A DNA stretch of 64,000 nucleotides from Brucella pseudogrignonensis (lineage in GTDB: Bacteria > Pseudomonadota > Alphaproteobacteria > Rhizobiales > Rhizobiaceae): the NCBI RefSeq assembly GCF_002252525.1, contig NZ_NNRM01000039.1:124001-188000 (forward strand), in the 5' to 3' direction. Each line of letters opens with the position of its first letter. Within the stretch, counting starts at the first letter, position 1. Under the pieces are notes generated by a model that saw only the letters and a list, made by a program, of their open reading frames with translations, was not told the origin of the DNA and did not search any database. Of the stretch, positions 1 through 64,000 are shown one piece after another. Made by a program: the position numbers and the translations under genes.

Positions 1-71
1 GAAGGTTCGGTCACTGTGCGCTTGCGAAGAAGCATGCCGCATCGACACGAAATTCAAAGGAGGAGCCGGAA

Positions 72-575
72 ATGGCCAAAGCAAAGCAACGCAATCTTGA
101 CGATCTGTTTTACGACACTTTGAAAGATATCTACTATGCCGAACGCAAAATTCTCAAGGCGCTTCCCAAAATGGCGCGCGCGGCCAACGATGAAAAGCTG
201 AAAGCTGCGTTTGAAACCCACCGCGATCAGACCGAAACCCATGTCGAGCGCCTGCAGCAATGTTTCGAATTGCTTGGAAAACGCGCGCAAGGCAAAACCT
301 GCGACGCCATCGAGGGGATCCTTGCCGAAGGCGAAGAGATCATGGAGGAATTTTCCGACAGCGTTGCGCTTGACGCAGGCCTGATCTCTGCCGCCCAGGC
401 AGTCGAGCATTATGAGATCACCCGTTACGGCACACTCAAGCGCTGGGCAGAAACTCTCGGCCACAAGGATATCGCCAAGCTTCTTGATGCAACACTGCAG
501 GAAGAAGGTCAGACGGACAAGGATCTGACATCACTGGCAGAAACCTCGGCGAACGCTACGGCGCAGGCCGCCTGA
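72..575 (+). CDS. Ferritin-like DUF892 (YciE/YciF) stress protein
   Basis: The 167-residue product matches the DUF892/YciE-YciF family, four-helix ferritin-like cytoplasmic proteins induced by osmotic, oxidative or desiccation stress. The N-terminal signature LDDLFYDTLKDIYYAE is present, followed by helices with acidic and His residues (ETHRDQTETHVERL, AVEHYEITRYGTL, LLDATLQEE) in the places where these proteins carry metal-binding Glu/His. Length is typical for the family. The start is supported by an AGGAGG Shine-Dalgarno at about 58-63. A GTT at positions 5-7 could be the -10 of an EcfG promoter whose -35 lies outside the window; this cannot be checked. The biochemical role of the family is unsettled, so no reaction is assigned. 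Confidence 0.92.
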   Translation: MAKAKQRNLDDLFYDTLKDIYYAERKILKALPKMARAANDEKLKAAFETHRDQTETHVERLQQCFELLGKRAQGKTCDAIEGILAEGEEIMEEFSDSVALDAGLISAAQAVEHYEITRYGTLKRWAETLGHKDIAKLLDATLQEEGQTDKDLTSLAETSANATAQAA

Positions 576-633
576 CAGGGACCGGGCTAGAGACCGGGCA
601 TGTCGCATTGTTTGGTGGTCAGGAACACCGTGC

Positions 634-654
634 GGGACCGCGATTTGCGGTCCC
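634..654 (+). terminator. Stem-loop after the DUF892 gene
   Basis: An 8-bp perfect stem (GGGACCGC / GCGGTCCC) with the five-base loop GATTT lies between the first two genes. It has no U-tract, so it may be a processing or attenuating hairpin rather than an intrinsic terminator. Confidence 0.35.
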
Positions 655-675
655 ATAGTTGCAAAGGGAGGCAAA

Positions 676-1290
676 ATGGCTTGTGTGAGCGGACTTTTCG
701 ACAGCTTTGACGAGGCCTATGACGCGATGACCGCACTGCGGCAAGGCGGTATAGGTGCCGAGCATTTAAGCCTGATCACCAACAACATGGTATTGCAGGC
801 GAACCGGGAAGCGAAGCTATCCACCACCCGGACATCGGACGCGTCTCAAAGCGATGCTGCAGCGCCAGTGTCGCCACCTCCGGACAGCCATGCCTTTGAA
901 GCCCTGGGCATTATGACCTTGCCCGGTATTGGTGAAGTGGCCGCTATCGGCTGGGTGACAGCCGCGCTGGTAGGGGTGGCCGGTTCAACCCAAAATGCAA
1001 TGCAGCCCGCAAGCCTCGTCAACACACTGCAACAAAATGACGTTTCTGAGCGAATGGCTGAAACCTATAGCGAAGCTCTGCGTCGCGGAAGCACGCTGCT
1101 GCTCATTCGCTGTGCAAAGGCGGAGATCGCCCAGGTCGAAGCGCTGCTCGATGAATGGGGCAGTGTCAAAATCGACGAGCGCCGCGATGCCTATGTGGCG
1201 GAGGGCTGGATCACCTTTGATCGCACCATGCCAGCCTTGACCTTCGAAGAGATCGAACGGGATCGCCGCACAAGAGGGCTCGTGCGATGA
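676..1290 (+). CDS. Glycine-rich general stress protein, YflT/DUF1269-like
   Basis: The 204-residue protein starts CVSGLFDSFDEAYDAM and ends with a pattern (RRDAYVAEGWITFD, then FEEIERDR) that is also found in the protein at 9907-10485 (RRKLYTEEGWQRFD, EEVERERSR), so the two are paralogues. The N-terminal approx. 45 residues resemble the YflT-type domain of general stress proteins; the centre (residues 75-105) is hydrophobic and Gly-rich (GIMTLPGIGEVAAIGW) and may associate with membranes. Compared with its paralogue it carries a low-complexity Ser/Pro stretch in place of the long glycine zipper. RBS is AAAGGGAGG just upstream. The stop overlaps the next start by ATGA, which implies translational coupling. 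Function unknown. Confidence 0.85.
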   Translation: MACVSGLFDSFDEAYDAMTALRQGGIGAEHLSLITNNMVLQANREAKLSTTRTSDASQSDAAAPVSPPPDSHAFEALGIMTLPGIGEVAAIGWVTAALVGVAGSTQNAMQPASLVNTLQQNDVSERMAETYSEALRRGSTLLLIRCAKAEIAQVEALLDEWGSVKIDERRDAYVAEGWITFDRTMPALTFEEIERDRRTRGLVR

Positions 1291-1502
1291 AAAAGATTGA
1301 TCCGGACAAAGCCCGTCAGGGTCCCAAAGGCAGGCCCGTGCTCCTTGTCCTTCTGACAAGCCTGATCCTCGCCCTGCTTGTCTGGGGTGCAGTCGAATTC
1401 TACGGGCAGATGCACCCGGGACGCGGTTTCATGGATGATGACGCAACGCCGCCAGCCTCCACACCGTCGCAAACGCCGCCTTCTGCAAGCGGTCGTCAAT
1501 AA
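1287..1502 (+). CDS. Small single-TM protein coupled to the stress protein
   Basis: A 71-residue protein with a basic N-terminus (KKIDPDKARQGPKGRP), one transmembrane segment (about residues 18-38, VLLVLLTSLILALLVWGAV) and a Pro/Ser/Thr-rich tail expected on the periplasmic side. Its ATG overlaps the TGA of the preceding stress gene (ATGA), so both are probably translated from one transcript. I do not recognise a named family; function is unknown. Confidence 0.7.
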   Translation: MKKIDPDKARQGPKGRPVLLVLLTSLILALLVWGAVEFYGQMHPGRGFMDDDATPPASTPSQTPPSASGRQ

Positions 1503-1900
1503 GAGGTTTGATCAGCGATGTCTGTCTTTGTCAGGACGCAGCTTCTGCTTGCGTCCCATGATATCCAGGCTTCACGTGCATCATAACACCGCTTCTTGCC
1601 TCAGCCTTGCCGGCTTTTCCGATCCATTCTCGCGATAGGCGCACCGCGGTCTTCCGACCATCCCGACAAGATGACGGACTTGAAGGCAAAGGGCACCGCG
1701 TGCTGATCGCAGGCAACAGGCAAAGGAAACTGATCGTTCGTCCGTCACCCATTGTCGGCAAGCGCATACGAACTCTTCAACAATGTCTTGGCTGTTGCCA
1801 ACGGGCTTTCCCGTCGCTCAGCCCTCGTATAGCGCCGATCATCTGCAGCGGCAAAAGCCGCGCGCGCGTTAATCGTGAACTATATTACAGTGGCATTTGC
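1503..1900. other. Intergenic stretch without a supportable gene
   Basis: About 400 bases with short open frames on both strands but no ribosome binding site or family resemblance. The right end leads into the EcfG-type promoter at 1901-1925. Confidence 0.5.
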
Positions 1901-1925
1901 GGAACATCCCCTTCCCCGCACGGTT
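1901..1925 (+). promoter_or_regulatory. EcfG-type promoter, exact consensus
   Basis: GGAAC at 1901-1905 and GTT at 1923-1925 separated by exactly 17 bases, matching the alphaproteobacterial general-stress sigma consensus GGAAC-N16/17-GTT. It precedes the small hydrophilic protein at 1985 and perhaps the sigma gene at 2228. Confidence 0.75.
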
Positions 1926-1984
1926 AGACTCCCATCACCCACGATAAATTCCAGCCACCAAGAATAAATGGGGAGGAAATCACG

Positions 1985-2170
1985 ATGGAACAAAATCATA
2001 ACCCGGGCAGTAGCCACCAACAACATGTCAAGGCTGGCCAGCAGAGTCTCAAAAACACCGGCAAACACGCCAGCAAAAGCGACGATAACAAACAGAATGT
2101 GTCATCGTCACCTGGCGGCAGCCATGAACTGCATGTCAAGGCCGGTCAACAAAGCCATAAAAATTCATAG
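1985..2170 (+). CDS. Small hydrophilic repeat protein (HVKAGQQS repeats)
   Basis: This 61-residue, very hydrophilic protein contains two copies of an HxxHVKAGQQSxKN-type unit (residues about 11-24 and 46-59), separated by a Lys/Ser/Asn linker. It has no signal or membrane segment. The composition (Gln, His, Lys, Ser, Gly; almost no hydrophobic residues) is that of a disordered, hydrophilin-like stress protein, reminiscent of KGG-repeat stress proteins but with a different core. It has a strong RBS (GGGGAGGAAA) and sits 60 bases behind an exact EcfG-type promoter. I infer a desiccation/osmotic role; no direct evidence. Confidence 0.72.
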   Translation: MEQNHNPGSSHQQHVKAGQQSLKNTGKHASKSDDNKQNVSSSPGGSHELHVKAGQQSHKNS

Positions 2171-2178
2171 TGTTAAAA

Positions 2179-2196
2179 GGGCAGCGTCCGCTGCCC
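2179..2196 (+). terminator. Stem-loop between repeat protein and sigma gene
   Basis: Perfect 7-bp stem GGGCAGC / GCTGCCC with loop GTCC, eight bases after the stop of the repeat protein. There is no poly-U run, so partial read-through into the sigma gene at 2228 is plausible. Confidence 0.35.
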
Positions 2197-2227
2197 GAAC
2201 CGGGCCTTACCCGGAAAGGCTGGACCA

Positions 2228-2740
2228 ATGTTATCCAGATCGCCTAATCATAATGCGTCCGACCCCGTGCTTGAACCAGATCAACTGGTCGCCATGATTC
2301 CTGCTTTGCGGGCCTTCGCGCGTAAATTCTACCGTGAAAGAGAGGACGTCGAGGATCTCGTTCAGGAAACACTCGTCAAAGCAATCGCCAATCGCAGCAA
2401 ATACGTCCCTTACGCGCCGCTGAAATCGTGGTTGTTTACCATCATGCGCAACACATTCTGCACGCGCATTCGGATTCAAACCCGCGAAGCGCCCGGACTT
2501 AATGACTGCATTTCGCAGGATATGGTGGTCAAACCGTCCCAGCAATACGCACTCGAAGCGCATGAGGTACAACTTGCCCTCGAGACATTGTCAGACAAGT
2601 ATCAGCAGGTTCTCGCTCTGGTGGTTTTTGAAGGCAAGTCCTATCAACGCACCGCTGAGCTCTGTGACTGCTCTGTCGGCACCGTCAAGAGCCGACTGCA
2701 TCGCGCTCGCCACCAGTTACACATGATCGTGGACGGGTGA
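2228..2740 (+). CDS. ECF sigma factor, EcfG-like (ECF15 type)
   Basis: A 170-residue ECF sigma factor. Region 2 is clear (residues 20-80: DVEDLVQETLVKAI, then APLKSWLFTIMRNTFCTRIR), and region 4 forms a helix-turn-helix (LSDKYQQVLALVVFEGKSYQRTAE, CSVGTVKSRLHRARHQL). The DLVQETL and LKSWLFTIMRN patterns are those of the EcfG/RpoE2 general-stress sigma group, which recognises GGAAC/GTT promoters. No nepR-like anti-sigma gene or phyR gene is visible next to it, unlike the canonical EcfG locus, so this is likely an accessory paralogue. The gene could be transcribed from the EcfG promoter at 1901, i.e. with positive feedback. A second paralogue is at 5679-6164. Confidence 0.9.
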   Translation: MLSRSPNHNASDPVLEPDQLVAMIPALRAFARKFYREREDVEDLVQETLVKAIANRSKYVPYAPLKSWLFTIMRNTFCTRIRIQTREAPGLNDCISQDMVVKPSQQYALEAHEVQLALETLSDKYQQVLALVVFEGKSYQRTAELCDCSVGTVKSRLHRARHQLHMIVDG

Positions 2741-2818
2741 TCGTTGAAATGACTGCGGCGCGGAAAACTTCTCGCGCGTGGCTTGCAAATTGCAATCAAC
2801 CATGGCCAACTCTCTGTA

Positions 2819-3211
2819 ATGGTTCAATCAAAGCGTTGCTCCCCGCATCTTTATCGCGGCAAGAAATTACTGATCTTCGAGGAAAGTTTCCTGCTGAGCG
2901 AGGAAGCAAAGACGAAGCTTATGGCGCTCGGCGCCTCCATTCTGGGACCCGTCGATAGCGCGAAAGGCATCCTCGCTTATCTGGCGAGCGAAACCGTCGA
3001 CGCGGTCATACTGGACGTAAGAATCGAACCGGAAATTGTCCTGCCGGTTATTTCAGCGCTGGAAACTCATCATATTCCCTTCATATTCGCGTTATCGATC
3101 CATCCAGGGCTTAATGGGCAGCGCTTTGCCGGCTTTGTGTTAAGCGCCGCTGACGACGATCTTGCAACCATCGCCACCGCATTGTTCGGACAACCTTCCC
3201 TGATGCACTGA
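2819..3211 (+). CDS. Degenerate single-domain response regulator
   Basis: The 130-residue product (start taken at ATG 2819, a site 36 bases upstream is also in frame) has a single receiver-like fold: beta1 KKLLIFEES, helix, GPVDSA, the phospho-acceptor-like Asp in AVILDVRI, and beta4 IPFIFALS. It resembles the alphaproteobacterial single-domain FATGUY-type regulators that feed the general stress response, but the motif here reads FALSI: the conserved Thr/Ser is Leu, and the conserved C-terminal Lys-Pro cannot be found. It is therefore probably a non-canonical or non-phosphorylated receiver. It lies 78 bases behind the EcfG-like sigma gene, which suggests a role in the same circuit; this is inference. 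Confidence 0.7.
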   Translation: MVQSKRCSPHLYRGKKLLIFEESFLLSEEAKTKLMALGASILGPVDSAKGILAYLASETVDAVILDVRIEPEIVLPVISALETHHIPFIFALSIHPGLNGQRFAGFVLSAADDDLATIATALFGQPSLMH

Positions 3212-3335
3212 CCGCGGTCGTAGCAAGAAATGCAGCCAGCCATTGCTGCAAAGCCTTCATCAACTTGCAGCTTGCCTTGCGACATTGTCTTAACGCCGCC
3301 CAAACGACTCTTCGACTTTGGCGCAGGCACGTGTT

Positions 3336-3351
3336 TGTCTGCTATCGTACA
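3336..3351. promoter_or_regulatory. Candidate Crp/Fnr-type operator A
   Basis: TGTCTGCTATCGTACA; its reverse complement TGTACGATAGCAGACA matches operators at 5302-5317 and 6231-6246 in a 16-bp imperfect palindrome with TGT/ACA ends, the geometry of Crp/Fnr sites. It lies about 100 bases before the Crp/Fnr gene at 3453. Confidence 0.5.
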
Positions 3352-3452
3352 GAAAAACCACGCCGGATCAGGGTGTTATAGATTGTTCCTCGTCGAATAG
3401 AATCGAGGGGGCGATGTGGTGCGGAGCGCGTTCCAGGCCCAAAGTAGGATAC

Positions 3453-4163
3453 ATGGACGGCGTCAGACAATTGCAGAACCGAATACTCAACAGCCTGCCC
3501 CCCGATATATTTTGCGAAATCATTCCATCTCTTGAGCCCGTCACCCTGGAGCGCGGCCAGGTGATCGTCACCGCGGATCAACCGATCGATTACCTCTATT
3601 TCCTTTGCAGAGGTATCGGTTCCGTCATTACAGTTTCTTCAAGCGGTCAACTTGCTGAAGCCGGCATGGTCGGGCGCGAAGGATTTGGCCCAACTTCGCT
3701 TGCCGTTGGCGCCCAGAAAAGCATCCACCAGATTGTGATGCAGGTCGGCGGCTACGGCCACCGGATGACGGCGCGCGCCGCACGCCGCCATATTGAGCGC
3801 CACAGCCTGTTCGCCAATCTGCTCGCCCGTTACCTTCACAGCTTTTCCTCGCAGGTCTCCTACACGGTCTGGGCCAATGTCAATTTAACCATTCATGAGC
3901 GGTTGGCGCGCTGGCTGCTGATGACCCATGACAGGACCGATGGCGACGAAATCATCCTCACGCATGACTTTATCGCGCTTATGCTTGGTGTCAGGCGCCC
4001 AAGCATCACCACCAGCCTGCATATGCTGGAGGGAAAGAAACTGGTGCGCTCTGAACGGGGACGAATTACCATTCGCGACAGAAAGGGATTGGAGGAATTT
4101 GCAGGCGAAGCCTATGGCAAGCCTGAGGAGGAATATAATGAACTCTTCGGCACAAAGCTTTGA
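3453..4163 (+). CDS. Crp/Fnr family transcriptional regulator 1
   Basis: From ATG 3453 (preceded by AAGTAGGA) the product is 236 residues, normal for the family; an open frame continues 45 codons upstream but without homology. Residues 1-130 form the cyclic-nucleotide-binding-like beta-roll (LERGQVIVTADQPIDYLYFLCRGIGSV), and a C-terminal helix-turn-helix is clear (LTHDFIALMLGVRRPSITTSLHMLEGKKLV). It lacks the N-terminal cysteines of an Fnr [4Fe-4S] cluster. It is closely related to the regulator at 4460-5200 (same DRKGLEEFAG/DRKALEAYAG tail), so these are paralogues. A possible autoregulatory operator lies at 3336-3351. The effector is unknown. Confidence 0.88.
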   Translation: MDGVRQLQNRILNSLPPDIFCEIIPSLEPVTLERGQVIVTADQPIDYLYFLCRGIGSVITVSSSGQLAEAGMVGREGFGPTSLAVGAQKSIHQIVMQVGGYGHRMTARAARRHIERHSLFANLLARYLHSFSSQVSYTVWANVNLTIHERLARWLLMTHDRTDGDEIILTHDFIALMLGVRRPSITTSLHMLEGKKLVRSERGRITIRDRKGLEEFAGEAYGKPEEEYNELFGTKL

Positions 4164-4459
4164 GCGAGGAAAAACCTCTACCGCCTCGCCACATATGCGC
4201 AAATACCGTGCAAAGCCTTGATCACGGCCCGCCTGCGCGAAGCGCGCATTTCCTCTCTATAACAGGCACCTTGCTCGCCGGGGCTCCGCCAAACCTACAG
4301 CGTTGCTTGAAGAACGCGGTTTGTCTTCGCCCCGCGCCAGCCGGTCGGCTTCTTCACAACCGATCGAACTGCACCTCCCTCGATGCGCTTTGCGCCAAGA
4401 GCAGGATCGACCAACGTCTCATGAGCCGCCAGCCTGTTTGACTGCGTGCTCGACCCGCT

Positions 4460-5200
4460 TCACGCTGGCTGGACGCTTGCTTCTGAGCGCAGATCCTGCA
4501 TCAGACGACGATATTCCTGTTCTGCCCAGCCATAGGCACCACCGGCATAGGCCTCAAGCGCTTTGCGGTCTCGGATCACAATATTGTTTCGCAACGAGCG
4601 AATAAGCCCCAGTCCCTCCAGCACGTGAAGTGACGTCGTGACACTGGGTCGCCGCACAGCAAGCATGATGGAGAGAAACTCGTGCGTCAGCGCAATTTCT
4701 GAGCCTGAAATGCGGTCATCACACATCAAAAGCCAGCGCGCCAGACGCTGATTGATCTCGTGAATGGCGTTCGTCACCGCAGTTGAAGCCAGCTGCACCG
4801 AAAAGGCTTCGATCGCGCGGATCATCACCTTGGCAAAGCTGCGGCTCGTCTCCATCTGCTCTCGGAACCTGCGATAGGCCACCGCATAGCCCTGTCCCGC
4901 CACCTGCATGGTGACATCATAGGAACTGGTCTCGACACCTGCGACGGCGGATGTTGGCACATATCCATCCAGTCCAAACAGCCCAGCTTCTGCGCGGTGA
5001 CCCTCCTTCGTGGTCACGATCACCGAACCAATGCCCGCGGTTAGAAAATAGACGGTTTCGATTTCCTGGCCGGCTTGCGCCAGTATACGCCCGCGGGGAA
5101 GTTCGAGATAGCGCGCATGCCCGGCAATCGCATCGTAATCGGCTTGAGGAAGCAGAGACAGCAGCCGATTTTCCATATTTTGCAGCTCGGGAAATGTCAT
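4460..5200 (-). CDS. Crp/Fnr family transcriptional regulator 2
   Basis: The 246-residue product has a cNMP-binding-like beta-roll (LPRGRILAQAGQEIETVYFLTAGIGSV) and a C-terminal winged HTH (LTHEFLSIMLAVRRPSVTTSLHVLEGLGLI). The start at 5200 is chosen because an exact EcfG-type promoter lies at 5236-5260; a start further upstream at 5266 would lie above that promoter. It runs antiparallel to its paralogue at 3453-4163 across a 300-base gap in which I see no gene. A palindromic candidate operator at 5302-5317 is centred about 80 bases above the predicted transcription start, a plausible activator position. Likely role: second-tier regulator of the stress regulon; effector unknown. Confidence 0.9.
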   Translation of the reverse strand: MTFPELQNMENRLLSLLPQADYDAIAGHARYLELPRGRILAQAGQEIETVYFLTAGIGSVIVTTKEGHRAEAGLFGLDGYVPTSAVAGVETSSYDVTMQVAGQGYAVAYRRFREQMETSRSFAKVMIRAIEAFSVQLASTAVTNAIHEINQRLARWLLMCDDRISGSEIALTHEFLSIMLAVRRPSVTTSLHVLEGLGLIRSLRNNIVIRDRKALEAYAGGAYGWAEQEYRRLMQDLRSEASVQPA

Positions 5201-5235
5201 TTCTACTTTGCCTTGTCTTGCCGCCCTTAAAGCAA

Positions 5236-5260
5236 AACAAAGGCCTCCGGCTTTTGTTCC
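5236..5260 (-). promoter_or_regulatory. EcfG-type promoter, exact consensus
   Basis: On the minus strand GGAAC (5256-5260) and GTT (5236-5238) are separated by 17 bases, in front of the Crp/Fnr gene that starts at 5200. Confidence 0.75.
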
Positions 5261-5301
5261 ACCCACAGCCGATCATCACTGGCATACATCAACGCCGCTT
5301 T

Positions 5302-5317
5302 CGTACGCTAGCGGACA
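5302..5317. promoter_or_regulatory. Candidate Crp/Fnr-type operator B
   Basis: CGTACGCTAGCGGACA, a near-perfect dyad around CTAG. It lies between the Crp/Fnr gene at 4460-5200 and the small gene at 5395-5670, so it could control either or both. Confidence 0.55.
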
Positions 5318-5356
5318 AAAAAGGACCGCATCTCGATATAGGCTATGCTGAACGAA

Positions 5357-5374
5357 GATCACCGATCGGTGATC
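5357..5374. promoter_or_regulatory. Perfect 18-bp palindrome
   Basis: GATCACCGATCGGTGATC reads the same on both strands and sits 20 bases before the GTG start of the gene at 5395. It could be an operator for a dimeric repressor, or a hairpin in the leader. Confidence 0.45.
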
Positions 5375-5394
5375 ATCACATCGAGGAGATTGCC

Positions 5395-5670
5395 GTGCCC
5401 CTGTTTAACGAAGCGAGCAGAATTTACGCGCCAGATGAGATCGACTTTCTAAGAAACTGCGTCGCTCTTGCTTCCCTGAAACTCTCCAGCACGCAACTCG
5501 ACGAAACCGTTCTGGCGGAGCGTATCTTACGGCTCTATGAAAGTGGTCTGCGTGATGCCTCGACAATCTGTGATCTGGCAGTTCGTTTGATCAATCCAGC
5601 AAACGAAAGCGCAGACATCTTCGCCGCAAATGGCAATGCTCCGCATGAAATCGACCTGCTTCCCGAATAA
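5395..5670 (+). CDS. Small conserved-looking protein, unknown function
   Basis: Read from GTG 5395 (preceded by GAGGAG), the product has 91 residues, is soluble and largely helical, with the central sequence DETVLAERILRLYESGLRDASTICDLAVRLINP. Similar small helical proteins are common in rhizobial stress and signalling loci, but I cannot name a family. The open frame extends far upstream, but that part overlaps the divergent Crp/Fnr gene and is not supported. It faces the second sigma gene tail-to-tail with an 8-base gap. A perfect 18-bp palindrome lies immediately upstream. Confidence 0.6.
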   Translation: MPLFNEASRIYAPDEIDFLRNCVALASLKLSSTQLDETVLAERILRLYESGLRDASTICDLAVRLINPANESADIFAANGNAPHEIDLLPE

Positions 5671-5678
5671 GCAATCTG

Positions 5679-6164
5679 TTAAGACGCTGTGTTCAGATCG
5701 GATTCCAGCTGCATGCGGGCCCGACACAGACGGCTTTTTATCGTGCCAATTGTGCAACCGCTCTCTGTCGCCGCATGTTCATAACTCAAGCCATTGAAGA
5801 CTACCAAATCAATGACATTGCGATGCCTTGCTGAGAGCTTGCTGTAAGCGCGGCCCACGTCCTGCAGTTCGATCGCCATTTCCTGCGGAGCGCTGATCGT
5901 TGGGCCCGTTTCATCCAGCAAAGGTGTTTCGCGACGCGCGCGTTTAATCCGGCTGCAAAAGCTGTTCTTCATGATGGTGAACAACCACGATTTGAGCGAG
6001 CCATAAGGCTGGTATTTATCCCGGTTTTTCAGGGCTTTGACCAAGGTCTCCTGAACGAGATCCTCTGCATCGGCGGATTGGCGACATAACGATCGCGCAA
6101 ACTGGGTCAAAGCGGGCAGAAGTTGCATCAACGCATCTTCGAAATCTGGCTGTGATAACATCAT
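5679..6164 (-). CDS. ECF sigma factor, EcfG-like paralogue 2
   Basis: A 161-residue ECF sigma factor close to the one at 2228-2740: region 2 contains DAEDLVQETLVKAL and GSLKSWLFTIMKNSFCSRIK, region 4 contains LSARHRNVIDLVVFNGLSYEHAA and CTIGTIKSRLCRARMQL. Tandem ATGs at 6164 and 6161 follow the RBS AGGGAGAGAG. The signature residues place it with the EcfG/ECF15 general-stress sigmas. No anti-sigma (NepR) gene adjoins it. A Crp/Fnr-type palindrome at 6231-6246 is about 70 bases upstream, so one of the two neighbouring Crp/Fnr proteins may control it. Two EcfG paralogues within 4 kb, each flanked by a Crp/Fnr gene, look like a duplicated module. Confidence 0.9.
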   Translation of the reverse strand: MMLSQPDFEDALMQLLPALTQFARSLCRQSADAEDLVQETLVKALKNRDKYQPYGSLKSWLFTIMKNSFCSRIKRARRETPLLDETGPTISAPQEMAIELQDVGRAYSKLSARHRNVIDLVVFNGLSYEHAATESGCTIGTIKSRLCRARMQLESDLNTAS

Positions 6165-6230
6165 CTCTCTCCCTGCCCCGCCTGGGATTTAAGGCGTGAA
6201 CCGCGCTTTGGTTCCGGGAGAGCAACCCAC

Positions 6231-6246
6231 CGTACGATAGCGTACA
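6231..6246. promoter_or_regulatory. Candidate Crp/Fnr-type operator C
   Basis: CGTACGATAGCGTACA, third copy of the palindrome found at 3336 and 5302. It lies between the sigma gene (5679-6164, minus) and the isochorismatase-like gene (6435, plus). Confidence 0.55.
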
Positions 6247-6434
6247 CGAATGATCGTTATCGCGTTTCAGCGAGAGCTGCTGCGGTTCAAAACCTTTAAC
6301 GGCGGCTACGCTCTAAAAGGCGGGAACGAAAATGGATTGGCGGAGTTTGGTGGGTGAACCAGCGGCCCGGTGAGCGCAGGAACCCTCCATCATTCCAACT
6401 GGTCGCCTGATTGTTGAGAAAGCGTGAGATCAAG

Positions 6435-7043
6435 ATGCTGCCTGAAACCGGGATTACCAAAGGAACCCTCCGTGCTGGAAGCATGCATCTTTGCATCGAT
6501 ATGCAGAAATTGTTTGGGCCCGGCGCGCCCTGGCATGTGCCGTGGGCGGAGGCGGTTCTCCCCAATATTAGCAGAGCTTGCGAGATTTTTGGCGAGCGAA
6601 CAATCTTCACACGGTTTATTCCACCCCAGTCTCCAGACGACGCCATCGGCGCCTGGAAACGCTATTATTATAAATGGCAGAACGTGACGCTTGAACGCCT
6701 TGATCGTGATCTGCTCAATCTTGTTGACCCCTTGCAACGTTTCGTCCCGCCGGCAACGATTCTGGACAAGGCTGTCTACTCACCCTGGACGCAAGGCCTG
6801 CTGCAGAAACTCCTGTATAAAAAACGTGTCCACACTTTGATTGTCACCGGAGCCGAAACCGATCTCTGCGTGCTCGCAACCCTTCTTGGCGCGGTGGATC
6901 GCGGCTATCGCGTCATTCTGGTGACCGATGCCGTCTGCAGCACATCCGATGCAAGCCATGATGCAATCCTCGCGCTTTGTCACCAGAGACTGGCAGAACA
7001 ACTGGAACTGACGACAACACAACAACTGATTGATGCGTGGTGA
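6435..7043 (+). CDS. Isochorismatase-family cysteine hydrolase
   Basis: The 202-residue product (ATG 6435; an in-frame TTG lies 24 bases upstream) shows the isochorismatase-like alpha/beta hydrolase fold with its catalytic triad: Asp in LCIDMQ (near residue 22), Lys in ATILDKAVYSPW, and Cys in GAETDLCVLATL, followed by the conserved RVILVTDAVCST strand. Such enzymes hydrolyse amides or vinyl ethers (nicotinamide, N-carbamoyl compounds, isochorismate); the substrate cannot be deduced. It is followed 27 bases later by a DUF982 gene, probably in one operon. A Crp/Fnr-type palindrome lies about 190 bases upstream. Confidence 0.88.
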   Translation: MLPETGITKGTLRAGSMHLCIDMQKLFGPGAPWHVPWAEAVLPNISRACEIFGERTIFTRFIPPQSPDDAIGAWKRYYYKWQNVTLERLDRDLLNLVDPLQRFVPPATILDKAVYSPWTQGLLQKLLYKKRVHTLIVTGAETDLCVLATLLGAVDRGYRVILVTDAVCSTSDASHDAILALCHQRLAEQLELTTTQQLIDAW

Positions 7044-7070
7044 ACGCGCGTTTGAGAGAGGATAAAAAAC

Positions 7071-7301
7071 ATGCAATGGAACAATGCCGTTATTGTCAGG
7101 AAATCCGAGGGCTTGCATCAGGCTGTTGCAAGCGTTGCTGAAGCGGAAGCCATGCTGCTCGACGATTGGCAAATCTTTGAACTGGAAAGTCTCGGCAATG
7201 CCCTCAAAGCTTGCCTGCTGTGCAACCATGACGAAAACAGCACGCGGAGAGCCCGTACAGCTTTCGAAACTGCTGCCCGGTGTTCCGGCATTCTGATGTA
7301 G
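7071..7301 (+). CDS. DUF982 family small protein
   Basis: The 76-residue protein has the DUF982 pattern known almost only from Hyphomicrobiales: beta strand with V-RK, VASVAEAEAMLLDDW, a central helix with CLLC, and a C-terminal A-RTAFETAARCSGI. Length (70-90) is normal. RBS GAGAGGAT precedes the start. It is probably cotranscribed with the hydrolase upstream. Function of DUF982 is unknown; many copies occur per rhizobial genome. Confidence 0.8.
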   Translation: MQWNNAVIVRKSEGLHQAVASVAEAEAMLLDDWQIFELESLGNALKACLLCNHDENSTRRARTAFETAARCSGILM

Positions 7302-7450
7302 CAATCCTACTGAGACGAACTGCGCATTTTTGGGCCGTCTTCGCAAAACCCATGACAATTTGCGAACGAAAATTAGCTGCGGCTTAAAACGGGTGAAGGC
7401 CATCCCAGTCTGCTGCGCAACCCGTGATTCATACAAATATCAGTGGCTCA

Positions 7451-7744
7451 TCAAAGAGCTAATCGGTTGACCGCTTCCGCGCGATAGCATTCGGCTCCAC
7501 CAATCTGCACGCGGAGAGCAGGCGATCCTGGATTGATCGGGTCTGGCGGAATTTCTACCGGCTGCGGAACATCGGGAGCAGGGTCCGGGCGATCGGGAAT
7601 ATCAGGACCAAGCGGTTCGGGTAAAATATCTGGCTGCTGCTCAGGCACGCTTGCCGGCGGAATATCGGGTATCTCAGGCTTGGGTTGCGGTGGTTGGGGG
7701 GGTGAACTCGCATGGGCTGGACGCAAGAATGGTTGGTAGGTCAT
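7451..7744 (-). CDS. Proline-rich low-complexity protein
   Basis: From ATG 7744 (RBS GAGGAGCG) the 97-residue product has a short N-terminus, then about 60 residues of PxxP/PDxP repeats (for example PDIPDRPDPAPDVPQP) and a short C-terminal part with one Cys. It is likely disordered. A start further upstream is excluded by the exact EcfG-type promoter at 7772-7796, which gives a leader of about 20 bases. No known domain. Proteins of this kind occur next to general-stress genes in rhizobia, but the role is unknown. Confidence 0.72.
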   Translation of the reverse strand: MTYQPFLRPAHASSPPQPPQPKPEIPDIPPASVPEQQPDILPEPLGPDIPDRPDPAPDVPQPVEIPPDPINPGSPALRVQIGGAECYRAEAVNRLAL

Positions 7745-7771
7745 TATTCGCTCCTCGTTTCTGCAATGCCC

Positions 7772-7796
7772 AACCCGGTCGAACCCTCTTTGTTCC
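7772..7796 (-). promoter_or_regulatory. EcfG-type promoter, exact consensus
   Basis: Minus-strand GGAAC (7792-7796), 17-base spacer, GTT (7772-7774), driving the proline-rich gene that starts at 7744. Confidence 0.78.
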
Positions 7797-8079
7797 AATC
7801 AAATTGATAGCTTCACAACACCTCTCAGATTTTAGAGCCATCCACAGCCGCCTGCTGATCGAAAGCCTGAAGCAGCACCGCCTTCCATTCGCGCTATTTC
7901 TGTGCTCTTGCGCCGCCTCTCAAATGCCTGTCATTGGAGCGTCGCTCACAAAAAGCCCGCCGTTTCCTCAGTCCCAGAGCAATGTGAACTGTTCCGCGCA
8001 ACGCGCCTGCCGGGCAGCCACGTGATGGCCGACACCCTCCCGAGCAGTTGCCAGCGATGTCTTAAGCGCCAAAAGTGGT

Positions 8080-8496
8080 TCATGGGTCAATATAGCTTTC
8101 CACGCGCAGCTTCAGATCTTGATTGCGCGGATCTTTTGCAAAGAACAGCGCACCCTTGGTCTGGGCCTTCGATGCAACATAATCAAATGTCGCTTCGGCC
8201 TGCTCGCCACCCCCTTGCTGTTCGCCCACAATTCCGACAACCCGCACCTGGGCGGCGCTTGATCGTGTCAGATTGAATACAGAGAATGCGACACGATACC
8301 CATTTTCGACCGCGCTAAAATTCGTCACCTCAACACGGAAATCAGCTTTGTCTGGTTGATACTGATAGCTTTGATATCCCAGAAAGCCGAGCAGTGCGAC
8401 AATGAGCAGGGCGGATAGCGCGCCTGCAAGCCACTCACTCCAATGGACTTCCGCCCTCTTTGAATCAGACTTCGTGCTGTTGGCTCTCTTGTTCAT
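8080..8496 (-). CDS. TIGR02588 family single-TM protein
   Basis: The 138-residue product has a basic cytoplasmic N-terminus, one transmembrane helix (about residues 24-45, ALSALLIVALLGFLGYQSY) and a periplasmic beta-rich domain (ADFRVEVTNFSAVENGYRVAFSVFNLTRSSAAQVRVVG). This matches the conserved family TIGR02588, which is always found beside TIGR02587; here the two genes are separated by 9 bases. Start at 8496 has a GAGGCGG RBS. The pair probably forms a membrane complex of unknown function and is transcribed from the EcfG promoter at 9397-9421. Confidence 0.85.
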   Translation of the reverse strand: MNKRANSTKSDSKRAEVHWSEWLAGALSALLIVALLGFLGYQSYQYQPDKADFRVEVTNFSAVENGYRVAFSVFNLTRSSAAQVRVVGIVGEQQGGGEQAEATFDYVASKAQTKGALFFAKDPRNQDLKLRVESYIDP

Positions 8497-8505
8497 GTCA
8501 CCGCC

Positions 8506-9360
8506 TCATAAAACCAGACGGGCAGACGCCGCGCCGATTGCTGCCGGAAACGACAGCACAATAATCGTTGTCACCATTTGCGTAAAAGAGGCTTCATCCA
8601 GCCGTTCAAAGGTCCATAATGTATAGGCACTGGTCGCAAAGGCCAGCACATAGCCGGGCAGCGTGAAACGAATGAGCGAATTCCACCACGGCGCTCCTTG
8701 CTTCACCCCATGTCCACCTTTGAAATGGACGCTATAGACAAAGCCATGCATGATGGCGATCGACGAAAGCAGGATCAGCGCAGTTTGAAGGGGGACAATC
8801 TTATAGGCAATCAGGATCATCTCCTCGGTGGGGGCCACATTCAATCCCAAAAATAGCGCTCCAACGACCATCATGAACAATTCGTTGAAATAGCCGCTTT
8901 CTCCCTCATATTCGCCAGGCTCTTCGTCATCCTCCTCTGAGCGCATCCCCAGTTGGCTTCGACCAAGCAAGGCACCAATACTGGCGGGCACAGCCTGAAG
9001 GGCAATCATCGCAACCATATGCTCAAACGGCAATTCGGGGCTCAACAGACCAAACAGCCAGAAGATCATCCCGCTCAACACGATGCCGAGCGCCAAGGCG
9101 ATCGCCGCATCCCTTAGCGTCTGTGTCCAGGTGGTCATCCGCTCAAAACCGATCCGATAGGCAAGCCCCACCAGCAACGGGATGTTCAACAGGCAGAGCA
9201 ACAACAACCGTAAAGGATTGGCATAAAGACCGAGCTCCCACATTTCCATCGTCATCAGCATCGGCAGTGCAAACAACAGCGCGCCGCCCAGACCGCGCGC
9301 CAGGCCTGTAAAAAAGTCGGGGTGGATCTTGGGAGAAAAAACGGTTGACGTGGAACGCAC
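8506..9360 (-). CDS. TIGR02587 family integral membrane protein
   Basis: A polytopic protein with about seven hydrophobic segments and an acidic loop (EEDDEEPGEYEGESG, near the middle), matching the TIGR02587 family. An ATG at 9408 is in frame, but an exact EcfG promoter at 9397-9421 overlaps it and would start the RNA near 9390. I therefore place the start at GTG 9360 (upstream GAGG), giving 284 residues. The conserved partner TIGR02588 follows immediately. The family has no assigned activity; the stress promoter implies a role in the general stress response. Confidence 0.82.
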   Translation of the reverse strand: MRSTSTVFSPKIHPDFFTGLARGLGGALLFALPMLMTMEMWELGLYANPLRLLLLCLLNIPLLVGLAYRIGFERMTTWTQTLRDAAIALALGIVLSGMIFWLFGLLSPELPFEHMVAMIALQAVPASIGALLGRSQLGMRSEEDDEEPGEYEGESGYFNELFMMVVGALFLGLNVAPTEEMILIAYKIVPLQTALILLSSIAIMHGFVYSVHFKGGHGVKQGAPWWNSLIRFTLPGYVLAFATSAYTLWTFERLDEASFTQMVTTIIVLSFPAAIGAASARLVL

Positions 9361-9396
9361 AATTAACACCTCATCATTGCGACCAGACAAATCTGA

Positions 9397-9421
9397 AACT
9401 GCCTTCACGGCAACATGTTCC
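9397..9421 (-). promoter_or_regulatory. EcfG-type promoter, exact consensus
   Basis: Minus-strand GGAAC (9417-9421), 17-base spacer, GTT (9397-9399). It drives TIGR02587-TIGR02588 and shows that the longest open frame of TIGR02587 is not the real one. Confidence 0.75.
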
Positions 9422-9479
9422 CACAGCCACCCATGCGGACCATCCCGGCAATTATTCTTTGTCGCTTTGTAAGTTTTTT

Positions 9480-9504
9480 GGAACTTAAACCAAGGGCGGT
9501 AGTT
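9480..9504 (+). promoter_or_regulatory. EcfG-type promoter, exact consensus
   Basis: GGAAC (9480-9484), 17-base spacer, GTT (9502-9504), in front of the PepSY-like gene at 9541. It is divergent from the promoter at 9397-9421. Confidence 0.8.
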
Positions 9505-9540
9505 CGGTAGGTGTAGACATTACATCAGTGGAGAAAAACC

Positions 9541-9861
9541 ATGAAAATCAGCGTTTTAGCGCTCGCTGGCGCTTGCCTTGTCGCGCCATCTCTTGCCTTT
9601 GCTCAGGATAGTGGTGCCACTTCACCGGAAACACCAGCCGTCTCGACCCCCGACAGCAAAAACCCGGATGCACCGGTCAAGGGTGCCAACAGCTTCACCG
9701 AAGATCAGGCCAAAAGCCGTATCGAAGAAGCTGGCTACAAAGATGTTACCGGTTTGAAGCTCCGTGAAGATGGCGTCTGGGAAGCCTCGGCGATGAAGGG
9801 CACTGAAAAGCTGGATGTCCAGCTTGATTACCAGGGCAACGTCACCAAGAAGGCGATGTAA
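9541..9861 (+). CDS. Exported PepSY-like protein
   Basis: The 106-residue product has a typical Sec signal peptide ending in AFA before QDSG (cleavage after about residue 21), a Pro/Ser-rich linker, and a C-terminal PepSY-type module of about 55 residues (SFTEDQAKSRIEEAGYKDVTG, then LREDGVWEA and VQLDYQGNV). It should be periplasmic. PepSY modules are thought to bind or inhibit proteases or to act as sensors. It is transcribed from an exact EcfG promoter and is followed 45 bases later by a glycine-rich stress protein gene. Confidence 0.85.
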   Translation: MKISVLALAGACLVAPSLAFAQDSGATSPETPAVSTPDSKNPDAPVKGANSFTEDQAKSRIEEAGYKDVTGLKLREDGVWEASAMKGTEKLDVQLDYQGNVTKKAM

Positions 9862-9906
9862 CCCCATCCCCTCACACCAGTAGCTTTATGAACAAGGGAG
9901 AAGAAT

Positions 9907-10485
9907 ATGCGAACTGTAACTGGACTTTTTGATAGCTATTCCGCAGCTCAGGACGCTGTTGCGCGTCTGGAAAGCGCGGGCTTTCCTTCCGACGATATTT
10001 CGATCGTCTCCCATCATGATGAAAAAGAAAGCAATGCTGGCTCCGGAGCAGGTGTTGGCGCAGGGCTTGGTGCAGCCGTCGGCGGTGCTGGCGGGCTCCT
10101 CGCCGGCCTCGGCATCATGGCCATTCCCGGCGTCGGTCCCGTGGTGGCTGCCGGTTGGCTCGCAGCCACTCTGACCGGCGCTGTGGGTGGTGCCGTGGTT
10201 GGCGGCGTGGCGGGCGGCCTGATTGGCGCCCTCACCGAAAGCGGCGTCTCGGAGGACGACGCGCATGTCTACGCAGAAAGCGTGCGTCGTGGCGGCTCGC
10301 TGGTCACTGCACGCGTCGATGACGAGCGCTATGCAGAAGCGGATTCTATCCTGGCTGGCACCAGCAGGGTTGATGTCGCCACGCGTCGCAAGCTTTACAC
10401 CGAGGAAGGCTGGCAGCGCTTTGACGCCGATGCCGATCCTTACACGCCCGAGGAAGTCGAGCGCGAACGCAGTCGTTACTTGTAA
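9907..10485 (+). CDS. Glycine-zipper general stress protein, YflT/DUF1269-like
   Basis: The 192-residue protein starts with an YflT-like domain (TVTGLFDSYSAAQDAVARLESAGFPSDDISIVS), followed by a long Gly/Ala-rich hydrophobic zone (residues about 40-115) with GxxxG patterns, and a conserved tail (RRKLYTEEGWQRFD). It is the full-length paralogue of the protein at 676-1290. RBS AAGGGAGAAG. It shares the EcfG promoter at 9480 with the PepSY gene and ends at a strong terminator, so these two genes form a unit. Membrane association is likely from the zipper; function unknown. Confidence 0.88.
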   Translation: MRTVTGLFDSYSAAQDAVARLESAGFPSDDISIVSHHDEKESNAGSGAGVGAGLGAAVGGAGGLLAGLGIMAIPGVGPVVAAGWLAATLTGAVGGAVVGGVAGGLIGALTESGVSEDDAHVYAESVRRGGSLVTARVDDERYAEADSILAGTSRVDVATRRKLYTEEGWQRFDADADPYTPEEVERERSRYL

Positions 10486-10492
10486 GTGAGAG

Positions 10493-10515
10493 AGCGGGCG
10501 AAAGCCCGCTTTTTT
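10493..10515 (+). terminator. Rho-independent terminator
   Basis: A 7-bp stem AGCGGGC / GCCCGCT with a GAAA tetraloop is followed by a run of six T. It lies 7 bases after the stop of the stress protein gene. Confidence 0.9.
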
Positions 10516-10574
10516 CCTATTTGGAAGAAACGAATTGAGTTTCCATTTCTTCCTCATTCACAAAGGAAGAGAAA

Positions 10575-11468
10575 ATGTCTGATAATCCGACACTCCAGGA
10601 TCCACGTAGCCTTTATCCGGCCCCACCGTTTCCCCAGCAACGCCAGGCAAGACCCGGCATTGCCGAAAAGATGCAGCCCGAACCCGATCACGGTGAACAA
10701 TCCTATCAGGGTCACAATCGATTGGAGGGACGGCGCGCACTGATCACCGGCGGCGATTCAGGCATCGGCCGGGCTGCAGCGATCGCCTTTGCGCGTGAAG
10801 GTGCCGATGTGGCAATTTCCTATCTCCCGGAGGAAGAAGAGGACGCCCAGTCGGTCATCGCCTTGATCAGCGCTGAAGGCCGCAAAGCGGTTGCACTTCC
10901 AGGTGATATCAGCGACGAGGCCTGGTGCGGCGATATGGTCGCTCAGGCTGCGCTCAAGCTCGGTGGGCTCGACATCCTGGTTATCAATGCCGGACGCCAA
11001 CAGTTCCGTGCCGAGATTTCCGAACTGACCAGCGCGGATTTCGACAAAACCATGAAGACCAATCTCTACGCGCTGCATTGGATCGCTCAAACCGCAGCCC
11101 CATTGCTGCCCGCCGGTGCCGCAGTGATCACAACGGCATCAATCCAGGCCTATCAGCCCTCGGAAATCCTGCTTGATTATGCCACCACAAAGGCCGGTAT
11201 CGTCGCCTACACGAAAGCCTTGGCCAAGCAGTTCATCAAAAAAGGCGTGCGTGTGAATGCCGTTGCACCGGGTCCCGTCTGGACGGTGCTGCAGCCTTCT
11301 GGTGGACAACCCGATGAGAAGGTGGTGCATTTTGGTGAGAACAGCGATTTCGGCCGGCCGGGTCAGCCGGTTGAACTGGCACCGATCTACGTGTTTCTGG
11401 CCTCCAAGGAAGCAAGCTTCATCAATGGTGAAGTCTATGGCGCCACCGGGGGCAAGGGCATCGGCTAG
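10575..11468 (+). CDS. Short-chain dehydrogenase (stress SDR, YghA/YhdF-like)
   Basis: A 297-residue SDR with the long N-terminal extension (about 50 residues, LYPAPPFPQQ...) of general-stress SDRs such as YghA/YhdF. The NAD(P)-binding motif TGGDSGIGRA is at about residue 58, the NAG motif at about 137, the active-site Ser in TTASIQAY and the catalytic YATTK near 195. It should reduce aldehydes or ketones with NAD(P)H; the substrate is unknown. RBS AAAGGAAGAG. It follows the terminator at 10493 and is followed by another terminator at 11511, so it is probably transcribed alone. No EcfG site is visible directly upstream. Confidence 0.92.
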   Translation: MSDNPTLQDPRSLYPAPPFPQQRQARPGIAEKMQPEPDHGEQSYQGHNRLEGRRALITGGDSGIGRAAAIAFAREGADVAISYLPEEEEDAQSVIALISAEGRKAVALPGDISDEAWCGDMVAQAALKLGGLDILVINAGRQQFRAEISELTSADFDKTMKTNLYALHWIAQTAAPLLPAGAAVITTASIQAYQPSEILLDYATTKAGIVAYTKALAKQFIKKGVRVNAVAPGPVWTVLQPSGGQPDEKVVHFGENSDFGRPGQPVELAPIYVFLASKEASFINGEVYGATGGKGIG

Positions 11469-11510
11469 ATCATGGCCCATGGTTATCCAAATGGGTATCC
11501 CAAAAGAAGC

Positions 11511-11531
11511 GGGGCCGACCGGCCCCCTTTT
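11511..11531 (+). terminator. Rho-independent terminator
   Basis: GGGGCC / GGCCCC stem with a GACC loop followed by CTTTT, 43 bases after the SDR stop. Confidence 0.8.
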
Positions 11532-11787
11532 GCGTTGCGGGACACCCGAAAAGGGCGTTACGCGCACAAGCCAGTCAGGCCGGGATATCTCTGCATGCCA
11601 ATACAAGCGAGCGGGAGTCGGCAATGCAGAAATGGCGCCGCCGCCCGCTCGGCCAAGATGGATAGCTAACATCAGTTTAATCCTAACCAGCTCCTCTGGC
11701 GGCCACCAAAAAGCTGTTGGCTGATTGAAAGCACCCCGCAAAAAGGTGATCATGGCGCCGTTGCCACCGCTTTTCCGCTATCAACGC

Positions 11788-12951
11788 TCAGCCATTGGGT
11801 CTCATCACAACCTTGATGCAGCCATCCTGTTTGTCGCGAAACCTCTTATAGGCCTCGGGGCCGTCTTCAAGACCGACGCGGTCCGTGATCAAAAAGGATG
11901 GGTCGATCTTTCCTTCTAAGATTAACTGCAACAACGGCTCGAGATAGCGCTGCACATGGGTTTGTCCTGTCTTCAAGGTGAGCCCCTTGCCGACCACCGC
12001 CCCCAGTGCCGTTGGAACTGCAGACCCTACGAATACCCCGGGAATCGACACTGTGCCACCCGGCCGACAAGCGAGAATTGCCTGGTTTAGGGCATATGGC
12101 CGTTCACTGGCGGTAAGGTTTGATTGGAGGGTTTCGATCACTCCGCCCGCTCCGTGACTTTCCATGCCCACTGCTTCGATGACCGCATCCGGGCCCTGTC
12201 CGTTTGTCAGATCGATGATCTGCTGCTGAAGCTCTTCACTTGTATAATCCAACACCTGAGCCCCTGCCTGCCGGGCCAAGGCGAGCCGTTCGGGAATGGT
12301 GTCAATCGCTATTACTTTCTCCGCACCCAGGAGGAAGGCCGACTTAATTGCAAAAAGGCCAACGGGGCCACAGCCGAAAACCGCAACGCTCTGTCCTGGC
12401 CGAATGTCGCAATTCTCCGCCGCCATATATCCGGTTGGAAAAATGTCTGACAAAAAGAGAACCTGGTCATCGCTGAGCGCGTCCGGTATCACGACCGAGC
12501 CGACATCAGCGAAAGGCACCCGGAGATACTGCGCCTGCCCACCTGGAAAACGTCCGTAGAGTTCGGAGTAACCAAATAGACCGGCGGTTGGATAACCGAT
12601 CTGCTTGGCCTGCATGGCAGCTTTCGGATTTGAACGTTCGCAGAGCGAAAAAAGCCCACTGCTACACATTCGACATGCGCCGCATGAAATCGTAAAAGGC
12701 ACAACGATGCGGTCGCCTACTTTCAACTTGCTATTTCCTCTGCCCACCTCCACCACTTCGCCCATGGTTTCGTGGCCCATAATGTCGCCAGCATGCATCC
12801 CTGGTACAAAGCCACCATAAAGATGCAGGTCAGAGCCACAGATGGCACAGCTTGTCACCTTGATGATCGCATCGCGCTCATCCTGGATGATCGGATCGTC
12901 GACTTCCTCACAACGTATGTCGCCAGTACCGTGCCACGTTAACGCCTTCAT
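11788..12951 (-). CDS. Zinc-dependent alcohol dehydrogenase, formaldehyde-dehydrogenase-like
   Basis: A 387-residue MDR-superfamily enzyme. The catalytic zinc ligands are visible in CAICGSDLH and GHETMGEV near residues 37-66, the structural zinc cysteines in SCGACRMCSSGLFSLC (about 89-104), and the Rossmann motif in VAVFGCGPVGLFA. Length and the insertion after the structural zinc resemble the glutathione-independent formaldehyde dehydrogenase group. It would oxidise alcohols or aldehydes with NAD+. RBS GGGAGAAG. An exact EcfG promoter lies at 13059-13083, about 110 bases upstream, so it belongs to the stress regulon. Confidence 0.9.
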   Translation of the reverse strand: MKALTWHGTGDIRCEEVDDPIIQDERDAIIKVTSCAICGSDLHLYGGFVPGMHAGDIMGHETMGEVVEVGRGNSKLKVGDRIVVPFTISCGACRMCSSGLFSLCERSNPKAAMQAKQIGYPTAGLFGYSELYGRFPGGQAQYLRVPFADVGSVVIPDALSDDQVLFLSDIFPTGYMAAENCDIRPGQSVAVFGCGPVGLFAIKSAFLLGAEKVIAIDTIPERLALARQAGAQVLDYTSEELQQQIIDLTNGQGPDAVIEAVGMESHGAGGVIETLQSNLTASERPYALNQAILACRPGGTVSIPGVFVGSAVPTALGAVVGKGLTLKTGQTHVQRYLEPLLQLILEGKIDPSFLITDRVGLEDGPEAYKRFRDKQDGCIKVVMRPNG

Positions 12952-13058
12952 TGTCTTCTCCCTGTGTCAAACCGCGGACATGCCGCTCAACTATATGGCT
13001 TATCCCAAGCCCGCGTCTCGGTTCCCATTGTTGCTATTGTTATCATTTTCATCCCCCG

Positions 13059-13083
13059 AACCCGTCGGGGCGGCAACTGTTCC
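13059..13083 (-). promoter_or_regulatory. EcfG-type promoter, exact consensus
   Basis: Minus-strand GGAAC... reads GGAAC (13079-13083), 17-base spacer, GTT (13059-13061), upstream of the alcohol dehydrogenase gene. Confidence 0.72.
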
Positions 13084-13119
13084 ATCTGCGAAAGATTTTC
13101 TTCGGGTCGCAAAGCAAAG

Positions 13120-13144
13120 GAAACAAGTGCTTCTCAGCTAGGTT
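13120..13144 (+). promoter_or_regulatory. EcfG-like promoter, one mismatch
   Basis: GAAAC (13120-13124), 17-base spacer, GTT (13142-13144); one mismatch to GGAAC. It lies 36 bases before the gene at 13180 and is divergent from the promoter at 13059. Confidence 0.5.
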
Positions 13145-13179
13145 CGGCCATCAAAGCATCACGCCAGAAGGAGTGTCCC

Positions 13180-13572
13180 ATGCGATATCGCGATATCAAC
13201 CCACCCAATGACTGGGGCGAAGCGCCAGACCCCGGCATTGCAGTCAAACCCTCGACCGAAATGTATCTATATGCCCTCCTTCCTCAGGAAGGGGCCGAGG
13301 GCCAGGATCGAGCCCCAATTTCAGGCGGGCGGCTGGTCGCGGCTGCGTCCGCCGCCGATGCGAGACTGGTCGCCGCCGAAACAGAATTCATGCCGGAAAC
13401 AGAGCAGCATCTGAAGCCAGGCTTAAACCATAGTTCGGCCTTTCGCGACGAAAAGCTTTACCGTGTCCAGCAAATCGATCAACGGCCCATTGACGCGGCT
13501 CGGGGTCTGATCGCAACCGAGTTTGATGAGCAGTGCCAGTCATTTCTCTCGCTGCCCAATCCCCGTCGCTAG
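13180..13572 (+). CDS. Hypothetical protein, unknown function
   Basis: From ATG 13180 (RBS GAAGGAG) the product has 130 residues, is soluble, without signal peptide or membrane segment. It starts RYRDINPPNDWGEAPDPG, has an Ala-rich centre (GGRLVAAASAADARLVAAE) and an acidic tail. The open frame upstream of 13180 crosses the promoter region and is not supported. An EcfG-like promoter with one mismatch lies just upstream. I recognise no family. Confidence 0.6.
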   Translation: MRYRDINPPNDWGEAPDPGIAVKPSTEMYLYALLPQEGAEGQDRAPISGGRLVAAASAADARLVAAETEFMPETEQHLKPGLNHSSAFRDEKLYRVQQIDQRPIDAARGLIATEFDEQCQSFLSLPNPRR

Positions 13573-13679
13573 TCGCGCAAAGAACGGTTCTGTTGCGGGC
13601 ACGTTTCGTGCTGGCGGGGGTTTGACGTTACGCAGGCTTGCCCTTGTGCTTTCGCAATGTGTTAGCCGGCTTTAACAAC

Positions 13680-13701
13680 CAAGCCAGGCCCAAGCCAGGC
13701 C
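13680..13701. repeat. Tandem 11-bp duplication
   Basis: Two adjacent copies of CAAGCCAGGCC. This lies in the 300-base gap before the katE terminator, in which I see no gene. Confidence 0.7.
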
Positions 13702-13832
13702 ATTGAGGGCGGATGCATCTGGGGGTCCTATAAAGCCACCGCACCTGCGAAAACACGCCGTGGAATGCGCAGCAATCGTCCCATGCCCGGCCAATGAGAG
13801 TGATTGGAGTTCAAAGTTCACGACACCAAAAT

Positions 13833-13873
13833 ATGCGCCTTCCGCGTTTCTCTAACGCAGGCGGAAGGCGCAT
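13833..13873 (-). terminator. Terminator of katE
   Basis: A 13-bp perfect inverted repeat (ATGCGCCTTCCGC / GCGGAAGGCGCAT) with an inner CGTT/AACG pairing starts 7 bases after the katE stop; on the minus strand it is followed by ATATTTTGG, a weak U-tract. Confidence 0.75.
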
Positions 13874-13879
13874 GGCTTG

Positions 13880-15985
13880 TCACAGTTTGACTGCGGTTTC
13901 ACGCGCCCAGACACGCAATTTCGCGCAGGCCGCGTAAAAATGATGGATAGCATCCTCGTCCTCAAGAGACATCAGCCCATCATCCAGATCTGGATCGATA
14001 CCGGCCAGATCAAGCAGCGGCACAGCTCCTTTGCTGAACGCTATGAATTTGCAGTGCGCAAAGGCATCTCCGACAAAATCGCGCGCCGTCGCTTCTCCGC
14101 ATAAACGTTGCGCTGCCTCTTCGCTCAGCACAAGTGCGACAGCGTCGAACAGGACCGATGGACCGCCATCGATCATATAATCACCTTCAATCAAGCTGCC
14201 CTCCTGGGCGACCACACCGCCAACCTTTGGTGCAATCACCTCAACGACCGCACCCTTGGCTTCGAAATGCTGCTTCAGACTGTTGAACAATTCGCGATCG
14301 CTGCCCGGACCAACGAGCACACCCAGTTTCCGACCGGCAAAGTCCGCGGGGCCATTCTTGACGATACTGAGCGCCGCCGACACTTCAAGATCCTTGCGCG
14401 GCGCGACAGCCGCATCGGCCGCCGCAGGCATGGTCTGCAGGCCAAGCTTATCAGCGACGGTGGTCGCCAGACCCTCATCAATGTTGAGAAGGTGTGACAC
14501 CATTCTCTCCCGGATCCGAACATTTTCGCATCGGCTTAATTCAAACGTCAGGGCAGCGGCGATATGGTGTTGTTCCACTTCGGTCTGACTGATGAAAAAC
14601 TGGCGTGCCTGGCTATAGTGATCCGCAAAGCTTTCCGGGCGGAGCCGGAGCTTTTTTCCCTCTTCCTCCGCCGGATAGGTGGTGAAACCAGTCGGCGGAT
14701 CTTCACGCGGCCCCTCCTCCCATGAATTGGGCTGATAATTGACCCGCCCCACCGGATTGCGCACCGCCATATGCCCATCCTGCTGAAAATGGTGGAATGG
14801 GCATTTGGGTGCGTTGATCGGCAGATGTGTGAAATTCGTGCTTCCCAGCCTCTTGAGCTGCGTATCGAGATAGGAAAAATTACGGCCCTGCAACAGGGGA
14901 TCATTCGAGAAATCAATGCCCGGCGGCACATTCTGCGTCATGAACGCAACCTGCTCTGTCTCCGCAAAGAAATTGTCCGGCATCCGGTCCAACACCATGC
15001 GGCCAACCGGGATGGGCGCCAGGATCTCTTCCGGGATAATCTTGGTGGGATCGAGCACATCAAAATCAAATTGATCGGCGAATTGCTGATCGAATAATTG
15101 GAGATTGAGTTCCCATTCGGGGAAGTTTCCCGCAGAAATTGCGTCCCACAGATCACGACGGTGGAAATCGGGATCAGCCCCATTGATCTTGACTGCTTCG
15201 TTCCAAACAACCGACTGCATGCCCAATTTCGGTTTCCAGATAAATTTCACGAATGTGGATTCGCCCCTGGCATTGACCAGACGGAACGTGTGGACCCCAA
15301 ATCCTTCCATGAAACGGAAAGAGCGCGGTATGGCGCGGTCAGACATCACCCACATGATCATATGCATGGATTCCGGCGTAAGGCTGATGAAATCCCAGAA
15401 ATTGTCATGCGCGGATTGCGCTTGCGGGAAACCGCGATCCGGTTCCGGCTTCACCGCGTGAATGATGTCCGGGAATTTGATCGCGTCCTGAATGAAGAAG
15501 ACCGGTATATTGTTGCCGACAAGATCCCAGTTTCCTTCCTGGGTGTAGAATTTGACGGCGAAACCGCGCACGTCCCGCGCCAGATCAAACGATCCTTTCG
15601 AGCCCGCCACCGTGGAAAAGCGGACAAAAACCGGCGTTTTCTCGCCAGCACGCTGAAAAAGATCTGCCCGTGTATAGGCAGCCAGCGACGCATAATTCTC
15701 GAAATAGCCATGCGCGCCATATCCCCGTGCATGAACCACACGTTCGGGAATGCGCTCATGATCGAAATGAAAAATTTTCTCCCGAAAATGAAAATCCTCC
15801 ATGAGAACCGGGCCGCGCGACCCGATCTTGAGACTGTTCTGATCGTCCGCTATCGGTACGCCCTGGGCGGTGGTCAGCCGCGCCTTGCCCTCCTCGACAG
15901 TCTGATGAAGCTCTCCTCCCGCCCCTCTTTGAAGCTTCTGGTCGTGAATCGTGGCGGTTGCTGGCTGGCTTTTCCTGGCTGGCAT
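13880..15985 (-). CDS. katE: Catalase HPII, large-subunit monofunctional catalase
   Basis: The 701-residue length and the C-terminal flavodoxin/GATase-like domain ([18 protein letters not shown] onward, about residues 560-701) identify a large-subunit (clade 2) heme catalase. The active-site His is in [15 protein letters not shown], the [11 protein letters not shown] motif and the distal Asn region ([11 protein letters not shown]) are present, and the proximal heme Tyr lies in [12 protein letters not shown]. It dismutates hydrogen peroxide in the cytoplasm. RBS GGGAGAGAG. An exact EcfG promoter at 16016-16040 drives it, as for many stationary-phase catalases. The gene appears intact. Confidence 0.97.
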
Positions 15986-16015
15986 TCGCTCTCTCCCTTC
16001 AAGAACTGCGTGCCT

Positions 16016-16040
16016 AACCCGCCGATTGGTTCAAGGTTCC
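16016..16040 (-). promoter_or_regulatory. EcfG-type promoter of katE, exact consensus
   Basis: Minus-strand GGAAC (16036-16040), 17-base spacer, GTT (16016-16018), 31 bases before the katE start. Confidence 0.85.
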
Positions 16041-16290
16041 CTAATCTTTAAGACAAAGCCGCATTTCGCTGTCACATCCCACCCAGCCACGAGGTTCGGC
16101 GGACATCTCATCCCAAATTGCGACCAATGCAGTGGAGGGAGCGCGAAACATTTTGCAGTTGCTGTGGTTAGGTCAACCGCGACAATACCGATCCATAGCC
16201 GGTCAATGGCGCGGGTATGGCCGCGCCCCGACACCAAGAAACAGTTGGGTGCACCCGGACTGTGCCGGTATAGACAACAAAGGAATCATC

Positions 16291-16917
16291 ATGAGCAGCC
16301 GATCGCAGAAGCCGTTGAAAGCTCTCGCTCTCAACGCGACATTGAAAACGTCTGACAAGCAGTCCTCGACAAAAAAGCTGTTATCCTATATCGAAACTGA
16401 GCTTCATCCGTTTGGTGTGGAAACCGAACATGTCCTTCTGACAGATTTTACCATCGCGCCTGGCGTCAGCTCGGATGAAGGTGGGGATGATCAATGGCCC
16501 GAGCTGCGACAGAAAATCGTCGAAGCCGATATTATTCTGATCGGCACGCCGATCTGGCTCGGCCAACCATCCAGCGTCTGCAAACGCGCTTTGGAACGTA
16601 TGGACGCGTTTTTATCGGAAACCGATGACAAAAACCGCATGCCCTCCTACGGACGCGTCGCGGCTGTCGCTGTGGTAGGAAACGAGGACGGAGCGCATCA
16701 TGTTTCGGCCGAGCTTTTTCAGGCGCTCAATGATGTTGGCTTCACATTGCCTGCCAACGCCGTCACCTACTGGGTGGGGGAGGCCATGCAGTCCACTAAT
16801 TTTATCGATCTCGACGAAATCCCCGACGCCGTTGTGACCGCCACCAGGCTGCTGGCAGCCAATTGTGTTCACCTGGCTGCATGTTTGCGAAACAAGCCCT
16901 ACCCGGGCTTCACGTGA
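16291..16917 (+). CDS. Flavodoxin-fold NAD(P)H-dependent oxidoreductase
   Basis: From ATG 16291 (RBS AAAGGAA) the 208-residue product shows a flavodoxin-like fold: LKALALNATLKTSDKQSSTKKLL at the N-terminus corresponds to the FMN-phosphate loop, and EADIILIGTPIWLGQPSSVCKRALERMD is the conserved NADPH-dependent FMN reductase segment. It likely reduces FMN, quinones or similar acceptors. The open frame upstream of 16291 overlaps the katE promoter side and is not supported. It is convergent with the glycosylase gene at 16983. Confidence 0.85.
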   Translation: MSSRSQKPLKALALNATLKTSDKQSSTKKLLSYIETELHPFGVETEHVLLTDFTIAPGVSSDEGGDDQWPELRQKIVEADIILIGTPIWLGQPSSVCKRALERMDAFLSETDDKNRMPSYGRVAAVAVVGNEDGAHHVSAELFQALNDVGFTLPANAVTYWVGEAMQSTNFIDLDEIPDAVVTATRLLAANCVHLAACLRNKPYPGFT

Positions 16918-16982
16918 TACAGGGGCGAAACTCCGATAGCCGCTTTCTTAGCCGGAGCGCGATGTTGGGGTGGCCGTAACCA

Positions 16983-17552
16983 TCACGTCAGTCTGCGGGC
17001 AGGCGGGCGGCTGACATAAGGACTTCCTGAAAGCCAAAACCGCCAGGCAACCTCCTGCGCGCGGCTGATCCCGATGCGCGGGCCTGTTTCAATGTGTGGA
17101 TCCGCCTGTGAAGCGATGAGTTCGAACGGCTGATCAAAAAGTGGCGCGCCGTCAAACTCAGCGGTAACCCCCATCGCCTGGGCAAGTTTCGCAGGCCCTG
17201 AGCACAAAGCCAACCCATTGCTGGTCCCTCTTCTTTGTTGCATGAAAGCAAGACCCTTGGCGGGTGCTAGCGCTCGCAACAAGACAGCAGAACCATCCAG
17301 GCAGACAAAGTTCAAACACCAATGCAGACCGTATATTCGATAGACATAAGCATGCCCAGGAGGTCCAAACATCGAACGATTTCTTCGGGTCTGGCCTTTG
17401 AAGCTGTGGGAGGCGGGATCCATCCGGTTATAGGCTTCGGTCTCCACAATCATGCCCCCAATTCCCTCGATCGTTAGTTCCCAGCCGATGAGCTGCGGTG
17501 CCACCACACTCGCATCGCGGGCAAAGAAAGATTGAAGATCATTATTTTTCAA
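16983..17552 (-). CDS. 3-methyladenine DNA glycosylase (AAG/MPG family)
   Basis: The 189-residue product has the AAG/MPG signature: APQLIGWELTIEGIGGMIVETEAYNRMDPASHSF with the catalytic Glu (IVETEAY), then GPPGHAYVYRIYGLHWCLNFVC, and SGPAKLAQAMG. It removes alkylated purines such as 3-methyladenine from DNA, the first step of base excision repair. Length is normal. It stands next to katE and other stress-protective genes; no exact EcfG site is visible upstream. Confidence 0.94.
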   Translation of the reverse strand: MKNNDLQSFFARDASVVAPQLIGWELTIEGIGGMIVETEAYNRMDPASHSFKGQTRRNRSMFGPPGHAYVYRIYGLHWCLNFVCLDGSAVLLRALAPAKGLAFMQQRRGTSNGLALCSGPAKLAQAMGVTAEFDGAPLFDQPFELIASQADPHIETGPRIGISRAQEVAWRFWLSGSPYVSRPPARRLT

Positions 17553-17955
17553 TGGGGAACATCTCCCTAAAACCGGCGGCGTTCCGTGTTAATTTGGCGC
17601 GAGGGGATTGCACGTTCGCGGCAAAACATCAGCTGTTCCGACGCTTCCTTGTTCCCTGGCTGCTGACCCTATCGCCCCCTCTGCCGAACCGCAATGGCTC
17701 ACATTTCCTCATCGGTCGAGAAGTTTGCCTGTCAATTGGAGCGGCTTTCAAACGGGCTTGCGCGCCAATTCGCTGAAGCGAAATTTTGAACGCCAAAGCG
17801 GAAGCGCGGCAATTGTGAAGACGCGCAATAAAAACTCTCCCAAAAGCCAAAGATTTATCTTCGCGCTTCCGCAACCAGCGCACGATCCAGATCGTCAGCC
17901 ACGCGACCAAAGTCGCTCCTTTCCGATGTCATGCACGTTGCAGGCGGATGCTGGG
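17553..17955. other. Intergenic stretch without a gene
   Basis: About 400 bases of short frames without RBS or family resemblance; the right end carries an EcfG promoter at 17956. Confidence 0.5.
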
Positions 17956-17980
17956 GGAACAAAGCTGTTGCGCATTGGTT
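17956..17980 (+). promoter_or_regulatory. EcfG-type promoter, exact consensus
   Basis: GGAAC (17956-17960), 17-base spacer, GTT (17978-17980), upstream of two very small open frames and the DUF3008 gene. Confidence 0.75.
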
Positions 17981-18010
17981 AGGGGCGTCTCCCACAACAG
18001 GAGATTGGAC

Positions 18011-18085
18011 ATGACAGAAGCAAAGAAAGGCTCGTCCGGTGGCTGCGTAGCGCCCATGCCATGGAGAGACAGGCGAAAACAATGA
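18011..18085 (+). CDS. Micro-ORF, 24 residues, behind EcfG promoter
   Basis: ATG 18011 follows a good RBS (CAGGAG, 7-base spacing) and is the first start on the transcript from the promoter at 17956. The 24-residue product is basic (TEAKKGSSGG, then PWRDRRKQ). Its TGA overlaps the ATG of the next micro-ORF, so it might be a leader that couples translation, or the two may be halves of one frameshifted gene. Confidence 0.4.
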   Translation: MTEAKKGSSGGCVAPMPWRDRRKQ

Positions 18086-18174
18086 TGTCTCGAGTTAAAA
18101 AACTATCCGGTGCTGGCCGAAAGCATCCGGCAGCGTCCAACAAGCCTGCGCAACACGAGCCACAGCCTGCATGA
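18082..18174 (+). CDS. Micro-ORF, 30 residues, coupled to previous
   Basis: ATG 18082 overlaps the previous stop. The 30-residue product is basic and Pro/Ala-rich (SRVKKLSGAGRKHPA). It has no RBS of its own, so it depends on coupling or on a frameshift. The DUF3008 gene follows 56 bases later. Confidence 0.35.
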   Translation: MMSRVKKLSGAGRKHPAASNKPAQHEPQPA

Positions 18175-18230
18175 GATTTTAAACGCGATCTTTATTTGCA
18201 AATGATGAAAACACGAAGGGAGTCTTAAAC

Positions 18231-18422
18231 ATGCCTGCCAAGTCAAAAGCGCAACAACAAGCAGCGGGTGCGGCCCTTGCCGCAAAGCGTGGTGAGAAAG
18301 CCAAAGCAGAGCTTCGGGGAGCCTCGAAACAAATGGAAAACACGATGAGTAAAAAAGAGCTCGAGGAACTCGCTTCAACCAAACACAAGGGCAAGCCTTC
18401 GCATAAGAAAAAGCAATCATAA
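18231..18422 (+). CDS. DUF3008 family small stress protein
   Basis: The 63-residue, highly charged product begins PAKSKAQQQAAGAALAAKRGE and contains GASKQMENTMSKKELEELASTKHKGKP, the full DUF3008 pattern. The protein is small, basic and probably helical or disordered. RBS GAAGGGAG. It probably belongs to the transcript that starts at the EcfG promoter at 17956. The family is frequent in alphaproteobacteria and is without known function. Confidence 0.9.
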   Translation: MPAKSKAQQQAAGAALAAKRGEKAKAELRGASKQMENTMSKKELEELASTKHKGKPSHKKKQS

Positions 18423-18628
18423 AGCAATCCTGGCCGCGAACAGCCCGACGGCTGGCAGTTTAAAATAGGGACCAGGGATCAATTATCGATCAGGGTGTGT
18501 CGCGCTCCTACGCACTCGTTGAAGTTCGCGACGCCTAAATTGCCACAGGCTGTCGCCCGCCTTTCATTGTAGGAGGCATGACGTGTGATTTATCGAAATG
18601 CCAATAGATGACCTGTGCTGAAGCGGGT

Positions 18629-18928
18629 TCATTGCTTGCGGTGTTTCACATTATATTCCCGACATGCTTTGGCATCCTGTCCCGGCGCGCATTTCTTGAG
18701 CTTTTCTGCCTTGCGTTGCGCATCTTCCTGCTGCTCCTGCGGAGATTTTGGCGCCGGTTTGCTGTCGGGTGGAACAGGTTTTGCGCCCGTAGTGGAATTG
18801 TTGCCAGGGACCTCGGGTTCTTGTCCACTTGATTGATTGGGAAGGCCGGATTCTTCCGCCGATACGGCGCTGGGCAGATGCCCGAGCGCCAGTGTGAAGA
18901 GGACCGCAGCAATGGTAGCAGGTTTCAT
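18629..18928 (-). CDS. Exported proline/lysine-rich small protein
   Basis: The 99-residue product has a signal peptide (KPATIAAVLFTLALG, cleavage near AVSA before EES), a disordered Pro/Ser-rich middle and a Lys/Gln/Glu-rich C-terminal helix with two cysteines (KKCAPGQDAKACREYN) that could form a disulphide in the periplasm. An exact EcfG promoter lies at 18978-19002, giving a leader of about 45 bases. No known family is recognised. Confidence 0.78.
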   Translation of the reverse strand: MKPATIAAVLFTLALGHLPSAVSAEESGLPNQSSGQEPEVPGNNSTTGAKPVPPDSKPAPKSPQEQQEDAQRKAEKLKKCAPGQDAKACREYNVKHRKQ

Positions 18929-18977
18929 AATTCACTCCTTAGGCTGGACTAGCCTTGACTGCGCTTGCTCCCGACCT

Positions 18978-19002
18978 AACATCGCAGCGGTTCGAATGTT
19001 CC
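18978..19002 (-). promoter_or_regulatory. EcfG-type promoter, exact consensus
   Basis: Minus-strand GGAAC (18998-19002), 17-base spacer, GTT (18978-18980), in front of the exported protein gene at 18629-18928. Confidence 0.78.
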
Positions 19003-19189
19003 GCGCCGCCTCTGGCAACGATAATCATTTTAGCTATAGCCCAAAACCTCCAGCCTCGATGTATTAGTCATTTTCCTGATCGACAACGCGTGAGTTGAAG
19101 CTTTCTGCGGACAATGGTCGCAACCAAACAATCACTGGCAGGGAAACAGAGCCTCATGATGCTTTTCGCTTTGCCTTCATCCGCTGACC

Positions 19190-19528
19190 TCACCATTTGC
19201 CCCAGACGAGAAGGATGACTGCGACCCCGAGCACTGCAGACAGCCCTATGGAAGCTGCATGAAGGCCGCTATCAAGCAGCGTGGAAAGCTTTGGCTTACT
19301 AAGGATATCTCGGCTCTGGATCATTTTAACACATTGAAATATCAACAGATAAGCAATCATTGCCAGAAGACCCGAGGTCCATGCAAAATCCTGCCCAGGC
19401 GTTGGATTGCCCGGCACACCCAGAATCCACGGCAACAGCAGCAAACCGGATAGACAAGCGGCGAAACTGGCAAAGTAGCGTCTGAAGAAGCGAGGAACCA
19501 TCTGAAATCCGGATCCGTTATTTTCCAA
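19190..19528 (-). CDS. Small membrane protein with three TM segments
   Basis: The 112-residue product has three hydrophobic segments (near residues 18-36, 50-68 and 88-108) linked by short loops and a positively charged N-terminal patch (PRFFRRYF). No motif identifies a transporter or enzyme. I see no EcfG site in front. It may be a stress-envelope protein; function unknown. Confidence 0.55.
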   Translation of the reverse strand: MENNGSGFQMVPRFFRRYFASFAACLSGLLLLPWILGVPGNPTPGQDFAWTSGLLAMIAYLLIFQCVKMIQSRDILSKPKLSTLLDSGLHAASIGLSAVLGVAVILLVWGKW

Positions 19529-19604
19529 TGAGTTGCTTATAGCAACAATGATGCAGTGGATGGAAACGACATCGTGACGGGCTCACAAATTCTGGCTCTG
19601 AACT

Positions 19605-19862
19605 CTAGAGATCAACCGGCTTGCCCGATCCTTCTTCTTCAAGTGTAACTGCGACATCCGCATTCGCCGAGAGCCTGACGCGCACATCACTTTCGATATC
19701 AGCAACAAATCCCAGCTCGATATAATGATGATGATCGCGGTGGCCTGGCGAATTATCGGTCTTTTTAAGTTTGATCCGGTTGCCCTCAAGCCGGTCAACG
19801 GTGCCAATATGCACACCATCTGCGCCGATAACCTCCATATTCTCATGAATTCGGTGTTGCAT
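19605..19862 (-). CDS. DUF2171 family protein
   Basis: Start at ATG 19862 is chosen for its strong RBS (GAGGAGGA). The 85-residue product shows the DUF2171/PRC-barrel-like pattern: IHENMEVIGADGVHIGTVDRLEGNRIKLKK followed by a His-rich turn (GHRDHHHYIELGFV) and a short acidic tail. Such small beta-rich proteins occur widely in desiccation- and radiation-tolerant bacteria and in alphaproteobacterial stress islands. Cytoplasmic; function unknown. Confidence 0.85.
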   Translation of the reverse strand: MQHRIHENMEVIGADGVHIGTVDRLEGNRIKLKKTDNSPGHRDHHHYIELGFVADIESDVRVRLSANADVAVTLEEEGSGKPVDL

Positions 19863-20111
19863 CGCTATTTCCTCCTCAAGCGAAATCGACACTTCTTTGA
19901 AATAGTGCATCATCGCAAAAAGGCGATGCCGAATGAAATTTCCCGGCTGATCAGGTAGCGGTTCCTGCTGATTGCTGATGCGCAGCCCCCGGATAGAGTG
20001 CGACTTAATGACCAGAAAGCCTCAATGGCCAATGGTTTTTCCCAGCTTTTCGACGAAACGATACTTGTCTGAAGAAATGGATCCGACTTTTTCCCGATAT
20101 GAGGGCATTTT

Positions 20112-20136
20112 GAAACTTTCTCCCGCATGCCGAGTT
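20112..20136 (+). promoter_or_regulatory. EcfG-like promoter, one mismatch
   Basis: GAAAC (20112-20116), 17-base spacer, GTT (20134-20136), in front of the two micro-membrane proteins that start at 20159. Confidence 0.45.
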
Positions 20137-20158
20137 AATGCAGGGGAGGACACGGCGA

Positions 20159-20242
20159 ATGGGTTGGTTCATCACAGCGGTCTCGATCGCGCTTTTTGCG
20201 TTAATCGTTTTCATGGTCATTTCTGAGCACCGCCGCAGATGA
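20159..20242 (+). CDS. 27-residue single-TM micro-protein
   Basis: ATG 20159 has an excellent RBS (GGGGAGGA, 8-base spacing). The product is 27 residues: one hydrophobic helix (WFITAVSIALFALIVFMVI) and a basic end (SEHRRR), an N-out/C-in micro membrane protein by the positive-inside rule. The stop overlaps the next start as ATGA. The codon usage is ordinary. Function unknown; it may assist a membrane complex. Confidence 0.6.
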   Translation: MGWFITAVSIALFALIVFMVISEHRRR

Positions 20243-20343
20243 TATTTCTCGACGTCGCTTTGTCGGATCAGACATTCCTGGTTGTTGGAGCCGTGATCGC
20301 AACAGCTCTCGCCTGCTTTTTGCTGTGGTGGTTGCCGCATTGA
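20239..20343 (+). CDS. 34-residue single-TM micro-protein
   Basis: Coupled by ATGA to the preceding micro-gene. The 34-residue product has an acidic/polar start (IFLDVALSDQT) and a hydrophobic helix (FLVVGAVIATALACFLLWWLP) that ends with His. Two adjacent, coupled TM peptides suggest a heteromeric micro-complex; this is inference only. Confidence 0.5.
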   Translation: MIFLDVALSDQTFLVVGAVIATALACFLLWWLPH

Positions 20344-20512
20344 TAATGCCCGCCCAGCCGGTTGAGTGTGGCAGTCTTTCCGCGGCTGGCATAGATGGAA
20401 TGGCAGTACCCGAATTTTGCAGAGGGCGGGCAAAATAGCGTCGTCGGTTTGAACCGCATCGCATAAATGCCTATCTTGGCATGAGACTTCATAATTCTCG
20501 CTCGGGAGAGAG

Positions 20513-20884
20513 ATGCCAGGATATTTACAGATAGCGATGATGATCGTCGGTATAGTCACATTTCCCGCGCTTGCAGCAACGGACTCGGAAGTGGTGACGG
20601 ACCTGGCGAGCAAATGCCTGAGCTTGCCCCCCGACACCAGCTACAATCGAGCATCCGCGACCTTTGAAGTGAGCTACGACGCGAGTGGCAAGCTTACAAG
20701 GATCATCACAGTCGAATTTCAGCCCGTAAGGCAGGCCGGCGAAGCTTTCGCAATTGCCGCGCAAGATGCCATTTTGCAATGCGCCAGCCAGACGCGTGTG
20801 CAGTCACGAACCATTCGGGTGGTGCTGCGTTATTTCGAACAAAATTCCAATGGCCCGCTGATTATGAAAAAACCGCTCCGCTAG
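20513..20884 (+). CDS. Exported protein with TonB/TolA C-terminal-like domain
   Basis: The 123-residue product has a signal peptide (GYLQIAMMIVGIVTFPALAA, cleavage near residue 22) and a compact periplasmic domain in which ASATFEVSYDASGKLTRIITVEF followed by helix QAGEAFAIAAQDAILQCA resembles the TonB/TolA C-terminal fold. Two cysteines (KCLSLP and LQCASQ) could be bridged. RBS GGGAGAG. It could interact with outer-membrane or Tol components; the assignment to the fold is by eye. Confidence 0.65.
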   Translation: MPGYLQIAMMIVGIVTFPALAATDSEVVTDLASKCLSLPPDTSYNRASATFEVSYDASGKLTRIITVEFQPVRQAGEAFAIAAQDAILQCASQTRVQSRTIRVVLRYFEQNSNGPLIMKKPLR

Positions 20885-21092
20885 CCAAGCGCGCTTTTCC
20901 GCACGCAATCGGGCCATGGATCGAAACGATTGGCCCCTCTTAATTCGATCAGCATCCTATCACCCTCATACCACGAACAGGCGGATCAATTGGCAGATGA
21001 TGCCGATTTATTTTTGACTTTGTTTCTTGACAGGGAGTCCAGTCTCCTTACTTCACTCGTCATTCACATCCTGTGAATTGGAGGGACTTTAA

Positions 21093-21293
21093 ATGCGTAA
21101 AATTGGACTGTGCCTGGTTGCACTGATGGCAATCTCCGGATGTACATCGACCGAAAAAGACCTCAGCGTTGGCACCGTTGCCGGTGCTGCGATTGGCGGT
21201 ATCGCCGGTGGTGGACGCGGCGCTCTGATCGGTGCGGGAGCCGGGGCAGTCGGTGGCCTTCTTGTTCGCAATCTGCGCAATGGCAACTGCTAA
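21093..21293 (+). CDS. Glycine-zipper outer-membrane lipoprotein
   Basis: The 66-residue product has a lipoprotein signal with lipobox AISGC at residue 16, then a Gly/Ala zipper (VGTVAGAAIGGIAGGGRGALIGAG) typical of small OsmB/SlyB/17-kDa-antigen-type lipoproteins, and ends RNGNC. RBS GGAGGGA. Upstream, TTGACA near 21027 with TACTTC 16 bases later is a possible housekeeping promoter. Envelope-stress role is inferred from the family. Confidence 0.85.
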   Translation: MRKIGLCLVALMAISGCTSTEKDLSVGTVAGAAIGGIAGGGRGALIGAGAGAVGGLLVRNLRNGNC

Positions 21294-21567
21294 TATCGCG
21301 ATCGGCATGGCCGGATTTACACGGCACGCTGCCGCTAGAAGCAACTGGGCGGCGTTCAATCTCCGCCCAGCTGACCCATCTTCCAACACCGGATCATTTG
21401 AAACCGCCACAAGCCACAGCCAGACAACTGCGAGCTTTTAAACCGCTTTCCCCTCTTTACAGAACTGCCAGCCGTCTATCGCAAATGACGGCGAAGTGCA
21501 TGATCGCCCCTCGCAAAATTGGCGTTGCAGTGGGACTTTTGCGATCCGCATTCTTTTTTGAATCTTT
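21294..21567. other. Intergenic stretch without a gene
   Basis: About 270 bases between the lipoprotein and the next promoter; only short non-homologous frames. Confidence 0.45.
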
Positions 21568-21592
21568 GAAACCAAAAGCCTTGCGCTGCGTT
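21568..21592 (+). promoter_or_regulatory. EcfG-like promoter, one mismatch
   Basis: GAAAC (21568-21572), 17-base spacer, GTT (21590-21592), in front of the DUF883-like gene at 21649. Confidence 0.5.
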
Positions 21593-21648
21593 TTTCTTTC
21601 GCATCGCAGCCTTCGCTGCCCACCCATTATTGAAAAGGAATAGTCTCA

Positions 21649-21942
21649 ATGGCAAACGAACCAGAAAACACTGTCGCCGATCAGATCAGCGAACTTCGTA
21701 GCCAGCTGAGCAGTCTGTCGTCGCAGCTTGCCGATCGACTGGGATCTGCAACCGACAAGGCTGACAACGCCTTGTCATCAGCCTCATCAGCCTTTGACGA
21801 TGTTGCGTCCAGTGCGCGTTATCACGGGGAACGTGTCCTCAATGCGGCGCGAGAAAATCCCGGAGCCACCACCGCGACACTGGCAACTGTCGGTATTGTC
21901 GGTGTGCTGGCTGGTATGTTGCTTGGTCGTTGCCGTCGATAG
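21649..21942 (+). CDS. DUF883 / ElaB-YqjD-like membrane-anchored protein
   Basis: The 97-residue product has an amphipathic helical N-terminal part (DQISELRSQLSSLSSQLADRLG) and a C-terminal transmembrane anchor (about residues 74-92, LATVGIVGVLAGMLLG) with a terminal RCRR, as in the DUF883/ElaB-YqjD-YgaM family. In E. coli these proteins tether ribosomes to the inner membrane in stationary phase; a similar role is possible here. The GENPGATT-like segment before the anchor (ARENPGATTATLA) is conserved in the family. Terminator follows at 22175. Confidence 0.85.
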   Translation: MANEPENTVADQISELRSQLSSLSSQLADRLGSATDKADNALSSASSAFDDVASSARYHGERVLNAARENPGATTATLATVGIVGVLAGMLLGRCRR

Positions 21943-22174
21943 AAGCGCGGTTTGACACAACAATCGAAAAGGGCGGCATGTGCGAAACGCTCATAGCCGC
22001 CCTTAAGCTTGCCTGATCAGTCGCGATGGCGGGTCCCCGCAAGCGATGCAGGCTTTTATCACCTGGTTGCCATGGCTGGCCTGAGGACGCAGGATCAAAA
22101 ACCGAACCTTTACGCGATTTTCTCAGCGCTTTATCTCAGCCATCGGGGTTTTCACGGCGACCAGGGCGCCAAGG

Positions 22175-22200
22175 GCGCGCTTTAATCTAGCGCGCTTTTT
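22175..22200 (+). terminator. Rho-independent terminator
   Basis: Stem GCGCGCT / AGCGCGC with a 7-base loop followed by TTTTT. It overlaps the 3' end of the convergent lipocalin gene. Confidence 0.75.
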
Positions 22201-22732
22201 GCTGGGATACCCATAATATCTTGCTTGCGTCGACATGGAGGTCGCGCGCAACGCCCAGCGCCCTGTTTTTAAGGCTTTGCGTGAGTTTGGATTGACGCGA
22301 CAACACCCAGAAATACTTATTTGGGTTGGGACCCACAACAATTGCCCATTGATAATCGTCATCCAGAGCAACAATATTGTAGCCGCCATAAAATGGTGGG
22401 AAGAACGAGACCTTCAGCGCCCCCACATCCTTTGTCTCGACGAACTTCGCTTTGCCAATCGCTTCCCGAACCTTTGCCTTGGCCGGATCATAGCCCGCAT
22501 TCACAACCCTGATCGTGCCGTCACGATTAAGCGAATATTGGGCCGTTGTGTCAGTCATTCCGCGTTCGAAGCGGTTCTCGATGCGACCAAGTTCATACCA
22601 CGTGCCAAGATAGCGGTTTGCATCGAAATTGCGGACCGGGACAATTCCAGCCTGTCTGTTGACAGATTTGGCGTAACCGGCACAGCCAACCAGGGCAACG
22701 AGAGAAACCAGAGCGAATATTCGATATTTCAT
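22187..22732 (-). CDS. blc: Outer-membrane lipocalin (Blc-like lipoprotein)
   Basis: From ATG 22732 the 181-residue product has a lipoprotein signal with lipobox ALVGC, then the lipocalin signature RYLGTWYELGRIENRFERGM near residue 40, YSLNRDGTIRVVNAGYD, FFPPFYGGYNIVALDDDYQWAIVVGP and YFWVLSRQ, all matching bacterial lipocalin Blc. It binds fatty acids or lysophospholipids on the periplasmic side of the outer membrane and is induced at entry into stationary phase in E. coli. Length is normal. The open frame upstream of 22732 is unsupported. Confidence 0.95.
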   Translation of the reverse strand: MKYRIFALVSLVALVGCAGYAKSVNRQAGIVPVRNFDANRYLGTWYELGRIENRFERGMTDTTAQYSLNRDGTIRVVNAGYDPAKAKVREAIGKAKFVETKDVGALKVSFFPPFYGGYNIVALDDDYQWAIVVGPNPNKYFWVLSRQSKLTQSLKNRALGVARDLHVDASKILWVSQQKAR

Positions 22733-23301
22733 GGGGCCACCTATTGCTATCCTCTCCGCACCAATTAGCGTTGCCGCGTTCGTTTTCAACGGGATGGCGC
22801 AACGCGCTCGGATCACCACGTCTCCACCCATCAACACCGCAATCAGCGCCAATCGCTTTTTGCGAAAGAGGCAACAACGTGCGTCAGGAGCAATTGGCCT
22901 CATTGAGCCGGCAGCCAATCCAGGGCGGCCAGCTCCTTTCTCCTCGGCTGATATGCTCCCTCCGAATTGGAGTTGTTGCCATTTGAAAATCGTGATGGAG
23001 TTGCATGCGCTTGTCTCCTGCCTTTCAAGCGCTTGCTCCGGACTGGGTTGGCTGCGATGTTTATACAACCGTCCGGAGCAACCTCAGACCTATTCTGCCT
23101 GTTCGCGTCTCGCTTGTGAGCTGCCTGGGCCTTGCACCACCTCAATTAGCAAGCGGTCCGGCAGGAATTTTGATCATTTCCTGTAGCCCTCCCTTGTGCG
23201 GCACTTCTATTCTCCCTCGCGTAATAGCTGGCGATATATTGGGATGTTTTTTCGCAGTGCTCTCGGCTTACTCTTTGCCGCATTTTTCAACGAGATCGCT
23301 T
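22733..23301. other. Intergenic stretch without a gene
   Basis: About 570 bases with only short shadow frames on both strands. No exact EcfG or clear housekeeping promoter seen for the lipocalin. Confidence 0.45.
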
Positions 23302-23839
23302 ATGAATTACTATGTAAAATCTATGTCAGCCACGCTGATGCTCGCCGTCTTGTCTTCCACCTGTGCCGCGCAGGCCTGTAATTCAACGGTGCTGACGGTC
23401 AAGGACTGGTCCGTCATCGAAGCAGGCACCCAAACCGGACGTCTGGAAACCATCATTCAATCCAATGCCTCACAAAAAACTAACCGTGATAAACGCTTCG
23501 ATCGTTTTTGAAGACGCCGAAGGCGACATGTTATTTTCATCCTATATTGATCAGGGCCTGACCCTAGCACCCCACGAGACACACGGATTTCAGGCAACCA
23601 TTATGAAGGCGGAAGCGCTTTACCACCTGCGCAAACAAACGATGAAAGCCAGCGTCTGCATGAGATCCCTGAAATATAGTGATGGTCGTATCCAGAATTT
23701 CGATTCAGGCCGACCCAAATTATCCAGCAGCCGTCATCTTCTCTTGAAAACTGCAAGTGATCTTTTGTGTGCAATGACAGTCCGAGCAAGTCTGGCCGGC
23801 CAACGCCACAGGGTTGAATCCCGCGGTCACTGGGAGTAG
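23302..23839 (+). pseudogene. Frameshifted exported protein
   Basis: From ATG 23302 the reading frame encodes a signal peptide (ending CAAQAC) and about 50 residues with VLTVKDWSVIEAGTQ, then leaves frame. A second frame continues the same kind of protein (KKLTVINASIVFEDAEGDML, then YIDQGLTLAPHETHGFQATI) to 23839. The switch coincides with an A6 run near 23473; removing one A restores a continuous protein of about 175 residues. The end of the second frame looks irregular. Either a real frameshift mutation or a sequencing error in the homopolymer. Family not recognised. Confidence 0.6.
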
Positions 23840-23891
23840 ATTACAAAGGATCACGACCCTTCCTCATCGGCTCCAGGATTGAAGCGACCCT

Positions 23892-24710
23892 ATGAAATTC
23901 CCCGGCAAACGATTGATCGTAGAATATAAGAATCGCCGCGCGCGCAAGAACGTGACATCGCTCTGGGGGGATATAAATATCAAGGAAATCGCGCGCGCGG
24001 TTGAAGATGACACTGCAGCCCCTTCCGATATCAAGAAAGATACGCCTCCAGCGCCTGAGCAAGAAACTCCAGTGGCAACAGCTGCAGAAAAGGGCGTAGT
24101 GCCGGCACTGACTGGCGGTCGCATCCTCGCGGCAATACCGCCGGCTACTCCCTTCGATAAGGCGCCAAAGCAACGTCAGGCAAAAAAAGCTAACATAGAA
24201 TTTGCTGCGTCAGCAAGGCATGAGGGAGCGGCAAAGCCCACCTCTCAAGCGGGGGCTGACAACAGCCCGAGGATTGCTTCCGCCACAGATACCACCCTAT
24301 CGCCGAAAATCGATCCGCAGCGAATGCCTAGATCCGGTCCGTCCGATCTGTCTGAAGAAACGGCCACTGCAGTAGCGATGACGGACGAGAGCAGCGTGCC
24401 GGTCGCAAAGCCTGCCCATCGCAAGTCCGCACCGGTCGACCAAGCGCCTGCTGCGAATGCCAAGCCCGACCAACTGGATAGAAAAATCCGCAGCGTCAAG
24501 GCCAGGACGGTCAATCACGCACAACGGCAAGCGCCACGACAGCCATCGGTGGGTTTCTACCAGATCCCGGCAGATATCAACGAAGACATCGCCAAGCTTA
24601 AGAAGGAAAACACCGAGCTCAAGCGATCGCTGATCAAACAGTTGCAGGCGGAGAACAGACGGCTGGAAAAAATGATCCTGCGCGCGTCCAGTCCGATCGA
24701 AACCAGGTGA
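23892..24710 (+). CDS. SyrB-like protein with C-terminal coiled coil
   Basis: The 272-residue product begins with FPGKRLIVEYKNRRARKNVTSLWGDINIKEIAR, a basic N-terminal box seen in rhizobial SyrB-related proteins, continues with about 170 residues of low-complexity Ala/Pro/Lys/Thr sequence and ends in a leucine-rich coiled coil (DIAKLKKENTELKRSLIKQL, then ENRRLEKMI). The C-terminal coiled coil resembles that of the SyrB-like protein at 30140-30691. Soluble, probably disordered in the middle. A DNA-associated regulatory role is inferred from SyrB; not shown by sequence. Confidence 0.65.
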   Translation: MKFPGKRLIVEYKNRRARKNVTSLWGDINIKEIARAVEDDTAAPSDIKKDTPPAPEQETPVATAAEKGVVPALTGGRILAAIPPATPFDKAPKQRQAKKANIEFAASARHEGAAKPTSQAGADNSPRIASATDTTLSPKIDPQRMPRSGPSDLSEETATAVAMTDESSVPVAKPAHRKSAPVDQAPAANAKPDQLDRKIRSVKARTVNHAQRQAPRQPSVGFYQIPADINEDIAKLKKENTELKRSLIKQLQAENRRLEKMILRASSPIETR

Positions 24711-24837
24711 CGCGGCGGGCGCTGAGCGCGACGCCGGCACCATACCAGGCCATATGCACGTTCGGTGGTTGACCCTTGCTGGAAAGGCAGTGCTACGAGC
24801 AACGCTGGCACGGCTAATCGCCGGCTTTGATACGGAT

Positions 24838-25690
24838 CTATGCTTGCAGCCTGTAGCCATAGGTCGGAACGCCCAGCGCAATCGCTGCTGACAGGCGCTT
24901 TGCCGCATCCGCTGCGATCGTCAGGCCGAGTCCGGTCCCTTCGGGTCTCTTGGAACCCGGGATACGAAAAAAGCGCTGAAACACCGCCTCGGCTTGATGT
25001 GCGGGGATGCCAGGACCGGTGTCGCAGACCTGAACCAGCCATGTATTATTGCAGGCCGCAGCAATCATCACATGGACCCGGCCGGATGTCGGGGGATATT
25101 TCACGGCATTCTCGAGTATATTCTCAAGCAGCAGGCGTAGCAGGGCTTCATCGGTTTTCACCCAGGCCGTTTCGCAGCCTGAAAGAACGACATCCTGCGC
25201 CTTGCTCCGGATCGTTTCACCCAATTCGGCCAGGATCGATGCGGCGACGTCGTAAAGATTGACCGGACCGATTGCCAGGTCCTGGTGATTGACGCGCCCC
25301 GATTGCAGCAATTGCTCGATGAGGCGGAGCGCCTTGTCATTACTGCGGACCAGATTGTTCAGGATCATCATCCTCTCATCTTCCTGCTCCGCCTGCTGCA
25401 GCATTTGAAGCAGCGGACGAAGGCTAGCTTGTGGGTTCCGCAATTGATGCTTAACATGATCCGCAAATTGTCGGTCGGCGGTCAGAGGTCGATCGTGCTT
25501 GCTTAACAGCAGATTTACCGATTCCTCCAAATGGAAGTAGATCGCGCGGCAATGTCTCGGTGGTAAGCAGCAACAGATCATCGGGGGAACGGTTGCTGAT
25601 CTGTAGCACAAATCCATGCACCGCCCAGACCTCTCTGAGCGCCAATCCATATCAAAGCGTGATCATCGGAACCGCTGCTTTTTGCCAAGA
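24838..25690 (-). pseudogene. Broken sensor histidine kinase
   Basis: Residues from about 25,480 to 24,838 encode a histidine-kinase core: H-box-like ADHVKHQLRNPQASLRPLL, N-box NILENAVKYPP, G1 DTGPGIP, G2 GTGLGLTIA. The upstream part of the same protein (ALREVWAVHGFVLQISNRSP, LLLLTTETLPRDLL, a 2CSK_N-type sensor tail) lies in another frame, with the shift near 25,530, and is stopped at its beginning. There is no N-terminal membrane domain and no response-regulator gene beside it. It is a decayed QseC/TctE-type kinase. Confidence 0.75.
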
Positions 25691-26523
25691 ACATACTTCT
25701 GCCGATTTCACTGTGCTGAAGAAGACAAAATCTCAGCACCAAAGCCCGCCAGCGTGACGGTCTTCGGTGCGAAGACTATAACAACTTCAAGCCACGACTT
25801 TAGGGTATTACATTTTGGGGGTAGAGAATGCAAAATTAGAACCACAGTTTTTGGCGTCAATTCCGTGTTATTGGTCAGGAAATCAGTTTCACTTCAGTGA
25901 CTTCTCAGCATCGCCCCGGTAAGCTGCCAAGACGCGATGGCAAAGAGGGCGTGAAGGATTTTCATCGTTTCCATACTGTCTTGCGCAGGGATGCTTGTTT
26001 TCAAATGACGATAAATTGACGGCGAGGACAATTCCCGCGACGCGCTTTCGGTGCTGGCCATTCGCGTTCAGCTATCTGACGCAGCTTCTAAAGTCACCTG
26101 ATCCGACGTAAGTGGATTTTACATTTCAAAGAGCCTACAGCACCATTCATATATGCGCATCGGACCCGTCCAAGATATTTCAAAAACATCCAGCTACGAA
26201 CAAATGACGCCCCCGCTTTGAAGTAGTAAGCGAAAAAACTTTTTCTCCCCGGGATCGAAACAAGTTATATAAAACGCTACCTTATAGATCGACACAACAT
26301 TTCCTTGATTCCGCGATCGACTTGTACGACATGGGTAAAGCCGCATCTTCGCGGAGCAGATTGTCTTTCAGAGGATGTGCGAAACCAGGCACCTGGCGCA
26401 GGCGACGATCGTGCAGCCAAAGCTGCGTTCGCTTGTCGCATCCTATCCAAAAAACGCCTGGTGCTGGCTCCGCTCGTAATAGTATCCAATCATGTCAGCT
26501 GCTGGATCGATGCCGATTGCAGC
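25691..26523. other. Intergenic stretch, no gene seen
   Basis: About 830 bases, AT-richer than the surroundings, between two decayed genes. No convincing reading frame, RNA or repeat; it is probably eroded coding sequence. Confidence 0.4.
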
Positions 26524-26782
26524 ATAACCCGTCTCAGGCTCTGGGCTTTGCCAATCTCTATAAGCAGCTCATTGACACCGCCGACCATATCTAAATTGCC
26601 GATGTCCGCCTCGCTACCGACAACATCGACCGGACGTGGGGGAACTGGGTGTGAATGTCAATTACAGCTGGCTGGACGACAAATATGCCCTCTATGGCAA
26701 GTTGAGCGCCGCAACAAGTCTCAACAACGTCTCCGACAGCTACACAATCACCGGAAATGCAGGCTTCCGCGTCAAGTGGTAA
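26524..26782 (+). pseudogene. Remnant of an autotransporter beta-barrel
   Basis: Only the C-terminal end of an autotransporter barrel remains. One frame encodes ALGFANLYKQLIDTADHI and then a stop; after a frameshift near 26,640 another frame encodes VNVNYSWLDDKYALYGKLSA and TSLNNVSDSYTITGNAGFRVKW split by no stop, ending in the barrel-typical terminal aromatic (W) at 26,782. The passenger domain and most of the barrel are missing. Confidence 0.7.
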
Positions 26783-26793
26783 ATCAACAAAAT

Positions 26794-26818
26794 GCGCAAC
26801 CGCTCAACGCGGTTGCGC
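26794..26818 (-). terminator. Strong stem-loop downstream of AI-2E permease gene
   Basis: Perfect 10-bp stem GCGCAACCGC / GCGGTTGCGC with a five-base loop. On the minus strand it is followed by ATTTTGTTGATTT, so it most likely ends the transcript of the permease gene at 26937-28883. Confidence 0.7.
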
Positions 26819-26936
26819 AAATGCTCACATAGCGAAACATCGCCAAATTTCTCCTGATAGCAAAGGCCGCGTCCGTCCGAATATCCGCCAAATCCGCAAA
26901 GGCAACACCGCCTTCCCCCCGGGCGCCGTTACGGCG

Positions 26937-28883
26937 TCATCCCCCTTCCATCGCGCGTTGTTTCGGTCTCCCAGGACGCTTTCTGAGCATTTTTGCTGGT
27001 CTTTCTCCCCAATCCTGCGGCCGGGCATCGGAGAGACATTCAAGTGTCGCCGTCAGCAGATCGAAAGCCACGAAATCGGCTTCAATCTCGGAACGTAACC
27101 TGGTTTCATCAATACCCTCAGCCGCTTCGTCGCCTCGCCAGATCGCCAGGCCAATCCGGGCAAGCGGATTGAGCCGTCTTAACCTGCGCAAAAGGAATTT
27201 CGCGCGATTGGCCGATTCTAGATCAAGCACGCAAAGCACAAGGGCTGTCGCGTGCTCAATATCGGCGCGGCGCAATTGACTGGGCTGGGAATGTTCATGA
27301 TCGACCACCCAGCTCCTTGCGCCCTGCACCGACAGAACCTGCGCCAGCATGGCCGCGCTGACGTCATCCAGCGGACCCCGCCCGCCAAGACAGATGATCG
27401 ATTTTCCTTCGCCGGACGGCAATTGCAGCGCTTCGCCCTGCTCGCCATCGGTCGCGGTCTCAACCGCAACCTCTTCCTCATTGTCTTCTTCTTCCTCGGC
27501 AATCTGTCTTAGATTTGCGACAACCAGGCGCGCGCTGTGCGAAAGCTGGCCCAATTGCGTGTCGCTCAACACGCCCCGCACCCGATCCTGCTCCGCAATC
27601 AGCAAAGCCGGTATCGCCACGCTGCCATAATACTCGACCAGAAACGCCTTGGACAGAAACTCCAACGCATTGTCAGTCGCCTCGTTGGGGTCCCCGGATA
27701 ACAGGCGCTGATAAAGCCTTTCATGCGGGTTCAACACCGGCTCCGCACCAAACAGAATTTCCAGAAAGCGGAACTGCGGAACATAACGCCCGAGCACCAC
27801 CAGGCACACTGTCAACGGCGTTGACAACACCAGGCCGATCGGCCCCCATAACCAGGTCCAGAAAATCGCCGCCACGATGATGGCGAGTGGCGACAAGCCG
27901 GTGCGCGATCCGTAAAGCCACGGCTCCATCACATTGTTGGAAATCAGCTCAATCACAATGAACAGTCCGATCGTCCACAGCAGCAGGCTCCAACCCGGCG
28001 CGATGGCGAAGGCCAGAAACAACGGCATGACCGCAGCAATCACCGGACCAATATAGGGGGCAAAGCGCAACAGAACCGCCAGCATGCCCCATAGGAGTGC
28101 ATTGGGGATCCCCAGAACCCAAAGACCAATCCCCAAAGGCACTCCATAAGCGATATTGACCATAAGCTGGGTTAAAAGATAACGCCCAACCCGGCTGCCC
28201 GCTTCCTGCAGAGCGATGGTGGTACGGTGCAGATCACCATAGCCGACCAGACGAATGAAGCGATCGCGCAACTCCTCCCTTTCAAGCAGCATGAACACAA
28301 CCACAACAATCACCAGGCCGAGCGTGGCAAGCGGCCCCACCAAGGGGCCGATCACCGTTTCAAGCGTCTCTATCGGGTTGCGTTGCGCAAAAATCTCCAC
28401 CAGGATCGGTTTGCGTTCAACCTCGGCATTCCCTGGTGCGGAAGTGGCCCTGTCTTCGTCCTGGTTGATTTCTGCACCTACCCGCTCGACAAAGCGATTG
28501 AGGCGGTTGATCAGACTGTTATCGGTGCCTGCCTCTTTCAGCGTGCGGATTTTCTCGATGATATTATACTGGTATGTCGCGATATTCTGACCAACTTCCG
28601 AAACCTGAAACGCTAGGATCGCGCTGAACAGCACAATTATCAGGAACCCGCCGGAAACGCTTGTGATGATGGCTGGCAGACGCGGCAGGCCTAGGCGCCG
28701 CAATGTCGAGACGATCGGTGCCAGCATGAAAGTCAGCAAAACGGCAATCGCCAGCGGAAGAAACACATCCTTGGCAAAATACAGCACGGCAATCCCAGCG
28801 GCGATTGCCGCAAGCGCCGGAAGGCGTGACTGTTCCTGCACCGCGGATGAGGAACGAGGTTCGAGTTTGAGTTCGGGCTCCAT
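26937..28883 (-). CDS. AI-2E / PerM family membrane permease with C-terminal extension
   Basis: From ATG 28883 the product has 648 residues. Residues 1-370 are a PerM/AI-2E-exporter-family membrane domain with about eight hydrophobic segments and the family motif region (LWGMLAVLLRFAPYIGPVIAAVMP; WTWLWGPIGLVLSTPLTVCL). Beyond it is a cytoplasmic extension of about 270 residues with an acidic patch (EEEEDNEEE) and a Rossmann-like strand (KSIICLGGRGPLDDVSAAMLAQVL) of unknown role. Family members are proposed to export signals or ions; TqsA-type AI-2 export cannot be assumed. Intact, with terminator at 26794. Confidence 0.85.
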   Translation of the reverse strand: MEPELKLEPRSSSAVQEQSRLPALAAIAAGIAVLYFAKDVFLPLAIAVLLTFMLAPIVSTLRRLGLPRLPAIITSVSGGFLIIVLFSAILAFQVSEVGQNIATYQYNIIEKIRTLKEAGTDNSLINRLNRFVERVGAEINQDEDRATSAPGNAEVERKPILVEIFAQRNPIETLETVIGPLVGPLATLGLVIVVVVFMLLEREELRDRFIRLVGYGDLHRTTIALQEAGSRVGRYLLTQLMVNIAYGVPLGIGLWVLGIPNALLWGMLAVLLRFAPYIGPVIAAVMPLFLAFAIAPGWSLLLWTIGLFIVIELISNNVMEPWLYGSRTGLSPLAIIVAAIFWTWLWGPIGLVLSTPLTVCLVVLGRYVPQFRFLEILFGAEPVLNPHERLYQRLLSGDPNEATDNALEFLSKAFLVEYYGSVAIPALLIAEQDRVRGVLSDTQLGQLSHSARLVVANLRQIAEEEEDNEEEVAVETATDGEQGEALQLPSGEGKSIICLGGRGPLDDVSAAMLAQVLSVQGARSWVVDHEHSQPSQLRRADIEHATALVLCVLDLESANRAKFLLRRLRRLNPLARIGLAIWRGDEAAEGIDETRLRSEIEADFVAFDLLTATLECLSDARPQDWGERPAKMLRKRPGRPKQRAMEGG

Positions 28884-29070
28884 CAAGGCTCTTGTCTTCT
28901 GGCGTTCATTTGCTATCGGGGTAGATAGAGCCCGAACTGACAATGGCAAAGGCTCGCAGCCTGCAAATTTCAGCTGCTGAGCAGAATGGCCTTCCGTGCA
29001 GAACAGGTCACTTTTGCAGGTGAGAAAACCTCGTTATCCGCTGAACGCGCGCTTAACTGGCGCGAGCGCC

Positions 29071-29750
29071 TTACCGCTTGCCATAGGCCGAAAAGCGCAA
29101 GCCATCCTTGCCTTCACCCTTGACCTGATAAAGAAGCGCATCGGCATCGGCCAACAGCTCTTCGAGAGCCGATTTTTGCTGCGACCAGATCCCGCCAATA
29201 CTGACGCCGACATCGCTTGCGATCCCACCAGCCAGGATCGGTTGACGCATTGCCGCGACAATCGCACCCGCCAGACGGATGCCGCTCTGCTGATCGCCAC
29301 AATGGGCGATCAAAAACTCGTCTCCCCCCATCCGCGCCACCAGATCGCCATCGCCGGTGATGGCCGTCAACCGTCTGGCGGTCGCTTCCAGTATGGCGTC
29401 TCCCATCGCGTGGCCATAGCGGGCGTTGACCGTTTTGATGCCATCGCTGTCAATTGCCAGGATGCAATAGCCAAGTCCCGACTGCGCAAATAGCGTTTTT
29501 CGATGGTGTAGCCATCACGCTCCGCCGCCAGGACGGCATTAAAAAGATCAAGGTCTGCTGAAAGATCATCCGGATGGGTAAACGCCCTGAAATGCAGCCC
29601 CTCGGCTTGTACCAGCGGTAGACCGATCATTGCTGCAAAAGCATCATTGCCGCGCAAGATGTGACCGTTTATATCAACCAGCGCGATGCCAATCGGCGCA
29701 TGTTGAAAGGCGAAATCACAGTGCCAGCCGACTACGGGCTTCGGAAGCAT
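29071..29750 (-). pseudogene. Decayed PAS-GGDEF diguanylate cyclase
   Basis: The 5' part (29,750 to about 29,490) encodes a PAS domain (FAFQHAPIGIALVDINGHIL; FRAFTHPDDLSADLDLF; IEKRYLRS). The 3' part, in another frame, encodes the rear of a GGDEF domain (IDSDGIKTVNARYGHAMGDAIL, then MGGDEFLIAHCG and DADALLYQVK). The front of the GGDEF domain is missing and the frames do not join, so an internal deletion plus frameshift has inactivated the gene. The N-terminus also seems to be out of frame. Confidence 0.8.
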
Positions 29751-29762
29751 CGCCGGAGTGTT

Positions 29763-30125
29763 CGGTCATTGTGTCCACCTCACATGCTTTTGAGGATAAA
29801 TGGAGCAGTCGGAAAAGGTTTCAACTTCGATCATAGGCACCCATCCGAGCGATAGCGGGAGGGAAATTGATGTGTCACCCGTCAAACAAGACTTTGGCGA
29901 GACAGCCGCAGGATTGGCTGAACCCCACTTGCTTTTCGGGAACCATCCGTCCGTCACCTGGAACAGACGCGTTGCATTGATTGGGGCCACAATGGCCAGA
30001 CCAACTGGACCTCCTGCGACTATTGATCTATAAAAAGCGATGAAAGATGCAGTATCTTAAAGAATAGGTTAATTTTATTGTTCTAGGTTCACCCCGAATG
30101 CTGTGCAATTGTACCATACCATATT
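29763..30125. other. Intergenic stretch without a gene
   Basis: About 360 bases; AT-rich toward the right end, which probably carries the promoter of the SyrB-like gene. No consensus was identified with confidence. Confidence 0.4.
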
Positions 30126-30139
30126 AGGAGAAGTGACAC

Positions 30140-30691
30140 ATGGCCGATCAGAACACGACTGAAGTTTCGGAAGCAACTGCAACCCCCAAACCGGAACAGG
30201 CGAAAGCTGCCGAGAAGAAAACACCAGCTGCAAAGACGGCGCCGAAATCCAAATCGGCTGCAGCTGCAGCTGCCCCTGTGCGCAAGCTGCGTCGTTACAC
30301 ACCGGAAGAACGCTCCAGCCTGCTGGCAGCGGTGGGCAGCGAAACAGCTGCCGGCAAGACCCTCAAAGACACGCTCGTCAAGCTCAATCTGAGCGAACAG
30401 ACCTACTACAACTGGAAGAACGACGGCCAGTCAAAAGCCAAGCCGGCTGCGGCGAAGGCTGCAACCAAGTCAGCCCCGGCAAAGGCTTCCAAGCCGAAGG
30501 CCGCTGCTGCAAAAGCCCCCGTTTCGAAGCCATCCTCTGCAAAGGCTCCGGCAACCAAGGCTCCCGTTGCAAGCGACGATCTCAAGGCACTGGTCTCGCT
30601 GGAAGCCGAAAACCAGCGCCTGCGCAAGTCGCTCGCCGAAAAGCTGCGCAAGGAGAATGCTGAACTGCGCAAACGTCTCGGCCTGAATTAA
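30140..30691 (+). CDS. SyrB-like regulator with HTH and coiled coil
   Basis: The 183-residue product has an Ala/Lys-rich N-terminus, a central helical domain (RRYTPEERSSLLAAVGSETA, then TLKDTLVKLNLSEQTYYNWK) that resembles a transposase/SyrB-type HTH, a low-complexity Ala-Lys-Pro linker reminiscent of histone H1, and a C-terminal coiled coil (LEAENQRLRKSLAEKLRKEN, AELRKRLG). This architecture is that of SyrB-family proteins of Sinorhizobium, described as regulators of syrM/syrA. RBS AGGAGAAG. Nucleoid-associated or regulatory function is inferred. Confidence 0.82.
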   Translation: MADQNTTEVSEATATPKPEQAKAAEKKTPAAKTAPKSKSAAAAAAPVRKLRRYTPEERSSLLAAVGSETAAGKTLKDTLVKLNLSEQTYYNWKNDGQSKAKPAAAKAATKSAPAKASKPKAAAAKAPVSKPSSAKAPATKAPVASDDLKALVSLEAENQRLRKSLAEKLRKENAELRKRLGLN

Positions 30692-30703
30692 TTGCGCCCA
30701 TGG

Positions 30704-30742
30704 CGCCTGGTGGTCCCGCTTCGCCGGGATCGTGACCAGGCG
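30704..30742 (+). terminator. Long stem-loop after the SyrB-like gene
   Basis: Outer stem CGCCTGGT / ACCAGGCG, inner GTCCCG pairing with CGGGAT (one G-U), loop CTTCG-like. It starts 12 bases after the stop; the trailing GTCTTC is only a weak U-tract. Confidence 0.5.
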
Positions 30743-30987
30743 TCTTCGGGCAGACAAGCATCCGGCCCTGCATCGACGGATTGGGGTGCGTTCTCATAAC
30801 AGGCAATGGAGGTTGCTTCTCCACCTGCCGGCCCCTTAACGCTGATCATCAATTCCGTCCCATCGGTTGCGGCGGTCAATCTCTCCTCATTGCGCATTGC
30901 TGCGGTCTCAAACCTCAGCGCCAGCTGTCACCGCCATGCGTTTGCTATGCTCTCGACATTCGAAATGAACCTTATTACTGTTTGCTT

Positions 30988-32172
30988 ATGAAGCAACCGG
31001 TCACACGACGCGCAGTTTTTTTTATCGGTGGTTATGACCCCAAGACGCCAGCTGCTTTTTTCGGGCGGATGCGCAAGGAAATCCAGCGGTTTGACCTTGT
31101 GTGGGGCACAGAGACCCAAATATTGAATCAACCCTGTCTGCCCGATGATGAAAGTGGTCATGTTACGATCACCGCGTGCAGCCTGCCAGAAGGCTGGTCA
31201 ACCCAGACTGATTTCAGCTTTCTCGCCCTCGACCCGATCGTGCTTTCCGATTTCAACAGGCCGGTCCTCAATCGTCTTCTTCGCTATCTTGCAGCCTTTT
31301 CAGGCTTCATCATCGAGGGTAGCGCACAGCGTTTCTTTCTCAAAGCCTGGCGCTTCGGACTGTATTTTCTTTATCCGTTTCTGACACTTGTTGCATTTGC
31401 ATTGCTCGGTGGCCTCACAGCTCTGTTGGTTTGCGTCTGGCTCGGTCTGGCCAGCATCGCGATCGGGCTTGCGGTGTTCTTCCTGGCGTTGTCGGTCTTT
31501 GGACGGCGTTGGTCAACCCTGCATCTGATGGACCTGTGGTCATTCTCGTCGCAATTCATGCGGTCGCAGCGACCTGACGCGGAGGCGCTGCTCCAGCGCT
31601 TCGCCAGTCGCATTGTTGATAAGGCTGAGGCCGAGCGTTACGACGAAATCATTCTGATCGGTCACAGCACTGGCGGCATGCTTATTCTGGATGTCGCAGC
31701 CCGCTGTCTTTCTCTTGATCCAGACTTCTCGCAGCGTGCGCCCGAGGTGAGCATCCTGACCCTTGGCTCTACAGCACTGAAAGCCGGCTACAGCAAGGCT
31801 GCGAAAGAGTTTCGCAAGCGGATGCGCCAACTCATCGCCGAACCCCATCTGCGATGGGTGGAAGTTCAATGCCTCACCGATCCAATCAACTTCTATAAAA
31901 CAGACCCGGTCAGGGAGATGAAGCTTGATCAGCAAACCAGAAGCGAATTTCCGCTGATACGCACCGTCAGAATAAAAGACATGCTGCAACCTGACAGCTA
32001 TCGCCGCATCAAACGCAATTTCTTTCGCGTGCACTATCAATATATTTTCGGGAACACGAAAGCCTACTGGTATGATTTCTTTCAGATCTGCTGCGGGCCT
32101 AACACGCTTGATAAGCGGGCACGCGAACACCTCCTGGGCAATCGACAAGGTTTGAAGGAGTCTTCTCCATGA
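30988..32172 (+). CDS. Membrane-anchored alpha/beta hydrolase
   Basis: From ATG 30988 the product has 394 residues. The N-terminal part begins RAVFFIGGYDPKTPAAFFGRM; two hydrophobic segments lie at about residues 125-175 (LYPFLTLVAFALLGGLTALLV and SIAIGLAVFFLALSVF); the second half has a clear nucleophile elbow GHSTGG (DEIILIGHSTGGMLILD) of an alpha/beta hydrolase. The active site would be cytoplasmic. The stop overlaps the start of an isoprenylcysteine methyltransferase-like gene by ATGA. With two lipid-related neighbours a role in membrane lipid or prenyl ester turnover is suggested; substrate unknown. Confidence 0.75.
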   Translation: MKQPVTRRAVFFIGGYDPKTPAAFFGRMRKEIQRFDLVWGTETQILNQPCLPDDESGHVTITACSLPEGWSTQTDFSFLALDPIVLSDFNRPVLNRLLRYLAAFSGFIIEGSAQRFFLKAWRFGLYFLYPFLTLVAFALLGGLTALLVCVWLGLASIAIGLAVFFLALSVFGRRWSTLHLMDLWSFSSQFMRSQRPDAEALLQRFASRIVDKAEAERYDEIILIGHSTGGMLILDVAARCLSLDPDFSQRAPEVSILTLGSTALKAGYSKAAKEFRKRMRQLIAEPHLRWVEVQCLTDPINFYKTDPVREMKLDQQTRSEFPLIRTVRIKDMLQPDSYRRIKRNFFRVHYQYIFGNTKAYWYDFFQICCGPNTLDKRAREHLLGNRQGLKESSP

Positions 32173-32753
32173 CGCCGCAGCTGGCAATGATTATCTGGGC
32201 GGCCGGGCTGATTGCCTGGGTGGTAATCCGTTTTCCCCACCGCAGGCGAGCGCGCAAGACGGGCGTTGTTAAGGATGCGCGCACCAGCCTCGATCGGCTG
32301 GCACTGGCTGCGGCAACATTGTCGCTGTCGCTTGTTCCCCTCGTCTATGTAGCCACAGGATTTCCCTCTGGCGCCGACATGCCGTTTCAGCCATGGCTGG
32401 CTTGGGCCGGTCTCGGGATTGGGATCGCCTTCCTTTGCATTTTTTATACAAGCCATCAACAACTGGGCCGTAACTGGTCGGTTTCCTTACAGATCCGCCA
32501 GGAACATGCATTGGTCACCGGGGGGCTTTATCATTACGTTCGTCACCCGATGTATCTCTCGTTCTGGCTCTGGGCTCTCGCGCAATTCTGTCTTCTGCAA
32601 AATTGGATTGTTGGTCCGGCGGCTCTCCTCGGCATAGGGTTTCTATATTTTTACCGCGTTCCCCGTGAGGAAGCGATGATGCAGGCTCGTTTTGGTGCGC
32701 AATATGACGCCTATGCCAGACGCACCGGTTCTGTCATTCCAAAATTCTGGTGA
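32169..32753 (+). CDS. Isoprenylcysteine carboxyl methyltransferase-like membrane protein
   Basis: The 194-residue product has about five hydrophobic segments and the ICMT/PEMT-type motif HALVTGGLYHYVRHPMYLSFW (residues about 117-137) followed by the C-terminal RVPREEAMMQARFGAQYDAY, which binds SAM in this family. Bacterial members methylate lipids or small molecules, as bacteria lack prenylated CaaX proteins. It is translationally coupled with the hydrolase upstream (ATGA) and ends where the next gene starts, so it is the middle gene of a three-gene operon. Confidence 0.88.
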   Translation: MTPQLAMIIWAAGLIAWVVIRFPHRRRARKTGVVKDARTSLDRLALAAATLSLSLVPLVYVATGFPSGADMPFQPWLAWAGLGIGIAFLCIFYTSHQQLGRNWSVSLQIRQEHALVTGGLYHYVRHPMYLSFWLWALAQFCLLQNWIVGPAALLGIGFLYFYRVPREEAMMQARFGAQYDAYARRTGSVIPKFW

Positions 32754-32761
32754 TTTGTACC

Positions 32762-33418
32762 ATGACTGATCCTGTGAACCGTTCAGATCAAGCCTCCTTG
32801 CACCGTCGCCACCTGCTGCGACTAGGTCTGGCCTTGTTGGTTACACCCGCAGCGCTCACCTCGTCCGCATCGCCAAGAAAGCCCGGAACCGCAGCTGCAA
32901 GCCGAACGACACCCGTAAGTCGTGCCTCCGTCTATCTGTTGCGCGGCTTTGGTAATATTTTCTCGACCGGTCTCGACGCCATCGCTGCGGATCTCAACGG
33001 GGCTGGTATTGCCTGCCATGTCGAAAGCCATGTGGCCTGGCGTCTGGTCGCTCAGACCATCATCTCAGAACGCCAGAAACTCGGGACCCGCCCCGTTGTC
33101 CTGATCGGTCATTCGCTCGGCGCCAACGCCATTATCGCCATTGCCGCATCGCTCGATAAATTCTCCATTCCCGTCGACTATCTTGCAAGCTTCGCCGCGA
33201 CCGCGCCTGAGCCCTTGCCTAGGAATGTGAGAAAGGCTGTCAATTTCTACTTCTCACATCATGGCTGGGGATTACCCCTCAAAGCCGGTCCGGGCTTTAA
33301 GGGCAGGCTCGAAAATCGGGATTTTTCCGGCGCGAAGGACATTGGCCATTTCAATATTGAAAAGCAACGTCTGTTGCAGCAAGAGGTGGTGCGCCAAGTC
33401 AAAGCTTTGGTGAAATGA
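32762..33418 (+). CDS. Exported alpha/beta hydrolase, lipase/thioesterase-like
   Basis: From ATG 32762 the product has 218 residues (a GTG at 32750 overlaps the previous stop and is an alternative). The N-terminus RRHLLRLGLALLVTPAAL has a twin-arginine-like signal. The mature part is an alpha/beta hydrolase with nucleophile elbow GHSLGA (VVLIGHSLGANAIIAIA) and a C-terminal GHFNIEKQ with a likely catalytic His. It is the third gene of the operon with a membrane hydrolase and an ICMT-like methyltransferase. Probably a periplasmic esterase; substrate unknown. Confidence 0.78.
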   Translation: MTDPVNRSDQASLHRRHLLRLGLALLVTPAALTSSASPRKPGTAAASRTTPVSRASVYLLRGFGNIFSTGLDAIAADLNGAGIACHVESHVAWRLVAQTIISERQKLGTRPVVLIGHSLGANAIIAIAASLDKFSIPVDYLASFAATAPEPLPRNVRKAVNFYFSHHGWGLPLKAGPGFKGRLENRDFSGAKDIGHFNIEKQRLLQQEVVRQVKALVK

Positions 33419-34640
33419 TGATGGCAATCTGACCGAATTCCTCGCGAGGATTCCAGTTTTGATTGCGACATTGGAAAGGCTCGTACCCTCTGTTTTTATG
33501 CGTATCTTGTTCCGAAAACTGCCTGGCACATTTCGGGAGCGCCCGAGCAGTTGCCAACGCAACATGAGCGATCGGTTCCGGGTGTTGACGGTGGCACCGG
33601 ACGACGGGAATTGTAGCCTCACCAGGCCTTAAAGGGGCTGTAAGCCCGCGTTTATTGCGGAATACCCCTATTCCAACCGGACCTGGTAGATCACTGTGGC
33701 TCTCAACGCCCCGCCGACCGCATAGGGCAGGGTCACCGGACCGGGCGCAAGGCAAAACCTATTGGATAGGACATGATCTGAAACTGTCCTTTGAGCTGCC
33801 GAAAAGACCGCCATGCTTCCTTATTCCAGTCGCCCTCGTTTCGCCCGTTCCAACTCCGCCGCATTCGGCAACGATGCCAGCCCTCTCTTTGATCGCACCG
33901 CTGAAACTCCTGTGGCAATCCTCCTAACTTCATCGCTGGCACCCGGCCATTGAAGGAAGGCGGCACTGGTGCACTCCGCGCAATCGACTGCGCGAAGAGA
34001 CGACGCCTCTTCACGTCAAAGCCCAGCCGCTGTTTGACAGGCTCTGCATTCGCCAAACCTTCCGCCATCAACAGGAGCAGGAGATCTCGCGCCGCCGAAG
34101 AGCGTTTCTGCAACAGTTCGCCGCCCAGCGGCGACTGGGACGGAATTAATAGTTATGATTGCCACCGCCGGAATCACGCTGCAGAATGCCGTCTTTATCG
34201 CAATCCAGGTGAGAACATCTGCTGATTGAAACCCCAGCTAAATCCCAGCAAGATTTGAAGTCCATCCTTTTAAACAGCGTCGGCCATTCAGTTTCCGTTT
34301 CAGCTGTCGCTCCACATCCATGGTACAGCCGCGCGGTCGTGGCAGGTTAGACCGATATCAAAATATGCGAACAGACATTTGAAGCTCTGCCTGCCGACGC
34401 GGGCTGCATACTAATCTTCGCCTCGTCGTACACAATCCGATCCGGTCGAAGCTGGCGACTCATCTGATGGGCTCCAAATGACAGTCCCTTCTAGGCGCGG
34501 CTGCAGAGCCGTTAGTGAACACTAAAGTATGAGCCGGATAAACCCATCAACACAACCTAGGGTAAATTGGCGGCGTATTTATGTGTTTCTGAAGCTTTTA
34601 GCCCTGCATCACCTCATTGGCTGGCGCAGGGCAACGCTTT
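33419..34640. other. Gene-poor stretch, probably eroded
   Basis: About 1.2 kb with no supported gene. Short frames on both strands between 33,650 and 34,225 show no start signal or family. One piece on the plus strand near 33,965-34,150 (HVKAQPLFDRLCIRQTF, then EISRRRRAFLQQFAAQRRLG) has coding-like composition and could be a decayed gene. A 38-residue frame on the minus strand (34,347-34,463, RBS-like GGAG) lies downstream of an orphan EcfG-like promoter at 34,649. Confidence 0.4.
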
Positions 34641-34648
34641 CGTCGTAC

Positions 34649-34673
34649 AACAGTGGCCGTCCAAAACAGTTCC
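34649..34673 (-). promoter_or_regulatory. EcfG-type promoter, exact consensus but orphan
   Basis: Minus-strand GGAAC (34669-34673), 17-base spacer, GTT (34649-34651). No convincing gene follows within 150 bases, so it is either a chance match or the promoter of a small RNA or micro-protein. Confidence 0.35.
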
Positions 34674-35153
34674 TAAGACAATTGGCGGCGGGAATGTCAT
34701 AGTCACGCGCGTTCGGCGGCGCTTTTCAGCCCTTTGCCGAAAGAATTTTGATCTGCTGCTTGATCCATTCACCGTTGCACCGTCGACTACAGTGCAAAAC
34801 AGTGACTATTTTGATATCGTTGACCCTTTACTGGCCATAAGGCGGATTGAGAGCGAGAAGGGAGCGCAATGTCTTTGCGTCCCCATCGATCTCTGCCGCG
34901 AATTTGTAATGGACCATAGAAATCCCCGGATCAGAGAAGAACTGATCTTCTGCATGCCACTCTCCGGACATAGCAGGCACAGGCGTCGCAAACAGGATGG
35001 GTGAGCAGGGCGAGTGAAGCCCGCTCTCAGAGTCAGTCCTTCTGTGTTTTTCCTTGGCGCATGACAGTGAAACATCTGGCTTCGGAAAGGTGGTCAAAGG
35101 CCATCCAGCATCAAAACCAATACCACCCGATCAAAATTAAGTTGAACGGTCCT

Positions 35154-35178
35154 GAAACTTTTCCCGCCCTGTAGAGTT
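35154..35178 (+). promoter_or_regulatory. EcfG-like promoter, one mismatch
   Basis: GAAAC (35154-35158), 17-base spacer, GTT (35176-35178), in front of the micro-protein and large membrane protein that start at 35255 and 35329. Confidence 0.5.
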
Positions 35179-35254
35179 ACTATCGCATCGAGAAATAATC
35201 GTCTGAAAACAGGCTATTCTGACCGCTACACATTTTAAAAGGAGATAAGTCAAC

Positions 35255-35329
35255 ATGAACTCTATCATCTATTTAGTAGGTCTTGTCGTGATCGTGTTGT
35301 TCATTCTTTCTTTTCTGGGATTACGTTGA
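35255..35329 (+). CDS. 24-residue single-TM micro-protein
   Basis: ATG 35255 follows AAAAGGAGAT. The 24-residue product is a single hydrophobic helix (IIYLVGLVVIVLFILSFLGL) ending in Arg. The TGA overlaps the ATG of the next gene by one base. Closely similar micro-proteins recur before large membrane proteins of this type in rhizobia as far as I recall, which supports a real gene. It may be an accessory subunit of the following membrane protein. Confidence 0.68.
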   Translation: MNSIIYLVGLVVIVLFILSFLGLR

Positions 35330-36420
35330 TGGTAGACCAAACTGTGATCGAAAACACCTCCGACCGAAGCTATGTTGACTGGGCTGCCATCTTTGCTGGT
35401 GCTGTCGTGGCATCTGGCGTCATGGTGGTGATGACCACTTTTGCGAGCGGGCTCGGCCTCAGCTCATTCTCCGTCGATGAGGGCGGGGAACTGAGCAATG
35501 TCTGGCTGGTGATTACCGCCTTGTTCCTGATCCTGTCCATGGTGGCCTCCTATATGCTCGGCGGCTATATTGCTGGGAGAATGCGCCGGCCGACCGGCAC
35601 CTCTACCCGCGATGAGTCAACTGTACGCGATGGATTGAACGGTCTCGTGGTCTGGGGACTAGGAACGATTATCTCTGCGCTGTTTGCGGTCAGCTTGGTG
35701 TCGGGCGGTGCCAAAGCGGTCGGCGGCGCAGCGCAGACAGCTGTCGAAGCCACTGGAGCAGTGATCGGTGGAACCGTTCAGGGTGCAGGCCAACTGGCAG
35801 GCGGTATCCTATCGGGTGCCGGCAATGCTGTTGGTGGCGTCGCACAGGGTGCGGGTCAGGCAGCAGCGCCGTCGCTTGAACAGATGTTGCCGGAAGGTCT
35901 CAAATCCAACCCGCTGGACTATCTGACCGACAGTTTACTGCGCAATGATGCCCAGACCTCCGGCGCAGAGCAGCAGGGCGAGGACATGGCGGGCTTGCAA
36001 CGTCAGGTGACCGGAATTCTTGGCAACCTGCTGACGACAGGTGAAATCTCCGATGCCGACAAGGCATGGTTGGCCGGCCAGATCGCCAGCCGCACCGGCA
36101 TTAGCCAGAATGATGCGCAGACCCGCGTCAATGAGACGGTCAATCGTGTTCAGGCTCTGCGGAGTGAAGCGCAAGCCAAGGTCGACGCGGCTCAGAAGAC
36201 CCTCGCTGATGCGCAGGGACAGGCTGAACAAGCCGTCGAGGAAGCTAAGACGAAGGCTGCGGCTGCGGCTGAACAGGCACGCATCACCGGCATTCTTACC
36301 GCCTTTTTCCTTGCTGCCTCCGCGCTCGTAGCAGCTGCGGCCGCCTATATTGGGGCCGTGCATGGTGGACGTCATCGTGAGGATGGCCGCATTTGGGGTG
36401 GTCTCGCCTATCGCCGGTAA
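35329..36420 (+). CDS. Large membrane protein with coiled-coil domain
   Basis: The 363-residue product has four hydrophobic segments: two at the N-terminus (near residues 17-40 and 60-82), one near 105-125, and one at the C-terminus (ITGILTAFFLAASALVAAAAAYIG). Between them are a glycine-zipper stretch (AVGGAAQTAVEATGAVIGGT; GAGNAVGGVAQGAGQA) and an Ala/Gln/Lys-rich coiled coil of about 70 residues (EAQAKVDAAQKTLADAQGQA). The C-terminus is basic. It resembles uncharacterised stress-induced membrane proteins of rhizobia. It is coupled to the 24-residue micro-protein and terminated at 36443. Confidence 0.8.
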   Translation: MVDQTVIENTSDRSYVDWAAIFAGAVVASGVMVVMTTFASGLGLSSFSVDEGGELSNVWLVITALFLILSMVASYMLGGYIAGRMRRPTGTSTRDESTVRDGLNGLVVWGLGTIISALFAVSLVSGGAKAVGGAAQTAVEATGAVIGGTVQGAGQLAGGILSGAGNAVGGVAQGAGQAAAPSLEQMLPEGLKSNPLDYLTDSLLRNDAQTSGAEQQGEDMAGLQRQVTGILGNLLTTGEISDADKAWLAGQIASRTGISQNDAQTRVNETVNRVQALRSEAQAKVDAAQKTLADAQGQAEQAVEEAKTKAAAAAEQARITGILTAFFLAASALVAAAAAYIGAVHGGRHREDGRIWGGLAYRR

Positions 36421-36442
36421 CCTTGCCTGGCCAAATGCCTGA

Positions 36443-36479
36443 GCATCGCAGCCCCTGATGGCTGCGATGCTTTCTTTTT
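36443..36479 (+). terminator. Rho-independent terminator
   Basis: An 11-bp perfect stem GCATCGCAGCC / GGCTGCGATGC with loop CCTGAT, then TTTCTTTTT; 22 bases after the membrane protein stop. Confidence 0.92.
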
Positions 36480-36673
36480 GCGGCAACCTCGTTGAGCATG
36501 CGTCCATATGAAAAGATCCCCCGGGCAACCAACGCCTGTTGGATCGTCCCGCACATTCCCGCGCCTTTGCCGTCCCGTTTCGAACCAGTGGCTTTCGGGG
36601 AGCGACCGCCGGACAGACCAATTCATCGTTTTGCGCAGCCTTGCATTGAACATTAAGCGCCGTCAGAAGTTGT

Positions 36674-36698
36674 GGAACCAAACGGTTCAGGATCGGTT
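36674..36698 (+). promoter_or_regulatory. EcfG-type promoter, exact consensus
   Basis: GGAAC (36674-36678), 17-base spacer, GTT (36696-36698), 35 bases before the small gene at 36733. Confidence 0.72.
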
Positions 36699-36732
36699 AG
36701 TGTGGACAATCAAAGCGGAAAGATGGTCTGCC

Positions 36733-36933
36733 ATGCGCCTTCACAATCACCTGCTACGTGCAGCCCATCGCGCCGTTGCCAGAAAGAAGACACAGGCTTT
36801 GCATCCGGCGCAGGCCATTGGAGAGGCGCTGCAGGAACTCAGCCAGCTGCCTTCATCGACGCAGGACCTGGACTTCGATGAGCTGCTGCAACGTTTGCAG
36901 GAGGCGGAGGGAAAACCGCCCAAAGAGCAGTAG
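36733..36933 (+). CDS. Small soluble protein, unknown function
   Basis: From ATG 36733 the 66-residue product is basic at the N-terminus (RLHNHLLRAAHRAVARKK) and acidic, helical at the C-terminus (LDFDELLQRLQEAEGKP). A longer in-frame extension upstream is unlikely because an exact EcfG promoter lies at 36674-36698 within it. The RBS is weak (GGAAAGATGG). No family recognised; size and charge would suit a small regulatory or anti-sigma-like protein, but that is only a guess. Confidence 0.55.
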   Translation: MRLHNHLLRAAHRAVARKKTQALHPAQAIGEALQELSQLPSSTQDLDFDELLQRLQEAEGKPPKEQ

Positions 36934-37560
36934 ACCTTGCGATAAACCTGACTTCTGAACTGACTTTTCAGCAGGCGCCGATAGAAAATAATGGCTGCCC
37001 TTTGCGTTTGCACAACCATAACAGGTCTCAAACCGTCACCCCGACGGGAGGTCTAAGACTGCCAGCGAGGCTTTTTGCAGAGCATGGATCCTATCAATTC
37101 GTCGAACGTTAACCATATGCCAAACGAAACGACGTAGGTGATGACGGAAGAACTTTTGGGAGTGGCGGCAACAATTGGTGTTTTGGCTATGAGATGGCAG
37201 TGCCGACATAGAGTTGAAAGTTCCATGCACTGATTTAGGCGACTAGCAGCAGCGACATTTCCTGCGGACTGTCCAGACCGTGATCATGTTTAAGCGCTTC
37301 GACCGCGCTACTGCTTTAAGAGCCGGGGGATGACAAGCGATCATCGATCCGTTCATGGTAATCAGCATTACGTTTGATGCGCAGGCAGCGTGTGGCATTG
37401 CGCCTCCAATGACAGCATGGCTTGCGTCAAAATCCAACGCGCCCGTCCTGAAATTCCCGTTCAGATTCCAGTCATCTCAAAGATGCTAATGCGCCAGGAG
37501 CATCACCTGCCGGCAGCCATCCTGTGCAGATGCCGGCCAGTCAAAAAGGATCGTTGCACC
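36934..37560. other. Intergenic stretch without a gene
   Basis: About 630 bases with only short frames on both strands and no RBS. No repeat or RNA structure noticed. Confidence 0.45.
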
Positions 37561-37866
37561 ATGTCGATCGCCCGTTCGGTCATCCCCTGTGCCGCAATTT
37601 TCGTGGTAATTGCACTGGCTGGCTGCCAGAAACAGACAGTGTCTGCAGCGCCCGATCCGCAAAAATCACTCTGTGATCAAGCTGCGGCGAGCGCTTTGGC
37701 CGGCAAGAACAGGATAAGCGATCAACAGGCAATGCAGCAGACCGGCGCAACCCTTGTTCGTCAGATCAAGCCCGGCGACCCGGTGACCATGGATTTTCAC
37801 CAGGAACGTGTCACTATCGAAACGGATCCCGATAGTGGCAGGATCGTTCGCGCCGCCTGCGGCTAA
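37561..37866 (+). CDS. Lipoprotein with I78 peptidase-inhibitor domain
   Basis: The 101-residue product has a lipoprotein signal (SIARSVIPCAAIFVVIALAGC; lipobox ALAGC, Cys at about residue 22). The mature part CDQAAASALAGKNRISDQQA, then RQIKPGDPVTMDFHQERVTI and GRIVRAACG, is the peptidase inhibitor I78 family pattern with its terminal CG and the pair of cysteines likely forming a disulphide. It probably sits on the inner face of the outer membrane and may inhibit serine proteases. RBS AAGGAT. The upstream in-frame extension has no signal character. Confidence 0.85.
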   Translation: MSIARSVIPCAAIFVVIALAGCQKQTVSAAPDPQKSLCDQAAASALAGKNRISDQQAMQQTGATLVRQIKPGDPVTMDFHQERVTIETDPDSGRIVRAACG

Positions 37867-37890
37867 CAGAACCCAACAAACCCGTGCCGG

Positions 37891-38799
37891 CTACCAGGGC
37901 GGCCCCGCCGCCCAGGCGCTTCGCAATGCTTCGACAAATCGGCGAACTTTCGGCGACACATGACGGCGCGTCGGATAGACTGCAACGATTGGCGGTTCCT
38001 CACGGGCATAGTTCTCAAGCACCGCGACCAGCCGCCCTTGTGCAATGTCGGCCCCCACCAGAAAGGCGCCGAGTTGGACAAGCCCGAGCCCGTTGAGCGC
38101 GGCATCGCGAATGGCTTCGGTATTGCTGAGCCGCAAACGCCCCTCAACAGCCAGGGCGCGCTCTTCACCTGCAATCTGATAGCGCCAGGATACCGGCAAA
38201 TTAGCATAGCTGAAGGCAATCCTGTCATGATGCCTGAGATCATCAAGCACCTGCGGGATACCACGCTTTTCCAAATAGGCCGGCGCAGCACAGGTCAGCA
38301 GCCGATGCGGTGCCAGAACCTGGCGGATCAATCCGCTGTCGGTCGGTCCGCCAATGCGCACAGCAACATCAATGCCGTCGCCGACCAGATCACAATAATC
38401 GTCCGAAAATGAAACCTCGGCTTCCAGTTCTGGCCATTCCGCCAGGTAGTCCTGCAGGACAGGCAGAACATGCAGCCGCCCGAAGGCCGTTGGAAGGTCG
38501 ACACGCAGGCGTCCCTTTGGCTGCTGGTTGCGTTGCGACAGCATGGCTTGCGCGTCATCGACCTCGCAGAGAATCCGCAGGGCGTGCTCGTAAAACAACT
38601 GGCCTTCTTCGGTCAGACGCACGCTGCGGGTCGTGCGATGCACCAGACGCGTCGACAACGCCTCCTCCAGCCGCGTGAGGCTCTTGCCCACCGCCGACCG
38701 CGTCACGCCAAGCCGTTCGGCAGCCTTGGTAAAGCTCGCTGTGTCCGCCACACGCACAAAGGCCAGTACATCACCGAAATGATCGATCATTGTTTCCAA
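37891..38799 (-). CDS. LysR family transcriptional regulator
   Basis: A 302-residue LysR regulator: N-terminal winged HTH (FVRVADTASFTKAAERLGVTRSAVGKSLTRLEEAL, residues 14-49, LVHRTTRSVRLTEEG) and a C-terminal effector domain ending FVEALRSAW. It is divergent from the MFS transporter gene at 38906 with a 106-base shared promoter region, the usual arrangement for a LysR regulator controlling its neighbour. The start may be ATG 38799 or 38790. Effector unknown. Confidence 0.93.
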   Translation of the reverse strand: METMIDHFGDVLAFVRVADTASFTKAAERLGVTRSAVGKSLTRLEEALSTRLVHRTTRSVRLTEEGQLFYEHALRILCEVDDAQAMLSQRNQQPKGRLRVDLPTAFGRLHVLPVLQDYLAEWPELEAEVSFSDDYCDLVGDGIDVAVRIGGPTDSGLIRQVLAPHRLLTCAAPAYLEKRGIPQVLDDLRHHDRIAFSYANLPVSWRYQIAGEERALAVEGRLRLSNTEAIRDAALNGLGLVQLGAFLVGADIAQGRLVAVLENYAREEPPIVAVYPTRRHVSPKVRRFVEALRSAWAAGPPW

Positions 38800-38905
38800 A
38801 TCGTCCCATCTGTTGCCACAACAGCGTTCTTTATCGAATTTTCAGACCGAGTAAACAGGGGGCACATACAGGCAACCCAGCCGCGTCTTGAAAGATCACA
38901 ATCCT

Positions 38906-40198
38906 ATGCAACACAATCAATCATCGCCGCTCACCCTCAGACATCGCGGGTGGCCCGCTGTCCATGCCGTCGCACTGGCAATTTTTGCTGTGGTGACCAC
39001 AGAAATGTTGCCGGTTGGCCTGATGGCACCGATCGCCAGCAGCTTCGATATAGAGCTGGGCGTCGCCGGGCTCACCATCTCCGTACCGGCAATCATCGCT
39101 GCCCTGTTTGCACCGCTTATTATCGTGATGGCCGGCAGCATCGACCGGCGCCAGATCCTTGCTGGTCTGCTCCTCCTGTTGGTTGCCGCCAATTTGATGG
39201 CCATGTTCGCCGCCTCGTTCTCCTGGCTTGTTTGTGCGCGGATCCTTGTCGGGTTCTGTATGGGCGGCATATGGGCGATCGCCGGCGGCCTGGCCCCACG
39301 GCTGCTGCCACCACAATCACCGGATCGGGCAACCAGCCGATCAGGCGCGCACGCAACGGCCAACGCAACGCTCCAGTCAATGCCCGCCTCAACGCCGCAT
39401 TTGTCGGCAAAGGCGGTGGCGCGGGCGACGGCCATCATCTTCAGCGGCGTCGCCGCCGCTTCCGTTCTGGGAGTGCCGCTTGGCGCGCTGATCGACAGCC
39501 TTTTTGGCTGGCGCACAGCCTTCGGTGCGATGGCCGCATTCAGCGTGATCGTGCTTGGGCTCAATCTTTGGACATTGCCGCCGCTTCCTGTTGATCACGC
39601 CATTGATCCCGCCCGCTTCCAGGCCGCTCTCCGGCTTCCTCTGGTGCGACCAGGCCTGTTGCTGACATTGTTGCTGGTGGCCGGACATTTCATGGCCTAT
39701 ACATTCGTCACACCGGTCCTTCTGACACTGAACGCCATTCCGGCGTCCGCAATCAGCCTGCTTCTCTTTGTCTATGGCTTTTCAGGCATTGTCGGCAATT
39801 TCCTCGCCGGCATGATGGCCGCACGGCGGGTGGGAATAATTATTGGCGGCATCGCCTGCATGCTTGCAGCAACCCTGCTGGGCTTCGCGCTCGCTTCAGA
39901 CAATACGGTGAACGCGACAGCGCTGCTGATCCTCTGGGGACTGGTCTATGGCGGCGTCTCGGTGGCTTTGCAGACATGGATGATGAAAGCCGCACCCGCT
40001 GCCATCGAGATCGTGACCGCACTTTTTGTCTCGGTCTTCAACATTGGCATCGCAGCCGGCTCCTTCGTCGGAGGTCGCATCGTTGACCGTTTCGACCTGC
40101 AGACCAACCTGATGGCGGCGGCAAGCCTCGCCGCCCTCGCGCTCATCACGCTTGCCCTGCTCGCTATCAACCCTGAAAGGCCACAGGATGCATTATGA
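38906..40198 (+). CDS. MFS transporter, DHA1-type exporter
   Basis: From ATG 38906 the product has 430 residues and 12 predicted hydrophobic segments. TM1 region TTEMLPVGLMAPIASSFDIE and the loop DRRQILAGLL are those of the DHA1/AraJ sugar- or drug-efflux group. The normal loop after TM4 (GGLAPRLLP ... ARATAIIFSG) carries an extra about 30 Ser/Ala/Thr-rich residues (encoded near 39,310-39,410), which is unusual. The divergent LysR probably regulates it; its stop overlaps the start of the MetX-like gene. Confidence 0.88.
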   Translation: MQHNQSSPLTLRHRGWPAVHAVALAIFAVVTTEMLPVGLMAPIASSFDIELGVAGLTISVPAIIAALFAPLIIVMAGSIDRRQILAGLLLLLVAANLMAMFAASFSWLVCARILVGFCMGGIWAIAGGLAPRLLPPQSPDRATSRSGAHATANATLQSMPASTPHLSAKAVARATAIIFSGVAAASVLGVPLGALIDSLFGWRTAFGAMAAFSVIVLGLNLWTLPPLPVDHAIDPARFQAALRLPLVRPGLLLTLLLVAGHFMAYTFVTPVLLTLNAIPASAISLLLFVYGFSGIVGNFLAGMMAARRVGIIIGGIACMLAATLLGFALASDNTVNATALLILWGLVYGGVSVALQTWMMKAAPAAIEIVTALFVSVFNIGIAAGSFVGGRIVDRFDLQTNLMAAASLAALALITLALLAINPERPQDAL

Positions 40199-41198
40199 TC
40201 ATCTTGAACTGGGCGACATTGCCTTGCAATCGGGGAGCATCCTCCACAATGCAAAACTCGCCTATAAGACCTATGGCACCCTCAACGCGGCCAGAGACAA
40301 TGTCATTGTCTATCCAACATCTTTTGCTGCAACACACAGCGATGCGGAATGGCTGATCGGCCACGGGCGTGCGCTCGACTGCACACGCTACTTCATCATC
40401 GTGCCAAATCTGTTTGGCAACGGGCTTTCCAGCTCCCCCAGCAACACCGCTTCACCAAACGGCTCCGCCCGTTTTCCCAACATCACACTGCACGACAGTG
40501 TCAAACAGCAGCACCGGCTTTTAACAGAGGTTTTCCAAATCACTAAAATCCGCCTGGCAATTGGCTGGTCAATGGGCGGCTCGCAGGCATTTGAATGGGC
40601 GGCCGCCTATCCCGCGATGGTTGAGCGTCTGTTCACCTTCCAGAGCGCCGCGCGCACCTCCCGTCACTTTCGACTGTTTTTTGAAGGCGTCCGTGCGGCC
40701 ATCGAGCTGGATCCCGCGTTTCGGCAGGGCTTTTATACAAGCCCACCCCAGCGCGGTCTGCGCATGGCAGCCCGCATCTATGCCGCCTGGGGCTTCTCGC
40801 AAGCCTTCTTCAGACACAGGCTCGACGAAAGCGCCCTTGGTTATGCCACGCTTGAAGACTTCCTCGTCGACTTCTGGGAGGGCTGGTTTCTGAAACGCGA
40901 CGCCAATGACCTGCTTGCCCATCTGTGGAGCGGCATTCACGCGGATATCAGCGCAAACGACACATATCAGGGCGATCTCGACACAGCGCTTGCGGCCATC
41001 ACCGCAGATACCATCATCATGCCTTCATCAAGCGATCTGTATTTTCCGCCCGAAGACGCAGCGCAGGAGGCAGCGCGGATCGCAAAGGCCGAATTGCGCA
41101 TTCTGCAAACCCCCTGGGGCCACGTTGCCGGCGAAGGCCTGAATGACGCCGACACAATCGTCATCGAACAGGCCATCACGGAACTCCTTGGCCGCTGA
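40188..41198 (+). CDS. MetX-like alpha/beta hydrolase
   Basis: From ATG 40188 the product has 336 residues and matches the homoserine O-acetyltransferase (MetX)-like branch of alpha/beta hydrolases: AKLAYKTYGTLNAARDNVIV, the nucleophile elbow GWSMGGSQAFEWA, PSSSDLYFPPEDAA (catalytic Asp) and GHVAGEG (catalytic His). It lacks some motifs expected of true MetX, so an unassigned acyltransferase or hydrolase is likelier than methionine synthesis. The start overlaps the MFS stop by 11 bases, so both are one operon under the LysR gene; a terminator follows. Confidence 0.85.
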   Translation: MHYDHLELGDIALQSGSILHNAKLAYKTYGTLNAARDNVIVYPTSFAATHSDAEWLIGHGRALDCTRYFIIVPNLFGNGLSSSPSNTASPNGSARFPNITLHDSVKQQHRLLTEVFQITKIRLAIGWSMGGSQAFEWAAAYPAMVERLFTFQSAARTSRHFRLFFEGVRAAIELDPAFRQGFYTSPPQRGLRMAARIYAAWGFSQAFFRHRLDESALGYATLEDFLVDFWEGWFLKRDANDLLAHLWSGIHADISANDTYQGDLDTALAAITADTIIMPSSSDLYFPPEDAAQEAARIAKAELRILQTPWGHVAGEGLNDADTIVIEQAITELLGR

Positions 41199-41205
41199 GC
41201 CGCAT

Positions 41206-41235
41206 GCTCCGCAGGAGGGAAAGGTCCTGCGGAGC
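41206..41235 (+). terminator. Stem-loop after the MFS-MetX operon
   Basis: An 11-bp perfect stem GCTCCGCAGGA / TCCTGCGGAGC with an 8-base loop starts 7 bases after the stop. The tail CGATTTCTG is a weak U-tract. Confidence 0.7.
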
Positions 41236-41276
41236 CGATTTCTGCTATGGTTTCGGATCCAAGCGCCGAATTGATA

Positions 41277-42010
41277 TCATTTTTTGGCAGCCACGGCGCG
41301 ATTGAAATCTTCAATTACCCGGGCCCGATTGCTGTTGATTTCATTCCAGTTGGGAAGCGACAGGTTATTTACACTGCCATCAACACCCCAGGGCATTTTC
41401 TGCTTTGCATTGTCAGAAAATTCAACGCCTTTGGTCGCCGGGCCGACGAAAATCCGCTCAGACATGCATTGCGCGGCCGCCTTGCTCACAGCGAAATCGA
41501 TGAACTTCTCCGCAGCTTTCCGGCGCGGCGTATCGGCAACCAGTTGCAACCGGATATCGCCACCAATCGCGCCCTCCTCCGGCACGACGAAATCGATCAG
41601 CAGTCCCTGGTCACGCATAGCAAATGCCGAACTGGCATAATACGCCCCAGCGATGACCTCACCGCTCTGGAACAAATTGGTGCCTGCCCCGGCCGTATCG
41701 AAATAGGCCGCGACCCGCAATTTATGAATTGAATCGAAAACCGGACCCATCACGCTGAGCGGTTTGCCCTTCTACTTGGCCAGCTCCGCCAGGAACGGTA
41801 CGCTCGTCACATTGGCCGGGCTTGGAAATGTCACCGCACCCTCATAATCAGGCCGCCATAAATCCTGCCACGATCTGGGTGGCGTCTCCACCTGGTCTTT
41901 GTTGTAGACCAGACCGAGCGAGTAAAAGCCGGTGCTCACCGCCAAAATATTGCCAGCTTCATCCTTGTAGGCGAGATTGATAGCGCGGGCAACACGCCGT
42001 TCCTGCGTTC
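41277..42010 (-). pseudogene. Truncated ABC-transporter substrate-binding protein
   Basis: The frame encodes the C-terminal two thirds of a spermidine/putrescine- or iron-type binding protein: GFYSLGLVYNKDQVETPPRS, then WQDLWRPDYEGAVTFPSP, and in the lower part VAAYFDTAGAGTNLFQSGEV and FIDFAVSKAAAQCMSE. A TAG stop interrupts it at 41,772-41,774 (after AELAK), and the N-terminal lobe with the signal peptide is missing upstream of about 42,010. No permease or ATPase genes remain beside it. Inactive. Confidence 0.85.
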
Positions 42011-42317
42011 AGTCAGACAAAGCGACCGGCTGCAAATGTGACCCATCCCCAATAGCTATCGCTAAATGTCGCAAATCGTGCCGACCGCGGTATTCACTTT
42101 TGTTTTGATGTTTCAAGATGTCTCTCACGTCTTCGAATGGCTGGGGCGACCCTGATCGTGCTGTCGCTTTCCTGCTGGAACCTACCCGGGAGAGCCTGAC
42201 TGGACAGGCTCCGCCAAGACGGGCCCTCAGCCCAGATGACTGCACGGTGAAACAGCCCGATCCAGCCTGATCAGCAACATTGCCCGGCGCTCAGATGCCC
42301 GCAATGCTTCAACACCA

Positions 42318-42479
42318 TCAACCAAGCTGGCGCCCGAACAGGAACGTTGCAGCAGCGACGCAGCCGATCACCCCAAGATAGAGCAGCTTATAAGGCGCAG
42401 GCATCGGCAACTTCACTGCAAGATAGGCAAAGGGGCCGCAGAGCATGATTGTAAACAAAGCAATCGCTACGGTCATCAT
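42318..42479 (-). pseudogene. Two-TM membrane fragment
   Basis: A 53-residue frame with two hydrophobic segments (TVAIALFTIMLCGPFAYLAV and LLYLGVIGCVAAATFLFG). It has no RBS, and the hydrophobic sequence continues upstream in frame, so it is more likely the C-terminal remnant of a larger transporter than a free gene. It lies in a zone of pseudogenes. Confidence 0.35.
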
Positions 42480-43039
42480 GCCGCCGACAACAAAGAAATA
42501 CTGAACAACTGCCGTGCGTCGGACCCTTGGTCAGCGGATGCAAAAATTTTCATGAGATAGGATCTAGGATATTTCCGCACCAGGCACAACCATGGGCGCG
42601 CTTGCGCTCAACCAATCAGCGAGCGCTTCCAGTTTCCCGTTCAGCTTTCTCGGCACGGCTTCGCCGCCAGTTTGATAGCGCGCCTTCGGAATGGAAGCCG
42701 CTTTCGAACAGCGCTATTGCAGGCCGCAGCTGTCCGCAGAACTAGGGCTGCTGCCGCGTGTTAAAAGCGGCCCCGATCGCGGCAATGGATGGACCGGATA
42801 AGCGTGGAAGCACTCGACGCCTTTCTGTAGGACCGCGACCCTGATATCCGCTTTAGCGCCACAACCGAACTGATCAGACTTGGGCAGCTGCAGGTGCCGG
42901 AAAGCCTCGAACCCCAGCAAGGCTCATTGCTATAATTCCCCAGCACCGTGCGGCGCTCTGCGGAGCCCGGCTTCCGTGCAGCTTAATTTCAACCGCCTGT
43001 CTGCCGGCCGGGATGCTGCGGCGACACCGTCTGTGGCAT
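42480..43039. other. Stretch with eroded sequence, no gene
   Basis: About 560 bases without a supported reading frame, between two pseudogenes. Some frames have coding-like composition, but none shows a start or a recognisable family. Confidence 0.4.
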
Positions 43040-43942
43040 TGCCCGCACGAACAATGAAGGCACGCAGCGGCGAGGGCACCAGACGCCGCCCGGGATAATA
43101 GAGAAAAGGCCCGAAAAGCGCACCCACCAGTGCTCCATGATCGACGAAAGCGCTCCAGTTTGAAAATCCGCTGTCAGCCAATCTTCAAACAGACACAGAA
43201 TACCAAGCCCTGCCTTCGACGCCTCGATCTCCAGATTGGTGGCCCCACCGGACTGCACAATAAGCCGGCCGGTCGGCTCAATGAGCACCACCTCCCCATT
43301 GCGTTAAAACTCCCAGGCCGGGATCGCACGACCCGCAAAACGATCGCGAATATAATCATGGACCAGCAGATCCTGCGGCGTTTTCGGGGTGCCTCGCGCA
43401 GCCAGATACTCTGGTGATGCCGCAAGCGCAAAGCGCTGCTCGCGCGGGCCGATTGGCACAGCAATCATGTCATGTTCCAGCCGCTCGTCATAGCGAATAC
43501 CCGCGTCACACCCACTTTCGATGATGTCGATAAAGTTCTCATCGGTGACGATCTCCAGACGGATATCGGGATAGGCCATCAAAAACGCCGGCACGACACG
43601 TGGCAGCACAAGCCGCGCTGCACTGGGTGGAACATTGAACTTCAGAGATCCAGCAGCGCGATTGCCGTGACTGGTCGCCTGGTCAAGCGCTGATCCTATA
43701 TCGGGAAAGGCCGGGCCCAGCCGTTCGATCAATATCCGTCCAACCTCGGTCGGCAGTACACTGCGGGTGGTGCGGTGGAGAAGACGCAGGCCCAGGTCAC
43801 TTTCCAGACGTTTAACCGCATCACTGAGCGACGAGTAACTGCGTCCGCCAATCCGTGACGCCTCGCGAAAACCACGCGCCCGTGCCCAGTAAAATGCCTC
43901 GTTGTCCGCCAGGGCGGACAACCCAACCGATTGTTGGTTCAA
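43040..43942 (-). pseudogene. Broken LysR family regulator
   Basis: The 5' two thirds (43,942 to 43,304) encode a LysR protein: SYSSLSDAVKRLESDLGLRL, LLHRTTRSVLPTEVG, and an effector domain to GRAIPAWEF, where TAA stops it. The same frame then continues with VVLIEPTGRLIVQSGGATNL and GLGILCLFEDWL, and a further frameshift near 43,105 moves the LysR C-terminal motif (FLYYPGRRLVPSPLRAFI) to another frame. At least two disabling lesions. It lies divergent to the broken aldo/keto reductase, its former target. Confidence 0.85.
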
Positions 43943-43984
43943 AGTCTGGGGTTTCCCCTCTTCAGAGCAACAGGAGAAACAACC

Positions 43985-44858
43985 ATGCCAGGCACCCCGA
44001 TTTCAGCCACCTACAGGCTGGGTGAAAACCCATTCTCGCGAATGGGCTACGGCGCGATGCAGCTTGCAGGCAAGGGCGTCTTCGGGCCAGTACGCGATCG
44101 TGCCAAAGCCATTGCAGTGCTGCGTGAAGCGTTCGAGAGGGGCATCAATCATATCGACACCAGTGATTTCTATGGCCCGCATATCACCAACCAGATCATC
44201 CGGGAAGCCTTGCATCTCTATGCCGATCCGGTGGTGATGGTGACCAAGGTCGGCGCCGTACGCGGCGCGGATGCGTCCTGGAATCCGGCATTTTCCCGCG
44301 TCGAACTCACACAGGCCGTACATGACAATCTGCGCAATCTTGGCCTGGATGTTCTCGACGTTGTCAATCTGCGCGCCATGTTCGATTTCCATGTACTTCC
44401 GAAGGAGCCCTGGAGGAACCGCTCAGCGTGCTTGCCGATCTCAAGCGTCAGGAGCTGATCCGAAATATCGGCCTATCGAATCTCACGGCACAGCAGATCG
44501 ACGACTGCCGGATTGTGACAGATATCGTCTGTGTGCAGAATCAGCACAATTTGGTTCATCGCGCGTATGACAGCCTGATTGATAAGCTTGTTGCAGAACA
44601 GATCGCCTCTGTTCCATTCTTTCCGCTCGCCGGCTTTTCACCCATCCAGTTCTCTGCCCTCACCGCTGTCGCGCAACGCCCATGCAAGTGGCCTTGTCCT
44701 GGCTGCTCAGACGTTCACCCAATATCCTGCTGATCCCTGGCACCGCTTCACGATTGCATCTGCGCGAAAACCTTTCCGCCCGCAGCATCGAACTGCAATA
44801 TGCGCTGTCCGAACTTGACGCGCTCTCGGCGCAACCAGGCGCTGCGCAGCAAAATTGA
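43985..44858 (+). pseudogene. Broken aldo/keto reductase
   Basis: Begins as a normal aldo/keto reductase (MGYGAMQLAGKGVFGPVRDR, NHIDTSDFYGPHITNQIIRE, VMVTKVGAVRGADASW with the catalytic Asp, Tyr and Lys). Near 44,400 the frame shifts (to PLSVLADLKRQELIRNIGLS, NLTAQQIDDCRI), and near 44,660 it shifts again (to VALSWLLRRSPNILLIPGT). The last frame ends at 44,858. Two frameshifts make it inactive. The divergent LysR pseudogene beside it was probably its regulator. Confidence 0.88.
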
Positions 44859-44961
44859 GTATGGCACGCTGCACCACGCGCTCAAACAGCAGCGCCGATC
44901 TTGAACATAAGATCAGCGCCGCGCCAGTTCCGCGCTGGCAGGCAAGCCGAAAAACAAGGCT

Positions 44962-45582
44962 TCAATCCGAAGAACCATTTGGCCCGGTCTGCGGCAGGCC
45001 GTTCGAATAGGCTTCCATTTCCGAGGCAAAGACCCAGCCCTGCGGGCAGCCCGCCATGGACTTCTGATTGCCGGGCTGGCAATTCTTCATCGCCGCCTGA
45101 AACGTCTCAGCGAGCGGGCGTGGCGTGCGGCACAATTCTTCACCCTTGCATTCCGGGCCGTGATCCATCGGAAGCGCAATCACGTAATATTCCTTATCAC
45201 TTGACTGCACCTGGGCGGCCGCCTTGATGCAGACCAGTTGCTCAGGTGCCAGCGCGGCGTCTGTCTTGCCGGTGCTGCCGGTTGTCGCGACATCCTTTCG
45301 TAAAGAAGCCGCCTTATCGGCAATCCGACCGTAATAGGCAGCGATCGTGCAGTCACCATAAATGCGCACATCATAGTAATCGCCACTGTCAACATTGCCG
45401 GCAGTGCACTTATCCTTTTCATTCGCATCGCAATCAATACTTGCCGCATGCTGAAGTTCGGCCCTTTGCTTATCGGTAAGATCGCCGGAGCCTGAGGCAG
45501 CGAAGGCCACTGGCGTCACCGCTGAACCGGCTAGACTTACAACCATTGCCATCGCAAGCGACCACGTTTTCAAGCTGATCAT
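44962..45582 (-). CDS. Exported cysteine-containing protein, unknown
   Basis: The 206-residue product has a signal peptide (TWSLAMAMVVSLAGSAVTPV, cleavage near AFA before ASGSG). The mature protein has eight cysteines in spaced positions (SIDCDANEKDKCTAG, YGDCTIAA, LVCIKAA, PECKGEELCRTP, KNCQPG, AGCPQG), so several disulphide bonds in the periplasm are likely. No catalytic motif or known family recognised. It stands alone between a pseudogene zone and a 480-base gap. Confidence 0.7.
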   Translation of the reverse strand: MISLKTWSLAMAMVVSLAGSAVTPVAFAASGSGDLTDKQRAELQHAASIDCDANEKDKCTAGNVDSGDYYDVRIYGDCTIAAYYGRIADKAASLRKDVATTGSTGKTDAALAPEQLVCIKAAAQVQSSDKEYYVIALPMDHGPECKGEELCRTPRPLAETFQAAMKNCQPGNQKSMAGCPQGWVFASEMEAYSNGLPQTGPNGSSD

Positions 45583-46057
45583 TCTCCCACTCCATACCGA
45601 TATCTGCGCAACAATCGGCAGGACTGTTGGTCCGGACCCGAGCCATTGCGATGTGTTGAGAAGGCTTCAGCGAATCGAAGCCCTCGAGGCGTGAACGATA
45701 CTATGGCTTTATTTGACCGGTGGTACGACCGGTTTGTTAAAAAGGCCGGGCGCACCCCGCCAGCCACCCTTCATGACCCATGGTGGCGCGTGATGGCCTG
45801 CTAGGTCATGGCATGGAATGGCATCGCCTTTTTCGCAAACAGGGATGAGCAACCTATAAACGCTCTCGCGTTCTGCTAGCGCAGCAGCGCTACCGCCGCT
45901 GCTTTTCATTATCAACCTCAGAACATTACCCGTTAAACCGGCGCAGGAGAACGCCGCGCATCGCACAAAAACGCGGTGCAGGCATTTCCTTCCATCAACA
46001 GAGGATTAATCTCTCTCGCCTATGGAGAGAAATGCCACAGCATATGAATGCGGGAGA
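45583..46057. other. Intergenic stretch without a gene
   Basis: About 475 bases, no supported frame. It should contain the promoters of the exported protein (minus) and the channel-like gene (plus); no consensus recognised. Confidence 0.4.
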
Positions 46058-46063
46058 ATGTCG

Positions 46064-46522
46064 ATGTTGTCAGATTTCATCATAGGATCAGCGGTCGGGT
46101 TGATCGTCATGATCGTGCATCTGTTGTCGACGCTTCTGATCTATTACTTAGTTCATCTCATCGGCGCCCGCATGAATGAACGACGGGTATTGTTTCTGGT
46201 GATCTCACTGATCGTGCTTTATCTGGTGCTGTTTGTCTGTGTCTGTCTGAGTGTGAGCATCTGGGCGCTGACCTATTATCAGATGGGGTTTGCCGGCAGG
46301 TTCAGTGATGCATTTTACACAGCGATGTTGAATTACACGACGCTTGGGCCTGGTGGATCTGCCGAAATCCTTGAAACACGGTTGTTTGGACCGATGACCG
46401 CAGCCAGTGGAATATTGATGTTCGGCTGGGCGGTCTCGCTGATGGTCTACATCATCCAGTTACATCTGCCGGCGATCCTCAAAAACAGATGGGGCGGCAC
46501 GGCCGAACACGCATCGGATTGA
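46064..46522 (+). CDS. K+-channel-like two-TM ion channel
   Basis: Start at ATG 46064 is preferred over 46058 and 46022 for its spacing to GGGAG. The 152-residue product has three to four hydrophobic segments; FYTAMLNYTTLGPGG near residue 90 resembles the pore helix and selectivity filter of Ion_trans_2 channels (TxGxG in canonical K+ channels, here TLGPG), followed by a final TM helix (AASGILMFGWAVSLMVYII). There is no RCK or cyclic-nucleotide domain. Ion selectivity is therefore uncertain. Confidence 0.78.
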   Translation: MLSDFIIGSAVGLIVMIVHLLSTLLIYYLVHLIGARMNERRVLFLVISLIVLYLVLFVCVCLSVSIWALTYYQMGFAGRFSDAFYTAMLNYTTLGPGGSAEILETRLFGPMTAASGILMFGWAVSLMVYIIQLHLPAILKNRWGGTAEHASD

Positions 46523-46540
46523 GGCAACGCAATGTCGGCA

Positions 46541-46825
46541 TTATCGGCTCTGGGCACCCGGTGCTGCCGGCCGATCACCCGCCGTTTTTGCCTTCTGGCT
46601 GCCTTTGTCGCCTGGTATATCCGCGACTGGCTGCGACGGGGGACTGGCGCCCGATTTTGATTGAACCAAGCGTGTCAAGGAAACCGATGCGCCGCCCAGG
46701 AATGTCCAGGCCAGAAAAACGACGATCAGAACGGCAAACAGCAACAGCACCAGGCGCGGGACGTAACGAAACAGCTGCGGTGCCGTGCCTGCTACTTTAC
46801 GCTGTTTGGCAACATTCCCATTCAT
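46541..46825 (-). CDS. Small single-TM protein with Pro/Ala-rich tail
   Basis: From ATG 46825 the 94-residue product has a basic N-terminus (NGNVAKQRKVAG), one TM helix (VLLLFAVLIVVFLAWTFLGG) and a disordered tail (PPSQPVADIPGDKGSQKAKT). It overlaps the stop of the upstream gene (46822-47094) by ATGA. Both are transcribed from an EcfG promoter at 47113-47137. Function unknown. Confidence 0.6.
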   Translation of the reverse strand: MNGNVAKQRKVAGTAPQLFRYVPRLVLLLFAVLIVVFLAWTFLGGASVSLTRLVQSKSGASPPSQPVADIPGDKGSQKAKTAGDRPAAPGAQSR

Positions 46826-47094
46826 TGCCACACCCATGAAACAAGCAAATATCCAATAATGCCCGCTGCAATCATCAGCCACCAGATAAGATATGCGGGT
46901 CGTTCGCGCAATGGCACTTCCCCCGAAACGGGTCTCGGATCGCGGGCCCGCCACGCACGCAGTGGAGAGCCATGACTGGACGCATTGTTGTCATGCGGCT
47001 CGACCGATCGCGGTGTCGGATCGCAGTCAACAGGCTTTATGGCGCCGCGCAGCCGCGCACCGGCAGTTTTGTCTGCGAATAGATCTCTTGCCAT
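46822..47094 (-). CDS. Small C-terminally anchored protein
   Basis: The 90-residue product has a hydrophilic N-terminal part (ARDLFADKTAGARLRGAIKP, HDNNASSHGSPLRAWRARD) and a single C-terminal TM helix (LIWWLMIAAGIIGYLLVSWV). It is the first gene after the exact EcfG promoter at 47113-47137, about 20 bases upstream, and is coupled by ATGA to the next small membrane protein. The two probably act together at the membrane under stress; family not recognised. Confidence 0.65.
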   Translation of the reverse strand: MARDLFADKTAGARLRGAIKPVDCDPTPRSVEPHDNNASSHGSPLRAWRARDPRPVSGEVPLRERPAYLIWWLMIAAGIIGYLLVSWVWQ

Positions 47095-47112
47095 GCTTCA
47101 CTTCTGGCCCCT

Positions 47113-47137
47113 AACCGCAGGATCCTGCGATTGTTCC
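47113..47137 (-). promoter_or_regulatory. EcfG-type promoter, exact consensus
   Basis: Minus-strand GGAAC (47133-47137), 17-base spacer, GTT (47113-47115), before the two small membrane protein genes. Confidence 0.78.
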
Positions 47138-47234
47138 CGAGCGTTCGGATCGACACGCCCCCCTCGCCCACGCCGCGCCGGGCCGGGCAGCGCCTTCGGA
47201 GCGGGCGGTCCGCTATTTGTTGAAGCGACAGGCG

Positions 47235-47259
47235 GGAACACTGTGGCGCTTGGGCAGTT
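47235..47259 (+). promoter_or_regulatory. EcfG-type promoter, exact consensus
   Basis: GGAAC (47235-47239), 17-base spacer, GTT (47257-47259), 63 bases before the SemiSWEET gene and divergent from the promoter at 47113. Confidence 0.75.
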
Positions 47260-47321
47260 GGGCTCTCAAGACGCAATTTCAAAGCGCCGCAGCCCACAGC
47301 CCCAACCCTGATTGAGACAGC

Positions 47322-47576
47322 ATGGATATAGCCCTGATCATTGGTTACCTGGCTTCGATATGTTCGGTGACCAGTTTCATTCCCCAGGTAATCAAGGTCA
47401 TCCAAACCGCCGACACTGCAGCCATTTCAGCACGGATGTATATGGTGACCGTTATCGGCTTCGCACTATGGACAATATTCGGCTTTCTGCGGATGGAATG
47501 GCCAATCATTCTCACCAACACGGCCTGCTTTTTCCTCTCCGGCTATATCTTGCTGCGCAAATTGTGGGCATCGTAA
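47322..47576 (+). CDS. SemiSWEET sugar transporter
   Basis: The 84-residue product has three TM helices and the PQ-loop of the SemiSWEET family: ASICSVTSFIPQVIKVIQTA near residues 11-30 with the PQ motif, then SARMYMVTVIGFALWTIFGF and ILTNTACFFLSGYILLRKLW with the conserved Asn. Length is typical. SemiSWEETs work as dimers in the inner membrane and transport sugars (sucrose/glucose-type) by facilitated diffusion. An EcfG promoter at 47235 puts it into the stress regulon, for instance for osmoprotectant sugars (inference). Confidence 0.95.
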   Translation: MDIALIIGYLASICSVTSFIPQVIKVIQTADTAAISARMYMVTVIGFALWTIFGFLRMEWPIILTNTACFFLSGYILLRKLWAS

Positions 47577-47652
47577 AGCCAGCCGAGGCAACCAGCCTCA
47601 TTTGGGCAACGACAATCAACGCCCCAAAGGCGACCCTGTGCCGGTTTGTCTG

Positions 47653-47677
47653 GGAACCATCGAAACCCGTCAGAGTT
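47653..47677 (+). promoter_or_regulatory. EcfG-type promoter, exact consensus
   Basis: GGAAC (47653-47657), 17-base spacer, GTT (47675-47677), 37 bases before the exonuclease III start at 47714. Confidence 0.75.
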
Positions 47678-47713
47678 GTCATGACATCACCGACCTACCA
47701 TCTGATGGGCCTC

Positions 47714-48505
47714 ATGAAGATTGCAACCTACAATGTCAATGGCGTGAATGGTCGGCTTGAAGGCTTGATACGCTGGCTTCAGAAAGACCGCCCCGACATT
47801 GTGGGTCTTCAGGAACTCAAGACTGTCAACGAAAAATTCCCTTTTGAGAAACTCGAAAGCATTGGTTATGGTTCTGTCTGGCACGGAGAAAAAGGCTTCA
47901 ACGGCGTGGCAATCCTTGCGCGCGACACCACCCCGGTTTTGACCCGGGTCGGGCTGCCCGGTCCAAATCCAGACCCGCATAGCCGCTATATCGAAGCGGC
48001 AGTGGCCGGTATCCTGATCGGTTGTCTTTACCTCCCCAATGGCAATCCGGTCGCCAGCCGCAATTTTGATTATAAACTTGACTGGTATCGCCGTTTCAAC
48101 GCCCATGCAGAACAGCTTCTGGCTCTGTCCGTGCCAACCGTTCTGCTTGGGGACTTCAACACCATTCCGACCGACCGCGATGTTTACGCGCCGCAGCGCT
48201 GGCGCGGCGACGCCCTGTTTCGCCCGGAGGTTCGCAAGGCCTATGCCGATCTCCTCACCCAGGGCTGGACCGATGCGCTTCGCCACCTGCACCCTGAGGA
48301 GACGCTCTACAGTTTCTGGAAATACTGGCGCAATGCATTCGAGCGCAATGCCGGTCTGCGGATCGACCATATTCTTGTCGATCCCACCCTCGCCGGAACG
48401 CTCCGATCGGCCGAAGTCAGACGCGCGCCGCGCGGCTGGAACCATGCCAGTGACCATGCCCCCGTGATGATTGAGGTTGATGCCGCAATGCAAGCCATCA
48501 AATGA
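47714..48505 (+). CDS. xthA: Exonuclease III (AP endonuclease)
   Basis: From ATG 47714 the product has 263 residues, the usual size. The EEP-family motifs are complete: IATYNVNGVNGR (Asn), IVGLQELKT (catalytic Glu), LLGDFNTIPTDRDVY (Asp, Asn), LRIDHILVD and HASDHAPVMIEV (catalytic Asp-His). It cuts DNA at abasic sites and removes 3' blocks in base excision repair. The upstream open frame overlaps the SemiSWEET gene and is not part of it: an exact EcfG promoter at 47653-47677 fits the start at 47714. Confidence 0.94.
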   Translation: MKIATYNVNGVNGRLEGLIRWLQKDRPDIVGLQELKTVNEKFPFEKLESIGYGSVWHGEKGFNGVAILARDTTPVLTRVGLPGPNPDPHSRYIEAAVAGILIGCLYLPNGNPVASRNFDYKLDWYRRFNAHAEQLLALSVPTVLLGDFNTIPTDRDVYAPQRWRGDALFRPEVRKAYADLLTQGWTDALRHLHPEETLYSFWKYWRNAFERNAGLRIDHILVDPTLAGTLRSAEVRRAPRGWNHASDHAPVMIEVDAAMQAIK

Positions 48506-48676
48506 TGCGATAGCCGGTTGCGCTGGCGCCGGACGCCCGCAGGGATCAACCTGGCACGCATGGTGTCGCAAACCCTGACTTGCTAGAAAACCTGTCCCCC
48601 TGCAAAAAGCGCGGGCTGCTGTGCGGATCAAAACCGCCGCTCACGGCGTTGGGGTTCATCCTGGGAGGAAACCATC

Positions 48677-48982
48677 ATGAATGTTGCAAATCTACAGATT
48701 GAAGGACTGTGTCTGGCGATCGCCGCCCTCAACCGCGCATTGATTGACAAGGGACTGCTGTCGCGAACCGGAATCGAAGGCGCACTAAAGAGCGCTGAAG
48801 TGACGGCTCGCAGTGATGATCGCTTCGTCGAAAACCTCAATCCCGCCCATCGCGATGCCGTATGTTTTCCAATTCGAATTCTGCAAGTGGTAAATGGCTG
48901 TGACAGCGCAGTGCCGCTGACCTTTTCTGCGCTGGCGAAATCGGTCGGAGAAACAAAAAAGCCCTATAATGACATGTTTTAA
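48677..48982 (+). CDS. Hypothetical protein, unknown function
   Basis: The 101-residue product is soluble, largely helical (LQIEGLCLAIAALNRALIDK), with a conserved-looking core ARSDDRFVENLNPAHRDAVCFPIRIL and no membrane segment. Strong RBS (GGGAGGAAA). It follows xthA by 170 bases. No family recognised. Confidence 0.6.
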   Translation: MNVANLQIEGLCLAIAALNRALIDKGLLSRTGIEGALKSAEVTARSDDRFVENLNPAHRDAVCFPIRILQVVNGCDSAVPLTFSALAKSVGETKKPYNDMF

Positions 48983-49097
48983 CTGCCAAAAGTCTGCTAG
49001 CATCGCCGGGCCTGCAGCAACAGGTTTCAAGTTGCTGCGGAGCCCGCCTCGCAGGGATGATTGACTTTTGCGTCTGCGCTTTCCATCTATTCTAACC

Positions 49098-49724
49098 ATG
49101 ACCAAGTCCAAAGATTTCGATGGCACGCAAAAGATCAGGAGCTGGACCTTGCCCGTCGAGGCGACGCTGGGCTCGGCTGTGCGCGCCAAGGGCATTTTGC
49201 AGCACATAAGGGCAAGGCTTCCGCTCAGCCAGCGCAAGTCGGTCGAGCTTGAAGCCGGCACCCTTTGCTTTTGCATGCCGGTTACCCCGGACAGCCTGTC
49301 AACAGCAGCGATCCAAACCATTCAACAAAGCTTGGATGATATTCGCAGCCTGCCGATCATCCCACGGGAGATCGAGGATATCCTGTCAATCTCCGCAAGC
49401 GAACGCCATCGATGGCTGAAGGATGGTCGCCTGGTGAGTGCCGGGTTAAGGACCGTAAAACTGCGCGGACGCGCCAAAAAAATCAGCTTTCATGTCTATG
49501 AGCCCCGCTTTGTCGAAGATATTCTTGACCAGGGCGCACCCGATCTGTGGCGTGTGCAGGACCGGGAAACGGCTGCTGAAAACCGCAGGCGCGCTGCCGC
49601 AAAGGCCAAACACACCCGCGCCCTTGTCAAAAAGACCGGTTCCGGGGACAAGGCGGCGGCGTCAAAGCAGACACCACAATTGCGCGGCTGGGAAGATTTC
49701 GATGCCGAAGGCTTCCTGAAATAA
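49098..49724 (+). CDS. Hypothetical protein with HTH-like segment
   Basis: From ATG 49098 the product has 208 residues. It begins with a beta-rich part (DGTQKIRSWTLPVEATLG), has an HTH-like stretch (IIPREIEDILSISASERHRWL) near residue 97 in which a DNA-binding or adapter role is conceivable, and a basic low-complexity tail (RRRAAAKAKHTRALVKKTG). An ATG at 49068 is an alternative. No family recognised; function unknown. Confidence 0.6.
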   Translation: MTKSKDFDGTQKIRSWTLPVEATLGSAVRAKGILQHIRARLPLSQRKSVELEAGTLCFCMPVTPDSLSTAAIQTIQQSLDDIRSLPIIPREIEDILSISASERHRWLKDGRLVSAGLRTVKLRGRAKKISFHVYEPRFVEDILDQGAPDLWRVQDRETAAENRRRAAAKAKHTRALVKKTGSGDKAAASKQTPQLRGWEDFDAEGFLK

Positions 49725-49846
49725 CCATTTGAACCAGTTGCCGTTTATGGCTTGCCAGAAAGGCGCTACCTGGCGGGGAATACGCACACATCCGTCACAC
49801 GGTCACGAGACATTGAACCAGGCGGCTCAACTTCAACATTAGCCGC

Positions 49847-51402
49847 CTAATCAGCAAAAGCTGCGGAATAGTCGCGGCAATAATGGCGGGCAACAAACTC
49901 CGCCCTTACGGCATTGATGAGAGTATAGTTGGAGAGGCCAGTCTCGCCGCTGTCCTGCAAATCTCTGATTTCGTTACAAAGTACTGCTGCATTGGCGATC
50001 ATCTGGCTATGAAGCACACTCTCACTCCAATAAATGTCGCCGCGGAAATCCATCAGATCATCCATGAATACACGTTTGAAATTCTCTTTGAAGCGGGGAA
50101 GAATGAAGTGATCGCTCAATCCGCTGCGAGCCAGAGTGAGCCGGTTGAGCAGACGGTTCTGCTTCAGCTCAAAAGGAAGCATCTGTGCGAATTGCGCCCG
50201 TCGCGGATCGATGAACGGGTTTTTTGGCAATATCCCTTGCCGAAGAAACAGCGGCGCGCGTACGAAAGCCGCCGTTAAAGCGCTTTGGCTGACGCCGGTC
50301 GCCGGCAGGCGCCGCGTGGGGACCATCTGGTGAAAGAACAACGCCTTGAGAGCCTCGGTGGAGCGTGCAGAGAGGGCCATTATGGCATCGGATAAATCGG
50401 TAATCGTCATCTCATCCCTCCAATACCGGTGATCACCAGATCCGGCCTGCCACCCGGCATGGCATTGAGACATTCCAAGATCCCATCCCAGTACAAATCG
50501 TCATAAACACCGATGCAATCGTCACCCTCGGCACATGGCTGTTGCAGCCGGGTAAAGGGTTTACAGATCTTCGAGGGGATGCAGCGATCCGTGTAATCGA
50601 GCTGCGACAGCAATTCCATTCACCTGAGCTTCTGTTTATGTCCGGCATTGCCGTCATGCAGCAATGCATAGGAAAGAAACGGCCTGTCTGCCGCCTTCAG
50701 GGCAACGGCCACACTGGAGGAATCCATACCGCCGCTGAGTTCAAGCGCAGGTCGCGCTGCATGCTGCAGCACCGCACGACAACTCAGATTGATCAGATCG
50801 ACGAAACCCGCGGTGACATGTGCCCCCGGTCTTAGAACCGATTGTTCCAGGCTCTCACATTCGATCATGGGATCGATCTCAATCTCTGTCTGACCCGCAG
50901 ACCAGCTGGCTGACTGCCCGGCAAACAACTGTTTCACGCCGATAACGATCGTCTCCTGCGCAAGTTGCGGACCATAAAGGATGAAGTAACGCAGTTCGCT
51001 CCTCGACAACACCACCGCACCACGTGCCGCCACAACGGCATGATAATCCCAACTGACATTGAGCCGGTCAGCTTCTGCGGACACATAAAGCGGTATTGTG
51101 GCATGGGCCGTGCGGACCAGTGTCACGCGACGAGTATCGGAAATATAAATCAGCAGACCATCGCCAGTGAGATTGTGCGCAAAGGCGGACAGAACTTGCT
51201 TTCGCGTGCGGGTGGAGAGGCTGGGGAGGTCCAGCGACTGTTCCGCCACGACGAAGATCAAACCGCCGTCAGCGACAAGCATGGCCCGCTTTAGACAGCA
51301 ATTGTCGATGAGGCTGATAAGGTTTGGCCCAGATTGCCAGCCGGCTTCGGTCTCGATCCAATCCGCCGCTGGCGTGTCCGATACAATTGATGTTGAAATC
51401 AT
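49847..51402 (-). pseudogene. Asparagine-synthetase-like macrocyclase, disrupted
   Basis: A protein of about 518 residues resembling asparagine synthetase B or lasso cyclase (McjC). There is no Cys2 and the N-terminal glutaminase domain is degenerate, as in RiPP cyclases. The ATP-PP motif is ALELSGGMDSSSVAVAL (near 50,720-50,770). A TGA at 50,620-50,622 interrupts it in frame, and a one-base loss near 50,413 destroys the GIGGDE motif: the frame reads GIGGMR-stop, while the +1 frame resumes with DEMTITDLSDAI and runs to 49,847. Two lesions suggest inactivation; the TGA might be read through, but the frameshift argues against it. No B-protein (protease/RRE) or transporter gene is nearby. Confidence 0.75.
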
Positions 51403-51425
51403 CGCGGTCTCCACTGCTGCAGAGG

Positions 51426-51533
51426 CTATTCGTAGAAAACATAGCCTGCATCAACGGTGCCATCCGCCTTGCGCCCACTGCGCGCCGACCCGTTGCGTGG
51501 TGCCGATAAAAAGACAGTCGTGAATATTTCCAT
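51426..51533 (-). CDS. 35-residue peptide, candidate RiPP precursor
   Basis: ATG 51533 follows an excellent RBS (AGAAGGAG, 7-base spacing). The 35-residue product begins EIFTTVFLSAPRNG and ends GTVDAGYVFYE. Gly20 and Asp28 could close a 9-residue macrolactam leaving a tail AGYVFYE, as in lasso peptides, though the Thr at -2 typical of lasso leaders is missing. The stop lies 23 bases before the asparagine-synthetase-like gene at 51402, so the two form one operon. The upstream leader has imperfect GATAGA repeats. The class assignment is inference; a leader/core border is not visible. Confidence 0.5.
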   Translation of the reverse strand: MEIFTTVFLSAPRNGSARSGRKADGTVDAGYVFYE

Positions 51534-51981
51534 GTCATCACTCCTTCTCTGTTTGTATTTCTATGTCTATCTCTATCTCGGTTGACGATGGTCTGGATGA
51601 AGATACCCCGACAGATCGCGGACCTGTTCAAGTATCGAGCAATTAACGCATATTCACTGCGATGGTGAAACGGGTAGTGATTGTGACCCATGCTTTATCG
51701 TGCGCAGTAGCTGCGTCAGTCCTGTGCAAAGTGATAGGCTGCCAGTGGTAGCCTACAAGTGATTGCCGGGACGCAGCGCGTGAGCAAGGCCGATGCCCTG
51801 CCTTGATCGAAACACGCTCATATATCCCCTCTTTGCTGGAGTTACGCAGGCATGGACCGGTGTGCTAGCTTTTTTGGTGTGTAGCGGAATCGACTCTGTC
51901 AAGCGATTTTGCACAACGTCCCTGGTTCGGGCGAGGGATGTCATTGACCGGGTTATTGCGAATCTGACTCCGTGCAATGCG

Positions 51982-52020
51982 CATCGGCCGGCCGGAAACT
52001 CATTTTCCGGCCGGCCGATG
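51982..52020. repeat. Perfect 17-bp inverted repeat hairpin
   Basis: Arms CATCGGCCGGCCGGAAA and TTTCCGGCCGGCCGATG with the five-base loop CTCAT. One of the strongest hairpins in the window. It lies 130 bases downstream of the DUF2865 gene (minus), so it could be its terminator, although no U-tract follows; or a REP-like element. The surrounding 51,540-52,150 holds no supported gene. Confidence 0.85.
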
Positions 52021-52149
52021 ACAAAGCATGCGTGCAGGATGATCGGCAAAGCCCGCGTCATCACAACCTTTCAATTGCATTCGCTTCGACCGCCTGGCAC
52101 CGGCTATGCCTGGTCTATGCTGAGAGCATTCAGATCAGTTTTGCCCGGA

Positions 52150-53070
52150 TCAGAAGCCGGTCTCTTCGTCGGAAACCGGAAAGCGGCCGATCCTGTCACT
52201 GGATGTGTCCGGCATGAAACTGGGGCCAACACTGCGCAGAGCCCGATCCGGCATCGGCTTGTAGTCGGAATAGATGCGTGCATCCGTTGCAGCGCTGTTG
52301 AGATCGGGACGCTTGTCCGGCAGCGGTATATCGAGCTTTGCAAGCAGCTTTGACTGCTGACGCAGCAGGAGATGATCGCGCATCCTGGCCACATAGCCAT
52401 TCCAGTTGCAGCGTTGAAACGCCTCACCGCCATGGTGGTTATAGGCCACCGGAAGATCGGCATAGGATTGCCCTTTGGCGACCGACACCATGTCGGCGCT
52501 TTCATCATTGTGATCTTTCAGAACATAAACCGCCATATCCTCTGTCTCACAGATCATGCGGCATTGCGCCAGCGCCGTGTCGGCTCCGCCCTTCTGGCCA
52601 TATTGCGAATTGGGGGTGGGGAAGTAATAGCCATCCGAAAGGCGAACACAAAACTGCAGCGCGTTCTTCGGCGCACGGCGCTTTCTTGGCATCACATCGG
52701 CTGATCGCACCGACGCCCGCCTCACAGCCACCGCCTGTTGCGGTGCCCGTTCTGCAGCGCGCAGCGATTTGACGCGGCCAACCTCTCTTGTCCGCACATG
52801 CGTGCAACTGGTCTTAGTCGTAGACCCAAGCTGCTGCTGAACCTCATTGATCTTGATCGCCACTTCCCGACAGGCATTGAAAAACCCGCTTCGGTCCCGG
52901 GTCTGGCAGCCGCGCGCCCGTTCAATGGATCGCAAAGCAGATAGTTGTCGCTGCAGCATTTTTGAAGCTGCGTCATTGGCCGCGCTCTCTCCACCACGTG
53001 TTTGGGCGCGGGCCAGCGGTGGAAGCAGAACCAACAGCAAACCCGCGAGGAAAGCGATGATCTTCAGCAT
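52150..53070 (-). CDS. Exported DUF2865 family protein
   Basis: From ATG 53070 (RBS GAGGGATC) the product has 306 residues. A signal peptide (LKIIAFLAGLLLVLLPPLAR, cleavage after ARA) precedes a helical part rich in Arg/Gln with cysteines (GCQTRDRSGFFNACREV) and the DUF2865 core (ALQFCVRLSDGYYFPTPNSQ, ALAQCRMICETEDMAVYVLK, YADLPVAYNHH, QRCNWNGYVARM). DUF2865 proteins are periplasmic, cysteine-bearing, restricted to Hyphomicrobiales and of unknown function. Intact. Confidence 0.85.
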   Translation of the reverse strand: MLKIIAFLAGLLLVLLPPLARAQTRGGESAANDAASKMLQRQLSALRSIERARGCQTRDRSGFFNACREVAIKINEVQQQLGSTTKTSCTHVRTREVGRVKSLRAAERAPQQAVAVRRASVRSADVMPRKRRAPKNALQFCVRLSDGYYFPTPNSQYGQKGGADTALAQCRMICETEDMAVYVLKDHNDESADMVSVAKGQSYADLPVAYNHHGGEAFQRCNWNGYVARMRDHLLLRQQSKLLAKLDIPLPDKRPDLNSAATDARIYSDYKPMPDRALRSVGPSFMPDTSSDRIGRFPVSDEETGF

Positions 53071-53259
53071 TGATCCCTCACATTTCTTTCCGATCGACCT
53101 TGGCATCGCAACGCGCTTATGACCGGCCGCGCCATGATCGCTTGGCAAGGCCGGGGCCAGCAAAACCCGGGCTCCCTATATGCTCTGGCGCCAGGGGACG
53201 AGAACATCCGGCCCGTTTCCCAAAACCGCGCCGAAATGATGCGGTGGGTGGCGCCGGTA

Positions 53260-53544
53260 TCAATCATGCAGCAACAGCCGGGTGAGAACCATGCAGGCGG
53301 CGATTTGCACAAGTCCCCCGGCCAGCGCGCCATCGAAAAATGGGCCGATGAACGCCCCGGGATCCCAACCCGTAGCCACTGCGGTATTGCCAAGAATATG
53401 GCTGATCAGTTGTCCGCCCGCGACGCCACCCAGCGCCCCTGTCACGGCATTGATGACGAGGCCCGCATCCGAAAGATGGACAATCTTGCCCGAAACCGAG
53501 CCTCCGGTCATGCCGCCGAGAAACTGAAAAAGAATTGTCTCCAT
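53260..53544 (-). CDS. Small glycine-rich membrane protein
   Basis: From ATG 53544 (RBS GGAGAG) the 94-residue product has two to three hydrophobic, Gly-rich segments (INAVTGALGGVAGGQLISHI; FFDGALAGGLVQIAACMVLT) and a short polar N-terminus (GSVSGKIVHLSDAG). This resembles small membrane proteins of unknown function conserved in rhizobia. Cleaner start than the in-frame ATG at 53637. Confidence 0.65.
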   Translation of the reverse strand: METILFQFLGGMTGGSVSGKIVHLSDAGLVINAVTGALGGVAGGQLISHILGNTAVATGWDPGAFIGPFFDGALAGGLVQIAACMVLTRLLLHD

Positions 53545-53639
53545 GCAAAGTCTCTCCAAGAGCGCTTTAACCAAATACTGAAGACTGCTCAAATACAGAA
53601 TAAAACAAAAGACCTGCCCGCCTGAACCTTCGAGCATTT

Positions 53640-54182
53640 ATAAATTAAGCAATACAATGACATGAAAATACATTTTTATATTGATGAGAAGCAGTTTTTA
53701 TAAGCGCTATATCGATAGATTATATTATATACAACTCAAATTATGACTATATAGCTATAAATTCTTTATTTCATTCACCTCTAATATTTTTCAAAATTTG
53801 ATTCCGATCCGGGAGGGACTGCACCTCGACCGGGCGCAACTGAAGGGTCTTCTCCTTAGCCTTTGTTTATATATGAGTGCCACGGGATGGGTGGAGCAGA
53901 GCCCTTTCTGGTTTCGAAAACCAGAAACGCCTCATAACCTCTCGCATAGGCATGCGAAGGCGGCGCGCGCCGGGGAAAACGCGAGAGCGGGCAAAGCAAG
54001 CGATCATTTTAACGGCGTGATATCTTGTACCCCTTCGATCAGGCGACGATCCTCATTTGCGTGAGATGATGCGCGTGCCGGCTTGTTCCAAACAGATCGA
54101 AACATGTTCGCGGGCCGTCGTGATTGACCCTTTTGGGCCGCAGTCGCCAGCCGGACCAATTCAGGGCATGGCCGCGACGTGA
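53640..54182. other. Intergenic stretch with AT-rich core
   Basis: No supported gene. Positions 53,640-53,800 are strikingly AT-rich for this genome, with TATA-like runs (ATTATATTATATACAA, CTATATAGCTATAAA). The part 53,800-54,180 has a frame starting at 53,798 of about 88 residues without RBS or family resemblance. Possibly a promoter or bending region, or recently acquired DNA. Confidence 0.5.
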
Positions 54183-54584
54183 TCAGGGCATATTCTTCAT
54201 CATGTCATGGCTAACCGGCATCATGTTCGCATTGAGGTGATGCATGACCCACAGCGAGCCCGCAAGGGCAATACCCACGATAATCAGCGTGAAGATCAGC
54301 GCCATCAATGTCCATCCGCCCTCCGAGCGCGGGCTCATATGCAGAAAATACACCATATGAACCACAATCTGGACGGCACCGATCGCCATGACCAGCATCG
54401 CGGTCAGTGGCTTGCTGGCCAAGACATCTCCCATCACCAGCCAGAACGGGATCGCAGTGAGAATGATCGACAGGACAAAGCCCGTCATATAACCGCTGAA
54501 GCTGGCGTGAATCTCCCCCGTCGCCGAAGCATGCAGGTCGTGACTGCCTTTTTCCAGGCCGTGCTGATTGCCGTCAATGCTCAT
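54183..54584 (-). CDS. cyoD: Cytochrome bo3 ubiquinol oxidase subunit IV
   Basis: From ATG 54584 (overlap ATGA with cyoC) the product has 133 residues, with three TM helices (MTGFVLSIILTAIPFWLVMG; AMLVMAIGAVQIVVHMVYFL; LIFTLIIVGIALAGSLWVMH) and the family motif VHMVYFLHM. It matches the small CyoD subunit, which assists assembly of the Cu(B) site. A His-rich tail is present at the C-terminus. It is the last gene of cyoABCD; no cyoE (heme O synthase) follows. Confidence 0.93.
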   Translation of the reverse strand: MSIDGNQHGLEKGSHDLHASATGEIHASFSGYMTGFVLSIILTAIPFWLVMGDVLASKPLTAMLVMAIGAVQIVVHMVYFLHMSPRSEGGWTLMALIFTLIIVGIALAGSLWVMHHLNANMMPVSHDMMKNMP

Positions 54585-55201
54585 CCCAGCACCCCCAACA
54601 GATAAACAAAGGAAAACACACCAATCCAGATCACATCCAGGAAGTGCCAGAACATCGAGAGACACATCAACCGACGCCTATTCTCGACGATCAATCCATG
54701 ACGCGTCACCTGCAGCATCAGGGTGATCAGCCAGATGATGCCAAAGGTGACATGCAGCCCATGGGTGCCAACCAGTGTGAAAAAGGATGACAGGAACGCC
54801 GAACGCCCCGGCCCCGCCCCCTCTCTGATAAGATGGCTGAATTCGTAAACCTCTATCGCCAGGAAGATCGCACCAAAAATTCCAGTGATCGCCAGCCAGA
54901 ACAATGTCGCGGTCTTCTCGTCGCGCTGCATCTGCAGCATCGCAAAACCATAGGTGATCGATGACAACAACAGCATTGCGGTATTGATCGCAACCAGATT
55001 GAGGTCAAACAAATCCGCCGGCGCCGGGCCCGCAGCATAATTGCGACCGAGCACCCCGTAGGTGGCAAACAGAACCGCAAAGATCAGACAGTCGCTCATC
55101 AGATAAAGCCAGAAGCCCAGCATGGTGCTGTTTTCCGGATGATGATCTTCAACCAGATAGAATTGCGGCTTTTCGGCAGTGTCGAGACGGATCTGGGTCA
55201 T
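54581..55201 (-). CDS. cyoC: Cytochrome bo3 ubiquinol oxidase subunit III
   Basis: The 206-residue product has five TM helices and the COX3/CyoC signature: LGFWLYLMSDCLIFAVLFAT, GAIFLAIEVYEFSHLIREGA, FFTLVGTHGLHVTFGIIWLI. It is the structural subunit III of the inner-membrane quinol oxidase. The start lies 10 bases after the cyoB stop; the end overlaps cyoD by ATGA. Confidence 0.95.
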   Translation of the reverse strand: MTQIRLDTAEKPQFYLVEDHHPENSTMLGFWLYLMSDCLIFAVLFATYGVLGRNYAAGPAPADLFDLNLVAINTAMLLLSSITYGFAMLQMQRDEKTATLFWLAITGIFGAIFLAIEVYEFSHLIREGAGPGRSAFLSSFFTLVGTHGLHVTFGIIWLITLMLQVTRHGLIVENRRRLMCLSMFWHFLDVIWIGVFSFVYLLGVLG

Positions 55202-55211
55202 GGTGTCAAAC

Positions 55212-57209
55212 CTACCGGGCCAGAAGTTTCGAACGTGCGTCCTCGGTCACCGCCACCGTCTCGGCGGGGATGTAGAAGTCACGGTGATAGTTGAACGTAT
55301 GGGCGATCGCCGCCAGGAGCAAAGACAGCAGCGACACTGCAGCCAGCCACCAGATATGCCAGATCAGTGCGAAGGCAAGAACCACACTCAAAGCCGCAAG
55401 GATCACACCGGCACCGGTATTGCGCGGCATATGGATAGGGCGAAAACCCGTTAACGGCCGCTCATAGCCGCGGTTCTTCATGTCATACCAGCTGTCATGA
55501 TCATGCACGACCGGAGTGAAGGCAAAATTATAATCCGGTGGCGGGGACGCCGTCGACCATTCCAGCGTGCGCCCACCCCAGGGGTCGCCGGTCCAATCGC
55601 GCAAGGCGTCGCGCTTGCGGTAGCTCACCACCAACTGGATCAGAAAGGAGGCGATGCCCAGCGCGATCAGCCCGGCGCCGAAAGCCGCCACAATGAACCA
55701 TATCTGCAGCGAGGCGTCTTCAAACTGACTGACGCGGCGGGTCACGCCCTTCAGACCCAGCACGTAAAGCGGCATGAAGGCAAAGAAAAAGCCGATCTGC
55801 CAGAACCAGAAACTCATCTTGCCCCAGAATGGATCAAGCTTGTAACCAAAGGCCTTCGGCCACCAATAGACCAGTCCGGCCATCAGGCCGAAGACCACAC
55901 CCCCGATGATCACATTGTGAAAATGGGCGATCAGAAACAGCGAGTTGTGCAGCACGAAATCAGCAGGCGGAATGGCCAGCATCACCCCCGTCATACCCCC
56001 GATCACGAAGGTCACCATGAAACCGATCGTCCAGTACATCGGTACTTCAAAGCGAATGCGTCCGCGATACATTGTGAATAACCAGTTGAACATCTTTGCC
56101 CCGGTGGGGATTGAGATGATCATCGTGGTGATCCCGAAGAAGGCGTTGACCGACGCGCCCGAACCCATGGTAAAGAAATGATGCAGCCACACAATATAGG
56201 AGAGGATCATGATGACGCAGGTTGCGTAGACCATCGATGCGTAACCAAACAACCGCTTACCACAGAAGGTGGCCACCACCTCCGAAAAAATGCCAAATGC
56301 CGGCAACACGAGAATATAGACCTCCGGATGGCCCCATATCCAGATGAGATTGATATACATCATCGGATTGCCACCAAGATCATTGGTGAAAAAATTGGTC
56401 CCGACATAACGGTCGAGCGACAGCAGGGCCAGCGTTGCTGTCAGGATCGGAAATGTTGCCACAATCAGCACATTGGTGCAGAGCGCCGTCCATGTGAAGA
56501 TCGGCATCTTCATGAATGACATGCCCGGCGCCCGCATCTTGACGATGGTTGCGATCAGGTTGATCCCCGACAGGGTAGTACCGACCCCCGCCACCTGCAG
56601 ACCCCAGATATAATAGTCGACGCCAACGTCGGGACTGTAGTCAATCCCCGACAAGGGCGGATAGGCGAGCCAGCCGGTGCGCGCAAACTCGCCGACGAAA
56701 AGCGACATCATGATCAACACCGCACCACCGGTCGTCATCCAGAAGGAAAAATTGTTCAGAAACGGAAAGGACACATCCCGCGCGCCAATCTGCAGCGGCA
56801 CCACATAGTTCATGAAACCGGTCACGAACGGCATCGCCATGAAGAAAATCATTATCACGCCATGGGCGGTGAAAATCTGGTCATAGTGATGCGGTGGCAG
56901 ATAGCCCTCATAGCCATTAAACGCTATCGCCTGCTGGATGCGCATCATGATCGCATCGGCGAAGCCACGCAGCAGCATCACCAGAGCCAGAATGATATAC
57001 ATGATGCCGATCTTCTTGTGATCGACACTGGTAAACCACTCATGCCATAGATAGGACCAAAGCCGGAAATAGCTGATCAGTCCGACCACGGCAATGCCAC
57101 CGATCGCCACCCCGATGAAGGTGACCAGCAGGATCGGCTCATGATAGGGAATGGCCTCCAGCGTGAGCCGCCCGAAAATCATACTGCTAGCACTGTTATC
57201 GCCGATCAT
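55212..57209 (-). CDS. cyoB: Cytochrome bo3 ubiquinol oxidase subunit I
   Basis: From ATG 57209 the product has 665 residues (E. coli CyoB 663). The heme-copper motifs are complete: heme b His in [16 protein letters not shown], the Cu(B)/cross-link motif [25 protein letters not shown] (Cu(B) His pair), and [10 protein letters not shown] (heme ligands). It reduces O2 to water with ubiquinol as donor and pumps protons. In-frame ATGs at 57218 and 57182 are alternatives. The gene is intact. Confidence 0.97.
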
Positions 57210-57330
57210 GATGGACATTCCCGAGGTTAACGTTATCTGTCGCCGCGGCTTGACGCTCACTCCCGTTCAAACAGCGGATCGCATCGAAATTCTCCATTCC
57301 GCGCGCAGGCAGGATGCGGATCCGGCCGGG

Positions 57331-58395
57331 TTACGGCATGCTGTGGTGTTCATGGCCTTGCTGCTGCGCTGCGCCTGGCAGCGTTGCCGCTTCGCTGGCA
57401 TCGATCGGCAGGGCTTGACTGCCATGCCGATTGTCATGTTCGAGCCTCGACTTATTGTCGTGACTATCCAGACCGCCGCCGCCCATCGCGTCAATATGCA
57501 TCATATCGTGCATGCACATCTGGCCGGGACGCACACACATGTTCAGCACCGCTTCGTAAAGCCCTTCCTCGACCGCCCCGAAATATCGCACCGGTTCACG
57601 GATACTCGGCTTTTCCAGCTTGAGATAACTATCCCGGTTGAGCATGGTGCCATTCTGCTTCACCTTTGCAATCCAGCTTTCAAAATCCGGCTGTTCAAGC
57701 GCGCGAAACGCAAAGCGCATATGCGAAAAGCCCTCACCGCTGAAATTGGAGGAAAAACCTTCAAAATCACCCGGCTTGTTGATCACCGCATGCAGCCGTG
57801 TCTGCATGCCGGGCATGGCATAGATCATGCCTGCAAGTGCCGGGATGTAGAAGGAATTCATCACCGACGACGCCGTGATCTTAAAGGCGATCGGCCGATC
57901 AACCGGCGCTGCCATCTCGTTGACGGTGGCAATGCCATAATCTGGATAGAAGAACAGCCATTTCCAGTCGAGCGCCACCACTTCAACAACCAGCGGCTCG
58001 GTTCCGGCAGCAACGGGACGGGCGGGATCAATCCGGTCAAGCGGCCGATAGGGATCAAGCTTGTGCGTATTGACCCAGGTGATCGCCCCCAGAGCGATGA
58101 TGATCAACAAGGGCGCGGTCCAGATCACCACTTCCAGCGCTGTCGAGTGATGCCATTCCGGATCATAACGGGCGGCGGTGTTGGACTGCCGGTAGCGCCA
58201 GGCAAAGTAGAATGTCAGGAAAATGACCGGAACAATGATAATCAACATCAGGATTGTCGAAATGACAATCAGATCCCGTTGCTGTGCCGCGATGTCACCC
58301 GAGGGAGACATGACAACCATGTTGCAGCCCGCCAGCCCCAGTCCCACAACAAGGAGCAGCAGCGATTTTCGTGTGAAACTCAAGAATGCGTCCAT
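57331..58395 (-). CDS. cyoA: Cytochrome bo3 ubiquinol oxidase subunit II
   Basis: The 354-residue lipoprotein has a signal with lipobox GLAGC at residue 24, two TM helices (VISTILMLIIIVPVIFLTFY; LEVVIWTAPLLIIIALGAIT) and the periplasmic cupredoxin domain (EVVALDWKWLFFYPDYGIAT; SSVMNSFYIPALAGMIYAMP) in which the Cu(A) ligands are replaced as in quinol oxidases. A His/Met-rich C-terminal tail (MCMHDMMHIDAMGG) could bind copper. First gene of cyoABCD; 120 bases separate it from cyoB, an unusually large gap. Confidence 0.96.
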   Translation of the reverse strand: MDAFLSFTRKSLLLLVVGLGLAGCNMVVMSPSGDIAAQQRDLIVISTILMLIIIVPVIFLTFYFAWRYRQSNTAARYDPEWHHSTALEVVIWTAPLLIIIALGAITWVNTHKLDPYRPLDRIDPARPVAAGTEPLVVEVVALDWKWLFFYPDYGIATVNEMAAPVDRPIAFKITASSVMNSFYIPALAGMIYAMPGMQTRLHAVINKPGDFEGFSSNFSGEGFSHMRFAFRALEQPDFESWIAKVKQNGTMLNRDSYLKLEKPSIREPVRYFGAVEEGLYEAVLNMCVRPGQMCMHDMMHIDAMGGGGLDSHDNKSRLEHDNRHGSQALPIDASEAATLPGAAQQQGHEHHSMP

Positions 58396-58595
58396 GTTTG
58401 ATCCGACCTACATTCTGTTCCTTTCAACATGATAAGGCACAATTGGATTTCGGAAAGTCCAATTTTTAATTTTATAGAGATTTCGTAGTAAACCGGGCAT
58501 TTGGGCAACTATATCTACTTTTTTTTTCGCCTTTTCCTTGATATCGTAACCTGGTGCGACATCATAAATCCATTGCTACGCTTTTGGAGAGTTTC

Positions 58596-59924
58596 ATGAG
58601 TTCGTCAGCCACACCGAGTTCAAAAGGTCTTGAACAAGACGCCCGCCGCATCCACAGCGACGGAAAGCCCCTGTCCCCCGGCAATGTCGCCATCGGTGTT
58701 GTCATCGGACGAACCTCCGAATTCTTCGATTTCTTTGTGTATGGCATCGGTTCGATCCTGGTGTTCCCCAGGCTGATCTTTCCTTTCGCGCCGGATCCGG
58801 TGACCGCGACGCTGATGTCGTTTGCGGTTTTTTCGCTGGCTTTCATCGCACGCCCGATTGGCTCCTTCATCTTCATGTGGATCGATCGGCAATATGGTCG
58901 TGGAACCAAGCTGACTCTCGCCCTGCTGATCCTGGGAGGATCCACTGCCTCGATCGCCTTCCTGCCAGGCTTTGAAACGATCGGATATTGGGCGGTGCTG
59001 CTGCTGGCTCTGTTCAGGCTGGGTCAGGGCTTTGCCCTTGGCGGGGCATGGGACGGGCTGGCGTCGCTGCTCAGCCTGAGTTCTCCCCCCCCAAAACGCG
59101 GCTTCTATGCCATGATCCCGCAATTGGGGGCACCGATTGGTTTCGCGCTCGCCAGCACGCTGTTCGCCTATTTCGTTCACAATCTCAGCGAGGCGGATTT
59201 TCTGGCCTGGGGCTGGCGCTATCCGTTCTTCGTCGCCTTCGCCATCAATGTGGTGGCGCTGTTCGCACGCCTGCGCATCGTCGCAAGCAGCGAGTTCGGT
59301 GCCGCAATGGATGCACAGGAACTGCAGCCGCGGCCGGTGTTTGAAATGCTCAGCAAGCACAGTATCGACGTCATTCTGGGGGCATTTGTCCCGCTGGCGA
59401 GCTTCGCCATGTTTCACCTCGTCACCATCTTTCCGCTCAGCTGGGTGATGCTGACAGGCGCGCAACCCGCTGAACGCTTTCTGCTGGTTCAGATCGCCGG
59501 CGCAGCCGTCGGCATTGTCGGCATCGTGCTGTCCGGCTTCATCGCAGACCGCATCGGCCGGCGTCGGGAATTGATGCTTGGTGCCATATTGATCGCCATC
59601 TTCAGCTTTTCCGCCCCCTTCCTCCTTGATGCGGGCAGCGCCGGGCAGGACGCCTATATTCTGATCGGCTTTGGCGTGCTCGGACTGACCTTCGGGCAAT
59701 CTTCGGGCGCCGTCTCCTCGCGCTTCACCCAATATTACCGCTATACCGGCGCTGCCCTGACTTCAGACCTCGCATGGCTGGTCGGCGCAGCTTTCGCGCC
59801 GCTCGTCGCGCTTGGTCTTGCCACCAGTCTCGGTATCGTGTTTATCGGTGGCTATCTGATATCGGGCGCGATCTGCACCTTGTTGGCGCTGAGCATGTCG
59901 CGCGTCCTTGATAGGAACGACTGA
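58596..59924 (+). CDS. MFS transporter, MHS (metabolite:H+ symporter) type
   Basis: From ATG 58596 (RBS TTGGAGAG) the product has 442 residues and 12 TM helices. The MHS signature is visible: IGRTSEFFDFFVYGIGSILV in TM1, FIARPIGSFIFMWIDRQYGR after TM3, FIADRIGRRRELMLG between TM8 and TM9. Such proteins take up carboxylates or quaternary amines. It is divergent from cyoA across about 200 AT-rich bases; MFS genes of this type often neighbour cyo operons. A terminator follows. Confidence 0.92.
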   Translation: MSSSATPSSKGLEQDARRIHSDGKPLSPGNVAIGVVIGRTSEFFDFFVYGIGSILVFPRLIFPFAPDPVTATLMSFAVFSLAFIARPIGSFIFMWIDRQYGRGTKLTLALLILGGSTASIAFLPGFETIGYWAVLLLALFRLGQGFALGGAWDGLASLLSLSSPPPKRGFYAMIPQLGAPIGFALASTLFAYFVHNLSEADFLAWGWRYPFFVAFAINVVALFARLRIVASSEFGAAMDAQELQPRPVFEMLSKHSIDVILGAFVPLASFAMFHLVTIFPLSWVMLTGAQPAERFLLVQIAGAAVGIVGIVLSGFIADRIGRRRELMLGAILIAIFSFSAPFLLDAGSAGQDAYILIGFGVLGLTFGQSSGAVSSRFTQYYRYTGAALTSDLAWLVGAAFAPLVALGLATSLGIVFIGGYLISGAICTLLALSMSRVLDRND

Positions 59925-59932
59925 AAGTCTAT

Positions 59933-59951
59933 GGGGGCGCCAGGCGCCCCC
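59933..59951. terminator. Bidirectional terminator between MFS and benE genes
   Basis: An 8-bp stem GGGGGCGC / GCGCCCCC with loop CAG, between the convergent MFS and benE genes. The plus-strand tail TGCTTGTTT is weakly U-rich. Confidence 0.6.
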
Positions 59952-59969
59952 TGCTTGTTTCGCCTCAGA

Positions 59970-61226
59970 TCAACAGGGCTGTTGCGGACCTGTTTCCTTA
60001 TCGCCGGCCTGGATATGCAGGCGGTCGGGCAAGGGGTGAGGGCTGCGACGCGCGTTCAAGATCAATCCGGCAACCAGGCCGATCATCAGGCCCCAGAACG
60101 CCCCACCAATGCCTAAAAGCGTGATATTGGCCGCACAGGCAAGAAATGTGATCAAGGCGGCTTCGCGTGCGGCAGCTTCTGCCATCGCCCCCGCCAGGCT
60201 CGTCGCAATCGCACCCAGCAGGGCAAGGCCGGCCAGCAGGGTGATGAAACTCGACGGTAATGCCATGAACAATCCCGCCAGGGTGACACCAAATATCCCA
60301 ACCAGGACGTAAAGGCTTCCCGCAGCAATCCCGGCGATCCATCTTTTACCCGGATCTTCATGGGCTTCACGCCCGGTGGCGATGGCCGCAGTGATGGCGG
60401 CGATATTCAAAGCATGCGCGCCAAAGGGCGCCATCACAAGCGAGCCAAGGCCGGTCACCGCAACAATGGGATTGGCGCTGGTGTCAAAACCATCATTGCG
60501 CAGCACCAGCATCCCCGGCATATATTGCCCGGTCAGCGTGATCACAAACAGCGGCAGGGCAATCGAGAGCGTGGCATTGACGCTGAATTGCGGCCAGGTC
60601 AATATCGGCATCGCAAATTCGAGCTGCAGTTTCGAGACATCGATCCGGCCTTCAAAAGACAGCATCACCAGACCAGCCAGCAACACCGCAACGATGGCGT
60701 AGCGAGGCAATGCCCGCTTGACGAGCAGATAAACAGTGATCAAGACCGCTGCCAGCAGCGGGTCAACGCTCGCCGTTGCGAAGGCGCCGATCCCGAATTG
60801 CAACAATATCCCTGCCAGCAAACCCGACGCAATACCGGCGGGGATCAAACGAATGACCTTGTCGAAATAGCCCGACAGGCCCAGCAGAACAAAAGCAAAG
60901 GCCGAGATCATGTAGGCGCCCACCGCTTGCGCATAGGAGGTGGTGGCAAGTGCTGTGACCAGGAATGCTGCAGCGGGCGTCGACCAGGCCGTGATGATCG
61001 GGGCCCGGTAACGCCAACTGAGATAAAGACCGGTAAGGCCCACCCCGACCGATACCGACCAGACCCAGGATGCGGTCAGTTCCGGACTCAAATCGGCGGC
61101 CTTGGCCGCGTGAAAGACAAGAATGAATGTTCCGCCATAATTGACGATCACCGAAATAAAGCCCGCGACAACGGGATGAAGCATATCTGCGGCTGTAATG
61201 GATGGGTTGGATGGCTTAAACGGCAT
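59970..61226 (-). CDS. benE: Benzoate/H+ symporter BenE
   Basis: From ATG 61226 the product has 418 residues and about 12 hydrophobic segments. It has the BenE signature ADMLHPVVAGFISVIVNYGG near the N-terminus, the central SGYFDKVIRLIPAGIASGLLAG and the conserved LTGQYMPGMLVLRNDGFDTS, FGAHALNIAAITAAIATG. Family members import benzoate with protons. No benzoate catabolic genes are in the window, so the actual substrate may differ. It is divergent from a MocR-type regulator at 61351. Confidence 0.93.
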   Translation of the reverse strand: MPFKPSNPSITAADMLHPVVAGFISVIVNYGGTFILVFHAAKAADLSPELTASWVWSVSVGVGLTGLYLSWRYRAPIITAWSTPAAAFLVTALATTSYAQAVGAYMISAFAFVLLGLSGYFDKVIRLIPAGIASGLLAGILLQFGIGAFATASVDPLLAAVLITVYLLVKRALPRYAIVAVLLAGLVMLSFEGRIDVSKLQLEFAMPILTWPQFSVNATLSIALPLFVITLTGQYMPGMLVLRNDGFDTSANPIVAVTGLGSLVMAPFGAHALNIAAITAAIATGREAHEDPGKRWIAGIAAGSLYVLVGIFGVTLAGLFMALPSSFITLLAGLALLGAIATSLAGAMAEAAAREAALITFLACAANITLLGIGGAFWGLMIGLVAGLILNARRSPHPLPDRLHIQAGDKETGPQQPC

Positions 61227-61350
61227 CAATGGCTTTCTCCAGAAACGATGCGATAACTGGCTTGACATCTAACCGATCATTGGCCTGATATTTCCAGCCA
61301 TTTTCGCGGGGAAGATCAGACCATTGTTCAAGCATTCGCGACTCTAATCG

Positions 61351-62916
61351 GTGAAGGCCTGGCTGAGCCATCCAACCCATGCGAGCATGCCGCTTCACGC
61401 TCGCATCCAGCGGGCAATCCGTCAGCTGATCGTTGATGGACGTCTGAAGCGGGGCAAGCCTTTGCCTGCCTCACGCAGCCTGTCCCAATCGCTCGGCGTG
61501 TCCCGGGATACCGTGGAAGCCGCTTATGCACAGCTGCATGCCGAAGGCTTCATCGATCGACGGGTTGGCAGCGGCAGCTTCGTTGCGCAGACCCCGGAAT
61601 TGCAATCGCGGCAATCCCGCCCGCGCCCCCATGCCACCCGGCAATCATCCTCGCAACTCAGCAGGCGCGGCGATGCGCTGTTCGGGCTTGGCGGTATCAC
61701 TGAAATTCAGGCACCGCGACCGTTTGCGCCCGGCGTTCCGGACGTGCGGAGCTTTCCACTGGCGATCTGGGAAAGATTGCAACGCCAGGTTATCAAGGAA
61801 CTTGGCGCGGACGCCCTCTGTCATGCCGATCCGCAAGGCGTGCAGCCGCTTCGCCAGGCCATTGCGGATTATCTCAATCTTGAACGCGGTGCCCGCACCA
61901 CAGCCGATCAGGTGCTGATCCTGACCTCCTCACAACAGGCCCTGACGTTGTTCGCCACCATGCTATTCGACCCCGGCGAGCGCATCTATATAGAAAACCC
62001 GGTCTATCAGGGTGCGCAAAAGGCATTTGATGCAGCCGGGCTCATCTCGGTTCCGGTGGCTGTGGACCAGCAGGGCATGGCCCTTGCTCCTATCATCAGC
62101 GACCCCAAGCCGGGGCGGGGTGTTTTTGTGACGCCATCCCATCAGTTTCCGACCGGCACAACGCTTTCACTGAAGCGGCGACTGCAGCTGATAGACTGGG
62201 CACAGCGTCACAACGCCTTCATTCTCGAAGATGACTATGACAGTGAATTTCATTATGTCGGAAAGCCCACCGCCTGTCTGCAGGGGCTCGATACCCATGA
62301 CAGAACCCTCTATATCGGCACCTTCACCAAATCGCTGTTTCCCGGCCTGCGGATTGGCTATGCGGTGCTGCCGCAGAGCCTGGTAAAGCCAATGACCGCC
62401 GCCCGCACATTGCTTGACGGGCACAGCGCGTCGATCGCCCAATACACGCTCGCACGCTTCATCGAAGGCGGACATTTCGGCATTCATATCCGCAGCATGC
62501 GGCGTATCTATGCCCAGAGACTGGTGGCATTGCAGCAGCTGGTTGACCGGCACCTCTCGGAATTCGTCATCCCACAGGTACCCGCAGGCGGATTGCAGCT
62601 GCCCTGCATCCTGGCCTGCAATCTGTGCGAACAGACTGTCGTCGAGGCGGCCGCAAGGATCGGTATCGAATTGATTGGCCTGTCTTCACTGCACGCTGGC
62701 ACCACCGATAGGAAGGGCTTTCTGATCGGCTTTGCAGCCTATACGCCTTTGCAACTCGAGGCGGCGACCCAGAAACTCGCGGCGCTGTTTCAATCCTTGA
62801 CAAACAATCCGCATGCGCGGATGCCCGGCAATTCTGCCGGCGCGTTCGCCCCCCATTCGGGACGATCGCGCCCTCGCCGCGATGATCGCGGCTCCGACAA
62901 CAAAGGCGGCAAATGA
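61351..62916 (+). CDS. MocR/PdxR-type GntR-aminotransferase regulator
   Basis: The 521-residue product has an N-terminal GntR winged HTH (LHARIQRAIRQLIVDGRLKR, LPASRSLSQSLGVSRDTVEA, AYAQLHAEGFI) and a fold-type I aminotransferase domain with the PLP-binding Lys in YIGTFTKSLFPGLRIGY and the EDDYDSEFHY motif. Such regulators bind PLP and control vitamin B6 or amino-acid genes. It is divergent from benE with a 124-base gap and likely controls it or the hydrolase downstream (63037). The tail past 62,800 is Arg-rich. Confidence 0.93.
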   Translation: MKAWLSHPTHASMPLHARIQRAIRQLIVDGRLKRGKPLPASRSLSQSLGVSRDTVEAAYAQLHAEGFIDRRVGSGSFVAQTPELQSRQSRPRPHATRQSSSQLSRRGDALFGLGGITEIQAPRPFAPGVPDVRSFPLAIWERLQRQVIKELGADALCHADPQGVQPLRQAIADYLNLERGARTTADQVLILTSSQQALTLFATMLFDPGERIYIENPVYQGAQKAFDAAGLISVPVAVDQQGMALAPIISDPKPGRGVFVTPSHQFPTGTTLSLKRRLQLIDWAQRHNAFILEDDYDSEFHYVGKPTACLQGLDTHDRTLYIGTFTKSLFPGLRIGYAVLPQSLVKPMTAARTLLDGHSASIAQYTLARFIEGGHFGIHIRSMRRIYAQRLVALQQLVDRHLSEFVIPQVPAGGLQLPCILACNLCEQTVVEAAARIGIELIGLSSLHAGTTDRKGFLIGFAAYTPLQLEAATQKLAALFQSLTNNPHARMPGNSAGAFAPHSGRSRPRRDDRGSDNKGGK

Positions 62917-63036
62917 ACCAGAGCCCAAAGGCCCGCCGCGTTTCGTTCCCGCACCTATTCGCCGGCAATGCGGCGATCAAGCAATTTCATGCTATCAGAC
63001 GCGGTACAGGGATCTAACAACAACCGGTGGCGGACC

Positions 63037-63963
63037 ATGCAATTGGCAAGACAACAACTCTTTCCGGATTTCAAGATGCAGGATGTGCAAACCAAAGCTG
63101 TTCGCTTTGCGGTGATGTCGGCCGGACAAGGCCTGCCGATCCTGCTGCTGCACGGCTATCCGCAAACCATGGCCGCCTGGCACAGGATCGCGCCCGCGCT
63201 GGCTTTGTCGCATCAGGTTATTGTCGCGGACCTGCCCGGTTATGGTCGCAGCCGGATCACCGCTGACGCTCAAGGAGCCGGTTCAAAACGCCGTATGGCC
63301 GCAAGCCTGGTGGAGATGATGCAAGCCCTTGGCCATCAGCGTTTCGTGGTCTGCGGCCATGATCGCGGTGGACGCGTCGCCTATCGCATGGCACTCGATT
63401 ATCCTGACATGGTGCTGGGCCTGATCTCGGTGACCGTCGTCCCCACCCCAGAAATGTGGGAGGGGGCCAGCAAAGCCTTCGGTATGGGCGCCTGGCACTG
63501 GTTCATGCTCGCCCAGCCCGAACCACTGCCGGAAACACTGCTGTCGGGCGATCCGGGCTTCATCATCGATGCGACCCTGGCAAAAATGGCCGGCAGCCTC
63601 GATCAGTTGCATCCCCTCGCCCTTGCCGATTATCGGCAGGCCTTCCGCGACCCTGTGGTGCGGCATGGCATCTGCGAAGACTATCGCGCCGCAGCAGGGA
63701 TCGATGAAATAGATGATCTTAATGATCGCGCGGCAGGACGGCGGATCACCGCCCCGGTGCTGGTTTTGTGGGAACAGGGCCGAACCTATGGCGGCAACAG
63801 GCAACCGCTCGCCATCTGGAATGACTGGGCCAACGATGTTACCGGGCAAGGCCTCTCCGGCGGTCACTTGCTTCCGGAACTGGCCCCGGAAGCACTGCTA
63901 GCGCAGATGAGACTGTTCCTCTCCCGGCATGAACAGGCCTTTGCGCATCATTGCAGCGGCTGA
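63037..63963 (+). CDS. Alpha/beta hydrolase, haloacetate-dehalogenase-like
   Basis: From ATG 63037 the product has 308 residues. The haloacetate/fluoroacetate dehalogenase features are visible: LLLHGYPQTMAAWHRIAP (oxyanion region), VIVADLPGYGRS, and the nucleophile elbow VCGHDRGGRVAYRMALDYPD with Asp in place of Ser. The catalytic His is probably in LSGGHLLPELAPEALL. It could hydrolyse short haloacids; epoxide hydrolase activity is the alternative. The last 30 residues are within the window; the gene is complete. Confidence 0.85.
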   Translation: MQLARQQLFPDFKMQDVQTKAVRFAVMSAGQGLPILLLHGYPQTMAAWHRIAPALALSHQVIVADLPGYGRSRITADAQGAGSKRRMAASLVEMMQALGHQRFVVCGHDRGGRVAYRMALDYPDMVLGLISVTVVPTPEMWEGASKAFGMGAWHWFMLAQPEPLPETLLSGDPGFIIDATLAKMAGSLDQLHPLALADYRQAFRDPVVRHGICEDYRAAAGIDEIDDLNDRAAGRRITAPVLVLWEQGRTYGGNRQPLAIWNDWANDVTGQGLSGGHLLPELAPEALLAQMRLFLSRHEQAFAHHCSG

Positions 63964-64000
63964 AAATGCGCATCGTCCCTGTCATGGAAAACAAGCCGGG

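What the first reader, a model, noticed from the sequence alone, without database searches (positions are those of the whole stretch)
1901..47677. An EcfG general-stress regulon island: fourteen exact GGAAC-17-GTT promoters
Exact GGAAC-N17-GTT sites stand at 1901, 5236(-), 7772(-), 9397(-), 9480, 13059(-), 16016(-), 17956, 18978(-), 34649(-), 36674, 47113(-), 47235 and 47653. About two matches are expected by chance in 64 kb on both strands. Thirteen lie within roughly 110 bases upstream of a gene in the right orientation. Targets include katE, exonuclease III, SemiSWEET, TIGR02587/88, a Crp/Fnr regulator, a zinc alcohol dehydrogenase and many unnamed small proteins, which this assigns to the general stress response. 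Four further sites have GAAAC at -35 (13120, 20112, 21568, 35154), perhaps a paralogue-specific variant.
Basis: partly seen in the sequence, partly recalled or inferred. Interest (0 to 1): 0.75.

Follow-up and report, generated by a model that had tools for sequence, protein, structure and literature searches.

The report
Stress-gene island with variant EcfG promoters
A cluster of bacterial stress genes of about 55 kb, many of them preceded by the same switch sequence, surrounds two spare copies of the stress sigma factor, and the switch differs at one position from that of the main sigma factor, which may be how the copies tell their genes apart.

Summary
All 14 sites are present, a 15th was missed (6323+), and 1.4 are expected by chance. 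The cluster begins 7 kb left of the window: 20 exact sites in 56 kb, all 20 intergenic, 16 within 110 bp of a gene start in the right orientation. Several promoters are conserved in related species while their spacers diverge.

The reading shifts. The genome's phyR-nepR-ecfG locus is on another contig. The island holds two accessory EcfG-like sigma genes (2228-2740+, 5679-6164-). Around main ecfG genes of ten relatives the base before GTT is C at 56 of 66 sites (CGTT); around 25 accessory sigmas at 31 of 120, which is background; in the window at 0 of 15. Genomes with an accessory sigma average 9.4 variant sites, those without 3.0; held-out genomes agree.

Best explanation: non-canonical (EcfG2-type) sigma factors sit in islands of their own promoters, GGAAC(A)-N17-GTTnGG, and do not require the canonical C. 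A 2021 review calls this pattern "yet to be determined". There are no expression data for this genome; which sigma reads which site is inferred.

The parts
2228..2740 (+). accessory EcfG-like sigma factor A (170 aa)
   Evidence: Pfam Sigma70_r2, Sigma70_r4_2 and PhyR_sigma2 over cut-off; same-genus orthologue 72-73%
5679..6164 (-). accessory EcfG-like sigma factor B (161 aa), 50% identical to A
   Evidence: Pfam Sigma70_r2 and PhyR_sigma2 over cut-off; genome searches
2819..3211 (+). receiver-like protein downstream of sigma A
   Evidence: Response_reg E 0.087 here and 6e-4 in the same-genus homologue, both under the cut-off; synteny kept, 54%
1901..1925 (+). promoter of the small-protein plus sigma A operon (GGTT): candidate autoregulation
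   Evidence: present before sigma A in 5 of 5 genomes of the group, this one included, with diverged spacers
1985..2170 (+). 61-aa KAGQQS-repeat protein, first gene after site 1901
   Evidence: homologues 64-67% behind the same promoter in three relatives
5236..5260 (-). promoter (TGTT) 35 bp before Crp/Fnr gene 4460-5200
   Evidence: the R. etli homologue (39%) has no site
   Evidence: a site is present at one of two homologues
7772..7796 (-). promoter (GGTT) 27 bp before 97-aa ORF 7451-7744
9397..9421 (-). promoter (AGTT) of the TIGR02587/TIGR02588 pair 8506-9390 and 8080-8496
9480..9504 (+). promoter (AGTT) 36 bp before PepSY-like gene 9541-9861, followed by YflT gene 9907
   Evidence: present in 4 of 4 genomes of the group that have the gene, this one included, and in L170
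13059..13083 (-). promoter (GGTT) 107 bp before zinc alcohol dehydrogenase 11788-12951
   Evidence: a 58% homologue in L130 has a site 25 bp upstream, the 28% R. etli one has none
16016..16040 (-). promoter (GGTTAGG) 30 bp before katE-like catalase 13880-15985
   Evidence: the 80% homologue in L170 has no exact site
16145..16169 (+). GAAAC-type promoter of the FMN-reductase-like gene (start about 16249 or 16291, end 16917)
   Evidence: GAAAC kept in 3 of 3 genomes, this one included
17956..17980 (+). promoter (GGTTAGG) 250 bp before DUF3008 gene 18231-18422
   Evidence: found before 2 of 5 homologues
18978..19002 (-). promoter (TGTTAGG) 49 bp before 99-aa ORF 18629-18928
34649..34673 (-). site (TGTT) with no convincing gene; possible small RNA or chance
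   Evidence: no Rfam hit in the window
36674..36698 (+). promoter (GGTT) 34 bp before 66-aa ORF 36733-36933
47113..47137 (-). promoter (GGTTAGG) 18 bp before 90-aa ORF 46822-47094
   Evidence: kept at 17-20 bp in two relatives
47235..47259 (+). promoter (AGTT) 62 bp before SemiSWEET 47322-47576
47653..47677 (+). promoter (AGTT) of exodeoxyribonuclease III gene 47681-48505 (start may lie further in)

Best explanation
Window positions 1 to about 48 kb, with 7 kb to the left, form a stress-gene island whose genes are transcribed from ECF15-type promoters. The promoters are read mainly by the accessory (EcfG2-type) sigma factors encoded in the island, not chiefly by the chromosomal EcfG. The accessory sigma recognises GGAAC (often GGAACA), 17 bases, then GTT, often followed by nGG. 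Unlike the main EcfG of this order it does not demand C before GTT. SHOWN from sequence: the sites, their spacing, intergenic and oriented placement, conservation with diverged spacers, the base difference between main and accessory loci, and the association of the variant motif with presence of an accessory sigma across genomes. INFERRED: that sigma A (and/or B) initiates there; that a residue beside the melting wedge in region 2.4 (Glu in 11 of 11 main, Thr/Ser/Ala in 31 of 31 accessory proteins aligned) helps read the C; that sigma A is autoregulated through site 1901; and that main EcfG feeds in through the CGTT sites before topoisomerase IB, one Ku gene and the HWE-kinase operon left of the window.
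For: Excess and spacing. Local excess: window 23 per 100 kb, genome 3.9. 20 of 20 intergenic where 33% of the island is intergenic; 16 of 20 within 110 bp in the right orientation, 1 of 20 on the wrong strand, 3.4 expected. GGAACN17GTTAGG occurs 4 times in the genome, all in the window. Same density around accessory sigmas elsewhere: 120 sites in 25 loci against 16 expected from genome rates and 24 for the reversed pattern; 165 against 21 in 27 further named Hyphomicrobiales loci, but 14 against 13 in the 32 most distant loci. R. etli plasmids around ecfG2: CFN42 15 sites in 49 kb, 2 preceded by C, reversed 1; CIAT 652 9 in 40 kb, none preceded by C, reversed 0. Base before GTT: C 56/66 main against 31/120 accessory, Fisher 4e-15; per locus C-majority 10/10 against 5/24. 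Genomes with an accessory sigma (49) average 9.43 variant sites, without (150) 3.01; reversed control 6.41 and 5.67. The 22 accessory genomes not used to derive the motif average 9.27, control 7.0. Within genera 12 up, 1 down, 1 tie, control 7 up and 7 down. Orthologous promoters conserved. Main EcfGs form one clade, 100/100. In R. etli each sigma prefers its own promoter, no motif was found for EcfG2 targets, and 1 of 19 EcfG2 units has the EcfG1 motif (PMC3892343).
Against: No transcription data for this genome. Five of 24 accessory loci have C-majority sites, and Neorhizobium-type loci also use N18. The 66 main sites include orthologous promoters of related genomes, so they are not independent. 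Main EcfG in other orders tolerates non-C: M. extorquens C/GGTT, Sphingomonas GGAAC-N17-20-GTT, so non-C sites alone do not prove a different reader. R. etli katG, an EcfG2-dependent gene, has no such site, and R. etli ecfG2 has none on its own strand. S. meliloti RpoE5 overexpression raised a single target (whether RpoE5 is in this clade was not tested). Three Caulobacterales loci have C at 7 of 9 sites. G073 has 16 variant sites without a detected accessory sigma, while G148, G060 and G036 have one but only 1-2 sites. The Glu/Thr column is one of 22 that separate the two groups.
Confidence: 0.7

Rival explanations
1. The island is an ordinary cluster of general-stress genes read by the chromosomal EcfG; the accessory sigmas only amplify, and the missing C reflects weak or relaxed promoters.
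For: Main EcfG of Sphingomonas and Methylobacterium accepts non-C -10 boxes. In S. granuli changes toward CGTT raised output with either paralogue, and the two seem to share targets. Three of the 20 island sites are CGTT.
Against: In this order main-locus sites are 85% C; density and motif follow the accessory sigma across genomes and within genera; R. etli EcfG1 did not directly stimulate the ecfG2 promoter in E. coli.
Confidence: 0.2
2. Sigma A and sigma B split the island: one reads GGAAC, the other GAAAC promoters. (This is a refinement of the best explanation, not exclusive of it.)
For: GAAAC is enriched in the island, 17.9 per 100 kb against 2.8 in sampled background of this genome, and the GAAAC/GGAAC identity of a gene's promoter is kept between species of the group (DUF892 5 of 5, FMN reductase 3 of 3).
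Against: DUF892 has GGAAC in three more distant genomes (R. etli, L170, L179); A and B agree at 10 of the 22 columns that separate main from accessory proteins, which settles nothing; GAAAC could simply be a weaker -35 kept for dosage.
Confidence: 0.15
3. Chance or composition effect.
For: Genome-wide the pattern is no commoner than its reverse.
Against: No shuffle of 100 reached the count; 20 of 20 intergenic; conservation with diverged spacers.
Confidence: 0.01

Closest known systems
Rhizobium etli EcfG2 (PF00052, plasmid p42f), the non-canonical EcfG
   Same: Accessory ECF15 sigma without nepR/phyR beside it; sigma A 44-49% identical; its locus also carries a dense GGAAC-N17-GTT cluster with few C (2 of 15); ferritin-like (a DUF892 homologue), DUF4142 and Crp/Fnr genes nearby. 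That the annotated sigma at p42f 54673-55200 is PF00052 is my identification from position and similarity.
   Different: R. etli ecfG2 has no exact site on its own strand, whereas sigma A has one (1901). Two accessory sigmas sit in one island here.
Canonical EcfG / RpoE2 with PhyR-NepR
   Same: Same sigma family (PhyR_sigma2 similarity), same -35 GGAAC and the same distance to GTT.
   Different: Main copy is on contig C3 with phyR and nepR; its promoters in relatives carry CGTT (56 of 66).
Sphingomonas melonis Fr1 EcfG regulon
   Same: EcfG-dependent genes listed include Ku, topoisomerase IB, catalase, Zn-alcohol dehydrogenase and a cAMP-binding regulator, as in this island (passages; the catalase and dehydrogenase there have poor motif scores); motif GGAAC-N17-20-GTT.
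   Different: That strain is described as having one EcfG paralogue; the passages I saw describe no island.
Sinorhizobium meliloti RpoE5
   Same: Second ECF15 sigma, gene activated by the main RpoE2 (passages).
   Different: Overexpression gave one target; clade membership not tested here.

Membership tests
ECF15 / EcfG sigma factor | sigma2-sigma4 ECF architecture with similarity to the PhyR sigma-like domain | tested here: met
   sigma A and B over Pfam cut-offs incl. PhyR_sigma2
ECF15 / EcfG sigma factor | closest solved relative is an EcfG | tested here: inconclusive
   best PDB hit 5uxx, E 1.1e-28, titled only 'RNA polymerase sigma factor'; that it is an EcfG is recalled
canonical EcfG (EcfG1) | gene next to nepR and phyR | tested here: not met
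   the single NepR hit and the best PhyR hit are on contig C3
canonical EcfG (EcfG1) | falls in the main EcfG clade | tested here: not met
   11 main proteins form one clade, 100/100, excluding A and B
canonical EcfG (EcfG1) | promoters GGAAC-N16-CGTT | tested here: not met
   0 of 15 window sites and 3 of 20 island sites have the C; that A or B reads them is inferred
non-canonical EcfG2 subgroup (R. etli) | similar to R. etli EcfG2, no nepR/phyR beside the gene | tested here: met
   44-49% identity; no NepR or PhyR hit on C32; R. etli EcfG2 was not placed in my tree
non-canonical EcfG2 subgroup (R. etli) | plasmid-borne | tested here: inconclusive
   no RepC on contig C32, but the 330-kb contig is not closed
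EcfG | held by NepR and released by phosphorylated PhyR | not testable with these tools
   needs binding assays

The most novel reading that the evidence does not exclude
Across Hyphomicrobiales the EcfG2-type sigma factors are a second, promoter-insulated layer of the general stress response. Each sits in a dense island of its own GGAAC(A)-N17-GTTnGG promoters. In many genera the sigma gene itself is switched on by a canonical CGTT promoter (14 of 21 sites just upstream of accessory sigmas have C, against 90 of 277 elsewhere in the same loci). The split in reading depends on a column next to the melting wedge of region 2.4, Glu in main and Thr in accessory proteins.
Probability: 0.45. Interest if true: 0.78.

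Novelty: new variant of a known kind. Interest (0 to 1): 0.62.

Why it matters
[quoted passage not shown] This finding proposes that pattern, a residue that may set it, and a way to predict accessory regulons (DNA repair, catalase, ferritin-like and many unnamed small proteins) from sequence alone.

Tried and rejected
R. etli katG as a positive control: no site upstream; its EcfG2 dependence may be indirect. R. etli ecfG2 as an autoregulation control: no exact site on its own strand. Naming the organism: nearest named sigma A relatives are Ochrobactrum sp. RH2CCR150 (74%), Brucella pituitosa (70%) and Falsochrobactrum shanghaiense (65%), but the island DNA is too diverged (71-74% over short stretches) to fix the genus. 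Replicon type: RepC on contigs C36 (two), C37, C38 and C40, none on C32, undecided. Rfam and tRNA scans of the window: nothing. Rejected: a strict non-C rule (3 of 20 island sites are CGTT); chance.

Counts and selections: accessory set = 25 of the 28 relative loci returned besides the window's own and G119's; main set = 10 loci I chose from genomes of that search. Six loci of L146-L193 (L176, L183, L185, L191, and the two dropped) entered no group total; the three Caulobacterales did. Genomes were split at E 1e-35, a cut chosen. The pattern was derived in part from 27 of the 49 accessory genomes; one search gives the other 22 apart. In one search, 6 of the 14 genera have an accessory genome not used to derive it (5 up, 1 tie). 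The C48 sigma was left out of the alignment. Gene starts come from my own caller plus ten hand-added ORFs.
Full report
1. THE OBSERVATION. GGAAC-N17-GTT occurs 15 times in the window (1.37 expected; no shuffle of 100 reached it). The 14 listed coordinates are right; 6323(+) was missed. Only spacing 17 is in clear excess. In the genome (5.53 Mb, 53 contigs; window = contig C32:124001-188000) there are 216 matches and 215 for the reversed pattern, so the excess is local. C32 has 29, of which 20 lie in C32:116.5-172.5 kb: five sites precede the window at -6775, -5168, -5126, -2807 and -2482. Of these 20, all are intergenic (33% of the island is), and 16 lie within 110 bp before a gene start on the same strand, against 1 on the opposite strand and 3.4 expected for random intergenic positions. 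Of 22 sites elsewhere on C32 and in the sampled parts of C3 and C8, 8 are intergenic. Gene starts are from my own caller plus hand-added ORFs, so distances are approximate.

2. WHAT IS IN THE ISLAND. Behind sites: Crp/Fnr (4460), isochorismatase-like (6435), TIGR02587/88 (8506, 8080), PepSY-like and YflT (9541, 9907), Zn-ADH (11788), katE-like catalase (13880), DUF3008 (18231), SemiSWEET (47322), exonuclease III (47681) and several unnamed ORFs. Left of the window: topoisomerase IB, two Ku proteins, and a small ORF plus PAS-HWE kinase. Sphingomonas melonis EcfG-dependent genes include Ku, topoisomerase IB, catalase, Zn-ADH and a cAMP-binding regulator (PMC6599016, passages only), so the content fits a general stress regulon.

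3. THE SIGMA FACTORS. The only NepR hit, the best PhyR hit and the main EcfG lie together on contig C3. The island encodes sigma A (2228-2740+) and sigma B (5679-6164-), 50% identical; a third (45%) is on a 12-kb contig, C22. In a tree of 43 proteins the 11 main EcfGs form one clade (100/100); A and B fall outside it. Of 40 inner branches 13 are well supported, so relations among accessory proteins are uncertain.

4. A DIFFERENT -10. I fetched up to +-10 kb around accessory sigmas of 25 relatives and around main ecfG of 10. Sites: 120 in 494 kb (16 expected from genome rates, 24 reversed) and 66 in 191 kb (5.6 expected over the nine loci with a known rate, 5 reversed). The base before GTT is C in 56 of 66 main and 31 of 120 accessory sites (Fisher 4e-15). 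Any GTT in the accessory loci is preceded by C in 34%, so accessory sites show no preference for C. Per locus, C is the majority in 10 of 10 main and 5 of 24 accessory loci with sites. Accessory sites also favour A after GGAAC (55%, main 17%) and G at the second and third base after GTT (47% and 49%). In the islands of the window's genome and of G119, C is 5 of 39. In named genomes: 27 Hyphomicrobiales loci, 165 sites against 21 reversed, C 52; 12 Rhodobacterales loci, 52 against 16, C 19; 3 Caulobacterales loci, 9 against 0, C 7; the 32 most distant loci (30 outside Alphaproteobacteria), 14 against 13. Around R. etli ecfG2: CFN42 15 sites in 49 kb, 2 with C; CIAT 652 9 in 40 kb, 0 with C.

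5. GENOME-LEVEL TEST. GGAACH-N15-D-GTTNGG was counted in 199 genomes of the family. The 49 with an accessory-type sigma average 9.43, the 150 without 3.01; reversed control 6.41 and 5.67 (Mann-Whitney 2e-16 and 0.17). The motif had been derived partly from 27 of those 49; the other 22 average 9.27, control 7.0. Within 14 genera that have both kinds, 12 go up, 1 down, 1 tie (p 0.003); control 7 up, 7 down. Exceptions: G073 (16 sites, no accessory sigma detected) and G148, G060, G036 (sigma present, 1-2 sites).

6. CONSERVATION. The promoter before sigma A is kept in the window's genome, G119, Ochrobactrum RH2CCR150, B. pituitosa and Falsochrobactrum as GGAAC..GGTT with diverged spacers; the PepSY promoter in 4 of 4 and the 90-aa gene's promoter in 3 of 3 genomes of this group with the gene; DUF3008's in 3 of 5. 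DUF892 has GAAAC in 5 of 5 of this group but GGAAC in R. etli, L170 and L179; the FMN-reductase-like gene has GAAAC in 3 of 3. Not kept: katE homologue in L170 and Crp homologue in R. etli have no exact site.

7. MECHANISM. In Mtb SigH the -10 is GTT; N88 is the wedge, I91 and N92 read the G pair (PMC6411747, passages). By the alignment, sigma A N75 matches N88 and T76 follows it. That column is Glu in 11 of 11 main and Thr, Ser or Ala (29, 1, 1) in 31 of 31 accessory proteins; SigH also has Thr and its -10 is given as GTT without C. I infer that Glu helps demand C; 21 other columns also separate the groups, so this is a guess guided by structure. Sites within 250 bp upstream of accessory sigma genes are usually CGTT: 14 of 21 against 90 of 277 elsewhere (p 0.003), and 7 of 8 sites within 100 bp in the unnamed set; related species are included, and many loci have no site there (18 of 41, 23 of 32). 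So in many genera main EcfG may switch on the accessory sigma, which then reads the island. In the window's group the sigma A operon instead has a GGTT site, suggesting autoregulation, with CGTT sites at topoisomerase IB, one Ku and the kinase operon.

8. LITERATURE. PMC3892343 (abstract, sections 18, 19, 23 and passages): EcfG1 motif GGAAC-N16-CGTT; no motif for EcfG2 targets; each prefers its own promoter. PMC8103513 (passages): pattern yet to be determined. PMC4814048, PMC7083833 and PMC6180224 (passages) report C/GGTT, flexible -10 boxes, and a single RpoE5 target. The papers listed by the searches (titles and abstract starts, plus passages of the papers named here) describe no accessory-EcfG -10 variant or promoter island that I saw; subscription papers are mostly not held.

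Noticed in passing
window 41277-43300 and 43985-44458, 29071-29750: Short pieces of transporter-like (by eye), aldo/keto reductase and PAS/GGDEF genes suggest decayed genes inside the island.
   Followed up: no
G000:C22 (12.3 kb), sigma at 1294-1731(-): A third accessory EcfG-like sigma on a small contig that has three exact sites (1872, 4905, 11857), perhaps a piece of another island.
   Followed up: partly
L109, L111, L125, L149-L153, L155, L158: Neorhizobium-type and a few other accessory loci also hold 4 to 10 GGAAC-N18-GTT sites each, suggesting a spacer shift in some clades.
   Followed up: partly
G086:C76:41168-59822: Ten exact sites in 18.7 kb on a contig other than that of its best accessory sigma: another island.
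   Followed up: no
window 34649-34673(-): Exact site without a gene downstream; candidate EcfG-dependent small RNA.
   Followed up: no
L105, L108, L109, L110, L117, L122 and others: Recurrent genes behind accessory-island sites, named by eye from sequence: DUF4142-like, HWE kinases, DUF892, Ku, glycogen/trehalose enzymes.
   Followed up: partly
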